Shown here: piece by piece, positions 1 to 64,000 of the stretch | How the letters are laid out: every line of letters starts with the position of its first letter | How positions within the stretch are numbered: position 1 is the first letter of the stretch | Source: Puccinia triticina | Taxonomy: Eukaryota > Basidiomycota > Pucciniomycetes > Pucciniales > Pucciniaceae | Reading direction: 5' to 3' | NCBI RefSeq assembly: GCF_026914185.1 | Contig: NC_070574.1 | Location: 2,418,501 to 2,482,500, forward strand | DNA: 64,000 nt | Position numbers and translations under genes: made by a program | Notes under the pieces: generated by a model | What the model was told of the DNA's origin: nothing | The model's database searches: none | The model's input: only the letters and a program-made list of their open reading frames with translations

Positions 1-180
1 CACAGATCTGGTTCTGCAGCGTCTGTAGATATCAACAGGAACTGCTTGTCATCCAATTGATGGATATCAAGTTTTCACCAGCAAACAAGGTTGAGTGGCC
101 TCCTCTAAAACAACCCCTATGCGCTCTATTTAGGCAACAGGAAGTCGTCCAACTGGGCGCTTCATGCCCAGGAGGGGCTT

Positions 181-335
181 AGTGGAGGACTTCCCATCAA
201 GATCTACAGACCCTGCAGAACCAGATCTGGAGCCCCTGGGACAGCATTTCCCCTCAAAAATTAAGATTTTCTGGCTGCAGATCTGGTTCTGCAGGGGGCT
301 GCAGATTGACGGGAAGTCCTCTGAAGTCCTCCAGT
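181..335. repeat. Inverted repeat, MITE-like
   Basis: Two arms of about 50 bases (near 184-230 and 271-332) are imperfect reverse complements; both carry GCAGAACCAGATCT and GGACTTCCC. A further partial match to the right arm starts at base 1. The arms enclose about 40 bases. No target-site duplication was found, so this is a fold-back repeat of unknown class. Confidence 0.5.
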
Positions 336-703
336 GGAGCTTCAGTTGACTTTGTGCAAGCCCCATGTGCTTATTTCAAATCATGAAAGGAACGGCGTGA
401 GAGGGCAAAAGCCTTTCCAAATTCAAACTGAGCAAGCTCAGGGAGAGATCCAGCATTTTTTATGCCCGTCACGATGCTGCTCACCTGAGCCGGAAACATA
501 AGCGGCCACCGAACCAAGCCGTTCTTGGGCGCTAGAGCCTTTCAAGTCCCTGCTTCCCCAAGCTCATCCCACTCATCCTCATCCCTTCAAGTACAATCTG
601 AAGTCGATTAGACTTAAAAATCCTCAAGACGCGCGAAGGATCCACCGTTCAATCAGATTTGGCTGTCGGTGTGCCATCCTTTCTCCCTCTCAGTCTCGCA
701 TCA
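336..703. other. Intergenic, upstream of first zinc-finger gene
   Basis: I see no convincing gene here. It probably holds the promoter and leader of the gene that starts at 704. No clear TATA box was seen. Confidence 0.4.
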
Positions 704-2444
704 ATGGGCGATGAAGTCCTCAGACAGTTTATCTTAGATTCCGATCAGGAGGTGCAAGATTCTCCGAACGCCCGGAGGTCCCAAGGAACCTTTGAAAGGT
801 CAATCTGTAGAGACGCTGATTTCATCGACATCGCAAATGTAAGCCTTCTTTTTAGTCTTACCCTCAATCCTAGCAAAGCCACTGGAGCGGGGAATCCGGC
901 GGACCCCGTGCGTAGCGCTCTCATTCGCCGCCAGAAATAAGCAAGCGATGAGTTGTATCATTGACAAAACATTCATTCAGTCCCAGCCAAAGGTTTTGAA
1001 TAACAACAACCGAACTTGCAACAGGCAAGCGGCCACCGTGAGTAGTGCTCGGGGTACACAAACAGAGACATGGATGGAAGGCTGACGCCCTTCTTTTCTC
1101 GACGTTTGCCCGCTCTTCTCGAATTCACAGGCCAAGCGAGCAATGCTCAACAAAAGTCATCCCATTCCCAGTGTTTCCGCCGCTGGCGGTGTCCGCGGCC
1201 GAATGAATGTGCAATCGCACAAGAATCTGCAGACTGCGGAATCTTCACGAACCACTTCCGGCCCAAAATCATCCATTCCAAAGCACTGTCCTCAACCCCC
1301 GACATTCACAACCGTACCAGGTATCGCAGCCCCTCCGCCTCATGCTAAGAAAACTCAAGTCAAGCGACGTCCCCCGTTGCCGGCCACCGAACCTGATACA
1401 AGGGGCCATTACGAAGCCTCATCCTGTCACCAATGTCGTACCAAGACTACTCGACCGAAAATGATCTGCGATCAATCATTCAACCCAAACTGTGTTGTTC
1501 GAATATGTCGCCCCTGTTTAATGGATCGGCCTGCTTACGACGGCATGCCCAAGCTTCGGGGCCCACAATTCCAATTCCAACCCGGCGGGAAAATCCTTTG
1601 CATGAAATGCAGGAATATCTGTCCTTGCATTACGTGTCGGAAGGCGCGGGGTGAGAACCGAGAGATGGGTAACGGTCTGAACGAATTTTACGACTTACGG
1701 GATGAGGCAAAATTGGATGCGCTTTTGGGGAAAAATAAGAAGAAAGACAAAGCTGGGTTCAAGAAGTCGTCACGCCCCTGTCCGAGCCGCGTGGAGAAAG
1801 AGCCGATCGTTGGGAATCAAGATACAAGAACACCCGCGGAGGCCCAAAAGCGCAAGACTAGGCAGCAGGAAGCTGGCTTGGATGAAGTAATTTGCTTGGA
1901 AAAATCTTGGGCCGAGCTTTCCAGCAAACGGGAACGAATCACCTCTGCCGATCGATCCATACCAGGGAGCGGGAGCAGCAAGATCGACGTGAATTTGGAT
2001 ATCCTATCCAAACATACTGGCAAGAGGGCGTCCACGGTTCGAGATTCGTCCGATCTAGACCGGGAACCAGGATGCTCGCGGAAACGAAAGCTATGTGCCG
2101 AGCAGCTTACAGAGATTGATAGCAATTGCGGAGAGGACGACTCGCCGATCACGATGGATCGACCCATCAAGTCAGAGAAATCCATCAAGTCAGAGCGACC
2201 CATCAAGTCAGAGAGTGCTCCAGAAAGCCCTGCGTCGATGGCCTCGATCACACACATTAAGCTCCAACTGTGGGAGCTCGAACTCGAGAAAGCACGGGAA
2301 GAACATGCGCGAAAGATTGCTTCAGCTGACGCGGAGGCTAAAGCTAATATGATGCAGGAGTTCTTGCGCTGTGGGTTGACATTGGAAGATGCCGTGAAGG
2401 CCACGGAAATCTGCCTTTGCCCGGCAACTCGCCCCCAATCGTAG
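704..2444 (+). CDS. zf-4CXXC_R1 (CDCA7-like) zinc-finger protein, paralogue 1
   Basis: Predicted as two exons, 704-838 and 1131-2444 (intron 839-1130, GTAAGC...CACAG, phase 0), giving about 482 residues. The start ATG at 704 gives an N-terminus (GDEVL..F.LDSD) that matches the GDEAL..YALHSD motif of the other paralogues, and exon 2 opens AKRA, like ARR in them. The finger (about 1425-1650) begins CHQCRTKTTRPKMIC and ends CRNICPCITCRK; it has 11 cysteines in the order known for CDCA7. In animals and plants this domain acts with the HELLS/DDM1 remodeller in DNA methylation and binds hemimethylated CpG. After the finger come a basic linker, three successive IKSE motifs (2161-2214), and a helical C-terminus ending in a conserved MMQEFLRCGLTLEDAVKATE block. 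A nuclear chromatin role is inferred. It is the most diverged of the four copies, and exon 1 is the least certain part. Confidence 0.78.
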
Positions 2445-2728
2445 TGTCGATCATTCAAATAATTAGCTTGGAGTTTTACTTTTTTACTACATCTATCCTT
2501 TTTCATTCGGGTTTGCTTTGTCTAATTACTTCTCCATTTGCCCTACAAAATGTCAAATCTCTTTTGGGTTTTACCGCTCATGATTTCTTCTTCCTGTCAA
2601 CAAACCACAACCACATCAATAAAAATTTCCCGCTGCATATGAATCACTTTCAATGTGCATTAATGGTTGACGAGATCTATCTGCAGATTCAAGTGCTGCA
2701 CTCATGTTACAGAAGCAAATGTTTTGAA
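2445..2728. other. 3' flank of paralogue 1
   Basis: AT-rich sequence with a probable 3' UTR (AATAAAAATTT near 2618-2628). No gene was recognised. Confidence 0.35.
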
Positions 2729-2730
2729 TA

Positions 2731-2919
2731 GGGGGTTTCAAACATGGTGCAGGTCCCAGTTCAGGAACCCCAATTCAGGAAAACAAAGTTCCTGCAAAAT
2801 GAATTTCCAAATTATTTCTGTATGTTTTTTGGGTAAAATTTGGTGTGTGTGTTGCAGGTGCCCTGATTTTGTGGATTGGGGGTTCCTGAAACAGGACCTG
2901 CACCATGTTTGAAACCCCC
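2731..2919. mobile_element. Mariner-type MITE, 189 bp
   Basis: The terminal inverted repeats begin GGGGGTTTCAAACATGGTGC and match over about 35 bases. They are flanked on both sides by TA (2729-2730 and 2920-2921), the target duplication of the Tc1/mariner superfamily. There is no coding capacity, so it is a non-autonomous miniature element. Confidence 0.8.
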
Positions 2920-2921
2920 TA

Positions 2922-3825
2922 ATGAAGAAGACAGGGATGGGGATGATACTGAAGCTTCAATCTGGATGTGTTCACGTTTCCACTACATCAGTCATAAGTT
3001 TTTGATGTTGCTTTGCCACGGCTTGTTCAACATTTCTTCTGCTTCCTGTTGTTGCCTTTCAATAGTGGCTTGATTCCCCGCTGATTCCTTTTCTCTTTCT
3101 TCTTCCTTGGCCTCCTGTTTTTGGAAATCTAGTTGTTCCAAGTAATCCAAATAAGAGACTTTCCCACTCACAGGCTAAACAATGCTTGTCTGACCAGAGT
3201 TGGTCCTACCAAGTGTGAAGGTGTCCTTGTAACGGACCAAGCTCATCACTGTTTCCATTTGGATTGGCTTCAATGGGTCCGAGTATTAGTATTGTGTTGT
3301 AGTCTTTGTATATGCATGATAAGCTCTTTGATGGAAATCTTTTTGAGTTCTTCCTGCAAGGTCAGGTTTGAAGCAGTGTTCTCTTTTTGGGACAGGCTAA
3401 CAACTGCTACATGGGTTTTCTTCATTGTAGCTATATTTTCCATGGCCAATCCGTCTAGTCTTGCGAGCCGGGAAAATATGCTTCAATACTTGCTGGCTTG
3501 ATTGATGTCGTTGTATCCTGTTAATTCCTTTTGTCTGTAAGCCTTTTAAAGTCTTATCAACAATGATGGATGCCTTTTGTAATGGTCTCAACATCTCTTC
3601 TCAGCTGTAGCCTGTGGGTAGCTTTGCGCGGATATCATCAATCATGTATGCCTGGATGAGGCTTGCTGGCTTCAATCAGTGATTCAGCTTCCCAAGATGG
3701 TTTGGTCAGTGCATGCACACATCAATTCCACAATGAAATTGTGCTTGTGGCATCACAGTTTTCATCTTTTTAAAGTGTCAAGTAACCGTGTTGCTCTGCC
3801 CGCTGGCCCAACTTGTTACAGTTGC
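2922..3825 (-). other. Unrecognised, possible decayed coding remnant
   Basis: Read on the minus strand, 3600-2930 gives broken stretches rich in K, E, Q and L that would form helices (for example MENIATMKK and EELKKISIKEL), with stops and frameshifts. This resembles an old coiled-coil coding sequence, but I cannot name a family. It ends where the Harbinger element begins. Confidence 0.2.
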
Positions 3826-3828
3826 TTA

Positions 3829-3851
3829 GAGCATTCCCACCGCGGGCCCTA
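3829..3851 (+). repeat. Harbinger left terminal inverted repeat
   Basis: 23 bases starting GAGCATTCCCACC, preceded by TTA. It is the exact reverse complement of 7654-7676. Confidence 0.92.
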
Positions 3852-4272
3852 TCTTTGGGTTGCTAAATGTCACGGCTTGGGGCTGCGCAGCAAGATTTAG
3901 CGCCTGAAACTGCTGCGGCATACACCGCTAGCCTCCATATGAGCCTCTAAAAATTGATGAAAGACACATCCCCGGTCCCCCTGGTTCACTCCCCGCCAAC
4001 AACTCTCCTACCCACCATTTGCTATCCAACCACCACTCATGGATTGACTGGCAATTATCCGGAACTTTATCAACACTCAAGACAACATAATCTCAAATAC
4101 AATCAATTCAACACAACATATAGCAGTTGTTCTTCAAGGTGGCAGGGCAGCTTCTCAAGAAATCCTCCGACAAGAAAGAAAAAGACGTCAAAAAAAACCA
4201 CCAAAACAAGGCGGATCTAGAAAAGGAAGAGCCCCTGACATCCGGCGAGACTTCGAAGCTGGCTACCAGCTC

Positions 4273-5529
4273 TTGTATAAGGACTACTTCTCCGAATCAC
4301 CAAGGTACCCCAATTATAAGTTCCGCCGACGTTTCAGAATGCACAGAAGTCTATTTTTGAAGATTGTCAACAACATCAAGCAGCGCAATGTTTACTTTAC
4401 TCACAGGGCCGATGCCTTAGGGAACTTTGGCTTGCGAGGAATTCAAAAGATCACAGCAGCCCTTCAAATCCTGGCCTACGGTGGATCATTTGACGCAACC
4501 AATGAATATGTCCGTATAGGAGAGTCTACGGCTATGAAGAGCCTCTATAAATTTTGTGAAGCTGTCATTGCGTTGTACGGCACCGAGTATCTCCGAGCTC
4601 CAAACAAGAACAATATTAAAAGATTGTTGGCTATCGGGAAGGAACGCGGCTTCCCTGGCATGCTGGGCTCAATCGACTGCATGCACTGGGAATGGAAAAA
4701 TTTTCCCACCAAGTGGCGTGGTCAGTATCAAGGCAAAGATAAGGTCAGTTCATTCTCTTGCCTATTTTGCATGAGGTCTAATCATTCTACATGGAAGGTT
4801 CCAACCATTGTCTTGGAGGCTGTCGCTTCATACGACTTATGGATCTGGCATGCATTTTTTGGTATGCCCAGCGCCAACAACGACATAAACATCTTGGATT
4901 CATCTCCTGTATTCACCAATTTGATGAATGGTGTCACCCCTTGCTGCAAATATAAAGTCAACGGAACAACATATCACCAGGGATATTACCTTGCAGACGG
5001 AATTTATCCGGACTACTCAACCCTTATCAAGACAATCTCACAGCCACAAGGGCTGGAAAGGAAGGTATGCTGCTTTTTCATTCATCATACTCTGGTATAC
5101 ACAACACTGACAACCAAATACATCTAGCATTTTGCAAAGATGCAGGAGGCTGCGCGAAAGGATGTGGAACGAGCCTTTGGGGTACTTCAGGCCCGCTTTG
5201 CAATAGTCGCTCGGCCAGCATTGACATGGAGTCTTGAAAAGCTTCATTTAGTAATGAAAACTTGTATTATCCTCCACAATATGATTGTGGAGGATGAGAG
5301 AAACCTTAATATCAATAACATCTATGATCCGAACACAGCCAGAGGACGAAACACCCCAACTGACCCCATCAAACCAATCTCAGAGTGTCGGGCCGATTTT
5401 TCAACGTTCATTCAGAATCTTCAGCAAATAAGGAATGCTGATTTGCACTACGCTCTCCGCAGCAATCTCATTGCCCATCTGTGGGCTTGGAAGGGAAAAG
5501 AAACTCACTCGGACGACTCCAACTCTTGA
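4273..5529 (+). CDS. Harbinger transposase (DDE superfamily 4)
   Basis: Encodes the element's DDE endonuclease, which cuts and reinserts the transposon. Exon 1 runs to 5064, then an intron at 5065-5127 (GTATGC...TCTAG), then exon 2 at 5128-5529; the joined frame continues as ERK then HFAKMQEAARKD. First catalytic D is in GSIDCMHWEW, the second in PSANNDINILDS, and the E in DVERAFGVLQ, typical of DDE_Tnp_4. A further in-frame 54-base segment (4744-4797, 18 residues) sits between GKDK and VPTIVLEA, where relatives are continuous, so it is probably a second short intron. No in-frame ATG was found at the left end. The frame extends upstream to about 4120 with basic residues, so the true start may lie in another exon. 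Confidence 0.85.
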
Positions 5530-5834
5530 TAAATTTGTTTTTTTTCACTGTTTTTATGATGAGAATATATCATTTTATTGCTTTGCATATTTCATATATG
5601 TATATATAAAGAATTTTCTGGTTTTCAGCTTGGAAACAAACAATGCATTCATTTTTTGGAGAAATTGCAAGAGAGACAGTTTTGAGAAAGTAAAAATTTG
5701 ACATGGTTATCCAAGGAAAAACAACCAGACAATATGAAGTGGAAAGAGATCAATCCGAGTATTTTTAAGTCAGGATAAAGTCTAAGACAACTATTGGTCC
5801 AGCTCTGGTGCAGGAGTAGGAGCAATAAAGACAA

Positions 5835-6935
5835 CTATTGGTCCGGCTCTGGTGCAGGAGTAGGAGCTGAAGATGACAAGGTTGTTGGACCCTGAGCTGG
5901 AGCTGGTGTCGCGATTTCTTGCTCACTTTGGGCTAAGATCCACTTTCTTTTGAGAGAGTAGTACCGTTTAACATCCTCATCAGCGCCAGTGAGATCCTTA
6001 TTCATGATTGCTTTGTCCGCAAGGTGATTGAGGGTCTTCTGTTGAGCAGACATGGCATTCTGCAACAATAGTTGTTGCTGCTTGACCACTTCAGCTATTT
6101 CAACATGTGCACCAGCCATCTTCTTGAGGTGCTCGTGGTTTGAAGCGTCCAGTTTCTCCTCTTGATATGCTAATTTAGCCTTCTTTCAACCAATTGGTTG
6201 AGTTGATCCAGTGCGAGCTGTCTCATCACCGGAGGCTTCTGAGGACGACTGGGCAGTTTCTGCGGGGGTTGAGCTGGGTAATGAGCCGGGCAATGGGCTG
6301 GAGACAGAGGTATTCACTTTTGAGGAGGGGCCCGACACCTTTTCTGGCTTTTTAAGCTCGGCTTTCTTGTTCATCGCTGTGTTGTAATCAATCCACTTAG
6401 GCGCTTTTGAGAGCAGGTTGTAGCAGGAAATGTATCAGAAGGGTTTTTCATAAAGTTTGGTGTAAAGTGTGAGAGCCATGCTGATCCAATTAGTTGCAGT
6501 AGTTCCGCTCGGATTTTGGTGGTTGATTTGGTTGAAACACCCGTGGAATTTGTTTACTGCATGCTGGATGATGCCAAAATGACTTTTGATGCTCTTTGAG
6601 GGTTGCAGGGGTTCAGAGATCTTCGATTGATAGTGGTTTGTTACGGTTTCCCAAAAAGCCGTTCCAGATTGATCAGTACCCTTCCAACCGTCTTCAGTTG
6701 TTTCAAGCCACGAGGTACAGAGCTGGAGATCCTTGTTCTCAAGATAGTTGGGCGCTTTCTTTTTTTTGGGGGGATTGTCTCTGTCAGACTCGGACTCGCT
6801 GCTGTCTCTGCTGTCGGGTTTGTTTGCTTCAACAGACGCTGGTGGGTGGTCCTCCTCAATCGGCAGCATCTTGTCCGGAGGCTCCGGAGGCTCTTGATTT
6901 TTCTTTTTGACGGCTTTCTTGGGTCTTGGTTTCAC
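5835..6935 (-). pseudogene. Harbinger accessory SANT/NAM-like protein, broken
   Basis: This is the second Harbinger gene, whose product normally binds the element ends and brings in the transposase. Reading on minus: a basic N-terminus (KPRKAVKKK-like), an acidic stretch, then a Trp-rich SANT/Myb-like helix region (CTSWLETTEDGWKGTDQ ... FWETVTNHY), a Ser/Pro linker, and a C-terminal coiled coil (EEKLDASNHEHLKKMAGAH, QQQLLLQNAM). Two in-frame TGA codons interrupt it, near 6432-6434 (after YEKPF) and 6183-6185 (after STQPIG); the reading frame is kept across both. The second fits a CGA to TGA change. It lies tail-to-tail with the transposase gene. Confidence 0.7.
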
Positions 6936-7653
6936 CTTTCTAGCATTCTTTGGGTTCGGACCGGCAACTACAAAAAGAAAAATAAGTAAAAGTTAAAAGA
7001 AGATCAAGTACTCGACTGACCATCTGGCAACGGGATGCTTCTCTTCCTCGATTCATTCTGTGGAGCGGAGAGTACATCTATTTCCATCAGGTCTGTGAGA
7101 AGCATAAAAAAACAAATAAAAACTTTGAACTCTGCCGAAGAAACTAGTCAAAATCTCACTGTCAGTGCTTGGCATGAGCGCTTCAAGCGCCGGGTCGAGA
7201 GGGATGATGTCCATGGTCGGATATTGATATCAAAGGATATCGGGGGTGAGATTGAATGGGTCGGGTTGGAGTTTCACTTTCTCTGGCATGTGACAGTAGG
7301 TTTTGACCAGGAGGGAAAGTCCCTAGGAGAGTCCCTACGAGTCCCTACATGTGGGGACTCGGGCACGAAATTTAGGGCCGGCCTTAAATTTAATTGGATG
7401 ACTTCCCGTCATCATTTAGAGAGCTCTAGATGCCTCTCTAAATCCTAAATTAAGATACCTATCAAAAACTCAACCAGTGCACATGGAAGTAATGAACTGT
7501 AGGGCTAGGAAAACATTTCCCTTTTTGTCAAAAATTAAGAATTTGGATGTGTAAATTGAGATCTGGGAGGCTCCCAGACTCGACGGGAAGTCCTCCATTT
7601 AGCGCCCGCGGTGGGTCGCGTTGGGTCGGTAAATCCCAAATAGGGACCCAATT
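6936..7653. other. Harbinger 3' non-coding part
   Basis: Contains the probable promoter and leader of the minus-strand accessory gene and subterminal repeats: a near copy of the TIR core (CGCCCGCGGTGGG) at about 7602-7614, and GGACTC/GAGTCC repeats near 7318-7362. No other gene seen. Confidence 0.4.
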
Positions 7654-7676
7654 TAGGGCCCGCGGTGGGAATGCTC
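7654..7676 (-). repeat. Harbinger right terminal inverted repeat
   Basis: Exact reverse complement of 3829-3851, followed by the TTA duplication. Confidence 0.92.
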
Positions 7677-7679
7677 TTA

Positions 7680-8140
7680 GCTTTCTCATAAGACGGAGTT
7701 CAATGATCATTGAAGGCTCTCAGGAGGTAAACGCAGCCAGTCATCGATCCAACGGCTTGAGTTCGGGATGGCTTGAACAAAGACAATGGCGAGCTCGCTG
7801 CTCGGCGATAGAAATCAGTTGTAAGAAACCTTCAGAAGCTATTCGTATTACACATTTAATTGTAGAACATGACAGAAATCAGAAATGCAATAAATACGTA
7901 CAGTTTGAACCTTAAGAGACCCACTTGACTGCCTGCAAAATGATGCAGATGAGCCGATCGAGCGCAAGCTTCCATCGCCGGGCCTTGAGCTGTTCATGAG
8001 CTTTGTGTTCAAGCGAGCGTTGCTGAGTGCTGCTGAGTGCTCTATCAATTATATTTATGTGCCTAAAAATACCCATTTAGCCACCCCATCGTTGAAACTT
8101 GAGTATTTGCCACTAGCTTGTTCATCTCTAGAACCGGATC
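7680..8140. other. Intergenic
   Basis: No convincing gene; the short frames here have no recognisable motif. It should include the promoter of the second zinc-finger gene. Confidence 0.35.
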
Positions 8141-8154
8141 GCGGTCAGGTTAGT
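8136..8154 (+). promoter_or_regulatory. Leader exon end and donor, paralogue 2
   Basis: GGATCGCGGTCAG followed by GTTAGT matches the motif upstream of paralogues 3 (14735-14749) and 4 (minus, about 21946-21925). It is read as the 3' end of a 5'UTR exon plus splice donor (GT at 8149). The acceptor before the ATG at 8340 is not certain. Confidence 0.45.
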
Positions 8155-8339
8155 CTATTCTTTTGATCTCTTCATCCTTTTGATTGGCAGTCATGTCTAA
8201 CTAAAATGCGATGTTAACCTACCTAGAGGTGTTCGATTGGCCTCGTAATTTCAGCGCTGTGCGTAGCTTGACAAGACCTCCCTTTACCCGCTTTTAAGTC
8301 AATTGGATCCACAAAGCCTGTGTAGATTCACGTATCGCC

Positions 8340-10311
8340 ATGCTACCCGGACCCTCCTCGAAACTCTGCTCTAACGAAAGCATTCTTGCCTCGCCTGAAA
8401 CTGGCGTAACAGCAAATAGTTCGGGAGATGAAGCGCTGGAGCCTTACGCGTTGCACTCTGATGACTCTGATGACCAAGATGCTCCTCCAAACACGCCAGG
8501 TACTTCAATACATGCGCAAGCCCCCAAGCCCCCCCGAAGCAATATCCGACCGATCAATCCTCCAGAAACCAATTCGCCCGGCATAATCTTCATGCGAGAA
8601 ACCCCAGATAACCACGGAGAGGTTGAGATCAGAGGCCCGGTCAACGTGGACAAAATCTTCGGCGACGGTAGTAGCCGAGCAGCCGCCGTAAGTGGCACCA
8701 TGTCTTGATTGCTGTTTCTTATGGGAGCTCAGCTGACGAATTCTTGTGGTGCGTTTATTGCTTGATAGGCGAGGCGAATATTGCGTAACATATCATGGTC
8801 TGCCGATGAACAATTGTTGGAACCCGTCCCGATTTCTGCCACGGACAACGTCACGTCGCTCAGGTCACCTTCACCAACTCGAGCTTCTCCCAGCATCCCA
8901 GCAACTCCAGCTTGTGTGGGTGAACCCTCGGCTACCAGGGGCCATTGCCCAATAGGCCTATCATCACACACAAGCCCGACTGACCTCGAGCCCGCGGAAC
9001 GATCGCAAACCAAGATGTGCCCCAGCTTACTTCGCTCAGAAAGCTCGTCCAGCTCTGATCTCTCAAGTCTACCCAGCACTCCACCACCTCCGCCTGATAG
9101 GAGTCGCAAAAACGATTTTCTAAAGAGGCAACAAAATCCAATCCCGCCAGTAGCCACCGAGCCCGATGAAACAGGACAATACGAATCATCAAGCTGCCAT
9201 CAATGCCGTGCCAAGACTACCCGACCCAAGATGATTTGTGATCAATCCCAGAATCCTAACTGTATCATCCGAGTGTGCAATCGCTGCTTAATCACACGAG
9301 ACTCTTACGACGGCGTACCTGAGCTTCGGCCTCCGATATTTGAATTCGTGCCGGGTGGTAAGATGCTGTGTGTGAAATGCAGGGGTATATGCCCTTGCGT
9401 TGCTTGTCGGAGGCAGCGGGGTGAACAAGTAGATGGATGACCCACGACCACGAAGACGGCCGGGCAGCGCTTTGAGTTCGTTTAACGGCTTGACGTCCCA
9501 GGGCAAGAAGAAGGAATTATTGAAAAAGAAACAAATACAAAAAAAGACCATCCTCAGTAAACCATCTGGCTACGGCACCGGCCTGTGTGATTCGGCACAA
9601 GCCAAACGCGAACGACCTTCAGCAGCCCCTCCAGCTGCCCGAAAGAGGATGAAAAAACATGAGGCAACCGCTTTGGACGATATCGTCTGCTTGGACCAAC
9701 CTCCGCAAAATTCTGCCGGCAGCTCTAGTCGAATTGCGCCTGTCAAGCGGTATATCCTACCCGCTGGTGTGGACAGCTTTCAACTTCCAGCGAATATGTA
9801 CAGCCACTCGAGCCAGAGGTCGACTGCAATCCAAGTAGGTCCCGCTACCTCAAGAGCGTCGATGGCTAGGGATTCCGCCGCACCAAAGCCGGGACGAGGC
9901 CGTCCTCGAAAGGCCAAGCCTTGCGGGAAGCAGCTTGTAAATCAAACTCTCCCCCCTCAGGCGCAAGCTAAGATCGAGCACGGCATGGACAACACGCTGA
10001 TGAATCAACTCCTCCAGTCCAACAACCGATTAGCAGAAGCCGCATCCGGCATGGCTTCGATCCTGCAAAACCAAGAGAATCCCCCGGACTCGACGACATC
10101 CGAGGATGCACGTTTGGAGCGCTCCGAGAAACAACTCAAGCTCAAGATGCGCGAAATCGAGCTCAAGAACGCGGCCAATGAGGCCGAGCGACAGAAGGCC
10201 AAGGCGGAGGGCTTCGAAAAGGCAAAAATGATGCAAGACTTCTTGAAGTCCGGACTGAGCTATGAAAAGGCCATGGAAGCTACACTCATCTTTCTTGGGC
10301 CGCCACTTTGA
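8340..10311 (+). CDS. zf-4CXXC_R1 (CDCA7-like) protein, paralogue 2, frameshifted
   Basis: Exon 1 is 8340-8687, the intron 8688-8768 (GTAAGT...GATAG, phase 0), and exon 2 starts at 8769 with ARR, as in paralogues 3 and 4. The N-terminus has GDEALEPYALHSDD, then a Pro/Ser-rich region. The 11-cysteine finger spans about 9190-9415 (CHQCRAKTTRPKMIC to CRGICPCVACRRQRG). Eight codons later the frame ends at TGA 9438-9440, but homology continues in the +1 frame from about 9433 to 10311: a basic linker, a canonical AT-hook (PGRGRPRK, 9889-9912) and the C-terminal helix with KAKMMQDFLKSGLSYEKAMEAT. Alignment with paralogue 4 suggests about ten extra bases at the junction. Either this is a pseudogene or assembly error, or a short finger-only protein is made. 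The shared gene plan supports a chromatin role, as for paralogue 1. Confidence 0.75.
9889..9912 (+). other. AT-hook motif coding segment
   Basis: Encodes PGRGRPRK, an AT-hook with the central GRP core that binds the minor groove of AT-rich DNA. Paralogues 3 (TRDGRPKAK) and 4 (PKRGRHLK) have degenerate versions at the same place. Confidence 0.65.
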
Positions 10312-11090
10312 CCATCGCATCATCACTTTAGATTGGCATTTCATTTCTTGAAAATCCTGCTCAGTCGATTCAATTATTCCAGCTTGTATTAGTCCACCTT
10401 GCTTTTCCTATTTCCCTTCAAAGTGACTTCATATGTTTGAGAGCTGCGAATCAGATCTAGATAGTCACAACTCTCTAGGCTTTTGGCTTTATTCTCAACT
10501 TCTGTCTGATTGTTGCTCCCTTTCTGTTGTCAATTTAATCTGCTGCCTAGTGTGTCACACCATCACCATTTTTTATTTATTTTGCTGCTCCTCATTGTCA
10601 CCCCTTTCATTTACTGGTGCCTATTAATTTATCAAAGACATTTACACAGCGGTTACACATCGCCGCCAATCCGGCCAAAGTTCGGCCGTCAATTTGACGG
10701 TTCCCCCCCAGCCAGCGTTGACCGTTCGCATGCCGGCCTCCCGTCAACCGTCAAGCGGACCGCCGAACTTGGCGGCACCCCCGCCAATGCGCAAGCGGAC
10801 AACCCGCTGGCAAAAGTAAGGGCACATTGACCCGTCCGGCAACTCGCCGTCCAACCCAAGACCCCCTACAAAAACCGGTCAGGGCTTGTTGACCGCCCTT
10901 TGACAACAAATTGCCACCAATTTGCTGTTAATTTGCTGGCTGATCACATCACCCCGAGCCCAAAACCACGCTCGCTTCCAGATCCAGTGCTGCTCACAGT
11001 TCTCCAATCCCTTTTGGCAGACATTCTCGGGTCAACTCACAAGACACGCTCACTATGGTTTTACAACCACCTGGGGACTTTTTTTTTTTG
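10312..11090. other. Intergenic with GC-rich hairpins
   Basis: After the 3' end of paralogue 2 there is T/C-rich sequence, then from about 10640 a GC-rich block with repeated CCGTCAA, GCCGAA and GGCGG motifs in both orientations (about 10650-10860). It looks like an old fold-back element; no gene was recognised. Confidence 0.35.
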
Positions 11091-11093
11091 TTT

Positions 11094-11624
11094 TTATTGC
11101 ATTTTACAGTTTTTTTTTGGAACATGGTCGGACTTGAGCGCCGTGCCGAAGTTGACGACTTTGGTCCAGAGCTTGTTTGAGCTTGCTCGCCCATCCAGAT
11201 GCGCCTCGATCACCGCCCCGTACGGCTTGAACGCCGTCCTTGTCAGGGGGAGAATCGGCACCCTTCTTACCATCTCTGCCGCTTTCTTCATCAGAACGCT
11301 CGCGGGCATCAGCACTCCATCTTTATCTTTGATCGGAACAAACGGCTCGGTGATTGACCCTATGGAACGACCGGCAAAAGTTCGCACCACTGGATCGGAT
11401 TCAGGCAGGCTCTTGTCAGCTCGAGATTGGAGCGGATGTGGGCTGGTAATGTAAATATGTATATGCGGAGGGCACACCTGAGCATCATCCGGCAAGTCCG
11501 GGGCAGGGTTGAGTCTGTCGAGGCCATAGACCAAGCAGGCCGGCGCTTCATTGCCACTAAAGAGGGTCGTGCTGATGTCAAACCCAACAATCGTGCCCGA
11601 GGGAAGGCCGAGCTTGATGATCAC
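11094..11624 (-). pseudogene. Allantoicase / ureidoglycolate lyase fragment
   Basis: On the minus strand the frame starts VIIKLGLPSGTIVGFDISTT.. and continues FSGNEAPA, a typical allantoicase motif. Allantoicase splits allantoate to ureidoglycolate and urea in purine breakdown. Further on, LTRTAFKPYGAVIEAHLDG and VNFGTALKSDH resemble the start of a ureidoglycolate lyase, the next enzyme of the pathway, so the fragment may come from a fused gene. The middle (about 11400-11480) may contain an intron. Both genes are cut short: sequence before 11624 and after the polyA/T run at 11080-11120 does not continue either family. A frame-preserved but truncated relic, or a captured fragment, is likely. 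The family call is from motif memory, not a search. Confidence 0.55.
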
Positions 11625-12924
11625 CCTTTAAGAATCAGCCGGCTTTCAGGCGGAAGCACTTGTTTTGTAGGAAGACAAGGAGGAGCGATAGTCGGGGGAA
11701 CGTGGCTCGGAAGGAGCCGATGGAGCTGAGCAAGGTGCGGAGCTCGCTGGAGGATGTGATGTGGATGGGGTGTGGGCCGGGCAAGCGAACTTAACACAAG
11801 TCCCTCCTTGTGCTTGCAGGGCGCGAGCACCCTCCCGCTTGCGGGAGGGACTTGTGCCTAATGTCCCAAATTTGGCTTGAGGCTGCCCAGCCATTTGTCC
11901 AAAATTCCCTTCAAACCCACCTATCACCGTATACCCTTCTGATTTCTTCACAGCCTTGAGTAACATTAGAATCAGCTTTCATTTCTACATAATATCATGT
12001 ATTCAGCACAATACCTACCCCCATCCCCTCAAAGAGAAATTGATGTAAAAAACCCCACTTTAGAGCCTATCCAGCCTGGTGTAGACCGGATAGCGCGTCC
12101 GGCCTAAACACATGAAAATAAGGTTGCACATCTCTACCGCAAGCTGCCTGCATGGGATGGCACTCTTTGAGAGACCAGTCATTTTTAAGTTAATACCAAA
12201 CAAACCCGTGAGAGCATGTCCAATGGCGACCTTCGGATGATCCAATGGCTTGTTCACATTGCTCAAGAAGAGCCCTTGCAAGAATGGCCGCTGAGCGGTC
12301 AGTGATGAATGGATTTACTTGAAAAAACTTGTACAATATAGCTAAGATCAAGGCCTACAAACTGGCACATGAGGCATGGAAATTGAAGCCGAAAGAGGGG
12401 AGTAAAAAGAGATGTAATTTCAAAAAACACGATTTTCTCTGTAAAACCCCGTCAGCCTCAGGCCAAGCATGGGACTTTAGTCATAAGCCTCTCCTTTGGA
12501 GACACTTTGCGCCTCCTTGGAGAGGCTTAGTTAAGCTTGCGGGCAAGGAGGAGGCAGGTGTAGAGGGACACATCTGAGGATGTGGGTTGGTGAGGGTGGG
12601 GGAGATGGAGGGTGGCGGTGATCTGATGAGCAGACTTGGAAAAAATGGGGCGGGTGGATGGGTGAGGGCCAAGGGTGACGTGTCCCTCTGATGGGCGGAC
12701 TTTGTCTTGGCCCCCTCTGCCCTTTTTTGGGGGTGAGAGCATCTCCAACGGTCCCTGGATTGCGCAGACCCCTGCAGACCCTGGGTCGCGGCCCTGGACC
12801 ACATGTAACGGGGTATCCCAGGCTTTGTTCACGGCGGACTCTCCAGAAATAGAGACACAACAAGAGGCTGGACCAACTTGTTGTCAGCAATACCACAACT
12901 TGCCCATCAAGCCACACAGACAGA
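11625..12924. other. Intergenic, repeats and MITE ends
   Basis: No gene was recognised. Visible structures: an inverted repeat around 11794-11862 (ACAAGTCCCTCC / GGGAGGGACTTGTG), an inverted pair AAGCCTCTCC / GGAGAGGCTT at 12487-12532, and a MITE-like end GAGCATCTCCAACGG at 12737-12751, the same end motif as the Harbinger-type MITEs at 13751 and 22019. Confidence 0.4.
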
Positions 12925-13473
12925 TGACCACCTTCTGGTCATCCTTCCAATTCTCAAACACCCACCGGTCATCCTTTCAATGACCGGCCATGTGCATCAT
13001 GCCCGGTCATCAATAGGATATCCAGTCATGGTCATCATTCTCGATGCCTGGTCATCATTCTTGATGCCCGGTCATTGGTCTTGATGAACAGTCATCAGTC
13101 TTGATGCCCGGTCTCTGGTCTTAATGACCAGCCATCAGTCTTGATGACCAGGCATTGGTTTTGATGACCGGTCATCAGTCTTGATGCTTGGTCATTGGTC
13201 TTGATGACCAGTCATGAGTATTGATGACCGGTCATCAGTCTTGATGCCCGGGCATCGGTTTCTATGACTGGTCATCAGTCTTGATGCCCGGGCATCAGCT
13301 TTGATGACCGGTCATCAGTGTCAATGCCCGGTAATTGGTCTCAATGACCTGTCATCAGTCTTGATTCCCGGTGATCGGTCTCAATGACCGGTCATGGGTA
13401 TCAATGCCCGGTCATCCTATTGATGACCGGTCATGGGCATTGATGCCCAGTCATCCTATTGATGATTGGTCAT
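12925..13473. repeat. Palindromic satellite, ~20-bp unit
   Basis: About 25 imperfect tandem units of roughly 20 bases, of the type GGTCATCAGTCTTGATGACC. Many units meet to form the 12-base palindrome ATGACCGGTCAT with a central CCGG. It is the same core as the arrays at 51.9, 55.2 and 57.3 kb. No coding sense. Confidence 0.85.
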
Positions 13474-13751
13474 CAGCAGCGAGATCCAATTGAATGAAAA
13501 GAGGATTGGCCGGTAGGTGAGGTAGCGTGCGGTATAGTGTGCGTGGGGTGCAAGCTGGTGCAAGGTGCGGCCGACAAGGGCCGAGTATTGGGTTGGAGCA
13601 GACTTGCCACAAGTGGAGGGCTGTGGTGAGTTGAGGCGACTTGGGAGGTGTTTGGCGAGTCGGATAGCAAGTCTGTTGGACCCCAAAAACTCGCGCGACT
13701 TGCTAAATTGGGGTTGCAAGTCCTGCTTTAGCGAGTCCGTTGGAGATTCTC
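13474..13751 (-). mobile_element. Harbinger-type MITE (partial)
   Basis: Read on minus it starts GAGAATCTCCAACGGACTCG, next to TTA (13752-13754), and matches the copy at 22019-22238 on plus over more than 200 bases. The far end merges with the satellite and is not defined. TTA and the GAG-ATCTCC end suggest a PIF/Harbinger-mobilised MITE. Confidence 0.6.
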
Positions 13752-13988
13752 TTAGCCTGGAGGCCAGCATCTTGCCACTGTTCCCACCGGATGTTGTCAG
13801 TTCAAGCATGTTTGTCGGCAAACCGACCCCAGGCAAGTTATGTTAAACTTGCCTGAAGTCAAGTGCCGGCTGTTTGGCTGCCAATTCGGCTGACCGCAGG
13901 CCAACAGGTGTGCGGTCAATCAGGCGGGTGTTTTGTCTTTGACGGCAGTTTCAACGGGCAAAACCTAAATCTGCGCAACTGCCGTGTA

Positions 13989-14143
13989 TGGTGTTCAAAA
14001 TTGCATGTCACAGTTTACATAAAATCATAAAGCCAATTTTGGCTGGGAGATGTCAGTGTGCATAAAACTTAAAGTGACATCTCCCAGCCAAAATTGCAGT
14101 TTATGATTTTATGTAAAAAAATCTCATGCAATTTTGAACACCA
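13989..14143. mobile_element. Fold-back MITE, 155 bp, TA target
   Basis: Arms of about 70 bases starting TGGTGTTCAAAATTGCATG are nearly perfect reverse complements around a short loop. TA flanks both ends (13987-13988, 14144-14145), as for Tc1/mariner MITEs. RNA from it would form a long hairpin. Confidence 0.78.
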
Positions 14144-14734
14144 TAATTATATCCCATACAAATTTTGATTGGGTCTGGCTTATAACGCACTCCAAAGAAT
14201 TACAGTCATGCACTCCCAAAAAGGAGTGAAAGTCCTCTCCAAAAAAAAGTGATCAAAATGGGAGTGTCAAGAGGTTCACTCCAATATGTATTGCAGTGAA
14301 AACTCATGCACTCAAATCACTCCAATAGGGGGGTTCGCTGTTCTCCTCCACGCTCCGCTTGTCAACCACATTGTTCTCCTCCACGCTACGCAAGACAGAA
14401 TTAAAACATTTTATCTTTCACCTTAAACAAAAAGTTGCAGTACCATACTAAGCTAGCGTTGCTGGTAACGGTAACGATAACGATAATGATGAAGAATCGG
14501 CCCGTTTTCGTTGTGTTCCCCGTTATCGGTAACATAACTACCAACTGGTCCCTATCACAGGTTTCAAGTTTGCTGCATGCCTTTGTGACATGTGCTAGAG
14601 CGCGGGACTTCCTGGGTTTGCCGGGGGTATGAATTCTAGGTGGCATCGCAAATAGTTGCAAATTGATCCCAGCAGAGTTTCAACTTGAATATTCCATTCT
14701 ACCTAACTTGTTTACTTTCCGAGTGGATCGCAGT
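14144..14734. other. Intergenic, GGAGTG hairpin-related sequence
   Basis: 14200-14330 has repeated CACTCC / GGAGTG motifs in both orientations, related to the hairpin at 54996-55160. Next come two copies of TTCTCCTCCACGCT (14340-14390). No gene seen. Confidence 0.35.
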
Positions 14735-14743
14735 CCAAGTCAG

Positions 14744-14842
14744 GTTAGTTTGGCTTTTTCCTTTCTTCCTCCTGTTCACCGGCTTTGTCTCCACCTGGAA
14801 CAAGAGTTCATCTGACTAGATTTCTCCTGTTAATTGATCTAG
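14744..14842 (+). promoter_or_regulatory. 5'UTR intron of paralogue 3
   Basis: GTTAGT...ATCTAG, 99 bases. The exon before it ends GGATCGCAGTCCAAGTCAG and the next exon begins CCTTCGCAAATC; both are conserved in paralogue 4 (CCTTCGTAAATC after its acceptor). A spliced leader is therefore likely. Confidence 0.55.
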
Positions 14843-14891
14843 CCTTCGCAAATCTACTCTTATAGCTTGAAGGCGGTTACTTCCTTTCGCC

Positions 14892-17001
14892 ATGCCACGA
14901 CGCTCCTCCAATCGCTCATCGAACCCAAGCATTCTTACCTCGCATGAAACTGGTGTAGCGGCTAGTACTTCAGGAGATGAAGCGCTGGAGTATTACGCCT
15001 TGCACTCCGATGGCCACCATACTTCTCCAAACACGCCAGATGCTTCCACATCTGCCCGAGCTCCTCTACCACCCCCGAACGATTTCCGACCAACCAATCC
15101 TCCCGGAAACAATTCACCCAACATTATGGGGCAAACCCCAGCTGACGACCAAGGTATTGAGATCACAGGCCCGGCCAACGTGGACGAACTATCCGGCGAC
15201 AGTAGCAGCGTGAGTGATATCGGGTTTTGATTGCTTTATTCTATAGAAACTTACCTGATGACTTCTTGTGGTCATCCTTTTTTTGGGTTGAAAGGCGAGG
15301 CGAACATCGGATAACAAATTGCGGTCTGCCGATGAGCAGTTACTGGAACCCGTCTCTCGTTCTGCCCCAGACAATGTCACATCGTCCAGGTCACGTTCAC
15401 CACATCAAGCTTCCCCAAGCAACCCAGCAGCTCCAACTCGGCCTACGGAGCCGTCGCAAACCGAACCACACTTCAACTCATTTCTGTCAGACACTTCCAC
15501 CCTCTCTGATCTGACAAGTCTGCCTAGCAGCCCAGCGGCTCCACCTGATATGTGCCCCAAAGATGATTATCGATTCGTACTGGAGCATCCAATCCCGCCA
15601 CCAGTCGCCGCAACCGATGAAATAGGACAATACGAATTCTCGACCTGCCACCAATGCCGCGCCAAGACCACCCGACCCAAGATGATTTGCGATCGATCGC
15701 AAGATTCCAGCTGTTTCAATCGAGTTTGTGACCGCTGCTTAACCGCACGAGCAGTATACGGCAGCGTGCCCGAGCTTCAGCCTCCGATATTTGAATTCGT
15801 ACCAGGTGGCAGTATGCTGTGTGTGAAATGCAGAGGTGTCTGCCCTTGCGTTTATTGTCGCAGGAACCGGGGTGAAAATGAACAGAACCGACGAGGGCTG
15901 CATCAAGGCTTGACGTCCCAGGGCAGGGAGAAGGAACTGCTGAGGAATAAACGAATGCAAGAAAAGGCCAAGCTGAAAAAAGAATCAGGGCGCAGCGCGG
16001 GCCTTCGTGATTCAGCACCAGCCAAGCGCAAACGAGCTTCAACAGTTCCTCCAGCTGCTCGGAAGAAGGGGAAAAAAGAAGGGTCGGACCAATCTCCCGC
16101 GAATTTCGCCGGCAACTCTAATCGTCGAACTGCGTCTGTAAACCGGTCCATCTTATCCGCCGGGGGTGACAGCATTCCAGCGAATACGCATAACCAATTG
16201 AGCCAGAGGTCAAGTAGAACTCGAGCAGGCTCTACTAACTTGAGAACTTTGATTCCTCGGAGTTATACCATACCGCAACTCACACGAGACGGTCGTCCAA
16301 AAGCCAAACCTGGCCCAAAGAAGCGTGAAAGCCAAACTCTTCCCTCTCAGGTGCAAAACGAGATCGATCCCGACTTAGACAAGACACTGGTCGATCAACC
16401 CCTCCAGTCTGATAAACGATTAGAAGAAGCCGCACCCGCAATGACTTCCCTCCTACCCAGCGAGGACAGCCCTGGTGAAAACCAAACTTTTCCCTCTCAG
16501 GCGCAAAAGGAGACCAATCCCGACTTAGACAAGACACTGATCGATCAACCCCTCCAGTCTGATAAACGATTAGAAGAAGCCGCACCCGCAATGACTTCCC
16601 TCCTACCCAGCGAGGACAGCCCTGGTGAAAACCAAACTTTTCCCTCTCAGGCGCAAAAGGAGACCAATCCCGACTTAGACAAGACACTGATCGATCAACC
16701 CCTCCAGTCTGATAAACGATTAGAAGAAGCCGCACCCGCAATGACTTCCCTCCTACACAGCGAGGACAGCCCTTCGGACCCGGAGATGTCTGACCTTGAA
16801 CGTTTGGAGCGTTCGGAGAAACAGCTCGAGCTCAAGTTGCGTGAAATCGAGCTTCAAAACGCGGCCGATGAGATCAAGAGACAGAAGGCTAAGGGAGAGG
16901 CCTTCGATAAGGCTAAGATGATGCAAGACTTCTTACAGTCGGGATTGAGCTACGAAAAGGCCATGGAAGCTACACTCACATTTCTGGGGCCGTCAACTTG
17001 A
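14892..17001 (+). CDS. zf-4CXXC_R1 (CDCA7-like) protein, paralogue 3
   Basis: Two exons, 14892-15209 and 15295-17001, with a phase-0 intron (GTGAGT...GAAAG), give about 674 residues, the longest of the four. The start CGCC-ATG is shared with paralogues 2 and 4. Order: acidic N-terminus (SGDEALEYYALHSD), Ser/Pro-rich segment, 11-cysteine finger (about 15645-15870, CHQCRAKTTRPKMIC to CRGVCPCVYCRRNRG), basic region rich in KKGKK, a degenerate AT-hook (about 16285-16320), three 50-residue repeats (16327-16776), and the conserved C-terminal helix (LERSEKQLELKLREIEL ... KAKMMQDFL.SGLSYEKAMEATL). The frame is open throughout and all key cysteines are kept, so it is probably functional. A nuclear, DNA- or chromatin-binding role is inferred from the finger family; the partner and target are unknown. 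Confidence 0.85.
16327..16776 (+). repeat. Three in-frame 150-bp repeats in paralogue 3
   Basis: Units start at 16327, 16477 and 16627. Units 2 and 3 are almost identical; unit 1 differs slightly. Each encodes about 50 residues with DLDKTL.DQPLQSDKRLEEA and AMTSLL, while the other paralogues have one unit (for example MDNTLMNQLLQSNNRLAEA in paralogue 2). The multiple of three keeps the frame. Confidence 0.9.
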
Positions 17002-17340
17002 TCATCGCATAATAAGCTTGGATCAACAATTAAGTTTCTTGGATATCATCCTCAGGTGATTGAAATATTTTTTCTATGATCTTGTTTTTCCTTCTTCCTC
17101 GTGCCTCAAAATGTTTGACATACTTGTTCTTTTCAAGCAGAGTAGTGAGGGCACACAAATCCTGTTGTAATCTTGATATCATTTCCTTTTCCCCTTTCCT
17201 TCCCCTATCTATTGTTTACTCCAATCCATGTTGAATCTGCATGCTTGGCCTTCTGTCCCACCATTTGCCCTACATCATCTTCACAGCTCATTAATAATTT
17301 AATTAGAAAACATATCAGGGGTAGAATGTTGTGATCAGCT
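17002..17340. other. 3' flank of paralogue 3
   Basis: Low-complexity T/C-rich sequence; probable 3' UTR and spacer. No gene seen. Confidence 0.3.
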
Positions 17341-17399
17341 TTAGGGAGTGTTTGCAGTGGTGTAGAAATAAAGGTTGGGTAGGGTGTAGAAATGACCAC

Positions 17400-18990
17400 T
17401 TCTGCTTTCTTCAAGAATGTATGTCTGGGCTTGAGTGATTATCAATGTCTTGGCTCTGCGCTGCTATGTTCTACTAGCCTTCAGTGCTCCACAATGAGCC
17501 TAATCTATAGTGTAATAATCTGCAAATGATGAAGCTCCACACTCTGCAAGCACAAGTCCACAGTAGCAATGAAGCAAGTAAGCAAAATAAGGGTCCATAA
17601 AAATGTTCTAATACTCTAGTGCGTCTGTAAGTGTAGGTACAATGATGAGCAGTAAGTAAGATAATGAAAAGGAAAAGAGAAGAGAAACCATGAGCCTTCC
17701 CTCCTTCTCTGTTCCTCTCCGCCCAACTCCTGCACATCACATTCCCAGGCTCAGCTCCTCTCTGACGCTTGACCTCCCACGTCCTCTGTGTAGCCCCCGT
17801 CAGTCAGTCTCTCACCAGCACCTCCACCCCAGCTCCACCCACTTCAGCTGCCCTGGGTCACCCGCTGACACGCCACTGCTATCAGTCCCCGCATTTGGTC
17901 CACCGCAGTCCAGCTCTTGCCCTTTGCCCGCCACCCAATCCAAACTACGCGGTCCACAATCCGCGCTTTCCATAAGCTTTTCCTGTTGTGCTTTTCTGGC
18001 ATCATCCTCAGTGCTTATGTTGCCAAATGCACTCTGAGCTCAGCCGCTTGTGCATTCCAGCCCGTGCTATTGTCAAGTGGACATTCTACCACACTTGTCA
18101 ATGTAAAACTCTGGAGCAGTTGCTATGTAGTGTGGATTGTGGGTATGGCTATGTAGTAGCCTGTCAGAATGTGATGACAGCTACAGACCGTTGTGAGAAT
18201 GAAAGCTGGTTGGTGGGTAGAAAAGTCCACTAGCCGCCTCTTTCAAGAATATATGTGTCTGGGCTGAGTGATTATCAGTGTCTTGGCTCCGCACTGCTAC
18301 TTTCCACTAGCCTTCAGTGCTCCTCAATGAGCCTGATCTATAGCGTAATAATCTGCAAGTGAAGAAAGCTCCACACTCCGCAAGTAAAAGATAAGGTCAC
18401 GTAAAAACTCTTCTAATACTCTAGTATGTCCGTAAGTGTAAGTACAATGATGAGTCCTCCGTAAGATGATGGAAAACAAGGAAAGAGAAGAGAAACCATG
18501 AACCTCCACCCCCTTCCTTCCCTCCATGCCATTTGCCGTTCCCACCCAATCCAACATTTTCCCGCACTAATCTGTCAGCTCCGCCTGCTTTCCCGCACAT
18601 CACTATCCCAGACTCTGCTCCTCTCCAATGCTTGACCTCCCACGCCCGTCCGTCAGTCTCTTGCCACCGCCTCCGCCCCAGCTCCACCCGCTGGTGGAAC
18701 CCACTTTGGCTACCTTGGCTCACCTGCTGACGCACCGCTTCTACCAGCCCACGAGTGTAGTCCGCCGCAGTCCAGCCCTGTCTTTTGGCTCCGGTCCAAC
18801 TCTCCAATCCAAACTCCGTGATCCGTGATCTGTGCATTCTATCTGTGCGCAACTTTCCGTAAGCTTTCTTAGCGTGATTTCTGATGTCATCCTCAGTGCT
18901 TGTGTCACCGTAATGCACTCTGCGCTCAGCCTCTCTGTGCATTCCTGCCTGCGCTATCACCAAGTGGACATTCTACCATGCCTGCCTATA
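17400..18990. repeat. Direct tandem duplication, ~0.8-kb units
   Basis: About 17410-18110 and 18245-18990 align in the same orientation. Shared landmarks: GAGTGATTATCA, CTAGCCTTCAGTGCTCC, TCTAATACTCTAGT, GAGAAGAGAAACCATGA and CAAGTGGACATTCTACCA. The second unit ends near a TATA-like CTATATAAATC (18983). They may be two LTRs or a duplicated non-coding unit. No open gene with known motifs is present. Confidence 0.6.
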
Positions 18991-19109
18991 TAAATCACCA
19001 CACCGTTCATTGGGAGGGTTGGTTCCTCTTGATGACTAGGACAGACCCCGGTAAATACTCTTGATGATTGGTTCAGACCCTTCTGTCCCAGTCATCAAGA
19101 GGGCTGATT

Positions 19110-19493
19110 CAGGGTGTAAACGGGTCGGGTTTGGGTCAAAAAACAGCACCCAAACCCAACCCAACATTTAGCGCAGGTTGAGTTGGGTCAGGGCAGATTT
19201 TAAAATATGCTGCCCAAACCCAACCCGATGTCATACTATTTTGGGTTGGTTTGGGTCTCGGGTTGACCCGACCTCATAGGTGCCAAAAGCCCCCAATTTG
19301 ACTGTTGGAGGCGTCATAGTTGGGTTGCAGGCTGACCCGATTAGGAAATAGGCTGCCCAAACCCAACCTGACAATTTTACAAGTCAGGTTGGGTTTGGGT
19401 CATGTCATTTTCTTCAAGAATGTGCCCAAACCCAACCCAAAACCCGACGGGTCTCGGGTCGGCTTTGGGTTGGCCCGCCCAATTATCATCCTG
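19110..19493. mobile_element. hAT-like non-autonomous element, (GGGTTTGGGT)-rich
   Basis: Starts CAGGGTGTAAACGGGTCGGG and ends GGCCCGCCCAATTATCATCCTG, roughly inverted ends of a hAT-type pattern. The inside is dense in AACCCAACCC and its complement. The flanking 8-mers do not match, so the class is tentative. Confidence 0.4.
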
Positions 19494-19503
19494 AATTGAT
19501 ATA

Positions 19504-19754
19504 ATCAATGGCTGGGAGAATCCCCTCCCGGTCATCAATGAGCTTGCTGACTGGGAATCCCTCCCGGTCAGCGTGTGTATGTATTGCTGACCGGGAGAGA
19601 TTTCTCACGGGCAGTGAGTATATCAGAGCAGGTACCTCACCCGGTACACGGTATCCCGCTGAGCACACGCCGGTGGGTACGGGTGTTGAGAATTTGCAAA
19701 ATTTCCGGCCGGTAACCGCACCCGCAGTGGGTACCCGGGTGCAAGAGGCCATCT
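19504..19754. mobile_element. Truncated hAT-like element end with palindromic DNA
   Basis: Has two CCCTCCCGGTCA palindromic modules, a GGTACCC-rich part, and an end GGCCATCTCTA like the right end of the hAT-like element at 51454. The opposite end is missing, probably lost. Confidence 0.4.
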
Positions 19755-20207
19755 CTAAGAAAATTTACTCCTGCTTACTCCAAATTGTACTCCTAGGAGG
19801 AGTTTAGTCCAATTATATCGGACCCAATGCAGTTGCCAAGGAGGATTAGTTACCATAACTAATCCTCCCTTAATCCGCAACCAATGCGGATGCTCTAAGC
19901 AACAGAGTCATTAGCTATAAAAACAACAGGACAAGTTTGGGACAGAAGACAAAACATGCATATTCACTCTGGACTGAGAATAAACAACAAGGTAAGGAAA
20001 GGGGAAAAGAAAGGGACAAGAGAAAAATTACGACATAATTTGTGAGTAGTCCAAGTGTCTAGCACTACTCTGCTTGGAAAGAACGACAGTGTCAAAAATT
20101 TTAAGACGCTAGGAAGATAAATACAAGAAGCAAAGATGACTATTATAGAAAATAAGTTAATCCCTGAAGGATGATCTCCGAGAGGCTTGATTTTTGAAAT
20201 GCGGTGA
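19755..20207. other. Intergenic with a small fold-back repeat
   Basis: 19763-19898 carries inverted AGGAGGATTAGTTA / TAACTAATCCTCC and GCATTGG-type repeats, MITE-like. The rest (19900-20207) is the 3' flank of the minus-strand zinc-finger gene. No gene seen. Confidence 0.35.
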
Positions 20208-21701
20208 TCAAGTCGACGGTCCAAGGAATGTGATAGTAGCTTCCATGGCTTTTTCGTAGCTCAATCCAGACTTTAAGAAGTCCTGCATCATCTTAGCCTT
20301 CTCGAAGGCCTCTGCCTTAGCCTTCTGTCGCGCGGCCTCATCGATCGCGTTCTGAAGCTCGATTTCGCGCATCTTGAGCTTGAGCTCCTTCTCCGATCGC
20401 TCCAAACGCGCATAGTCGGACATCTTCGGGTCCGAGGGGTTCTCTTTGCTTTTTATGAGCGAAGCCATGCCGGATGCGGCTTCTACTAATCGTTTATTGG
20501 ACTGGATAAGATGGTCCACCATTGTGTTGTCCACCTCGCGATCGATCTCCTTCGGATTAGAGGGGAGAGTTTGGTTTCCAAGCGTCGTCGCACTAGGATT
20601 AGCTTTTAAATGACGGCCTCGTTTGGGTTTTGGTTCGGCGTAATCCCGAGCCATCAACCCTGTCATGGTAGTGGGATTGACAGACGCAGTTTGAGTAGAA
20701 TTGCCGGTTGAATTTGCTGGAAATTGGTCCGAGAAGTTGATATCGCCCCACAAGGCACCCCCTTGTTTTTTTCTCCTTTTTCGAGTAACTGGAGAAACTG
20801 CTGAAGGTCTTTCGCGCTCGGCTGGTGCTGAATCACGAATGCCCGCGCCCCAGCTTGATGCTTTCTTCAGCTTGACCCTTTCTTGGATTTGCTTCTTCTT
20901 CAACAGCTCCTGCTCCCTGCTCTGTGATTTCAAGCCTTGAAGCGAACTCAGAGCGTTATCCGGTCGCCCTCGTCGGTTTTCTTCTTTTTCGCCTCGCTGC
21001 CTCCGACAAGTGGCGCAAGGGCAGATACCTCTGCATTTCACACACAGCATCTTGCCACCTGGTACGAATTCAAATATCGGAGGCTGAAGCTCAGGTACGC
21101 CGTCGTACACTGCTCGATTGACCAAGCAGTGGTCGCACACTCGACTGAAACAGTTCGGATCCTGTGATTGATCGCAAATCATCTTGGGTCGGGTGGTCTT
21201 GACACGGCATTGATGGCAAGTTGAGGATTCGTATTGTCCTGTTTCATCGGGTTCGGTGGCTGGTGGCTGGAGGTTTGCAATATTCCATCTGCATGACGTT
21301 CGCCGCGCCTTTCGATGCAAAAAAAGGATGACGAGAAGTCATCAGCTTGCCCCCATAAGATAAAGCAATCACAACCCGGAATCGCTTACGCTACTATCGA
21401 TGCCGAATTTTTTTTCCCCGTTGACCGGAGCTGTGGTCTCAATACCTTGGTCGTCCCCTGGGGTTTGCCCCTTAATGTTGCGCGAGTTGTTTCCGGAAGG
21501 ATCGGTTGGTCGGATATTGCTCAGGGGAAAATTCGGAGCTGGAGCAGAGGTGAAAGCTCCCGGCATGTTTGGAGGAGTATCTTGGTCATCAGAGTGCAAA
21601 GCGTAAGACTCCAGAGCTTCATCTCGAGCTGCTGCGGCAGTTTCATACAAGGCGAAAATGTTTGGACTAGAGGAGCGATTGGAGGAGCGTCGGGGTAGCA
21701 T
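20208..21701 (-). CDS. zf-4CXXC_R1 (CDCA7-like) protein, paralogue 4
   Basis: Minus-strand gene with exons 21701-21390 and 21308-20208. The phase-0 intron (GTAAGC...GAAAG) is at the same site as in the other paralogues. Product about 470 residues. The start ATG at 21701, in CGCCATGCTACC, is chosen over an upstream in-frame ATG (21764) because paralogues 2 and 3 start there. N-terminus MLPRRSSNRSSS and DEALESYALHSDD; the linker between exon 2 start and finger is much shorter than in paralogues 2 and 3. The finger lies at about 21217-20993 (CHQCRVKTTRPKMIC to CRGICPCATCRRQRG, 11 cysteines). Then basic linker, degenerate AT-hook (PKRGRHLK) and the C-terminal helix with KAKMMQDFLKSGLSYEKAMEAT. 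The frame is intact. Orientation is opposite to the other three, so the cluster grew by more than simple tandem duplication. Confidence 0.85.
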
Positions 21702-21827
21702 GGCGACAGGCGAATCTACTGAAGTAACCGCTTTTTCGTCCGCTTCTGGGTTCGTGGATACCAACGGCTTACTAGCAGGAATAAGACAGGTCTTGGCAAG
21801 CGACGGGTAACGCTAGATTTACGAAGG

Positions 21828-21930
21828 CTACAAAGAGGACAAATCTAATTAGATGGACTCTTGCGCCAGTGGGATAGGCCTGTCAATAAAACCAGGGAAT
21901 TGGAGGAAGAGAGCGAAAAATGTCACTTAC
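21828..21930 (-). promoter_or_regulatory. 5'UTR intron of paralogue 4
   Basis: On minus: GTAAGTG...TTTGTAG, 103 bases, after GGATCGTACTTAGTCAG and before CCTTCGTAAATC. Both flanks match those of paralogue 3. Confidence 0.55.
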
Positions 21931-22018
21931 CTGACTAAGTACGATCCAGTGGGACAGATGAAAAACAGTTCGTCTGGAAAAAATATTTCGGTGTACATAT
22001 GTAACTTGGCTGGTGTTA

Positions 22019-22238
22019 GAGCATCTCCAACGGACTCGCTAAACCGGGACTCGCGACACCAATTTAGCGAGTCGGGCGAGTTTTAATCGGGGTCCAACGG
22101 ACTCGCTGTCCGACTCGCCAAACGCATCCCGAGTTGCCTCAACTCGCCACAGCCCACCACTTGTGGCATTAAGTCTGCTCCAATCCAACACTTGGTTCTC
22201 TTCATCCGTAACTTGCACCCCACGCACACCAAACTACG
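22019..22238 (+). mobile_element. Harbinger-type MITE interrupted by copia element
   Basis: Starts GAGCATCTCCAACGGACTCG right after TTA (22016-22018) and matches 13751-13474 on minus. The copia element at 22239 sits inside it; the remainder should continue after 30203, where CTACGGTGTGG follows. Confidence 0.6.
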
Positions 22239-22766
22239 TGTTACAAGTCAGAACAAGATTGCATACTACATACCCATACTATGTACTTAGTCAGCCACCA
22301 AACCTAACCTTGTGATATCGCTTAGACCAAAACCTAACCTTGTATCTAGTCTATATCTATCCACCCGGCCCGGCTCCCTTCTCTCTCCTCATTGAGATTG
22401 GAGACCGGACCCTGTTGAGGGACACCAGGGACTGAAACTGAGAGGGCTACCGATACTCACAAAGGGGGCTTGGCAGTGAAGATATGGATTAGATTCAGTG
22501 AGGAAGAAGAAACTGAGTGAGGAACCGGTAGGCAGTAGTGATGGGCTACTTGGTAGAAGCATATCTGCATACAAGCATACAAGGACTACTAAACAGGCTT
22601 CACCATCTCAACAGACCCGGGAGTGTGGAGAGCTTACACACTGGACTGTTATCACATAGGTTAGTTAGTACATAGTTGCAATTTATTGAGATTGGAGACC
22701 GGACCCGGGAGTGTGGAGAGCTTACACACTGGACTGTTATCACATAGCCCCCTTGAGCTCTTTATA
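22239..22766 (+). repeat. 5' LTR of copia A
   Basis: 528 bases; about 322 without the 201-base insert and its extra 5-base duplication. The LTR itself has a duplicated block (GAGATTGGAGACCGGACCC ... CTGTTATCACATA), also present twice in the 3' LTR. Confidence 0.88.
22413..22613. mobile_element. 201-bp LTR-like insert in the LTR
   Basis: Begins TGTTGAG and ends CTCAACA. GACCC lies on both sides (22408-22412, 22614-22618), and the segment is absent from the 3' LTR. This fits a small solo LTR or TRIM-type LTR. Confidence 0.75.
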
Positions 22767-22953
22767 GGTTAAAAGCCGGCTCGTCTGCTTCACACAACCG
22801 TTATCCCGAATTCTCCAAGTGAGCGTTACGTTTGCTGGTGACAATACCGCGACAGCAAAAGAGAAAAATTACTTCAAGAGATAAATATATATAAGAGAAT
22901 TTTTTAAATAAAGAGAAGAAATCTTACTGCTGTCCGGACAACACCCTCTTGAG

Positions 22954-24032
22954 ATGGCACAACCAAACCCCGCTGCCAACCAGCAACAACCCAACGCTGG
23001 TAATCAAAATGCTTTAGCCGTGCTGCAAGAGCAAATCAACAACCTCAACGCTCAAATTGCAGGTATGCTTACTGCTTGTGGTACAATCCGCCCCAATGCG
23101 CAGACTAGACAAGACATCATATACTCAAAGTTCTTGAAGACTCCAGTTGCCATGCATAAAGAGCTGAACCCTTCACATCCAACCCTTGACTCTGATGGAG
23201 TTCGCTTCCAGCCCTGGAAGAAAGCCTTGGATTGCACTTTGATGCATGCCTTCAGTTGGGTCGTATCTTTTGTTGACGACCTCAATGTTTTTGACAGTCT
23301 GGAAATTGAAGAAGCTACAACTGTCGACAGTCTCATTTGGAACACGCTTGAGACCGATCTTCTTTCCATTGTCAGTTCCACGACCCACAAGTCAACTTGT
23401 GCGCTATATGAGTGCATCGTCGCGCAATGTCAACATTTGGATTGACAACACAAGATCGGCTTACTTGATCAAATATACGACTTGATGACGGACCCAAACC
23501 CCTCCAGTGATGCGACCTTGTCGAAGTGGTCACAACTTGGTGCTGACATCAAACAACTGAAGATGTCCGCCAATGAGCTACTTGGTATCCTGCTACAAAA
23601 CACTTTCAAACCTCCAGCCGGGACGGATAATCTTACCTTTGAATTCAGTGTCACTCAGACGCTCGACGCAAAGAAATGTCCATCGCTCAAGGAGGTAGTG
23701 ACGGTGATTCAGTACGCCATAAGCAAACATTGTCCTAAGGCTAGTGCTACCGATGCCAATGCAATGGATCTCGATCGCATCCATGCGTTCCAGAACCAAG
23801 GGTCGGGAAAATATGTCCACCCGCACCGGCGCCAAGAAGCGGATCTCCCGAGATTTTCAGTGTATCAGGCGAATCAATTCCGTGGTAAAGGCCAATCCCC
23901 TGAGCTCACCTCCAAGTACGGGACGGCCTGCGCCTATTGCTCAAAGAACGGCCATTGGTATGCCGACTGCCTTGATTACTGGCGCGCAGTGGCCACGGGT
24001 CAGCAAGAACAACCGCCAGCTGATTACAGGTC
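22954..24032 (+). pseudogene. Copia A gag
   Basis: Encodes the capsid/nucleocapsid precursor. The first part (22954-23445) starts MAQPNPAANQQQ, with a coiled-coil LQEQINNLNAQIAG. An in-frame TGA at 23443-23445 (CQHLD then QHKIGLLDQIYDLM) splits it, after which the same frame continues to the insertion point. It has a CCHC zinc knuckle CAYCSKNGHWYADC near 23935-23975. The gag-only element then interrupts the frame at 24038; copia coding resumes at 26310. The stop fits a single TGG or CGA to TGA change. Confidence 0.8.
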
Positions 24033-24037
24033 AAAGT

Positions 24038-24849
24038 TGAAATTTTTAGGAGAACTAGAAGCATGTTTTATTTCATTGAGTGTTGTTCTTAAACTTCTAT
24101 TACAACCCTTCTACTTCTGTTTGGTCTGTACTTGATAAGTAGCTATAGAGAGAGAAACTTTATTTACCTAGAAGCAGGCCGCCTGGCCTTAATCTAGGTT
24201 TGGGGTTAAGAGGTTGAGCAAAGTGCCGGTCGCTATAGCTGTTGAGATTCTGCCTGTGAGCTTTGTCTCTGTCAGCGCTTCCTTTTTCTTCCTTTGTCTC
24301 TCAGGTAAGTCTTGCTTACTTGGCTGGAGGTTGTGCTCCTACTTTGTGGCCTAGTTGCGTCGTGGATAGGATTCGATTCTGCCGAGGTTGTCTGTTTGTT
24401 CAGTTTCAACTCGTCAGGCTTCATTCCTTTTTCTCCAGACTTTTGTTTAGAGGGACCGACACCTTACCTTTCGCGGCTCCTTTTGGTGTCGCGGTAATTG
24501 GTGCTCGGGTCTCGATCTCGTTGACTTTGTCTGCGAAGATCAGGGTAAGCTGGTTAGCTGTTGCCTGTCAATTAGCTGGTAGGAATTCGACTAACTCACC
24601 TTGAGTAGTTGTCAATATTCTTTCCAGTAATGACGACCGACAGGGTGATCCTGTTTTTTCGGTCTTGCTTTCCGCGGCGTCTGGCCCTGCTTTCATCGAC
24701 ACAATGCGCTCAGTTATCTCATTCGCGCGGTCAGCTTTGGCTGCAGAGAGAGGTTTGCTTTGCTTACCACTTTCCGCAGCTATTGCGGTTTGCGTCACTT
24801 TCCTCACTTTGTGAGTACGGTTCTGCTCCCCTGGGCTTGTATTCTTACA
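24038..24849 (-). repeat. 3' LTR of the gag-only element
   Basis: 812 bases, TG...CA on the minus strand. It is longer than the 5' LTR because of segments missing there (for example about 24063-24166). Confidence 0.8.
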
Positions 24850-25683
24850 GCCTGAGGTTGCCTGCGATGCTTTGGCCTTCTTGGTGTCTTCCCTTTTCTT
24901 GCGAAGGAGCCCAGGGTGAAGGGTCCAGCATTCCTCGGGTGGGTGGTTTGATTCTGGGTTGTGGCCGCCTGTGCATTGAATTTTCACATACGGTTGCTTG
25001 TTCTTCTTTCCGCCATTTTGCCCTGTTTGCGCGTTGGTTGCAAGGGCAGTAGTTGCAGGTTGCGGGTCCGGTACTCTGGCCTTTGACGTCTTTTCAAATC
25101 TCCCAATCTCTCGCAGCTTAACCAGCAGCATCTTTTGTTTCCCGAGAGCGTTAATATCGCCGAAAAGATTTTGCATCAGCATTGGGCGTTTTTTGGTGAT
25201 CCTGCTGATGATGCTGCAGCAAATAACAAAATCTGGAACGTCCATTCCGAGAGAGTCGAATTTTGCCATGCAATCTTCAATGCCTTTGATGTACTTCGAC
25301 ATGTCGTCGTTGTACTGAGTGTCTTCCCACTTAGCCCAGACCTCGTAGCTGGCTAGAATGGAGTCGGACGCGTACACCGACTTGAACATTTGCCATAGGG
25401 CATAGGGGTTTCCGGAGGTGTCCTTTTTTACAATAGTATTGAACACCCCATCCGTCAGATTCGTGCAGAGTATGTTCGCAGTCTTCACTAGCTTTCTCCG
25501 CATGCGTTTTGATGGGTTTGGCAGTGGTGGGTTGTCAATGAATTGAATTAGGTCGTGTTCATCAAGAGCCATTCGAACCTTCCTTTCCCATATTTCAAAG
25601 TTGTCTCCCGTGAACTTTGGCACTTTCATTGAGAATTTCCCATCATTGCTTGAGCTGCTTGCATCACTTTGGATGTTGGCCAT
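24568..25683 (-). CDS. Copia-type gag of the gag-only element
   Basis: 371 residues, uninterrupted. It has the copia gag core (FTGDNFEIWERKVRMALDE, YALWQMFKSVYASDS), then a variant zinc knuckle with C237, H241, H247 and C252 (C-x3-HNP-x4-H-x4-CW) in place of CCHC. The same knuckle plan occurs in copia C at 45596 (C216, H220, H226, C231). The start ATG at 25683 lies 65 bases after the 5' LTR. Residue 279 (CKN) is coded by the first bases of the 3' LTR, so the last 93 residues come from the LTR itself. The product should package the RNA into particles made with help from a full copia element. Confidence 0.85.
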   Translation of the reverse strand: MANIQSDASSSSNDGKFSMKVPKFTGDNFEIWERKVRMALDEHDLIQFIDNPPLPNPSKRMRRKLVKTANILCTNLTDGVFNTIVKKDTSGNPYALWQMFKSVYASDSILASYEVWAKWEDTQYNDDMSKYIKGIEDCMAKFDSLGMDVPDFVICCSIISRITKKRPMLMQNLFGDINALGKQKMLLVKLREIGRFEKTSKARVPDPQPATTALATNAQTGQNGGKKNKQPYVKIQCTGGHNPESNHPPEECWTLHPGLLRKKREDTKKAKASQATSGCKNTSPGEQNRTHKVRKVTQTAIAAESGKQSKPLSAAKADRANEITERIVSMKAGPDAAESKTEKTGSPCRSSLLERILTTTQGELVEFLPAN

Positions 25684-25734
25684 TTTGCTAGACCTGCTTC
25701 CAGTTATTTCCTGTGACGTCGAGGTTTGAGCGTC

Positions 25735-25747
25735 GAGACTGTAAATC
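25735..25747 (-). promoter_or_regulatory. Putative primer-binding region of gag-only element
   Basis: Just after the 5' LTR, minus strand reads GATTTACAGTCTCGACG. Copia C has GATTTACAGTCTTGAAG at the same place (45526). A shared primer tRNA is likely; the tRNA is not identified. Confidence 0.55.
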
Positions 25748-26304
25748 TGAAATTTTTAGGAGAACTAGAAGCAGGCCGCCTGGCCTTAATCTAGGTTTGG
25801 GGTTAAGAGGTTGAGCAAAGTGCCGGTCGCTATGGCTGTTGAGATTCTGCTTGGCCGGAGGTTGTGCTCCTACTTTGTGGCCTAGTTGCGTCGTGGATAG
25901 GATTCAATTCTGCCGAGGTTGTCTTTCGCGGCTCCTTTTGGTGTCGCAGTAATTGGTGCTCGGGTCTTGATCTCGTTGACTTTGTCTTGAGTGGTCAGGG
26001 CAAGCTGGTTAGCTGTTGCCTGTCAATTAGCTGGTAGGAATTCGACTAAATCACCTTGAGTGGTTGTCAATATCCTTTCCAGTAATGACGACCGACAGGG
26101 TGATCCTGTTTTTTCGGTCTTGCTTTCCGCAGCGTCTGGCCCTGCTTTCATCGACACGATGCGCTCAGTTATCTCATTCGCGCGGTCAGCTTTGGCTGCG
26201 GAGAGAGGTTCGCTTTGCTTACCACTTTCCGCAGCTATTACGGTTTGCGTCACTTTCCTCACTTTGTGAGTACGGTTCTGCTCCCCTGGGCTTGTATTCT
26301 TACA
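25748..26304 (-). repeat. 5' LTR of the gag-only element
   Basis: 557 bases from TGTAAGAATAC (26304) to AAATTTCA (25748) on minus; matches 24038-24849 with gaps. Confidence 0.82.
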
Positions 26305-26309
26305 AAAGT

Positions 26310-27870
26310 TGTCCACCTACGTTCCGCCTCGCAAACCCAAACACCACGTGCGGAAGGTCAAGTTCCCGAATGTCAGCGAAGGTGTCCTACTTGACTCCGG
26401 CGCGTCAGCCCATGTGAGTGGCAACTCAACGCTTTTTGTTCCCGGATCAAAACTAACAAAGCCTTGCACCTTCTACCTGGCCGTTTCTGAATGTTATGTG
26501 ACCGTTGATAGGATTGGGACGGTTCGGATTCCAACGCCCACGGGGACAATCATGATTCCTAATGTTTATCATGTCCCTGGGGTTGATGGGGTCATCTTGT
26601 TGACTGGGCGCCTGTTGTCTGAGGGTTGGAAATTGATTTACGATGGGACCAAGGCAACTTTGATAGATCCATGCTTAAACCATTACTCAACGTTGTTTCA
26701 TAATTATTGTTGGACCCTGAATACTTCCATTGATGAGACCCTCAAGAAAGTCATCCAAGTTCCCTCTTTTGATCCGTATGTATGGCACGTGCGTTTAGGC
26801 CATGCGTCTGAAGAAATAGTCAAAGCGTACCTCAGAATAAATTTCCCTGAGTTGAAACTTAAGTGGTCATCCTTCTTTTGTGATTGTGTGCAAATTCCAA
26901 GAGTATAGATAAGAAGGCTATGGTCCTTGGCACCCAGATACCTCGGGACAAGCCCCTAGACTTCATGGTTTCTGATGTAGCCGGTCGTTTTGAACATGAC
27001 ATTAGCGGCCGACGTTATATTGTAACTTTACGGGATCATGCTAGTACCTACACGTATTGCACGTCGATGATCGCAAATTCAGACGTTTCATCGAAGATAA
27101 TGAGCTGGATGCATCATCTGAAGAACAAATTTGGTTGTTACCCATCATATCTCCGCTGTGACAACACCCCCGAGTATGTAGATTTGCTCAAGCCTCTCCT
27201 TGACGATGTAGGGGTGACACTTGCGCCGGTTACGCCATACAGTCCCCAACAGAATGGAGAAGCCAAACGGCTGAAAAGAACTTTAGGCAACATGGCTCGC
27301 ACTATGTTGCATGAAAGCGACTTGCCTCGGAAATTTTGGAGTTATGCATATTTGACCGCGGCGTATATGCACAATTGTATCCCTAACTCGAGGACGGGTG
27401 ATCAATGCCCAATCCAACTGTTCTACGGGACAGATCCAGATCCAAATTCAATCTATCCTTTTGGGGCGAAAGCAATCGTTCACATCCCAAAAGAACACCA
27501 TAAAAAGTTGGACAAACGTGCTCAAGAGGGTTTGCTGCTAGGTTATCCCGATGCTGGAGTGGGCTGGTTATTTTGGCTCCCCCATGAAGAAAGGATGGTC
27601 CATTCGTCTTCGGTTAAATTTCCCAATTTTCAGGCCCTGCCAATAAAGAAAGAGGTGAAAAAGTCCAATCTTGATTTCATTCTGAATCAAATTATTCTCC
27701 AGCTCGGCAAAGAAAAGAATGAAGAATTTGCGGCTGAAGAACGGCATCAATTGGCTCACTTACATGTTGGCCCCAAACACGAACTGCCTGTGACGATAAA
27801 GAAGGGATGTCACACGACGGTGATTGATGTGTTAGGTTTAGAGAACTCTGGTCGCGGATCCTCAAGCTTG
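26310..27870 (+). pseudogene. Copia A protease and integrase region
   Basis: Resumes right after the nested element. The aspartic protease motif LLDSGASAHV is near residue 28 of the first frame; the gag-pre-integrase motif WHVRLGHASEEIV follows. At about 26884-26908 a frameshift leads into the frame beginning CANSKSIDKK, the second half of the integrase zinc site. The integrase catalytic D-D-E is visible as SDVAG, RCDNTPEY and QQNGEAKR. It then runs on to SGRGSSSL, where another insert breaks it before PKTIKSAL of the reverse transcriptase. Not functional as it stands. Confidence 0.82.
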
Positions 27871-28345
27871 TGTATCATACATTAGGTTTCGCTTCCTTTA
27901 TGTATTGATACTCTACATTGTCGTTCCGCTTTTCTTTCTCTCTTCCTTACACACTCATCACTTGTGTCAACTCATCTCGTACCTCAATTAGGTACTTAGC
28001 TCATTCAGCTCTTGTTCGCTTCACTCGGAGTCCTTCTCTCCTTGCTTGCTCACGGCTGTCTAACTGGTGTTTCATAGGTTCAGTTTCTTTTCCTTCTCAT
28101 GTTCTTTATCATTCTATTACTCAATAAGCATAACACACTCATCACTTGTGTCAACTCATCTCGTACCTCGATTACGTACTTAGCTCATTCAGCTCTTGTT
28201 TGCTTCACTTGGAGTCCTTCTCTCCTCGCTTGCTCACGGCTGTCTAACTGGTGTTTCATAGGTACTTAGCTCATTCAGCTCTTGTTCGCTTCACTCGGAG
28301 TCCTTCTCTCCTCGCTTGCTCACGGCTGTCTAACTGGTGTTTCAT
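27871..28345. mobile_element. LTR-like insert with internal tandem repeats
   Basis: Separates SSSL from PKTIKSAL of copia A pol. It contains 2.6 copies of a block (CACACTCATCACTTGTGTCAACT ... AACTGGTGTTTCATA) at about 27950-28078, 28133-28261 and 28262-28346. It starts TGTATCATAC. No clean target duplication was found. Confidence 0.5.
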
Positions 28346-29859
28346 ACTGCCGAAGACCATCAAATCAGCATTATCTGGGAACAAAGCTGAAGAATGGCGT
28401 TTGGCAGCGAAGTATGAGATGGGAAAGTTTGGTGAATTGGGTGTATGGGAACCAGTTGATCCGCACAAGGGCATCAAGGTGCTTGGGGCGCGATGGGTGT
28501 TCTCCATTAAACACAAATCAGATGGAACGATTGAAAAATTCAGGGCGCGGTATGTCGCGAAAGGTTTTAATCAGCGACTGGGAGAAGACTGCAACAAGAC
28601 ATACGCACCTACGGCATCACTTCATACCTTACAAATACTGATTTCAATCGCACTACGTCACAATTTCCCAACAGCCACATTTGATGTTAGTTCTGCTTAT
28701 CTGTATAGTCCTATTGAGGAAGAGGTCTACGTATAGCCACCTGTTGAAATCTGTCCGGAGTTGAAAGGAAAAGTAATGCTGCTGAAGAAGGCGATGTACG
28801 GCACAAAACAAGCCGCGCGCTGCTGGTGGAAGTTTTTCAAGAAGACCGTTGAGAGCTTGGGATTCCTGGCAAGCGAAATAGAACCGTCACTTTACCTTTT
28901 CAAAACAAATGGTGGTTTTGTGGTAATCTGGCTTCATGTTGATGATGGATTCGCACTGGCCTCCGACCCGTCGCTGTTGGAGCAATTGCGAGTTGGAATG
29001 ACGAAGGATCTAGAGATTAAGTGGTTGTCAAATGTTGAGCGATTGGTTGGAATCAATATCAAGAAGATTGGGAAAACCTTTGAGCTCAGTCAGAAGACGC
29101 TGGCGGACCAAATCATTCAAAATTACAAGCGGCAGGCATTCATGAAAGACTCTCCACTCACGGACGCGGATCTGGAAATCTCGTCGGGAGACCCAGTAGA
29201 CTTGCCCGAATATCCCTCTATCATTGGTTCACTGATGTATCTGTCAGGTGGGACAAGACCTGATTTGTCTTTTCCAGTAAACCTGTTGGCAAGATTTAGC
29301 TCAAATCCTTCGGACAAGCATTGGTTGGCTTTGGACGGTGTGATTGGTTACTTCAGGAAAACGGCGGATTGGAAATTGGTATATAGGGCGGATGGTGATG
29401 GAACTGAGCTGTGGACCGATGCAAATTTGGGGGGGGGGGGAACATGAGCGTTCAACGACTGGTTATGTCATTACTCACTGTGGGGACGCGGTAGCTTGGG
29501 GATCAAGACACCAAACAGTAGTGGCATTGTCAACGTGTGCAGCTGAGTATGTTGCTCTGTCTGAAGGTTCTCAAATAATTTCACACATCATCAATATCTT
29601 TGAAGATCTAGATTATCACACGCCCAAGTCAATACATGTAGATAACCAAGCCGCAATTCTCATTGCGACAGACAATGCCTTGAAGAAAAAGACCAAGTAC
29701 TTAAAGAGGGCGTTTTATTTTGTCATTGATTTGATTCGTGAAGAAAACATTCAGCTACTATGGACGAGTACACTTAATCAATTAGCCAATGTCTTTACAA
29801 AAGCAATGGGACCAAAGAAAATGATCGACGCGACCCGCAAACTCAATTTGACCGGGTGA
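28346..29859 (+). pseudogene. Copia A reverse transcriptase and RNase H
   Basis: Copies element RNA into DNA in the parent element. Motifs: LGARWVFSIKHKSDG, RYVAKGFNQ, KTYAPTASL, then an in-frame TAG at 28733-28735 (VYV, then PPVE; fits CAG to TAG). The frame then continues MYGTKQAARCWWKFF and the catalytic WLHVDDGF. The conserved SIIGSLMYLSGGTRPD follows. A run of 12 G at 29429-29440 shifts the frame into the RNase H part (STTGYVITHCGDAVAWGSR, STCAAEYVALSEG, VDNQAAI). Stop at 29857-29859, 22 bases before the 3' LTR. Confidence 0.85.
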
Positions 29860-29881
29860 AGTATGCAATCGTGGAGGGGGG

Positions 29882-30203
29882 TGTTACAATTCAGAACAAG
29901 ATTGCATACTACATACCCATACTATGTACTTCGTCAGCCACCAAACCTAACCTTGTGATATCGCTTAGACCGAAACCTAACCTTGTATCTAGTCTATATC
30001 TATCCACCCAGCCCGGCTCCCTTCTCTCTCCTCATCGAGATTGGAGACCGGACCCGGGAGTGTGAAGAGCTTACACACTGGACTGTTATCACATAGGTTA
30101 GTTAGTACATAGTTGCAATTTATCGAGATTGGAGACCGGACCCGGGAGTGTGGAGAGCTTACACACTGGACTGTTATCACATATCCCCCTTGAGCTCTTT
30201 ATA
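29882..30203 (+). repeat. 3' LTR of copia A
   Basis: 322 bases, TGTTACAATTC to GAGCTCTTTATA, preceded by a G-rich tract (GGAGGGGGG) that serves as polypurine tract and followed by the duplication CTACG. Confidence 0.88.
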
Positions 30204-30370
30204 CTACGGTGTGGAACTATTCTTGGGGTGAATAGAGCTTGAGAGGGATAGGTGCTTTAATGGGCTGCCTCTCTGGGACTAGATCCACCAGGAAAAATCA
30301 GTAGTCACTAGATGACAACTGACATGAAACCTGCTCCAGCTGGCTATCCAGCCTCTAGTGCAATTTTAAC

Positions 30371-30958
30371 CAGCTGCTCCTCAGCTTTGTCCCAGGCACA
30401 GCTGCTTCTCAGCCTTGGCCCAGGCCCAGCTGCTTCTCAGCCTTGGCCCAGGCCCAGCTGCTTCTCAGCCTTGGCCCAGGCCCAGCTGCTTCTCAGCCTT
30501 GGCCCAGGCCCAGCTGCTTCTCAGCCTTGGCCCAGGCCCAGCTGCTTCTCAGCCTTGGCCCAGGCCCAGCTGCTTCTCAGCCTTGGCCCAGGCCCAGCTG
30601 CTTCTCAGCCTTGGCCCAGGCCCAGCTGCTTCTCAGCCTTGGCCCAGGCCCAGCTGCTTCTCAGCCTTGGCCCAGGCCCAGCTGCTTCTCAGCCTTGGCC
30701 CAGGCCCAGCTGCTTCTCAGCCTTGGCCCAGGCCCAGCTGCTTCTCAGCCTTGGCCCAGGCCCAGCTGCTTCTCAGCCTTGGCCCAGGCCCAGCTGCTTC
30801 TCAGCCTTGGCCCAGGCCCAGCTGCTTCTCAGCCTTGGCCCAGGCCCAGCTGCTTCTCAGCCTTGGCCCAGGCCCAGCTGCTTCTCAGCCTTGGCCCAGG
30901 CCCAGCTGCCCCTCAGTTTTGGTACAGGACAAGCCACTGCTCAGCCTTTGCCTGAGCA
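30371..30958. repeat. 28-bp minisatellite, 18 perfect units
   Basis: The unit CAGCTGCTTCTCAGCCTTGG plus CCCAGGCC repeats exactly from 30399 to 30902 (18 units), with one degenerate unit before and about two after. Because 28 is not a multiple of three, all three plus frames stay open with a 28-residue period (for example AQAQLLLSLGPGPAASQPWP). That gives long but probably meaningless frames. PCR or assembly slippage could change the copy number. Confidence 0.95.
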
Positions 30959-31066
30959 AGAAAGGGCGTTGATAAAGGCACACCCGTCCCCCAGGGGCAC
31001 ACCCACGCCCACACCCTTCAGAAAGGGCGTGTGGGACCGCACACCCTTTATCAAGGGTGTGCATGC
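30959..31066. repeat. Palindromic block before solo LTR
   Basis: Short inverted modules such as ACACCCTTTATCAAGGGTGT. It joins the similar block after 31872 across the LTR insertion. Confidence 0.5.
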
Positions 31067-31872
31067 TGTAAGACTCAAAAGTGGTTGTGAAACCCTTTTT
31101 CTGAATGGAGAAGGGTATGAAGGAGTTGCAAGCTCTGCCCTTCTATACTACCAGCTAGAAGACCCACCAAGCTCCGCTTGGCAATTTTTAATAAGGTGAT
31201 AGGAGTGGTATGCTCAAGATGAGTTTGTTCGAGACACAGTATAAGGTTGTATTGCTATGTAAGGGTTGTTATGAGTGTAGTAGTAAGTTGTAAGTGTTGT
31301 GAGTATAGGTGGTGAGTAAATCACTGATCAGTAATAGACTGAGGAACAAAGATAGGGGGGGGGAGAGCTCCTTATATAGACAAATGTGAGGGATTTTTGC
31401 TTCAGGGGGGCTGTGCAAATACAGGAGTGGCTGTGTACAATTTATGCAAGGAGTGCGTGCATGAGTGAGGCTGTGCTTAATTTATGCAAGGAGGTGCATA
31501 AATGAGGCGGGGAACAATGGGGTTGCAGGGCACAGCCGCAGGGGCAGTGCTACATGATGTAATGCGGATGGCGAACAAATACAAACTAATATATGCAGTG
31601 GAGCTAGAGTGGAGCAGGGAAGGGTGTGTATGTGTATAGTGAGGGAAAGGTGACTTGAGATGCGTGACAGGGGTTTGATGGGATGCTACAGGTTGTCCAA
31701 AGGGCTAACTTCCAGTGTAGTGGGGCTCTGGTTACGCTTCCAGTGGGGACTAGGGGGTACTTTGGCCGTAGATTCCTTTTCTGGGGTCCATATGGTTGTA
31801 CCGTGAGGCATTCTATGACCAATTACGCAAATGAGAGAAAAACTTTTGTTTTTTCCCATTTTGTATACCACA
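31067..31872 (-). mobile_element. Solo LTR, family TGTGGT..TTACA, copy 1
   Basis: On minus it starts TGTGGTATACAAAATGGG and ends GAGTCTTACA, matching the LTRs at 40022-41056 and 50240-51422. It keeps the TATA-like CTATATAAGGAGCTC (rc near 31370). The flanking 4-mers ATGC (31063-31066) and ACGC (31873-31876) differ by one base. No internal retroelement part is attached. Confidence 0.75.
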
Positions 31873-33125
31873 ACGCCCCTGTATGGGCGTGCACACCCCT
31901 GTATGGGCGTGCACACCCCTGTATGGCCGTGCGAGGGCGTGCGCGCCCCCACATAGGCGTGCACTGTGCCTGCTCGCCGGGAGCCCCTTGGCGGGCAGGT
32001 ACAGATCCCACCTCGCCACGAGCCTCTCAGAGAGCAGGTATACATGCACCTGCCCGCCAAGGGGCTCTCCGTGGATCCTAATTGTGATGCTTCCCTGGCA
32101 GTGGCAGCGGAAAGTCTGGGAGCTAAGCTTTCCAGCGGCTGAGGATTCTTAGGAGTTGGAGGGGGAAGATCTGTAGGTGGATCTGGTGCGGATCCCAATT
32201 GTGATGCTTCCCCGGCGGTGGCAGCGGAAATTCCGGGAGCTAAGTTTGCTGGATTGCTAAGAGGAGATTTGGCCACGTTGGGTTTGGATCAAGTTTTTTT
32301 CGGCGGACGGCCGGGAGGCCAGTGGGTTTTCTCTTTTCTGTTCCCATTGCCGGGTAGGTGGGTGTCTCAGGGGGGGAGGTGTTGGGATTGCTCCGGAGAA
32401 CTCCGTGCAGGTTTGAGTGCAAACTTGACTAAGCCCCCTCCTCGCCGCAGCCCGGGTAGCTTTGGTGTGTCCAAGATGTGTGTGCCAGTTACCTCAACTT
32501 CCTATCAAAACCCTAGGTGCAAAAAGGAAATAAACGGTAAATGGGCAACAAGATTTGAAAGAGTTGTAAAAAACACAACCATGGATGAGCCATTACATAA
32601 CCAGATAACCTTTCATAGCCGAGCAAGCACGCGCCAGAATTTCTCACTGGCATGCTGGAAAGGCATCACTTCCAGCTGCCCAGTGGCATCGCTGGGAAGC
32701 GGGCACACACGCAGTTTAACTGCTTGCAGGAGTCTTGCCCAGAATCACCGCCCGGCAAGCAAATAGGTACATGTACCCACACGCCGGAGATGATTCCTCC
32801 CTGGCAAGTACCTTGATGTTGTACCTGCTTGCCAAGGTACTTAGCAAGCAGGTACAAGATGCTCACCCAAGGGGAAACCTCCTGGACGCACAGAAGAGAA
32901 TCCATTGTTGCCGAGTGGGTACCAGTCGGCTTGCTGAGGCCCTCAGCGATCAGGTACAAGGTACTTGTCCTGGAGGAATCTTCCGGGCAAGCCAAAGAAG
33001 TTCTATCCCCACCGGGTGGGTAAATAGAAAGAACCATGAGGTTGGTTATTCTCATTGACAAGAATGCAAAATGAAACTACCAAGGAGGAGGCTTTTGACT
33101 CTTGCTTGGATTCCGGAATCATCCC
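31873..33125. repeat. Palindromic modules, no gene
   Basis: 31873-31970 has three near copies of CCCCTGTATGGGCGTGCACA. 31970-32070 has an inverted pair around CTTGGCGGGCAGGTA / CACCTGCCCGCCAAG. 32730-33010 repeats GTACCTGCTTGCC / GCAAGCAGGTACAAG. 32080-32250 has two copies of ATTGTGATGCTTCCC..GGTGGCAGCGGAAA-like sequence. The frames here look like shadows; I see no credible gene. Confidence 0.5.
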
Positions 33126-33449
33126 CGGCAACAAGGAAGCAACTACTACGCTAATTACATTAGCGGCGCTAATTCTGTAGCGTAGTAGTTGGCCGCTAAT
33201 GATTTTGGCTGTTAGTTTTAGCTGTAATACAAAGCCGCTAAATCACGCTAACGCTAAATTACAGCTAAATTACAGCTAATTAGCTACCCATTACAGCTAA
33301 ATTAGCTGTAATTTGCAGCTAAAATTACACTTTTTTCTCAAATACCTGTTAGCTTTAAATGTAATAGATTTTAAGCTACAATCTAGCGTAGCGTAGCGGC
33401 CTCAAAAACCGCTAAGTTAGCGCTAATTACGCTAAACGTAATTTAATAG
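33126..33449. mobile_element. Small AT-rich element with GGA(A/T)GCAACTA ends
   Basis: Starts GGAAGCAACTACTACGCTAA and ends with TAGTTGCATCC, an approximate inverted match. Inside, GCTAATTA-type motifs alternate in both orientations. No convincing target duplication. Class uncertain (hAT-like MITE possible). Confidence 0.4.
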
Positions 33450-34335
33450 TTGCATCCTTGCCGGCAAGCGGAAGAAGCTCCAAGGTCTGCACTCGCCCAG
33501 AGGATTCCTCCGGCGCAAACACTTCTGGAGGAGCTCAAGAACATTCATCTCCGCCGAGTACAAAGGCGCACCCGTTCGGAAAGCCTCGCCAGCAACATAG
33601 CAAGAGCTACTCTACGCGAAGCGGCAAGCATAGCAAAAGCGTAGCGATTTGGGTCCCACTTCACTGCGCTTTTAGTAGCGGACTGGGCGCTACGCTTTTT
33701 GCTTTTTTTTTCAAGCAGAAAAGATCCGCAAAAATAGCAAGCTATTTTCAGCGGTGCATAGCGGAATTCCGCTATGCTTATTGCTAAAGTAGCGGAAAAA
33801 ACGCTACTTTAACGATTTTGCTGCGCTACTGTAGCGACATTCCAATATCAATCCCCAGCATCATAATTGATGGAGGATGGATGATTAATTTTAATCTAAG
33901 GCAGTTTCCACAGAAAGGCAGACTGGCCCGCTACAATTTTTCAAGAAAAGTTTCCCCATTTGCTACACTTTTGGCGCTACAAGGCGCTAATAGCGCCAAA
34001 AAGCGCCAATTTCGCCGCTACACTCAAATTTAGCAAAAGCAGAAAGAAATTTGCTGCGCTACGCGCTAATAATTTTTAAAGTAGTGGTACTCGCGCTTCA
34101 CTACCGCTTTAAGTAGCGGCCTTCCGCTTGCGCTATTGCTAATTATCATTTGAAGAAGCGGTACCCCGTTTTGCTACACAAAAGCACCGCTTTTTATAGA
34201 AAAGCATAGCTCTTGCGGTGTTGTCCCCAGCAAGTACATGTATAATTATAGGTACATGTACCCGCTTGCCCGCCTGGAATGATTCCTGGACCATGGCAAG
34301 CAGGTCCTGGGTGCCCACCCAAGAGGAAGCTGCAG
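33450..34335. other. TAGCG-rich repeat DNA and palindromic modules
   Basis: 33600-34200 is dense in GCTACGC, TAGCGG and GCGCTA in both orientations, another degenerate element of the kind at 33126. 34225-34330 returns to the CAAGCAGGT / TACCCGCTTGC module seen at 32730. No gene seen. Confidence 0.4.
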
Positions 34336-34340
34336 ATAAT

Positions 34341-34665
34341 TGTAAGCTCGTGACCGAGCTTCACTGATCTGAGCGTCTTGGGAGGTCTCAACGGGGCACG
34401 GTACAAGGTCAAACCTTGGAGGGAAACACTTCTGGAACCTAACTAGGGATGCATTTCAACTAGTCCAGGGGAAGTGTCAGTACTTCCCTCTATTTACAAT
34501 TTTAAAGATGAAGAAGAGGAAATGCTCACCTAGTCCAGGGGAAGTGTCAGTACTTCCCTGCTGGACTAGGAGGGCGCGGGTCGACGGGGTCTAAGAACTC
34601 GGTTCGAGGTGATTTGGTGACATCCTCGTGACTCCTTTGGTGAGGTCGCGGGGCGTGAGCTCACA
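34341..34665 (-). repeat. 3' LTR of gypsy element
   Basis: On minus it starts TGTGAGCTCACGCCCC and ends CGAGCTTACA. It contains two copies of CTAGTCCAGGGGAAGTGTCA in plus orientation. Identical by eye to 38148-38472. Confidence 0.93.
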
Positions 34666-37600
34666 TCCTCCCCTCCTATAAGACTGGTGGAGGGGCTCAA
34701 CAGGGTGGGTAGTGGACTGGTAGGCGGGAGAGGTGGTTCGTTGTCGGGACTGGCTGAGGTGGTCGTGGGATTCTTTGGCGGGGTTTCAAGCGGTGACGGA
34801 GGTGAAGGTTGGCGTTCGACAAATTCTTTGACTTTTGAGATGTGGAAGACCGGGTGTCGTCGATCGCCCGGTGGCAGCTGTAATTCGATGTTTTGGCCAT
34901 GGTTGGAAACATTAATTATACGGTATGGTCCCTCGAACCGCGGCTTCAGCTTGTCCGTTCCCGGTTGGTGTCTGTCGCGCCAGTCGGCCGAGTTGAGCCA
35001 CGCCTTACATCCTTGTACGAGTGGCTCGCGGTCTTTGCGTCTTTTATTGTGGTGTGTTGCCTGTCTGATACGGCTAACCCACAGGGCGTCTCGGGCGTCG
35101 GCCCAGCTGCTCTCGCGCAATTTCAGCCAGTTGTCTAGAGCGGGGATTGGGTTGTCGTCTGGCGGTAAGGACGGAAAAAGACGTGGTCGTCGTCCGAAGA
35201 CGAGTGCGAATGGGCTCATACCCGTTGCCCCATTCGTCGCGCTGTTTATTGCGAACTCAACCGCAGGTATGGCTTCTAACCACTTGCTGTGTTTTTTGAT
35301 TGTTGTCGAGCGTAGGATTTGTCCGACCGTTTTGTTTGTGCGTTCGCTTCGACCGTCCGCCTGCGGGTGGAAAGATGAGGTCATGTGGAAGTTAATGTTC
35401 ATCCTTGCCATCAGAGCCTTCCAGAACTTGGATGTCCAAGACTTGTCGCGGTCACTAATGATCGAACGCGGGGCACCGAAGGTGGCAGTCCAACCACTGA
35501 AGAACCGGGAGGCTACTTTCTCCGCTGAGTCCGTTTGTAGACAGGGGATGATTTTCGTGAATCCTGACAGGCGGCAGGTGACCGTCAGGATCATATCGTA
35601 ATGGCTGGATTGTTTCAGCGGGCCTACGAAGTCGATGGCGAGGTCGGATAGTGGTTTTCTGGGAATCGGTGGGGTCAGCATTTTTCCTGTCGGTGCTGTA
35701 GTTGGTGCTTTCGTGCGTTGGCATACTTCGCACGAGGAGGTGAACTCTAGTACGTCTTTTGATAGTCGGGGCCAGAAAAAATCGGAGCGTAATTCATCCA
35801 GCGTTTTCTGGTGACCCAAGTGACCAAGGCGGTCGTGGGCTTCTTTGATCAACATTTGTCGTACGTTCCCTATCGAGGGAATTATCAAACGACCTTCCAG
35901 GAAGAGCAGTCCATCCACGTCCACGCAGTCGTCTCGAAGCGGCAGGGCATTGCGTGCATCCACGCAGAACTTGTCGGTGTCATAGCCTTCGATGATTTTG
36001 GCGCGCAGGTCTGCCGAGAGGGCGGTTCCTCCCTCTGTCAATGCTGCTACGCGCGCCACTTCCGCTGACAAAGGTCCTTCCTTGACGTCGGCCTGATCTT
36101 GCCTTGATAGGGCGTCCGCTATAGTGTTATCTTCGCCTTTTATGTAATTGAAGTTTAGGTCAAAGTCCGCCAGAAATTCGGTCCATCGAGCTTGTCGGCG
36201 GCTGAGATTACGTTGTCGGGGAAGGTGTGTTAGCGAGTGATGGTCGGTCATGACGTTGACTTTCATTCCCAGAAGTAGCATTTTCCACTTTTGCAGTGCG
36301 TGTACGACCGCAAGCAATTCTTGCTCATGGACCGGGTAGTTTTGCTCGGCCGATGTCATTTGTCGGGATTCGTAAGCTATAGGCGAGGCCAGTTTCCATT
36401 CGGCGCCTTGGAATAGCGCTGCTCCGAGGCCGGAACCACTTGCGTCCGTGAATAACCAGAGTGGATGTTCTGAGTCGAAATCGACGTTCTTCAGGGCGGG
36501 TAGGTTTGTCATGATGCGTTTGATGTTTTGAAAGGCTTTCTCTTCAGCCTCCCCCCAATTGAAGGACTCTTTGTCGATTTTTGAGCTTGTTAGAGGGGTG
36601 AGCGTGCCGACGTACTTTTCGAGGCCCCAAATGAACTTCTTCATCCATTGGACTGTCCCCAAGAAACGTTTCACACCCTTTGCGGAATGTGGAGACGGCC
36701 ATTTCTGGATAGCTTCGACCTTGTCATTGTCCGGACGGATGCCTTCTTTCGAGATCCAGTGTCCCAAGAATTTGATCCTTCCTCGGAAGAGCTGGGTCTT
36801 CTTGGGGCTACAATACAGGTGCGCCTGCCTGAGGTGTTCGAGGACCGATCGCACATGTTGTTCGTGCTCTTGATGCGAGTTCGAGAAGACTACGATGTCG
36901 TCCAGATAGACAACGCAGACGTTGTTTATAAGATCGCCCAGTGCCTCTTCTAACCGGGCTTGGTGTGTCGCTGGTGCGTTCGTCAGTCCCATTGGCATCA
37001 CGACCCACTCCATTAACCCCCAAGGTGTCTTCACCGCTGTCAGAGGGATGTCCTCCTCTCGCATTCGCGTTTGAAAGAAGGCATTGGTTTGGTCGAGAAT
37101 GGAAAAGATTGTTCCCCCGGCGACCATGCGGACCAGCTCGTCTACATTGGGTAACGGTGAGCGATCACGAACCGTGAAACTGTTAAGCCGTCTATAATCG
37201 CATACCCACCTAGGCAGAGCTGTAGGGTCCTTTTTTGGAATGATCATGCTTGGCGAGGCGTACTGGCTGGTTGAGCGTCGTATTCGTCCGGCTTCGAGGT
37301 GCTGTTTGAGCAATGTCTGCCACGCCGCGAGGTGTTTCTTGGGATACGGGTACTGTTTTTCGTTCACTACTGCGTTTGGGTCAGTCAGAATGATTTTGTG
37401 TCGGGTTCTTGACGCTTCAGACTGGATCTGTGTTGGGAAGAAATTTTCCGGGAATTGTCCCGCCTCTTCCGTTTCGTCCGAGACCGCCGGAATGTCTAGG
37501 GGAAAAAGGTCTTTGAACTCGAGGAGAACCCGGCGTTCTGAAGACTCGCGGTCGGGTTCCTCCACTGCCGCGGTCACGTAGCTATTCTCTGACGTTCGGG

Positions 37601-38108
37601 GCGCGTTTCCATGAATCTTGATACCCGATGGTTCGTGTATCAGTGATGATCCGCGAATAGAAACTATGAGGTCGAAGTGAAATAGGAACGGTGTTCCCAG
37701 GATAGCGTCGTAGGATCCTAACACCGGGCCGATCCGAAATGAGACTGAGCGGAATTCGACCAGGGCGTCCTGGGTCGTTAGATCGCCAACGACGTATTCT
37801 TTCAATAATAGAGGTGTGGAAAGGGGTGTTTTCATTGCTAGGTGGACCCGTGTTGGCGTTGCGAGCGGTAATGAGGGTAGATTCGAGGCGTCTGCGGCCT
37901 CCCGAGAAATTAAATTGATTTCTGATCCCGTGTCAATTAGAATCCGGACGAGGGATTCCCTTAACTTCATCGTTAAGATCACGCGGGCCGGGGGTCGGGA
38001 TTGATTGGATTGCGATGAGATACCAGTGTGTGATGGTGCGAGGACGAGGGGCGAGGGTGCGTGGGCGAGGGGCGAGGGTGCGTTGGCGAGGGGCGAGGGT
38101 GCGGTCAT
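34566..38108 (-). CDS. Gypsy pol polyprotein, intact (PR-RT-RH-IN)
   Basis: 1180 residues in one frame. It starts with three APSPLA(N/H/V) repeats, then the protease ILIDTGSEINLI (D59), reverse transcriptase with YLDD at 401-404, RNase H with FTDASGSGLG (553-562), integrase zinc site (H758-H766-C793-C796) and catalytic D826, D886 and E922 (DFVGP, ISDRDKSW, DGRSERTN). A C-terminal FEGPYRIINV..HPVFHISKVKEF module follows; no clear chromodomain comes after it. The last 33 residues are coded inside the 3' LTR. No gag zinc knuckle precedes the protease. All catalytic residues seen are present, so the protein may be active. Confidence 0.93.
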   Translation of the reverse strand: MTAPSPLANAPSPLAHAPSPLVLAPSHTGISSQSNQSRPPARVILTMKLRESLVRILIDTGSEINLISREAADASNLPSLPLATPTRVHLAMKTPLSTPLLLKEYVVGDLTTQDALVEFRSVSFRIGPVLGSYDAILGTPFLFHFDLIVSIRGSSLIHEPSGIKIHGNAPRTSENSYVTAAVEEPDRESSERRVLLEFKDLFPLDIPAVSDETEEAGQFPENFFPTQIQSEASRTRHKIILTDPNAVVNEKQYPYPKKHLAAWQTLLKQHLEAGRIRRSTSQYASPSMIIPKKDPTALPRWVCDYRRLNSFTVRDRSPLPNVDELVRMVAGGTIFSILDQTNAFFQTRMREEDIPLTAVKTPWGLMEWVVMPMGLTNAPATHQARLEEALGDLINNVCVVYLDDIVVFSNSHQEHEQHVRSVLEHLRQAHLYCSPKKTQLFRGRIKFLGHWISKEGIRPDNDKVEAIQKWPSPHSAKGVKRFLGTVQWMKKFIWGLEKYVGTLTPLTSSKIDKESFNWGEAEEKAFQNIKRIMTNLPALKNVDFDSEHPLWLFTDASGSGLGAALFQGAEWKLASPIAYESRQMTSAEQNYPVHEQELLAVVHALQKWKMLLLGMKVNVMTDHHSLTHLPRQRNLSRRQARWTEFLADFDLNFNYIKGEDNTIADALSRQDQADVKEGPLSAEVARVAALTEGGTALSADLRAKIIEGYDTDKFCVDARNALPLRDDCVDVDGLLFLEGRLIIPSIGNVRQMLIKEAHDRLGHLGHQKTLDELRSDFFWPRLSKDVLEFTSSCEVCQRTKAPTTAPTGKMLTPPIPRKPLSDLAIDFVGPLKQSSHYDMILTVTCRLSGFTKIIPCLQTDSAEKVASRFFSGWTATFGAPRSIISDRDKSWTSKFWKALMARMNINFHMTSSFHPQADGRSERTNKTVGQILRSTTIKKHSKWLEAIPAVEFAINSATNGATGMSPFALVFGRRPRLFPSLPPDDNPIPALDNWLKLRESSWADARDALWVSRIRQATHHNKRRKDREPLVQGCKAWLNSADWRDRHQPGTDKLKPRFEGPYRIINVSNHGQNIELQLPPGDRRHPVFHISKVKEFVERQPSPPSPLETPPKNPTTTSASPDNEPPLPPTSPLPTLLSPSTSLIGGEDVSSRPATSPKESRGCHQITSNRVLRPRRPAPS

Positions 38109-38147
38109 CTTGCGATGCCGTCGAAGTCAGGTTCAAGAAAAAAAAAG

Positions 38148-38472
38148 TGTAAGCTCGTGACCGAGCTTCACTGATCTGAGCGTCTTGGGAGGTCTCAACG
38201 GGGCACGGTACAAGGTCAAACCTTGGAGGGAAACACTTCTGGAACCTAACTAGGGATGCATTTCAACTAGTCCAGGGGAAGTGTCAGTACTTCCCTCTAT
38301 TTACAATTTTAAAGATGAAGAAGAGGAAATGCTCACCTAGTCCAGGGGAAGTGTCAGTACTTCCCTGCTGGACTAGGAGGGCGCGGGTCGACGGGGTCTA
38401 AGAACTCGGTTCGAGGTGATTTGGTGACATCCTCGTGACTCCTTTGGTGAGGTCGCGGGGCGTGAGCTCACA
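38148..38472 (-). repeat. 5' LTR of gypsy element
   Basis: 325 bases, flanked at 38473 by ATAAT. The 40-base leader to the pol ATG at 38108 contains an 8-9-base homopolymer (minus T-run) and no evident gag start. Confidence 0.93.
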
Positions 38473-38477
38473 ATAAT

Positions 38478-38848
38478 ACGTAGTTAATCTAGTATGTACA
38501 TATATCTTCTTTTTTTCAATCCAATAACCATGGGGATGTACCCAAAAGAGAATTGTTGAGGCTGGATTCATCCTCCCCATGGGACACCCTTTTGGAGATG
38601 TCCCTGGACATCTGGCTCTTGCAGGGCAGGAAACATCCGCAGGATGTTACTCTTCATGACAGATACAGATGTATCCCAAAAAAGAATCCACCGGATGGTC
38701 TTCGAGCATCTGCTGGATCTAACCCAATCATCCGCCGGATATCTCAAACCATCCTCAGATGGGAAAAATATTGGTCCAGGTACGCTGGCCAGCGCACTCC
38801 TGCAGCAAGCACCAGGCCTGGCAACGGATGCGCTATGTAGCTGGGGGG
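38478..38848. other. Unassigned, short palindromes
   Basis: Contains several short inverted motifs (CATCCGCAGGATG, CATCCGCCGGATAT, CATGGGG / CCCCATG). No gene was recognised. Confidence 0.35.
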
Positions 38849-38971
38849 TGTTGGATGGAGAGCTCAAGAATCAATAGATTGCACACGGAAGAAAGGAAGA
38901 GAGACTAAGTATCCTATGTACAAATACTCGTGACAGGTGTCGCAGTCAAGATGTACCACAGTGTCACAACA
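38849..38971 (-). repeat. Probable 3' LTR of copia B
   Basis: 123 bases, on minus TGTTGTGACAC to CATCCAACA. The TGTTG / CAACA ends and the G-rich tract just before it support the call; it is short for an LTR. Confidence 0.6.
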
Positions 38972-39107
38972 TCCCCCCCCCTCAAAAAGAAACCTACATA
39001 TATATGGAAAAAGAAAAAAAAAACTATGTAGAGATCCATTGTGTAGTAGCGGAGATTATAGGAGAAAAGAAAGAAAAGAAATTCAAGAGAAAAAAAAGAC
39101 TTAGCCC

Positions 39108-39674
39108 CTAGAAACCTTGGATGATGGCGCCACATTTCAAACGCGCAGATTTGCCCAGCGCTTTGGTGAGGACGTCGGCGATTTGTTCCAATCCCGGAAT
39201 ACATTTGATGGTTGTTTTCTTTTTGTAGAGCGCCTGGTTTGTGACATAGAACTCCCGTTCTATGTGGTGGGTTCTTTTGTTGGACGCATCCTCGCATCCA
39301 ATCTTAACTGCCGATTGGTTATCGCAGAACAATGTTACCGGGAAATGAACGCCAATAATGTCAAACAGGAGGTTCCTGATTCACAGGGTGTGTCTCGTCG
39401 CATGGCCAAGGGCCATGCACTCAGCTCGGCACGTCGAGCTAGCAACCGTGACCAGACGACGCGATACCCACATTATGGGCGCTCCGTAAAGTCAAATAAG
39501 AACGCCGTACGTGGATCTAGAGTTGGCGCCTCCCCAGTTCGCATCGACATAGCATTCCACTGGTGTGCATTGCGACTTGTCCGGGTGAATCTGAAGAGGG
39601 GTTGTCTTGGTCTCAGCTAGGTATCCAAGCAGGTGTTTCAGACCTGTCCAATGGATTGCTGAGGGCTTGCTCAA
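39108..39674 (-). pseudogene. Copia B RNase H
   Basis: Fragments: KPSAIHWTGLKHLLGYLAETK, CYVDANWGGANSRSTYGVLI then TGA then LYGAPIMW; STCRAECMALGHA; a TGA where LWIRNLL is expected; then FCDNQSAV and IEREFYVTNQALYKK, VLTKALGK. These are RNase H and C-terminal copia motifs. The second stop fits TGG to TGA. Not functional. Confidence 0.78.
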
Positions 39675-39749
39675 AAACAGGGCTAGATAATTTACGCTGT
39701 AGGCTATGTCCGGGTGCGTCCCGACTGCAACATAACTAAGACCTCCTAT

Positions 39750-41463
39750 TGTCTATAAGGAGTCTCTGCTGTTGGTACCTTGTCCTTCAGGGTTGGTGTT
39801 TGCGGTGTAGCCTTCAGGGAGCGGTGATGAGTGACGAGTAACGCCGTCCCACTGTTCTTTGAGGATCTTTTCTATCAGGTTTGGTTGTGTCAGCTGGAAA
39901 CCTTCCGCGGCGCGGGAGATTTTGACACCAACCATACTCGTGAGGCCTTCATTCCACTTGATCTCTAGACTGCCTTTCAATTGAGATTTGAGTAGTTTGA
40001 GGGCCGCATCAGATGAACCGGTGTGGTCATTATTCCTGTGTTTGTAGAAGGAAAAATTCAAACTTTTATGTGTACTCACAAAACACCTCAAGATACGGCC
40101 AAATGGAAATCAGAAATGGAATCTAGGACCAAAATAACCCCTAGTCACCCACTGAAACCACTCTCATATCTCTACCGGATCAGAAGATACGCAAATCATC
40201 CCTTTCACGCACCAGTCCAAGCGGGTTCACACACAGACTCAACTCTCGGCTACCATACTTGGCATAATGCATACGGCACATGAATTACCTTTCTTCCTTC
40301 CTTTTATCAGTTCTCACCTCCTATTTTCATTTGCATATGTTTGTTTTCCAGTTGCATATCTTTGATCTTGGAAAATCCCTGTATGAATATATATGATCCT
40401 GTTTGCATATCAAAGGGACGCATTGTAAATAGTCTAGCTAAATTCCCTCAGTTGTACTTTCTCACCAGCCAAATTCCCTCATAGCTGCTCCCCTGGAGCT
40501 AAATTCCCTCATCATTGTCTATATAAGGAGGCCTCTGCCTGCCAGTTGTTCCCGGCCTCATGCCATCGGGGAGTCTATATTCTCTACTCACTTATCACTC
40601 ATATTATCTATCCATATCACAGTTATCAGCTCACATCACCACTCACTTTCTCATACCTTTCACACTTTATTTGAAATTCATATCGCCGCTCAGTCACACA
40701 CCTTTCACCAGTAACCAGTCCCCGGTTCCACTCCTGGTTGAGCTTAGCTCCCTCTCACCCTCATCACCCCTCACTTTCTGAACTTATATACCCCCAGGCC
40801 AAGGACCTAGGTTCAAGCCCCACTCAAGACATCAAGTCACCGTCACCTACTACATACATCAGTAACCCCATCAACCTCGGACATCGACAACAATCCTCTT
40901 ATACATCTCATCTTCGAACATATCCTATCACAAAATAAATTGCCAAGCTTACCTTGGTGGTCTTGTTTTCTGATATACAGAAAGGCAGAGCTTGCTCCTC
41001 ATCCATACCTTTCGCCATTCAGCAAAAGGGTCTCACGACACCTTTTGAGTCTTACACCGGTGACAATTATGTCGTCAATGTGGACCCAGATTATCGACTT
41101 GTTGTCCTTGTTACTCAGTGTATAGACACTCGAGTCGTAATAACTAGAGACATAGCCCAGATCGGCTAGTGTGTTACTGAGATGCTTCCACCAGCATCGT
41201 GCCGCTTGTTTTGTTCCATAAAGCGCTTGCTGTAGAAGGCACGCTTCATTGCCACCCACTTCTAAACCCTCAGGCGCCTGCATCCAAACCTCTTCGTCAA
41301 TAGGGGCATTGAGGTAGGCCGCCACAAAGTCAAAATTGTAGATGGGCCAATTGTGCCTTGCAGCAATGGACAGGAGGACTCTCATCAACGTGAAGGTGGC
41401 AGTCGGTGCGAACGTGTGCGCAAAGTCCGTCCCTTCCCGCTGATTGAAACCTTTTGCGGCGTA
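39750..41463 (-). pseudogene. Copia B reverse transcriptase, split by a solo LTR
   Basis: Minus: YAAKGFNQREG, FAPTATFTLMRVLLSIAA, FDFVAAYLNAPIDEEVWMQ, ALYGTKQAARCWW, and the active-site WVHIDDIIVTG end at 41057. After the solo LTR the frame resumes at 40021 with SSDAALKLLKSQLKGSLEIKW. Before it, a TGA lies between KYKA and YAAKGF, where RYAAKGF is expected (CGA to TGA). A frame break follows NSRDSL near 39753. Confidence 0.82.
40022..41056 (+). mobile_element. Solo LTR, family TGTGGT..TTACA, copy 2
   Basis: 1035 bases from TGTGGTCATTATTCC to TTGAGTCTTACA, flanked by CCGG at 40018-40021 and 41057-41060. Contains TCTATATAAGGAGGCC (TATA-like, near 40519). Related to copies at 31067 and 50240. 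Confidence 0.85.
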
Positions 41464-43240
41464 TCAGGCTTTATATTTGACCGAGCCATCTGGATTCGTC
41501 TTCTTGGCAAACACCCACCTTGCTCCCAGTTTCTGTTGATTGTTAGGCAAGCAACAGACAGTCCAAACTTTCTTTCTCCGTAGGTTTTCCAGCTCATTGT
41601 CAACAGCAGCCTTCCAATTAGCGGCCTCTGAGGATCGCATTGCCGCTTTGAATGTGGACGGGACATTGTCGGATTTGTCAGAACACTTGCGTAAGCATTT
41701 GTCTACCATTTTCTCTTGTTCTTGCACAAGCTTCTCTTGAGAGAAATTGTTGAGTTGAAGGCGTTTAAGGCTTGCTCCGGCGGTGGGTACTGGATCCGGA
41801 GGATTGTCTGGAGGCATGGACGTCACATCTGTTTTCTTAGGGGTGTCCGGTAGAGCGTTCCTGCCAAAGTCAGCCCAGGCTGATGATACGAGTTTCTTTG
41901 ACTTAGGAATCCAAAATGTCCAGCCTTTTGACTTGGGAAGAGGTCCAACAACTAGACCCTGAATAGCGCGGTTGTCCAACTTCTTGCGCTTCTCCAGAGC
42001 TACCAGGATGTACGCGCTAGAACCAAAAACCCTTGTACAATCGAGTTGAGGTTTGTCACCAAAGAAGAATTCATAAGGCATCCGCTCTTTTGTTATGCGG
42101 TTTGGGATGCAATTGGGCGTCCAGGCCGCCCACATGAAAGCGTAGCCCCAGAATTCCTTCCCTAGTTTGCTATTGTAAAGAATGCTGCGTCCCATATCAG
42201 ATACCGTTCTGTTATAGTGCTCAGCTGCCCCATTCTGAAAGTGATGGTAAGGTAGTGAGCACTCCGCTATGAAACCTTTCTCCTGTAGATACTTACCAAA
42301 AGCCTTGGAGTCAAATTCACCCCCATTGTCGGAGCGCAGTATCTTGACTTTGGTGCCGACCTGAGTTTCCCATTGAGTGATGGTTTGCATCAGAAGTTCA
42401 GCTGCCTTGCTCTTTGCCTTGAGAATCTTGACCTCACTATAAGATGTGAAGACATGGCGAATTGTGAGCGCATATTTCCCACCGGACAGAGTCGGGGTGT
42501 CAAAAGGTCCCATGAGATCTACAAATACAACTGAAAGTTTGTCTTTTTGGGTCCTAGCGCTGAGGTTCTGGTTGCTTTGCAGATTTAAAAAACTGGGCAT
42601 TTAATGGACCCAGTAGGCATTTTCTCAGGTAGGCCATATCCTAGTTGTAGTTTCACCAGCCGTCTTATCTTTCTCAGACTGGCGTGGCCAAAGAGGCGGT
42701 GCCAGAAGAGGAGAGTCTTTTCATCAGCGGTCAATTCTTCAGGGTTCCACGTGAATTGACTGTGCTCAACTAGATTGGGTGATTTGAAAAAGGAATTGGT
42801 CTCAATTGCTGTGCATAGATTACTACAAATTTCATGAGAGGGAGTAACAGAAACCTGTGTGGAGGGAGCGCGCAAGGGACAGGGTAGAGGCCAAGTGTTG
42901 CGGTGAGGATTGAAAACACTACGCAAGAGGAGCCGACCGCTGTCGGAGACTAGATCAATTGAATCAAAATTGCCGTTTACTTTGAAGTTAGCTCCGGCGC
43001 TTTTGAAAGCTGCAATGGACGTCAAAGTGGACCGGGCCCGCTCACAGTAGTAATCACTCTTAACTACGATTACTGCCTTGTTTTTCCCGACAAATTGCAA
43101 GGTACCAATGCCTGTGATGTAATAGACAAGCTGAGTCAGTGGCAACTTTGACCGCAATTGATTGACTGAGTGTGGTGAAGTTGTGTAGTGCATACCTATC
43201 ACCGGTTACGTTGTTGGAGGCGCCGGAGTCCATAGCACTT
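41464..43240 (-). pseudogene. Copia B protease end and integrase
   Basis: Around 43240-43200 one minus frame gives AMDSGASNNVTGDRY, the protease active site. It is out of frame with the preceding ORF. Then FWHRLFGHASLRKIRRLVKL (integrase zinc site start) and KCPVF; a shift near 42590 at a T-run leads to NLQSNQNLSARTQKDKL. The catalytic D-D-E region reads VFVDLMGPFD, LRSDNGGEFD and FQNGAAEHYNRT. A hydrophobic-to-charged tail with the RT start (LENLRRKKVWTVC) follows, to the TGA at 41464. Confidence 0.82.
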
Positions 43241-43384
43241 CTTGACCTCCGCGTTTGACGACTAGCTCACAGAGACTGAAATGGTGTCCTGATGGTTCCG
43301 CAGATAGATTTTCAGTCTCAAAGATGTATTCAGCTTCCTCCTCATCTTCTTCCGCAAACAGGTCCGGATTTATCTTTCTGGCCT

Positions 43385-44700
43385 CTACTTTTTTTGTCGG
43401 GGCTGGGGATCCGGCGGGCTTGTTGTTGTTGAATGTGGATGAGTGAGGAGGACCAGGAGGTTTAGGCTCTGGCTGGTTTGGTTTGATGTAGAGGATACGG
43501 TCAAAGTTGTAGGTGACTGAGCATGGCAGGAATTGGGGTTGGGACAAGTAGCTGTTGAACATTGATGAGGGTTATTTTTTCTGCTAGTTGGACAGTTGGT
43601 GGCATAATGTCCCGTTTGCTTGCATATGTAGCAGGTAGGCGGCTTGTTCAGCGTCATAGCATTGACTTGATGTTCCTTGTTGGTTGCTAGGTTTGTTCCT
43701 GAAACGCATCCTGAAACGCTAGTATTGTCGCGGCTGGCTAGAGTGACAGTAAGGGCTGAAGATTCCGACCGTCCTGACTCGGTGGCTAGACAATGTTCTG
43801 TGCGTGTGGCCTCCCAAAACCAAAGGATGTCGCCAGAGGTGGGCAACTCGAAGTCGTGGGTCTCCATGAAGAGGTCCACCTTTCAATCAACTACTGGTCC
43901 AAGGTGATCATTGAGGTTGCCCTGGAAAATGAAACTGATGATGGTGTACTCCCAGTTCAGCTCGACACCCTGTTCCCGGAATGATCTGGCACACTGGTAG
44001 ACCTCTGCAATCGCCTCTGCCGAGCTGCTGTAGTCGCGCAAAGAGATTTTCTTCAGCACTTCCCACGTGTGAAGTTGTCTTGCGCGATTGATGACGCGGA
44101 ACTTTGAAACTAAGTGCTCGTAGACTGCGGCCGAGTTATCAAAATTGACAAGATCGTACAATATATCACTGTGTATAGACAAGTGAATGATCCCTCGTGC
44201 GATTGCTTCATAGTAGGGATCAAACATTGTATCTTCATTAGGCGTAAAGAAGTGCTGGTGTGGAAGCGTTCAAAGGCTGTGAGTCAAAGAGCGTCCTCCC
44301 AGCGTCTGACGTTTGAACCATCCGGCTTAAGTATGTCCTCGGAATCCAGCTTGTTGATTGCCGCGTTGATGATGGCGGAGATTTTGGCTGATTCATCGAG
44401 TTCACAACATCGTTGATTGCGGTTCTCTTCAGCTTCACGACGGGCTCAATCTTCCTCGCTTCGGGCTTGGTCCTCATTTAGTCAAGCCTGGTCGAGCTCG
44501 CGTTGGAAGCGCATCTTGGCTATGAGGCTGTTGAGGTCCACTTGCCCAGTTTGTTGGGATTCTCTGGGTGGTTGGATGGGCGGATCAGGATTGAAATGGG
44601 GAGGTGGTTCTGTGCGCCTCCAGTTGGTGGAGGAAGAACCAATAACTCAACCAGTCAAGCGGGGCTGGAAGGTAGTTTCTTTGGGTACGTCGTCTGAGAT
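43385..44700 (-). pseudogene. Copia B gag
   Basis: Minus fragments: LNSLIAKMRFQRELDQA, DILKPDGSNVRRWEDALL-like sequence, LYDLVNFDNSAAVYEHLVSKF, WEVLKKISLRDYSSSAEAI, and the CCHC knuckle CYICKQTGHYATNC (in the frame 43879-43385). They are spread over three frames with stops near 44490, 44450, 44230 and 43880. The acidic EEDEEEAEYIFETE stretch follows at about 43350. Confidence 0.75.
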
Positions 44701-44873
44701 CTTGCAGCCTTTGCCTTTCACCAGGAAAAATCAATTGTCACCAGACATCAGGTGACATCTGTCAGGTTCCAAAACAAGGAGCTGAACACTTTCTATCTTG
44801 TAAGTGTCCTCTTTGAGCGAGACAGCGCCGCTGTTGGACGCGAAGAACCAGCCTTGTTCTGAACTTGGCTTGT
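44701..44873. other. Junction between two copia elements
   Basis: Contains CACCAGGAAAAATCAATTGTCACCAG, similar to a piece at 30289-30330 (CACCAGGAAAAATCAGTAG). No gene. Confidence 0.3.
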
Positions 44874-45525
44874 GTACTAATCATAAAACCCTACCGCAGC
44901 TTTGGCAGGCGAAGCTTTAGCCTTCAACCCTGACTCCTGGTCAGGTGTGGCGTCCAACCCAGACTCTCGGTCAGGTGTGGCGCTCATTTCTCCTGAACCC
45001 TGAGTTTCCTCAGCGAGAAAGGTTTTCCCGATTCGTCGGATCTCTAACCAGTCAGTAACCTGACTTGCGTCTATAAAATGGAGCTGCTCTGTCGCCAGAA
45101 GCTAACTCATCATCCTCTTTTCATTGTCATCCTCGAACACACTAGCATCAGCACCTAACCAACAAATCTCCTTAAAAACTTTTACAAAAAGAACCCTTAG
45201 TCTTTCCCATAATAACTCGCTTAAACTCGTTGCATTATTTGGCCTCTATCTTTCTTTTTCTTCTTTTTAATCCCAAGCTTCTTGCTGCCGAACTCGGCAT
45301 AATCTTGAAATCCCCGTGTCCTGCACCTCTGTGCTTTCCTCACACTTCTCATCTACCATTGTCTCTTCAATAACACTTTCAATCTTTGTCTTGAATAATC
45401 TCCGCTTAAAAACTCTACCCTTGCTCTTAGGTAAGAGCACCAGCTTTTTTCTGCTTCCTATCTCTCGTTCACGACTCCTACTCTAATCTGAAATATAATT
45501 GCTATTAGTTCTCTTAATTTTCACA
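44874..45525 (+). repeat. 5' LTR of copia C (start approximate)
   Basis: Ends TTTTCACA at 45525, right before GATTTACAGTCTTGAAG. A TATA-like CTATAAAATGG lies near 45072. A direct repeat TGGTCAGGTGTGGCG occurs at about 44938 and 44969. The left end is a guess because no 3' LTR survives to compare. Confidence 0.5.
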
Positions 45526-45595
45526 GATTTACAGTCTTGAAGCAGAAAACCGGTACGCCTCGAAACACCCAGAAATCACAAGAGCAAGGACGACC

Positions 45596-48097
45596 ATGAC
45601 TTCAAGCAAAGAAGAATTGTCAATCCTTCCAATGCTGATTGGCAACAGCAACTACCCAATGTGGTCGCAGCGACTAACGACATACCTTGGCCATAAGGAC
45701 CTCCTCACCACGGTCAACACTGATCCTGGTCCAAACCCAAACCTGAGTACCACCAAGAAACTGAACAAGGCTGCTTTCATCATAAGCTCCAAAATAGGGG
45801 ACCAAATCTATCACGGCATTGTCACTCAGCAGCGTGCGTCGAACGGGTATGCCATCTGGGCCAAAGTCAAAAGGATGTACGGCTCCAACACGATTCACAA
45901 TTGGATCCGCGCAACCAACAAGTGGAATAACTTGTTTTTCAACGGTGATATTAATCAGTTCTTGGATCTTGTCGAATTATCTCTCGCCAAATTCGCCGCA
46001 ATTGGAAAAATCACATCCAAAAGCAACATCTGCGGATTTATTATTGCTAAGATATTGTCAAAACGACCTGGCTTGACCAATCCACTTTTAACCAATGAGG
46101 TATTGCAAAGCGACTCAGAAGCCCTTATTGAAAAGCTCAGGGACCTAGCCAATCATGAAGAATTAAGTCACAAGCCCAATCACGCCGAAAGAACTGCCAT
46201 TGCCTTGACAAGCAACTACCGCGTCAGGCCGCCGCCGCGATGCAAAAAGGTTCACAATCCGAATGCAACTCATCCTGAGTCAAAATGCTGGGCGCTGTAT
46301 CCACACTTAAGACCAGTTCGCGATCTTCCAGCAGCCAGTAACAGCACCATGGCAGCGCCTGTTCCACCATCATCTCAAGCCACCGCCTATGAAACACCAG
46401 CTTTCGCCAATATCACCACATCTCAGTGTCTGCTTACCAAACCGCACCAGCTTGCTCCAGTTCTTGATTCAGGAGCCTCACACCATATGTTGAATGACCT
46501 GTCGTTCTTCACTGAAACCGAGGTTGTAAACATCCCAATCAGCACGGGTAAAGGTGCAAATGACTTAAAAGCAACCCAAGGAGGAACTGCAAAGATCTTT
46601 CAAGCAACAGGAAAGCTGGTGGTCCTTAGAAACGCCCTTTATGTCCCAGGCCTCACGCGCAACCTGATCTCGGGGGGGCAGCTTATGGAGAAAGACATCC
46701 GAATTCGTAAAGTAGCAGGCACCTATGAAGTTGTCATCGACGACTCCATCTTCTTTTCATGTAACTTAATCAACGGCATCTTCGAGTTCAACTCACCTAT
46801 AGGTCCAGTCTCAGCTCTTGTCACCAATCTTGCTAGTACGACGCATTCTCTAACCACCTTGCCATTTCAAACCTGGCACAACCGCCTCGGACATGCCAGC
46901 GTAGGAAGAATCAGAGTCGCAGTCAACGACGCCTCTCTCAGCCCATCATCAGCCTGCGACTCATGCATGCTTGGAAAAACCTCAAAACTTCCGTTCAAGG
47001 GCAGCTTCAACACCACGAAAAATCCACTCGAAGTGATTCACGGTGATTTGGTCGGCCCCATTTCTCCCTCGACCAATTCAGGGGCTAAGTACTTTCTCAC
47101 CTTGGTTGACCAACACACCGGGTATATCAGTGTCACTCTTCTCAAAGAAAAGTTGGCTGCATGCAAGGCAATCATCGACTTCAAAACCTTCTTTGAAACC
47201 CAGACTGGATTCCAAATGAAGAAGCTCATCACGGACGGAGGCGGCGAATTCGTCAACAAAGCACTCTCCGAGCAGCTCAAAGTCGCTGGTATTCAGCACA
47301 ATGTTGCTCTGCCTTATACACCGCAACACAACGGTGTGGCTGAACGAGCCAACAAGACTATAATCAACATGGCGCGGTGCATGATGATTCACTCGAATTT
47401 AGCAAAAGAGTGGTGGGGAGAGTCCGTCAAGACCGCCATGATGACGGCCAATTGTCTTCCTTCTCTTAGCCGCAGCAAAACCTCCCCGCTTGAGCAACTG
47501 TTCAAGAAGATACCAAACCTCAAATTCTTCAAACCGTTTGGATGCAAGACGTGGATGATCAAGCCAAAGCAGCTACACACAGGCAAATTTGACCCAGTTT
47601 CCTGGGAAGGCATCTTCATCGGCTATAGTAACGACTACTCGGCTTATTGTGTCGTCCGACTCAGTGACAGAAAAATAATCGAGACTCGTCACGCTTACTT
47701 CGATGAATCTATTTTTCCTCTTCTTTCAGCTCTAAATCCCAGCCTAGATTCTTTCAGCAACTCGCCATTTGAAAAAATCATTTCCTCTCCTATCCTGCCA
47801 TTTGAGTCTGCTGATCGCGCATCATCCTTGGACCCCGCTCTTGAAATCAACCAACAATTTGACTCCCAAGAAAATCTGGCTGATCAAAACCCTGTTTCCA
47901 TGGATCTAGATCAAGAGGACGATGGTGTCAACAATGATGAAGATACCCCGGAACCGCCTCGTCGTAGACTCATTATTCATGGACCTCAACACCCAACTCT
48001 GATCCAAAGCGATGTTAATGAATCCAACATTCTCAAATACTCCAGACGCCGCCCGCAGGCCTTCCCAAAGACCACGGTGGATCCCAAGAACCATTGA
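45596..48097 (+). CDS. Copia C gag-protease-integrase polyprotein
   Basis: 833 residues open in one frame. It has the copia gag core (MLIGNSNYPMWSQRLTTYL, YAIWAKVKRMYGSN), the variant knuckle C216-H220-H226-C231 (CKKVHNPNATHPESKCW), protease VLDSGASHHM (D291), the gag-pre-integrase site WHNRLGHASVGRI with CDSCMLG, and integrase D484, D547 and E583 (HGDLVGPIS, ITDGGGEF, HNGVAERAN). Then a Ser/Pro-rich linker up to the TGA at 48095-48097. The start MTSSKEEL at 45596 lies 70 bases after the LTR. The reverse transcriptase that follows is broken, so the element cannot move alone. Confidence 0.9.
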   Translation: MTSSKEELSILPMLIGNSNYPMWSQRLTTYLGHKDLLTTVNTDPGPNPNLSTTKKLNKAAFIISSKIGDQIYHGIVTQQRASNGYAIWAKVKRMYGSNTIHNWIRATNKWNNLFFNGDINQFLDLVELSLAKFAAIGKITSKSNICGFIIAKILSKRPGLTNPLLTNEVLQSDSEALIEKLRDLANHEELSHKPNHAERTAIALTSNYRVRPPPRCKKVHNPNATHPESKCWALYPHLRPVRDLPAASNSTMAAPVPPSSQATAYETPAFANITTSQCLLTKPHQLAPVLDSGASHHMLNDLSFFTETEVVNIPISTGKGANDLKATQGGTAKIFQATGKLVVLRNALYVPGLTRNLISGGQLMEKDIRIRKVAGTYEVVIDDSIFFSCNLINGIFEFNSPIGPVSALVTNLASTTHSLTTLPFQTWHNRLGHASVGRIRVAVNDASLSPSSACDSCMLGKTSKLPFKGSFNTTKNPLEVIHGDLVGPISPSTNSGAKYFLTLVDQHTGYISVTLLKEKLAACKAIIDFKTFFETQTGFQMKKLITDGGGEFVNKALSEQLKVAGIQHNVALPYTPQHNGVAERANKTIINMARCMMIHSNLAKEWWGESVKTAMMTANCLPSLSRSKTSPLEQLFKKIPNLKFFKPFGCKTWMIKPKQLHTGKFDPVSWEGIFIGYSNDYSAYCVVRLSDRKIIETRHAYFDESIFPLLSALNPSLDSFSNSPFEKIISSPILPFESADRASSLDPALEINQQFDSQENLADQNPVSMDLDQEDDGVNNDEDTPEPPRRRLIIHGPQHPTLIQSDVNESNILKYSRRRPQAFPKTTVDPKNH

Positions 48098-48620
48098 CAG
48101 GCCATGCAGAGCCCTGACAGTTCTCGGTGGAAGGAAGCCAAAGAAAGAGAGATCCAAAACATGGTTGATCACGACGTCTGAATCAAAATCCCCCATCAAG
48201 AAGGCTTGAATCCAATCCCCGGCCCAAGCAACGAGATCATTGAATACAAGGCCCGGGTCTGTGCCCAGGGATTTTGACAGACGTATGGTTTAAATTTTGA
48301 TCTGAAATATGCTCCAACAGGGAAGCCGTGCTCTCTTCGATTTCTCCTCTCATTCGCAACTACCAATAATCTTCTTATCCACCAGCTAGACGCCAAATCC
48401 GCTTTTCTCACTTGCAACCTGAAGGAAACCGTCTATCTCACTCCTCCTCCCGGTTTCAAACCCGAGTGTTGACTCCTCCTCAAACTAAACAAAGCAATCT
48501 ATGGGCTTAAGCAAGCATCACTCGCTTGGTACAACAGGCTTAGTGAATTTCTTGTTTCCATCGGCTTCAGCATCTCGGTTGCGGACCCGTGTGTTTTCTG
48601 GAAGGGACACAAGGTGCTGA
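48098..48620 (+). pseudogene. Copia C reverse transcriptase, broken and truncated
   Basis: In the same frame as the polyprotein: SRWKEAKEREIQNMVDHDV, TGA, IKIPHQEG.., YKARVCAQGF, TGA, QTYGLNFDLKYAPTG, LLIHQLDAKSAFLTCNL, GFKPEC, TGA, LLLKLNKAIYGLKQASLAWY, and VADPCVFWKGHK. Four TGA codons including that at 48097; three sit where R or W is usual. Homology stops near 48615, before the YVDD motif, so the 3' part of the element is deleted. Confidence 0.82.
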
Positions 48621-49124
48621 GAGTTTGAACTCAGAAGACATGTGGACTCAGAGAGGGATCAATAAGATTAAGATTCTGGATGGATGATCTGAAAAGCCAA
48701 AAGAAAAGGGTTCAGACAAAGTCCATGCCGCCCCATCATCTGAGTTTGAGCTGAACTCAGACTCTGGGGACTGTGACATGTTGTGGACAGGTCATCATAC
48801 ACCTGCGCGCCTCTGCGCGTGCAACAACACAAAGGAAAAGAGAACAGAACACAACCAAAGAAAACACAAAACAACACACCAACCCACCACATACATCTCC
48901 ATCCAAAAGCGCGCATATAAGAAAATAAGAAAAGACAAGACAAGAAAGAGAAGGAAGAGACAAAACAGACAAAAAGAAGGGAAAGAAGGGGGGAGAAGAT
49001 CCTGAAACACCTTGAGGATCTTGAGGACTGAGTTCTTGAGACTGGGGGATGAAAGCTGACTATCTTAAGGACTGGATACACTCCGCGCGCTGCTGATTTG
49101 ATCTGAATAACCGCCTGTACCATT
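48621..49124. other. Unassigned
   Basis: Purine-rich on plus (A/G tracts at 48830-49010). Includes inverted GAACTCAG / CTGAGTTC motifs near 48640-48760. No gene was recognised. Confidence 0.3.
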
Positions 49125-49589
49125 CACTGTGAAAAAAACTCGAGAAATTGGTGTCAGTTGACATGCCAGATCCAGGCTGATACATTGCTGCATACTTGAG
49201 TTTGTCCAGCTTTATTCCAGGTTTAGTCCATGTATTCTTATGGATTAGCTCAGGCTAAGCAAGTATGTTGATACTCTGCTTAGCCACACTAACGTTTTGT
49301 GCAGTTATGTACTTATGAGATGCTCAGCTGGCACAGCAGTAGCACCTTATAAGTACATACCAGCACCCTTAGAGATGGGCGCACAGAACCCGTTGCGGGT
49401 ATCCGCTATCCGCTGGCGGGTACCCGCTGGAGGCCCTCGGGTACCCGCCAGCGGATGCGGATGTCTGAGATTCCGGCAGAATCCAGAGGGTACCCGTGTA
49501 TTCCGGCGGGTATCCGCTCTCCCAGCTAGGGTATGGGAGCTGCGGCGGTTGGCAGCCATAAAGCCGCTCTATGTTGCGACAGCAACATA

Positions 49590-50100
49590 AAGTAGTCGAC
49601 CGGGATGAGTCCTTCCCGGTCGACAGGCATATGTATTGAGCAGTTGACCGGGAGAAATCCCTCCCGGTTGACAACTAGACATACCAGTCAACCGGGAGGA
49701 ATCCCTCCCGGTCAATGACTATACACACCAGTCAACCGGGAGGAATCCCTCCCAGTCGACAGGTATGCTAGTTGTCAACTGGGATGAGTCCTTCCCAGTC
49801 AACAGGCATATGTATCGAGCAGTCGACCGGGAGAAATCCCTCACGGTTGACAACTAGACATACCAGTTGACCGGGAGGAATCCCTCCCGGTCGACGACTA
49901 TACACACCAGTCAACCGGGAGGAATCCCTCCCGGTCAACAGTCATATATCAAGCAGTCGACCGGGAGGCGTTCCTCCCGGTTAACAGCCATATCAAGCAG
50001 CCAACCGGGAGGCGTCCCTCCCGGTCAACAGCCATATGGAGCAGTCGGCAGGGAGAAGTGCCTCCCGGTTGACTGACATATGCAGCAGTCAACCGGTAAG
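49590..50100. repeat. Palindromic array, GTCAACCGGGAGG..CCTCCCGGTTGAC type
   Basis: About nine modules of roughly 60 bases. Each has a near-perfect 28-30-base palindrome (arms GACCGGGAGG / CCTCCCGGTC around AATC or GC) and a spacer with CATAT or ATACA. Confidence 0.85.
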
Positions 50101-50239
50101 CACGTTTTGAGGGGCGGGTATCCAAAGATACCCGCGCGGGTATCCGCCCAGGCACGCGGGTACCCGCTGTTGGATGCGGATGCGGATGCGGATGCCAGGA
50201 AATGGCTAAAATTGGCCGCGGGTATCCGAAAACGCGCGG

Positions 50240-51422
50240 TGTGGTAGACGGAAAAGTGAAAAATCAAAAGTTTTTTCTCATACATATATTTACTCACCCT
50301 AGTCCTCAAGATACCACCAAATAGACCTCATAAATGGATTCCACGGCCAATTTTACCCCTAGTCACCACTGGAAGCATCACTGGAACCCCGCTGGATTGG
50401 AAGTTACACCCTTTTGGACCCTCATGGACACGGCCAGCCCCAGTCATCAACCTGTCACACCCCTCAAGTCACCTTTCCCAGGTATACACATACTCCGCCC
50501 CAGCCAAACACATACTCTTTTCTATCCTACTTATCTCCACTGCATATGCAGGGGACCAACCCCATTTCTTCTGTATTTGACATGTCCCCGCCTCATTTAT
50601 GCACCCCTTGCAGCTGCATGCAGTCTTCTGACCCCATTTCTGCACTCCATGCATTAGTCTGACACCACTCATGCACCCCTTGCATGAAGTACCCCTGTGT
50701 TTGACATTTCCCCGCTTTGTTTATGCGGTCCTTGCATAGTATGACCTCATCTTTCATTTCTCACCCCACTTTTTTCCTGTATTTAGTATCTTCTGACACC
50801 ACTTGTATGCAGCCCACCAGCTAAAATCCCTCATCCAGGGTCCCCCTTGTAGCTAAAATCCCTCACATTTGTCTATATAAGGAGCTCTCTCCCCCAGTTG
50901 TTTTTCCCTCAGTTCAGTACCCACCAGTTATACAGATATCACCCATTAGCCATTATCATCACCCTTACACTTTTATAACATACCATATCATCCCTCTTAT
51001 CTGCAATAACCACTGATCTCACTCTCATATTCTCATACTCTCATATCACTGGTTGCATATCACGCACCTGTCACGAGTTACCAGGTTCCTGGTTCAACTC
51101 CCGACTAAGACATATACCCTTCTCAGTCCAGACACTCTTCTCAACTTCTTATATCACCCTCTCAAGGACCTGTGTTCAACTCCCACCGGAAACATCAAGT
51201 CAACTTTCACCCTTTCCATCATCATAAATCCTCTCAACTCTCACATACCTGTCATCAAACAACTTCATCTGGAACTAGACCAGACCTATCACTTGATTAA
51301 AACTTGCCAAGCTTAGCTTGGTGGGTCTTGTTATCTGATAGTATAGAAGGGCAGAGTTTGCACCTCCATCATCCCCTTCTCCATTCAGCAAAAGGGTTTC
51401 ACAACCACTTTTGAGTCTTACA
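50240..51422 (+). mobile_element. Solo LTR, family TGTGGT..TTACA, copy 3
   Basis: 1183 bases, TGTGGTAGACGGAAAAG to TTTGAGTCTTACA, flanked by GCGG (50236-50239, 51423-51426). TATA-like TCTATATAAGGAGCTC near 50874. It is inserted in the hAT-like element, itself inside the CACTG element: three nested insertion events. Confidence 0.85.
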
Positions 51423-51499
51423 GCGGGTACCTGGATGCGAAGCGCCCATCTCTAAGCACCCTTGTCAAGTGGCTGGCAGACAAGGCCGCATAGACCCAA

Positions 51500-51900
51500 C
51501 CAAGCGGACTAGGAGGAATCCCTCCCAGTCAACAACATGTGTAACACACTGGTCAACCAAAAGTCGTCCGGGAGGGAGGCCTCCCGGAGAACGGCCCCAT
51601 ACAACAGTCGCCCGGGAGGGATCCTCCCGGATGACCGCTTCATACACCAGTTGTCCAGGAGGAATCCCTCCCAGACAACAGATACATACAATAACCCTAC
51701 ATAACAGTCGTCCAGGAGGCAATTCCTCCCGGACGACTCCTTCATACACCAGTCGCCTGGGAGGGATCCCTCCTGGTAGGATCCCTCCCGGACGGCTACT
51801 TCATATATCAGTCGCCCGGGAGGGATACCTCCTGGACGACTGCTTCATGCACCGGTTGTCCAAGAGGAATCCCTCCTGGACAAGGGCCCTACATACATTG
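51500..51900. repeat. Palindromic array, GTCGTCCGGGAGG type
   Basis: About seven diverged modules (CGGGAGGGATCCTCCCGGA, AGGAGGAATCCCTCCCAGAC) with ATACA-containing spacers. Same plan as 49590-50100 with a changed arm. Confidence 0.8.
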
Positions 51901-51928
51901 AAAGTCGCCGGAATTGAGTGGAATTAGA

Positions 51929-52890
51929 CCCATTCGATGACCGGTGTGTTCAGTTCATCAAATGGGTCTAATACCACTCAATGTCCGACACACACCGGTC
52001 AATGAGTGGGTCTGATCCCACTCAATGGCCGGCACACACCGGTCATTGAGTGGGTCTGATCCCACTTGATGACCAGCACACACCAATCATCGAGTGGTTC
52101 TGATCCCACTCAATGACCGGCACACACCGGTCATCAAGTGGGTCTTATCACACTTGATGACCAGCAAACACCGGCCGGTCATCAAGTGGGATGTCATCGA
52201 GTGGGTCTGATCCCACTCGATGACTGGCACACACCGGTCATCAAGTGGGTCTTATCCCACTCAATGACCAGCAAACACAGGTCATTGAGTGGGTCTGATC
52301 CCACTCAATGAACGGCACACGCCAGTCATCGGGAGGGTCTTATCCCCCTTGATGACCGGCAAACGCGAGCCATCGAGCGGGTACACATACCCGCTCAATG
52401 AACAGCAGATGCCAGTCATCAAGCGGCACATACTCGCTTGATGACTGGCACAAGCAAGTCATTGAGAGGGTCTTATCCCTCTCAATGACCGGCAAACATG
52501 TGTGCCGGTCATTGAGTGTACCATCTCGAAGAACGGTTGGTGTGTGCCGGTCATCGAGTGGATAAGACCCACTCAATGACCGGTGTGTGCTGGTCATCGA
52601 GTGGGATCAGACTCACTTGATGACCGGTGTTTGCTGGTCATTGAGTGGGATTAGACCCACTCAATGACCAGTGTGTGCCGGTCGTTGAGCGGGTATGTGT
52701 ATCCGCTCAATGACTGGCATGTGTCAGCCATCGAGCGGGTATGTTTACCCGCTTGGTGACCGAACTGTGCCGGTCATCGAGCGGGTTGTGTACCGGCTCA
52801 ATGACTGGCGTGTGCCGGTCATCGAGTGAGTATGTGTACCCGCTTGATGACCGGACTGTGCCGGTCATTGAGCAGGGTGTTTACCCTTTC
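51929..52890. repeat. Palindromic array, ~43-bp unit with ACCGGTCAT core
   Basis: About 21 units of CACACACCGGTCATTGAGTG plus GGTCTGATCCCACTCAATGACCGG type. Each is two palindromes: one on GGTCTGATCC-type centres, one where CCGGCACACACCGG units meet. Orientation of the asymmetric parts flips near 52540. Confidence 0.85.
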
Positions 52891-53010
52891 ATCATGTTGA
52901 CTGAGAGGGATCCCTCCCAGTCTACATAAAAGCTCTGTGGGATTGTTGACCAGGAAGGTTTCTTCCTGATATGTAATAAAGCTGAGCATTCAGCTCAGAG
53001 TAGGTTGTCT

Positions 53011-53028
53011 TATATATATATATATATA
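53011..53028. repeat. (TA)9 microsatellite
   Basis: Uninterrupted TA dinucleotides. Confidence 0.9.
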
Positions 53029-53220
53029 CATATCATAGCTCAGAATCAGCTTGGTGTGCCTCAGTATTGTGCACTGCACCAGAGTTCAGTTGAGCAATGT
53101 GCAGGAATTCCAGGGTTTACCACCCTGGGATTCATTGGTATGAGCCTTGTATAAATGGGCATTTGACTCGAGTATGCTGCATGTCAACTGGCAGCAGTTT
53201 CTTGAGTTTTTTTCATAGTG

Positions 53221-53369
53221 ATTTAGTGCACCACATCTCCACCACGCTTGCAGTCTGTCCCTAGACTGCTCATCCTCCATCTGGCGTCAAAGAAAGATCT
53301 GGAAAGGAAAGTCTTGAGGGGGAAGGGGGAAAACTAGAAGAAAGAAACATCCGGGCGCCAATGCAATGC
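53221..53369. other. Spacer after CACTG element
   Basis: No gene recognised. Confidence 0.3.
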
Positions 53370-54964
53370 TCACAAGTGTGGCTGAAGTAGGATTTTCAAA
53401 ACTCGCCGGTAGTAGCTACCCAGGAAGTGCATACCAGGAGGGGGAACTTGCTTTTGGTTAGAAATGTCCCCATAAGAACAGCCACAACAAACCACAACTT
53501 CTCTGCCAACCAAATGGAAAGAGCCTAGTACGCCCCACTTAAGGATCGGAGATGAGGAGGATGATTGAGAGTTGCTAGTGAAAGTTGTTTGAACAGAAAG
53601 CGGAGAATTCAAAAGCTCAGAAGAGGTCAGATTATAAAGCTTGGACAAATTTTAGTTGGAGGATTGAGGCGGAAACGGGGTCTGGATGGGAAGATCAGGG
53701 AGTGTTGGAATGAGCGGCGATAAAAGATTGGGAGTTGAAGTGGGTGTTTGAGGCAAAGGAAAGATCAGAGAAGAGTCTGAGGTTGTTGACCAAAGAGGAT
53801 CAAACCGCCGGGACGGGACGGTATCAACGAGCGCACGAGGCAGCTCCGCAATTCAGAATGGCAAAGGGGTCAAGTAATTTGTTTCTGGAAAGCTTGGAGG
53901 CAAAATCAGAGGCTCTGCCGTCTGGTAGAGTTGGCGACCGGAATGGACATCAGTAGTTGGATTCAAAGAAGAAATAGAGCATAGTTTAGCCTTGTCTCGG
54001 AGGGCAGGAGATGTGATCAACTGCTCAGCCATCCTGCGGGGCTGAGAGGAGAGATTGGGAACAGGAGTCAAATAGGAAGGGGATCGTAGTTTAACCTCGT
54101 CTCGGAGGTTAGGAAGCGGAATTGGATGCTCTGCTGCCTGGCGGAGTTGAGTACTAGAAGCAAGATTGGCGGTCGGAATTGGGGAAGGGCTGGGACATAG
54201 TTTTACCCTGTCTCGGAGGTTGGAAGGCGGCAGATCAGTAGATTTGTACAAGGATTGAGTAGAAGGGTTCAGGGAACAGGATTTGAGATCGGTAGACGCG
54301 GGCAAACGTTCCGCCTTCAGGCAGTGCTGCTGACTAGGAATGGTCTTGAGAACGGAATTCGGGGGAGATGGAACTGCTTGATCTTGAGAAAAATGTTCTG
54401 CATGGCGATGTCAAGACCACTTCTTCCTACCCATCACCACGGCAGGAGAAGTGGCAACAAGCTTAGATCCAGAAAGGCCAGGGACCAAGAGATTGGCAAT
54501 CTTCCTAAGAACAGAGTCCATCGCCTGCACGGATTGAACACAACGGGGTGGAGATCTGGAATCCAAAAGAGCGGGCCTTGCTGCTCCACGGCTATAAAAA
54601 CAATGATAAGACCAAGCAGGCGGAGTTCTTTGTGACTGCGGCGCCTTTCTCCTTTCTTTTGTGGGATTCCACACACAATTCCGGAAGGGTGGGGGAAGAG
54701 GTTCTGGAGAATGGATCTTGTTGAGTGAGATGTAACTTGCTTGAAGCGGAGTGCGGCAAAAACTGCTTGGGTCAGGCAATTGGAAACGGTGACAACACCG
54801 CGGATTGGTCGGCTTGAATCAAAGGGAATAAGAGCGCCACTTGGAAAGAAGAAGCTGCTCCCCTTCTGCTTGACAAGGGTGTCCGTCTTGTCTTTCTGAA
54901 GATTGGGACAGCGGCTAAATCCGTGACCTTCACCATGACAATAATAGGGTCTGCCTTTTTGCAC
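53370..54964 (-). pseudogene. Gypsy-type gag relic with repeated downstream segment
   Basis: At 54964-54750 on minus, YYCHGEGHGFSRCPNLQKDK then VKQKGSSFFFPSGALIPFDS resembles the nucleocapsid end of fungal gypsy gags; the first cysteine of the CCHC knuckle is missing (PYYC). Downstream, 54305-53853 encodes about three diverged 35-37-residue repeats (LRD.VKLC.S ... Q..EH/PLI.P), spaced 105 and 111 bases. The stretch between is broken by shifts. No protease or reverse transcriptase follows. Family assignment rests on the FFFP.GALIPFDS motif and is from memory. Confidence 0.5.
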
Positions 54965-54995
54965 ACCAAAGAATTACTGCGCGCACACCAAAAAA

Positions 54996-55160
54996 GGTGT
55001 GCACTCCAAGGTTTTTTGGAGTGCACAGGTATGCACTCCAGCATTTCATGGAGTGAAAATAGTTCACTCCAAAAAGATGTTGTTTTAGGAGTGAACTATT
55101 TTCACTCCAGGAAATGCTGGGTGTGCAGAAGCTCACTCCAAAAAACTTTGGAGTGCACCC
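54996..55160. repeat. Long hairpin (MITE-like) with GGAGTGCA motifs
   Basis: Arms of about 73 bases (GGTGTGCACTCCAAGG ... AAAATAGTTCACTCC and its complement) around a 16-base loop near 55077. Related shorter motifs are at 14200-14330 and 57800-57900. Confidence 0.7.
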
Positions 55161-55183
55161 TGTCGCACTCCCGCCTTGACGGC

Positions 55184-55448
55184 TGCAGCAGACCGGCCAT
55201 TGAGGGTAGACCGGTCATTGGGAGGAAACAACCCTGGGATGATTCCTCCCAATGACCAGCGCCAGGCATTGGGAGGACTCATCCCTCTCAATGACCAGCA
55301 CCGGTCATTGAGAGGACTCACCCCTCTCAATGACCAATACAGATTGGTCATCAGGAGGAAAAAAGTTCAAACCTCTTGATGACTGGTCTATACCGGTCAT
55401 TGAGGAGGTGAGTCCTCCCCATGACCAGCACCAGTCATCAATAGGACT
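55184..55448. repeat. Palindromic array, GACCGGTCATTGGGAGG type, left part
   Basis: Modules of CCGGTCATTGAGAGGACTCA and CCTCTCAATGACCAG. Continues at 56360-56408 and 57261-57770 across two solo LTRs. Confidence 0.8.
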
Positions 55449-56354
55449 TGTCAGCCTACGTGATGCCAAGGATATTATCCTTCTAGCTACACGTGATGCA
55501 AAGCAAAATATTAGAGTTGTAAAACTCTAAGACAAAGGTATAAGGGATAATTCCAACGTAAATGTTGGGAATTATGGCGTAAAAATAGGGCAATTTGGGC
55601 CAATTAGATGTAATAAAATTGATATAAGTAATTTTAAGAGGGGTTTGATAAATCAGGGTTGTTTAATCCCTCTAGAATAAAGAACTGGGGCCTTTAAACA
55701 GGGGTGTTTCAAATCCCAGAAAGAAATGGTGGAGAATCTCAAGAGAATGGGCTTAAACTTGCTAGTATAAGACCCTAGAGTCACTTGAGTATTGAGGCTG
55801 TTGAAGGCGGGTAAAATTCTAATAGCTAATGTAAAGCTGGGGAATCTCCTTTTGGGCGGAGAAATGGCCCTTTTTATAGCCTATGCAGGCCTCCAGGGGC
55901 GCCCAGGGGACAGGGGGAAACTTGTGGGCGCATTCTGAGGCAATTTGGTTACGCTAGAAGGCGCTGTGGGTCGTGGAACCTTGGGGCTTGGATACAAGGG
56001 TTGCCAAGGACCATTTACAGAGGTTCTGCGTGTTTTTACATGTGCCTTACACGTCATAGGGGCTGGTTTGGCAGTTCTGTGATGCTCATTTCCGTGGAAA
56101 TGTGCCACAGAAGGTACTAGAACTAGCTTCTGTGCACTTACCCTAGGTTATTTTACCTGTAGAATCAGAATCTTCTATAATATTTTACTTATTGATTACA
56201 CAAAGCTAAGTAATCAATTATTACATATGTATTAAATGTTTTTGCGTAGTTTTACATATGTAAGAGTAATAATGTCTCTTTCATATGTAAAACTACTTTT
56301 TATATTTTCATTTGTATCTTGTCACGGTGACTCTGCCATAGTAGCCAGCTGACA
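55449..56354. mobile_element. Solo LTR, TGTCAGC..GCTGACA
   Basis: 906 bases with 7-base inverted ends TGTCAGC / GCTGACA. The 5-base duplication GGACT is at 55444-55448 and 56355-56359. Inserted in the palindromic array; no internal part. Confidence 0.82.
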
Positions 56355-56408
56355 GGACTCATCCCTCTTGATGACCGGTACAGATTGGTCATTGGGGAGG
56401 AAGCAACC

Positions 56409-57256
56409 TGTAAGATTGCAGACAACTAAGATAGATTTTGATGTCAGAACAATTATCTAGTCAAGTATTTACATAGAATTTGTTTGTCATTTGAGAAGTG
56501 TTGATTCAAGAATGAAATGAGTATTCACCTAAGAGCAGGCAAAATTCCCGTGCCTCTGAGTTATGAGATGAAGAAAAAGATAATAGGGAAAGCTTGGACA
56601 CAAATTCTAGAGAGAGAGAGAGAACAAATGGAAGTTATTGGCTGTGAACGCTAAGAGAGAGATTACTACAGAGACATTTGCATTGTGTTAGTTTTGTGCT
56701 CCTGCTTTCTAGTTTGTCACATGGGATTGAGTACCTCTTGTGTTCCGCACACTTGTGTCAACAGTGTTGAATTCCTTAGTGAAGCGGTTGACTAGTCCTG
56801 TTGAGGCTATCATGGGACAACATCTATGTTAGCTAAGTGCATCATTGCTACCAGTAGGAGCAAAGATCTCTGTGCTTACTCATTGGTCAAGAGACTTATT
56901 CAAGATGCCAGGTTATTGGGGCTGATTGATATTCTATGAGACATTGAACTTTGAGAGCGGGTGATTGTCAGTCTGCTGTTCCAGCTCTTGCTCAAAGCTG
57001 TCTCTTAATTACTCACAAGATCAAAGAATTGGAACTCGGAGCTGCCCTGATGTTGCTATCTTTTCTTTCTCTACCACGCGCCCTCGGGGAGTTGTTGCTC
57101 GTCTCATCTGTTGTAGAGATGGTGAGACAACAAGGTTAGCAACGATGGCTTGGGTTTGGAGGGATGAAACTTGAAACTTACGATGCACTGCATCAAAGTC
57201 AGTTTCTCCCCTGCGCCTTTTGGCGTCTAGAGTTTCAACCTCTGTATTCTGACACA
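56409..57256. mobile_element. Solo LTR-like insert, TGTAAGATT..CTGACACA
   Basis: 848 bases, TG...CA. AACC lies on both sides (56405-56408, 57257-57260). It splits the same array. A GA microsatellite (56611-56623) lies inside. Confidence 0.65.
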
Positions 57257-57260
57257 AACC

Positions 57261-57770
57261 TCTTGATGACCGGTCTGTCCCGGTCATCGGGAGGAAGCAA
57301 CCCTCTTGATGACCCGGACAGACCGGTCATCGAGAGGGATGATTGGGGTGAGTCCTCCCAATGACCAGTACTGGTCATTGAGAGGGTCCCAATGACCAGT
57401 ACCGGTCATTGAGAGGGTCCCAATGACCAGTACCGGTCATTGAGAGGGTCCCAATGACCTGTACCGGTCATTGAGAGGGTCCCAATGACCAGTACCAGTC
57501 ATTGAGAGGGTCCCGATGACCGGTCTGTCCCAGTCATTGGGAGGAAATCAGGAGGAAGCACCCCTCTTGATGACCGGTCTGTCCTGTTCATTGAGAGGGA
57601 TGAGTGGGACAAGTCCTCCCAATGACCAGCAGCGGTTATCAAGAGGGATTTTTCCTCCCAATGACCAGCACTGGTCATTGAAAGAGTTGTTTCCTCTTGA
57701 TGACCGGTCCATACCGGCCATTGAGAGGGATGAGTCCTCCCAATGACCAGCATCAACTGGTCATTGAGAA
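57261..57770. repeat. Palindromic array, right part, with 31-bp tandem units
   Basis: 57358-57515 has five near-identical 31-base units (AATGACCAGTACCGGTCATT plus GAGAGGGTCCC). The rest has longer modules with CTTGATGACCGGTCTGTCC. The 20-base core AATGACCAGTACCGGTCATT is close to palindromic. Confidence 0.85.
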
Positions 57771-58316
57771 CTACAGGGAAGCGTGGTCTTTGGAGTACCT
57801 GACCCGCACTTCATGGAACTTGGAGTGCACAGACATGCACACCAAGTAATGTGGTGTACACAGACTTGCACACCCTTTTGGTGTGCATGGGGTAATTTTT
57901 TGGGGTGCAAAAAAGGCAGACCCTAGACGAATTGTCTGTTGATTTTGATATAATTTTTGAGGGTTGGGGCTCCACCAACTTTGTTTGACCTCTTGATGAT
58001 GGAGGCTCTGCTGATATTGCTCAATCTTGGGTTCGTGGGGTTTTTGGGCCACAGCAGTCTGGGTGGTTGGAGTGCTTTCAAGAGTTGCAACCGGTAGGAG
58101 TAGCTGATGGGTTGGGGCGGGTGGCAGAGGTTGGGTAACGGTGGATTGGAGTGCCTTGCAGGTCATAACGCCCTTGGTGGGGCTCCGGGGTGGTGGCTCA
58201 GGACTGGTTGGCCATCCTGATATGTTAATGTGACCGCAATGTGCGGCGGTGAAGTCCCACACATGGTGCAGGAATTTTTTCATGTGCCTGTCATGACCCC
58301 TTTTTAGGACTTTCAA
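57771..58316 (-). other. Open frame of unknown origin
   Basis: 181 codons on minus starting MKVLKRGHDRHMKKFLHH, then Pro/Gln/Thr-rich. The last 50 codons run into hairpin DNA with GTGTGCA motifs (57790-57900), which makes the C-terminus doubtful. I recognise no family. Confidence 0.25.
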
Positions 58317-58560
58317 GCAAGGGGCAACTTTCTTTGATGTTACACTAAACTCTGGATGGTGTTAGTGGGCCCGTCAGGAGTGCTTGATGCACCTGTACCA
58401 CTCTTCAACAAGAATTCCTCAAAGGTCATGGTTTTATTCCAATGAAAAGGAAAAATACAACAAGACAGAAAAAGAGTAAAGATTGGTATAGCAACGGTGA
58501 AAAAAAGCATGAAGTAATGATCTGTAAAGAAAAGGAAAGAAAAAACTTATAGAAAAAAAA
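58317..58560. other. Spacer
   Basis: AT-rich, no gene seen. Confidence 0.3.
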
Positions 58561-59930
58561 TTATTCCATCAGAGGAGTTGCTTCAGAAGGTGGCTGAAGT
58601 TCAATTCCTTGTTGGTATGAAGGAACAAGAGGGGAATGCAAACTACAGAAAGAAAGAAAATCTCTCCGGATGGCATTGGCTAAATCAATTGTGCTGAGAA
58701 CGTCACCCCTCTCAGTGATTGCTAGGATGATGAGGCGCTGGGTCTCGCGCCAGACGGGCTCTGGGGGAGGCGCATCTCTCAGCATCAGCAGCTTGGTGAA
58801 AAGACACACACCGGGAGGAAATGTTGTGCGGTTGTTGACCAGTGTCCCAAAAAGGCCGCGGGCACCTAAAGTGCAGATCCAAATTAGTGATGAGGGTAAG
58901 AACAAGTGAAGAAAAAAAATTACTTACCAAAAATCAAGAAAGAGAGAAGGATTTGATGTGGGTATTTCTCAGGATTCAAGTTACCAAGAATTTTAGTTTG
59001 AAGGTTGGGGTACCTGACTCAAAAGCTTCTTGAAAACGGCTGCAGACTTTCAAGCTCCCGCAAGCAAAGTTGATCTTCTTCTTGAGTGCATTGAGCCCAG
59101 GGTGAAAGATGTTGGGGTTGGTGCCAAGGAAAATCGCTTTGTTGACCGCGTAAGCCCACTTGTTCTTCTGTGTCATGTGGGGTTTGATCAGCAAGAGGAG
59201 GATTCCGCAAAATCTTTTGTAAGACTCGTTGGGTATCTGAGCTTCCGGTGCCCCTATTGCATCAAGATTGAGGGCCTTGGGGAAAAAGACCAAGGGTTCC
59301 TCCGGGAAAAAGATTGACTTGCAGACTGCATACGTTTGGCGGCGCATCAGTTGAGTTGCAAAAAGAACCTATCAAAAAAAGGATATGCATTGATGTACCA
59401 TTCTCCACCATGACTATCTACTCCTTAATGTCGCTACTTGGCTCGGCACCCATTGTAATGCTCCCAATGCGCGAGGGGGCAGGTGGACTTCGAGAATTGC
59501 ATCAATCAGGACCATGATACGAGGGGTGACCTTGCCAACCAACACGTTGGATACATGGAATGCCTTGTGTTTTGAAAATATCGCGGCGGTCTGGGCCCGA
59601 CCTTCAATAGAAAGGAGGAAGGGCGAGTCCTTGCTGTTGGGTTGAGGTCCTAGCTTTGAGTGGATCTAGAAGGGCCGCCATTTTCAGCTTCAGAACTGAA
59701 AATTATGAATAAGTAGACATGGGCTTACCCTTTTGAGCACTTAATCAACAAAATTCTTCTCCGCTTCTGGCAAGGACAGAACAGAAAAAATTTATTCTGC
59801 TTGCTCCGCAGTCTCTGGAGTAGAAAGAACCGGCGGGACAAAGTCGCGCGGGGAGTAATCCGGAGGAGCAAGGCGGGTAGAAGGCCCAGCCGTACGGTGT
59901 GGTGATCCAGATCTGTTGCGTGCAACAAAA
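58561..59930 (-). pseudogene. Unrecognised multi-exon gene, copy 1, decayed
   Basis: A spliced gene can be traced on minus: exon at about 59930-59729 (RDFVPPVLSTPETAEQAE ...), 59665-59438 (DSPFLLSIEGRAQTAAIF, VSNVLVGKVTPRIMVLIDAI), 59368-58928 (RRQTYAVCKSIFFPEEPL, MTQKNKWAYAVNKAIFLGTN, NPEKYPHQILLSFLIFG) and 58865-58561 (GLFGTLVNNRTTFPPGVCLF, PEPVWRETQRLIILAITERG). Introns use GTAAGC/TAG, GTAGCG/TAG and GTAAGT/TAG, all phase-compatible. Two in-frame TAA codons in the first exon fit CAA to TAA. Comparison with the copy at 63447-64000 shows an 8-base loss near 59010 that shifts the frame. I do not recognise the family; no signal peptide or catalytic motif is evident. Confidence 0.55.
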
Positions 59931-59931
59931 C

Positions 59932-60440
59932 TGTCAAAACCTCAACTTACAGCCTACAATACTAGCATATGATAGAATATTATTAGAGAAATAGATTCTA
60001 CATACAAACTTAACCCTAGTCACTCACTTCAACTACCCAGCTAGCTCTTTTAGTTTAGAAGTTAGTTACAATTATAGGTTTAGTACAGGCCATACTGTGA
60101 AGCCCCGCGTTCCTCTTGGGTTTCACAAGGTTACACTAGACTTTCCTTTGATTATATAAGCTCTCATCTATATAGTCTACTCTTCCCCACTCCCCACCTA
60201 GCTCAGTAGAGACCCCGGACTGATCCCTCTCTCACTGAGCTAGGTAAGCTTCTAATTTCCTTTTCTCCTCCTTCCTCTATGATCCATCTTGTATGCAGAG
60301 AGACCCCGGACTGATCCCTCTCTCACTGAGCTAGCTCTATGAAATAAAGCCCCAAGATTGTTTCTAGAACCGCTCCAAGGCCTCACTGCCTTGTCCCTCT
60401 GCCTCCAAACAGTGAAGGGTCTCCCGACCCTTACACATAC
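59932..60440. mobile_element. LTR-like sequence (ends uncertain)
   Basis: Starts TGTCAAAACCTCAAC. It has a TATA-like GATTATATAAGC (60151), a direct repeat GAGACCCCGGACTGATCCCT at about 60209 and 60301, and AAATAAAGCC (60341), an LTR-like promoter and polyA layout. Right end near CTTACACA; no target duplication found. Confidence 0.4.
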
Positions 60441-60525
60441 CCAGGTGGAAAGTCATATAAATCATAAAAGGCATGCATATATAGAAGAGTATAGGTAGAT
60501 TTACTAGTTAGGCAGGCCTCCACTA

Positions 60526-60759
60526 TTAGCTACAGATCACCTGACGCAACCTGCGCGTGACAGAGTACGAGTTTTGTCCAGAGAAGCGAAGTGAGTAGAA
60601 GGCCCAGGGTTGGGGGAGTGCTGAGGTAGCAAGCCCACAAGAGAAGCCAAAGAGGCTGACGGTTGGTGCAGCCAAAGTTGGTCTGCAACCAAAATATTGG
60701 CCTTTGAGGGGACGGCCCCAAGGCCGAGGAGGGTCATTAGCTTTTTGCTTTTTTGCCAT
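60526..60759 (-). other. Possible 5' exon of the unrecognised gene
   Basis: Minus frame starts MAKKQKANDPPRPWGRPLKG at 60759, a basic, AT-hook-like N-terminus, then a plausible Ser/Pro/Leu-rich part whose frame is unclear. It points toward the exons at 59930-58561, with the LTR-like sequence between, so it may be their first exon. Weak evidence. Confidence 0.25.
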
Positions 60760-60865
60760 GATAGTGATTGAAGGATGAGGGAAGAGGATATGGAGTTGGG
60801 GGAAAGTGGATGGGGAGAGTAAGAAGTTGGGGCAGAATTGCTGGGAGGGGCAGTCGGTGCAAGAC

Positions 60866-60921
60866 CACTGTGAAAAAATGCATGCCAACTGGCAGCAGTT
60901 TCTTGAGTTTTTTTCACAGTG
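60866..60921. mobile_element. 56-bp miniature CACTG element
   Basis: CACTGTGAAAAAA ... TTTTTTTCACAGTG, flanked by GAC on both sides (60863-60865, 60922-60924). Its middle (GCATGCCAACTGGCAGCAGT) matches the subterminal part of the 4.1-kb element's right end (53181-53220). Confidence 0.7.
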
Positions 60922-60924
60922 GAC

Positions 60925-61136
60925 GGTGTTTTATTTGTGGGAGTACAGTGCTGCTGGACAAGCAGGAGGTGGAAAGAAGAGCCTCAGCTGCTGGAGCTGA
61001 GCATTTCCCTTTGTCTGCTTTTCTTGCCTCAGGAGCGGGGGCTCAGCGTTTGCCTTTGTTTTCTTTCATCCTTTGTACTTTTGTAATTGTTACTTTGTTC
61101 AACTGTTCGGCTGCTTTGATCTGGCCATTTTCCAAT
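60925..61136. other. Unassigned
   Basis: No gene recognised. Ends in the direct repeat shared with 62009-62056. Confidence 0.3.
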
Positions 61137-62056
61137 TCAAGCTTGACGGTAGAATTTCCTGCCAGGCGCAAAGGATACGGTAGAAAGAGATCGACCACCT
61201 TTCTTCTGGAGCAAGAGTCTGTCGAAGTTTTCAAACAAAAGAGATTTAGGTTGATGGATTGTGCACAGAATTGCTTGTCTGGCTGAGGCTAGCTTCCTTA
61301 AAAATTGTATGACGTTGTAAGAACTCTGCCCATCCAAGCCAGAAGTTGGTTCATCAAGGAACAAGAGTAATTGGGGCTGGGCCAAAAGTTCAACAACAAT
61401 TGTGACACGTTTGCAAGCTTCAACACCTAAACCAAATCCTGGAAAGCCAATCATTGCATTGGCCAAATCTTCCAGTTCTAAGAGCTGGATGACTTCCTTG
61501 ACGTATGCGTTCTTCTCTTTGACCAACACATTTTCCGGTTGTCTCAGGTATGCCAAAAATCTGAATGCCTCTCAAACGGTGGTGGTCCATCCATGCACAT
61601 CTTGCTGTTGGCATTAAGCTGCCCTTCTTTGGAATTCAGAGCCAGGGGCACATCCGGAAACCTTCACATCACCTCCAATCACACCAGTGGTCTTTCAATT
61701 GGCCAGGAAATCAAGAAGTGTGGTCTTTCCAGCTCCGGAGGAGCCCATTAAAGCTGTCAGAGTTCCGGGCTTGACATATCCATAGATATCATTCAGTAAA
61801 CGGTGTTGGCCGCCTGGAACAGGAACATCGTACGTCAGGTCTTCCCAGGGCTTTCAAGCGTAAGTCAAGCCACTGAGATTTTCTTTGACGGTACCTTCGC
61901 AAAATTCTTCCTTCTGAGCTTGTAATGCGGCATTGAGTTTCTTCCTTGGCAAAAACGTTGATGGCAGGCATTCCAGATGCCAGGGCAAGGTTCTTGAGAA
62001 TTTTCAGATTCAAGCTTGACGGCGGAAGTTCCTGTCAGGCGCAAAGGATATGGTAG
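61134..62056. repeat. Direct repeat flanking the ABC relic
   Basis: About 48 bases (TTCAAGCTTGACGG..GAA.TTCCTG.CAGGCGCAAAGGATA.GGTAG) occur at 61136-61183 and 62009-62056 with few differences. They lie at both edges of the ABC fragment in the same orientation. Confidence 0.7.
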
Positions 62057-62060
62057 CATC
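61137..62060 (-). pseudogene. PDR-type ABC transporter, second nucleotide-binding domain relic
   Basis: Minus strand: [19 protein letters not shown], then the Walker [21 protein letters not shown], an in-frame TGA, TTGVIGGDVKVSG-like sequence, a TGA after GWTTTV where REAFRF is expected, AYLRQPENV, the signature [16 protein letters not shown] (altered from the usual LNVEQRKRLTIGVEL), Walker [14 protein letters not shown], and the H-loop AILCTIHQP. This is the NBD2 of fungal pleiotropic drug resistance pumps, plasma-membrane exporters of drugs and toxins. Neither membrane domain is present. Stops and a frameshift make it dead. Confidence 0.8.
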
Positions 62061-63446
62061 TACTGCCTTGGACATTGTGGTAGGCAGACCGCCGGTACAG
62101 GGCTCCACAGAAATTGAAAATCCTCAAAATAAACTCCGCCTCCGCCATATGAAACCACCCACCCCATCTTTTCTGTCCGCCTCCGCCGTCACAGGTTTCC
62201 CGTCTCCTTACATGATTTTTGCTAGTTCTTTCTCCAACATTGTTTTCTGTACTATCCTTTCCCACCCTTTGTCCTGTTTCATGTTTTTGATCTCTTTATT
62301 TTATTTTTGCGGAGCATCTAGTGTGTTGTTGTTGTTGTCATAGCGGGGGATGTGCGTCGGACACAAGGGTCAGGCGCACACCGCTCATCTTAGACTATAA
62401 GTTCAAGCTCCGCTGAGCTTGAACAAGTTCCACATGCAATTCCATCCTGATCCAAGGGGAATAAAATCACCTTTTTCTGATCTGCTATCAGTATCCCCAG
62501 CATCTTTTCTGATCCCTGGCCAAGTGGCCTGTATCCCTCTTTGAGTTTCATCACCGGCAGTATCCCCGGTCTTTGCCCTGTATATTTCCCTTACTCCTCC
62601 CGCATTACCTGATCTTCAAACCTTGTTTAGTACACTCCACTCTTTGTTGCGGACTCTACTCCGTACTCTTGATTCTTTCTCATTCCTCAGGTCCGCCAAG
62701 GGTATCCATCCCCCTTACTTTTCTCAACAGATTCCCCATCACTCCGCTATCCAGATTTGATCCCTGATTTCTGCTTGATTCGACGGACAGCCAAGAGGGC
62801 AGCTACCCAGCACTTTCCCCCTCACAGCGCTGCCTACGGTCTGACACCGTAGGAGCTCCATAACGTCTCAATTGCCAACTGAAAATACCCGGTGTTTGGG
62901 TTGATCTCGGAGAGGTCAAAAAATCGTTAAACCAGCTTGCAACCCGGCTCGCCCCTTAGATAGACATTGTTTGCGCACCGTTATTCCCAAGTGGGACGGT
63001 GATAATAAGGGGACGACGGGGATAGTCTGCTTTGTTGAGCTCAGTCCCCAGATATTGAAATTGCTCCGCCAGCACTGCCAAGCAGGGGTTACTGCTTACA
63101 CTTCCCCTTGTTGGTCCAGAGAGCCAGGTATTGAGCCGAAGTAAATACCAGGAATGGCTCAACAGATTGGTCCTATATATGAAAGAGGCTGTCCAGGAAA
63201 TTAGTTTCAAGATAAAGACAGTTTTGTTAAAATCAGGTACTCAGGCCAGTGGGCAGAAGACAAGGTGGGATGCTGCTTGTCAGTCCAGCCAATCCAAACA
63301 AGGCTTTGAGATGGCCAATTTAGGGCAAGAGAAACAACATCAATTGCAATAAACATTGAAAACAAAAAAACACCAATTGCAATAAAAATTGAAAAAGGGA
63401 GAAACATCTGTAATGGAATGGTAAAGAAACTTGTAACTCTACACTT
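62061..63446. other. Unassigned, possible decayed LTR material
   Basis: T/C-rich sequence with GTTGTTGTTGTTGTC (62326-62340), repeated TATCCCC..GATCC motifs and an inverted pair CTACGGTCTGACACCGTAG at 62835-62853. A minus frame 63210-62956 has no recognisable motif. No gene supported. Confidence 0.3.
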
Positions 63447-64000
63447 CTACTTGTCTTCCTGGAAGTATTCCTCTTGAGAAAGCGCTTCAGTAGGTCGGCA
63501 AAGGTTAGCATCATTCTGCTGGTAAGAAGGGACAATGGTCATACAAAGGGTACAGAGAGAAAAAAAATCTCTTTGAATGGCATTGGCCAAATAAATTGTG
63601 CTCAGAACGTTGTCCTCATTGGTAATTGCTAGGATGATGAGGTGCTGGGTCTCGCGCCAGACGGGCTCTGGGGGAGACACATCTCTCAGCGTCAGCATCT
63701 TGGTAAAAAGACACAACCCGGGGGGAAACATTGTGCGGTTGCATCTCTCAGCGTCAGCCGCTTGGTAAAAAGACACAACCCGGGGGGAAACATGGTGCGG
63801 TTGTTGACCGGTGTCCCAAAAAGGCCGCAGGCACCTAAAGTGCAGATCCACATTAGTGATGAGGGCAAGAACAATTGAAGAAAAAAAAAACTTACCAAAG
63901 ATCAAGAAAGAGAGAAGGATTTGATGTGGGTATTTCTTGGGATCCAAGTTACCAAGAATCTTAGTTTGAATGTTGGGGTCATCCTCGCCTGACTTAAAAC
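63447..64000 (-). pseudogene. Unrecognised multi-exon gene, copy 2, partial
   Basis: Homologous to 59010-58561. Exon at about 64000-63896 (DPNIQTKILGNLDPKKYPH, continuing beyond the window), intron 63895-63835 (GTAAGTTT...CTTTAG), and exon 63834-63447 (GLFGTPVNNRTMFPPGLCLF ... PEPVWRETQHLIILAIT). A 61-base tandem duplication (about 63679-63739 and 63740-63800) shifts the frame inside the last exon, so this copy is broken as well. Confidence 0.6.

What the first reader, a model, noticed from the sequence alone, without database searches (positions are those of the whole stretch)
704..21701. Cluster of four CDCA7-type (zf-4CXXC_R1) zinc-finger genes
Seen: four genes in 21 kb share the 11-cysteine finger, a phase-0 intron at the same site and a C-terminal AKMMQ(D/E)FL..GL helix of their own. 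Known: in animals and plants CDCA7 binds hemimethylated CpG and recruits the HELLS/DDM1 remodeller; genomes usually have one or a few such genes. Inference: a local, lineage-specific expansion of a methylation-linked reader in a transposon-filled region. The C-terminal block beside this finger could be an undescribed family signature. This is the best candidate in the window for a new system.
Basis: partly seen in the sequence, partly recalled or inferred. Interest (0 to 1): 0.78.

Follow-up and report, generated by a model that had tools for sequence, protein, structure and literature searches.

The report
CDCA7-like fingers fused to transposon helper domain
A wheat rust fungus carries a small gene family in which a CDCA7-like DNA-binding zinc finger has been joined to the tail of a helper protein from jumping genes, and both halves are still kept by natural selection.

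Summary
The window is Puccinia triticina chromosome 17A. The four fingers are real: each scores over the PF10497 cut-off, keeps 11 cysteines and follows a phase-0 intron. In this assembly copy 2 is frame-broken just after the finger; an intact protein exists in another isolate. The cluster is larger: two more copies on C17, one of them a conserved 'parent' gene, and a degraded one on C12.

The main correction: the C-terminal block is not private. It is the C-terminal half of the accessory protein of Harbinger-like DNA transposons (hhalign probability 99.8, E 7.8e-28, 134 columns). The parent lacks it, and the finger stands where the transposon protein has its own N-domain. Finger (dN/dS 0.21-0.36) and C-block (0.04-0.23) are under purifying selection; the linker is near neutral (0.60-0.92). 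One copy matches a transcript-sized, spliced sequence.

By the published criterion they are class II, not CDCA7 orthologues: G294 is lost and Q275 replaced. PF10497 enrichment in wheat rusts was already published (PMC5295586). I found no report of the chimera; its function is inferred.

The parts
704..2444 (+). Copy 1 (A-type gene): exons 704-838, 981-1037, 1131-2444; finger 1425-1637; transposon-like C-half from about 2076 (SRKRK) to 2444
   Evidence: exon 3 differs at 2 of 437 residues from P0017 (PtB15_17B223, haplotype B)
8340..10311 (+). Copy 2 (B-type): exon 1 8340-8687, exon 2 from 8769, finger 9195-9407, TGA at 9438-9440; C-half in another frame 9433-10311. Broken in this assembly
   Evidence: P0002 of another isolate is intact there
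14892..17001 (+). Copy 3 (B-type): exons 14892-15209 and 15295-17001, finger 15646-15858, transposon-like part matched at 16690-16998, with an in-frame repeat before it
   Evidence: P0003 (PtA15_17A208)
20208..21701 (-). Copy 4 (B-type): exons 21701-21390 and 21308-20208, finger 21218-21006, transposon-like C-half about 20606-20208
   Evidence: P0001, a spliced match, differs at 1 of 366 exon 2 residues and at none of exon 1
4048..6992 (.). Neighbouring PIF/Harbinger element of another type (Plant_tran transposase +, NAM-associated accessory -); not the donor

Best explanation
A conserved rust gene with a CDCA7-like (class II) zinc finger was duplicated in an ancestor of the wheat rusts, and a duplicate exchanged its long C-terminal part for the C-terminal half of a Harbinger-like transposon's accessory protein. 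The chimera multiplied into an A-type and several B-type genes, and both modules were kept by selection as host genes. Shown: the modules, their homologies, the parent without the transposon part, the selection pattern, one spliced transcript-sized match. Inferred: the direction transposon to host; that the finger binds DNA, possibly at CpG in a methylation-dependent way; and that the helical C-half makes dimers and docks onto its ancestral kind of partner, a Harbinger-family (DDE_Tnp_4) transposase or a domesticated relative. The protein would be a chromatin regulator at transposon-rich or methylated DNA, in the style of the domesticated Harbinger helper proteins HDP2, ALP2 and NAIF1.
For: C-half homology to the accessory protein: hhalign 99.8, E 7.8e-28, 134 columns. 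Transposase in 18 of 25 donor loci and 0 of 11 finger-side stretches. Transposon N-domain near the C-half at 18 of 25 non-finger places and 0 of 6 finger places (counted by hand). Parent with finger 93% identical to Phakopsora, own C-terminal part, no transposon part. dN/dS low in finger and C-block, near 1 in the linker. Chimeras in three Puccinia species. R274 and R304 equivalents kept in all six C17 copies. Accessory proteins of Harbinger elements bind the transposase (PMC9710019, passages).
Against: No binding, localisation or expression data. The C-half tree is unrooted, with finger genes and transposons each on one side (97/96), so the direction is not shown by it. Q275, G294 and S330 equivalents are not kept. 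The database search with the C-half returned no transposon protein. No partner transposase gene was identified. Copy 2 is broken here.
Confidence: 0.5

Rival explanations
1. The C-half is only a dimerisation helix that the finger gene picked up; the proteins are DNA-binding regulators with no remaining link to transposases.
For: AlphaFold2 models a long helix 398-450 and a helix 455-466 at pLDDT 83-97. No transposase lies near the finger genes.
Against: The most conserved part includes the short helix and the MMQDFLxSGLSxExAxEAT motif shared with the transposon proteins, more than a plain coiled coil needs; C-block dN/dS is as low as 0.04.
Confidence: 0.25
2. The chimeras are host decoys: the C-half captures the transposase of Harbinger-like elements and keeps it from working.
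For: The donor elements are present in the same genome, 25 non-finger places; tandem copies under selection.
Against: Direct evidence is lacking; the C-block shows strong constraint rather than fast change as in an arms race; no element activity was measured.
Confidence: 0.1
3. The proteins are CDCA7 or CDCA7F orthologues that recruit HELLS to hemimethylated CpG.
For: PF10497 over cut-off; 11 cysteines, R274 and R304 kept; class II finger as in fungal CDCA7F (PMC10538959, passages); DNMT1-like exon.
Against: Q275 and S330 replaced, G294 absent. If any copy is the CDCA7F orthologue it is more likely the parent, which lies outside the window. HELLS was not tested.
Confidence: 0.1
4. The chimeras are themselves transposon genes: an element captured a finger.
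For: Transposon-derived C-half; P. graminis has the finger in one protein with a Tet-like dioxygenase, and rust transposons carry such dioxygenases (PMC12730594, passages).
Against: No donor-type transposase in the window or in 10 further finger-side stretches. Similarity between copies ends about 70-260 bases outside the genes, apart from short separate matches. Few copies, clustered; orthologues in three species; selection. A specific search for terminal repeats and target duplications was not made.
Confidence: 0.05

Closest known systems
CDCA7 / fungal CDCA7F (zf-4CXXC_R1 proteins)
   Same: 11-cysteine PF10497 finger; class II substitution and longer spacing between cysteines 3 and 4, as described for CDCA7F; R274 and R304 kept
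   Different: G294 missing, Q275 and S330 replaced; a transposon-derived C-half follows; CDCA7F is described without such a part (PMC10538959, passages)
Domesticated Harbinger accessory proteins (NAIF1, ALP2, HDP2, insect MADF genes)
   Same: Host genes derived from the second protein of Harbinger-type elements and kept by selection (PMC9710019, passages)
   Different: Those keep a Myb-like/MADF DNA-binding domain; here only the C-half was kept and a CDCA7-like finger stands in front. No partner transposase gene was found here
PHISTA and related Puccinia Harbinger elements
   Same: Accessory protein without a Myb/SANT Pfam match beside a DDE_Tnp_4 transposase (PMC12730594, passages)
   Different: The finger genes have no donor-type transposase beside them and lack the transposon N-domain. 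Whether the donors here are PHISTA (TA target duplications) was not tested
P. graminis PGTG_19665 and PGTG_05453 (P0022, P0023)
   Same: The same rust finger joined to another module
   Different: Modules are CDC37_N and a Tet-like 2OG-Fe(II) oxygenase; the R304 equivalent is P

Membership tests
zf-4CXXC_R1 domain family (PF10497) | Score over the curated cut-off of 22.7 bits | tested here: met
   31.3, 37.7, 32, 34.1 bits for the window copies
CDCA7 (class I zf-4CXXC_R1) | 11 signature cysteines | tested here: met
   6 of 6 C17 copies; spacing between cysteines 3-4, 4-5 and 6-7 differs from human
CDCA7 (class I zf-4CXXC_R1) | All three ICF residues R274, G294, R304 | tested here: not met
   R274 and R304 kept, G294 missing in 6 of 6 C17 copies
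CDCA7F (fungal class II) | Class II finger, variable spacing between cysteines 3 and 4 | tested here: met
   7 residues between cysteines 3 and 4 against 4 in human; G294 equivalent absent
CDCA7F (fungal class II) | Falls in the CDCA7F clade | not tested
   No CDCA7F reference sequences were fetched; the finger tree holds rust proteins and human only
CDCA7F (fungal class II) | HELLS present and bound | tested here: inconclusive
   146 SNF2 matches, HELLS not told apart; binding not testable
Harbinger accessory protein | Homologous C-half | tested here: met
   hhalign 99.8, E 7.8e-28
Harbinger accessory protein | Its N-domain, and a transposase beside it | tested here: not met
   N-domain at 0 of 6 finger places; donor-type transposase in 0 of 11 finger-side stretches
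Domesticated transposon gene | Present in several species and under purifying selection | tested here: met
   Three Puccinia species; dN/dS of 12 of 12 finger and C-block comparisons below 0.4
Domesticated transposon gene | No element ends around it | tested here: inconclusive
   Similarity between copies ends just outside the genes; terminal repeats and target duplications were not searched for

The most novel reading that the evidence does not exclude
In Puccinia, host genes physically couple a CpG-methylation-sensing finger to the transposase-docking module of Harbinger-like transposons. The fungus would thereby steer a transposase-type protein, its own or a transposon's, by DNA methylation state: an independent counterpart of the Arabidopsis HDP1/HDP2 and ALP1/ALP2 systems, built by swapping the DNA-reading domain.
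Probability: 0.22. Interest if true: 0.75.

Novelty: new variant of a known kind. Interest (0 to 1): 0.55.

Why it matters
It would explain the published enrichment of PF10497 genes in wheat rusts as, at least in part, a host gene remade with a transposon part. It also gives a clean test case: the unfused parent, the donor elements and the chimeras coexist in one genome, and selection acts on both modules but little on the linker. If the finger reads methylation, these genes would link transposon biology and DNA methylation in fungi with DNMT1 and DNMT5 but without the DIM-2 and RID enzymes (P. graminis, PMC8444563, passages).

Tried and rejected

Rows left out: 2 of 18 transposon loci lacked the motif used (L058, L062). 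4 fragments or duplicates (L041, L044, L032, L034)., P0008, P0011 and P0012 (finger incomplete in the model); P0013, P0018 and P0024 were missed by the motif used. One search took 25 of the 30 loci (5 are finger genes). The first residue comparison, was shifted by one frame and was redone. Statements that something is not in print rest (listings) and on term searches in single papers.
Full report
What the window is. The window lies at C17:2418501-2482500 of a 122.8 Mb, 18-contig genome. Protein matches PtA15_17A208 and PtA15_17A213, on a contig of the same length (4,350,819), identify it as Puccinia triticina chromosome 17A.

The observation. The four fingers are PF10497 domains, 31.3 to 37.7 bits against a cut-off of 22.7. 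Copy 4's protein also matches solved CDCA7 chains 8yv8 and 8tle at E about 4e-4. All four have 11 cysteines at the same spacing. The intron before the finger exon is phase 0, with GT..AG, in copies 2, 3, 4, the sixth copy and the parent and in copy 1. Copy 2 is broken in this assembly: the finger frame ends at TGA 9438-9440 and the C-half continues in another frame. The deposited protein of another isolate (P0002) is intact there.

The cluster is larger. Of 7 PF10497 matches in the genome, six lie on C17 between 2.3998 and 2.5309 Mb. The seventh, on C12, is a different gene with a weak WSD match (E 0.017, below cut-off). A degraded A-type copy lies at C12:5.171-5.177 Mb. The gene at C17:2399657-2400058 (minus) is what I call the parent: its finger region is 93% identical to that of a 970-residue Phakopsora pachyrhizi protein, against 61-75% for the other five C17 copies. 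It has the same first-exon motif and intron, and a long C-terminal part of its own that matches the Phakopsora protein and not the transposon proteins.

The C-terminal block comes from a transposon. A genome search with the last 68 residues of copy 2 gave 30 matches, 6 of them finger genes. The rest lie mostly in open frames of an accessory protein, in the loci that I viewed often with a DDE transposase on the opposite strand (output partly cut). The transposase pieces score as DDE_Tnp_4; the accessory protein has no Pfam match over cut-off. A 134-residue transposon query matches the four B-type finger copies at 36-41% identity over about 105-130 residues, among 34 matches in all. Comparing 12 finger C-halves with 16 transposon C-halves by hhalign gives probability 99.8 and E 7.8e-28 over 134 columns; in the A-type proteins the likeness begins at SRKRK..A, as in the transposon protein. 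As a control, the transposon accessory proteins match the four finger genes of the window and not the accessory protein of the other Harbinger element there. A transposase lies within the fetched stretch in 18 of 25 donor loci (16 of 22 places), and in 0 of 11 finger-side stretches, some overlapping, including the whole window. The transposon protein's own N-domain lies within 3 kb at 18 of 25 non-finger places and at 0 of 6 finger places (counted by hand; the query was partly typed). So the finger occupies the place of that N-domain.

Age and direction. Chimeras occur in P. graminis and P. striiformis, in A-type and B-type forms. In the tree of 24 C-halves the finger genes are one side of a branch (97/96), but the tree is unrooted. 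The direction transposon to host is inferred: the parent and its Phakopsora relative lack the C-half, while two transposon branches have it.

Selection. Among the four B-type copies (2, 3, 4, 6), Nei-Gojobori dN/dS is 0.21-0.36 for the finger and 0.04-0.23 for the C-block, and each of the 12 comparisons departs from equal rates at p < 0.004 (Fisher). The linker between them gives 0.60-0.92, with 4 of 6 comparisons not significant. Near-identical transposon copies give ratios not different from 1 in 7 of 7 comparisons, one of them without synonymous change; two comparisons between older transposon copies give 0.17 and 0.19. The pairs are not independent, and these are simple pairwise estimates; branch models were not run.

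Expression. P0001, from a 1952-base ENA contig, is copy 4 read across the spliced intron; exon 1 is identical and exon 2 differs at one residue of 366. I take the contig for a transcript; its record was not seen. No RNA-seq was examined. Public models of copy 3 and the sixth copy (P0003, P0006) end before the C-block although the genomic frame is open.

What the finger may read. In human CDCA7, R274 contacts the methyl group, Q275 reads the unmethylated strand, R304 and S330 touch the backbone and G294 is structural (PMC11343034, passages). All six C17 copies keep R274 and R304, replace Q275 (T, A, A, V, T, V) and S330 (I, V, V, A, A, A), and lack G294. By the criterion of PMC10538959 (abstract and passages) this is class II, as in fungal CDCA7F. 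DNA binding is plausible, hemimethyl specificity doubtful. A DNMT1-like exon is present; HELLS was not resolved.

Mechanism. Shown: modules, homologies, selection, one spliced match. Inferred: DNA binding by the finger, and dimer or partner binding by the C-half, which AlphaFold2 models as helices 362-390 (pLDDT 54-72), 398-450 and 455-466 (83-97 from residue 401 on). In the zebrafish Harbinger element the accessory protein binds the transposase and is needed for its nuclear localisation, and such pairs have been domesticated as HARBI1/NAIF1, ALP1/ALP2 and HDP1/HDP2 (PMC9710019, passages). I judge a chromatin regulator of that style the most likely reading.

What is known already. PF10497 was reported as enriched in wheat rusts against eight other basidiomycetes (log2 ratio 4.63, q 1.7e-3), without further comment on it in the section that I read (PMC5295586, section 15 and passages). 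Puccinia Harbinger elements with a Tet-like dioxygenase and a third protein without Myb/SANT domain were described as PHISTA (PMC12730594, passages); the terms zinc finger, CDCA7 and 4CXXC do not occur in its main text. No paper of the library holds 4CXXC with Puccinia, or CDCA7 with transposase, fusion and fungal.

A wider pattern. The same rust finger is joined to CDC37_N and a Tet-like dioxygenase in P. graminis, and to a peptidase C1-like domain in Melampsora and an unnamed source. These may be true fusions or merged gene models; I did not check.

Noticed in passing
window 4048-6992: A PIF/Harbinger element with a Plant_tran transposase (+) and a NAM-associated accessory protein (-), of another type than the donor of the C-half.
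   Followed up: partly
window 16477-16755: Two identical in-frame 43-residue stretches, 150 bases apart, in copy 3 just before its C-block, with a diverged third copy before them.
   Followed up: no
P0022 and P0023 (P. graminis PGTG_19665, PGTG_05453): CDC37_N, zf-4CXXC_R1 finger and Tet-like 2OG-Fe(II) oxygenase in one predicted protein, two similar copies.
   Followed up: no
P0020 (Melampsora larici-populina) and P0018 (unnamed source): Finger joined to a peptidase C1-like domain; P0018 has two finger stretches.
   Followed up: no
whole genome G000: At least 152 matches to the Tet-like oxygenase family PF20515 (150 of 252 candidates scored).
   Followed up: no
L008 3112-6811 (C12:3.113-3.117 Mb): A separate zf-4CXXC_R1 gene with a weak WSD/DDT-type match (E 0.017, below cut-off), perhaps like plant DDR class II proteins.
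   Followed up: partly
C12:5171152-5177495: A degraded A-type chimera: finger and C-half pieces in separate frames, the finger pieces some kb apart.
   Followed up: partly
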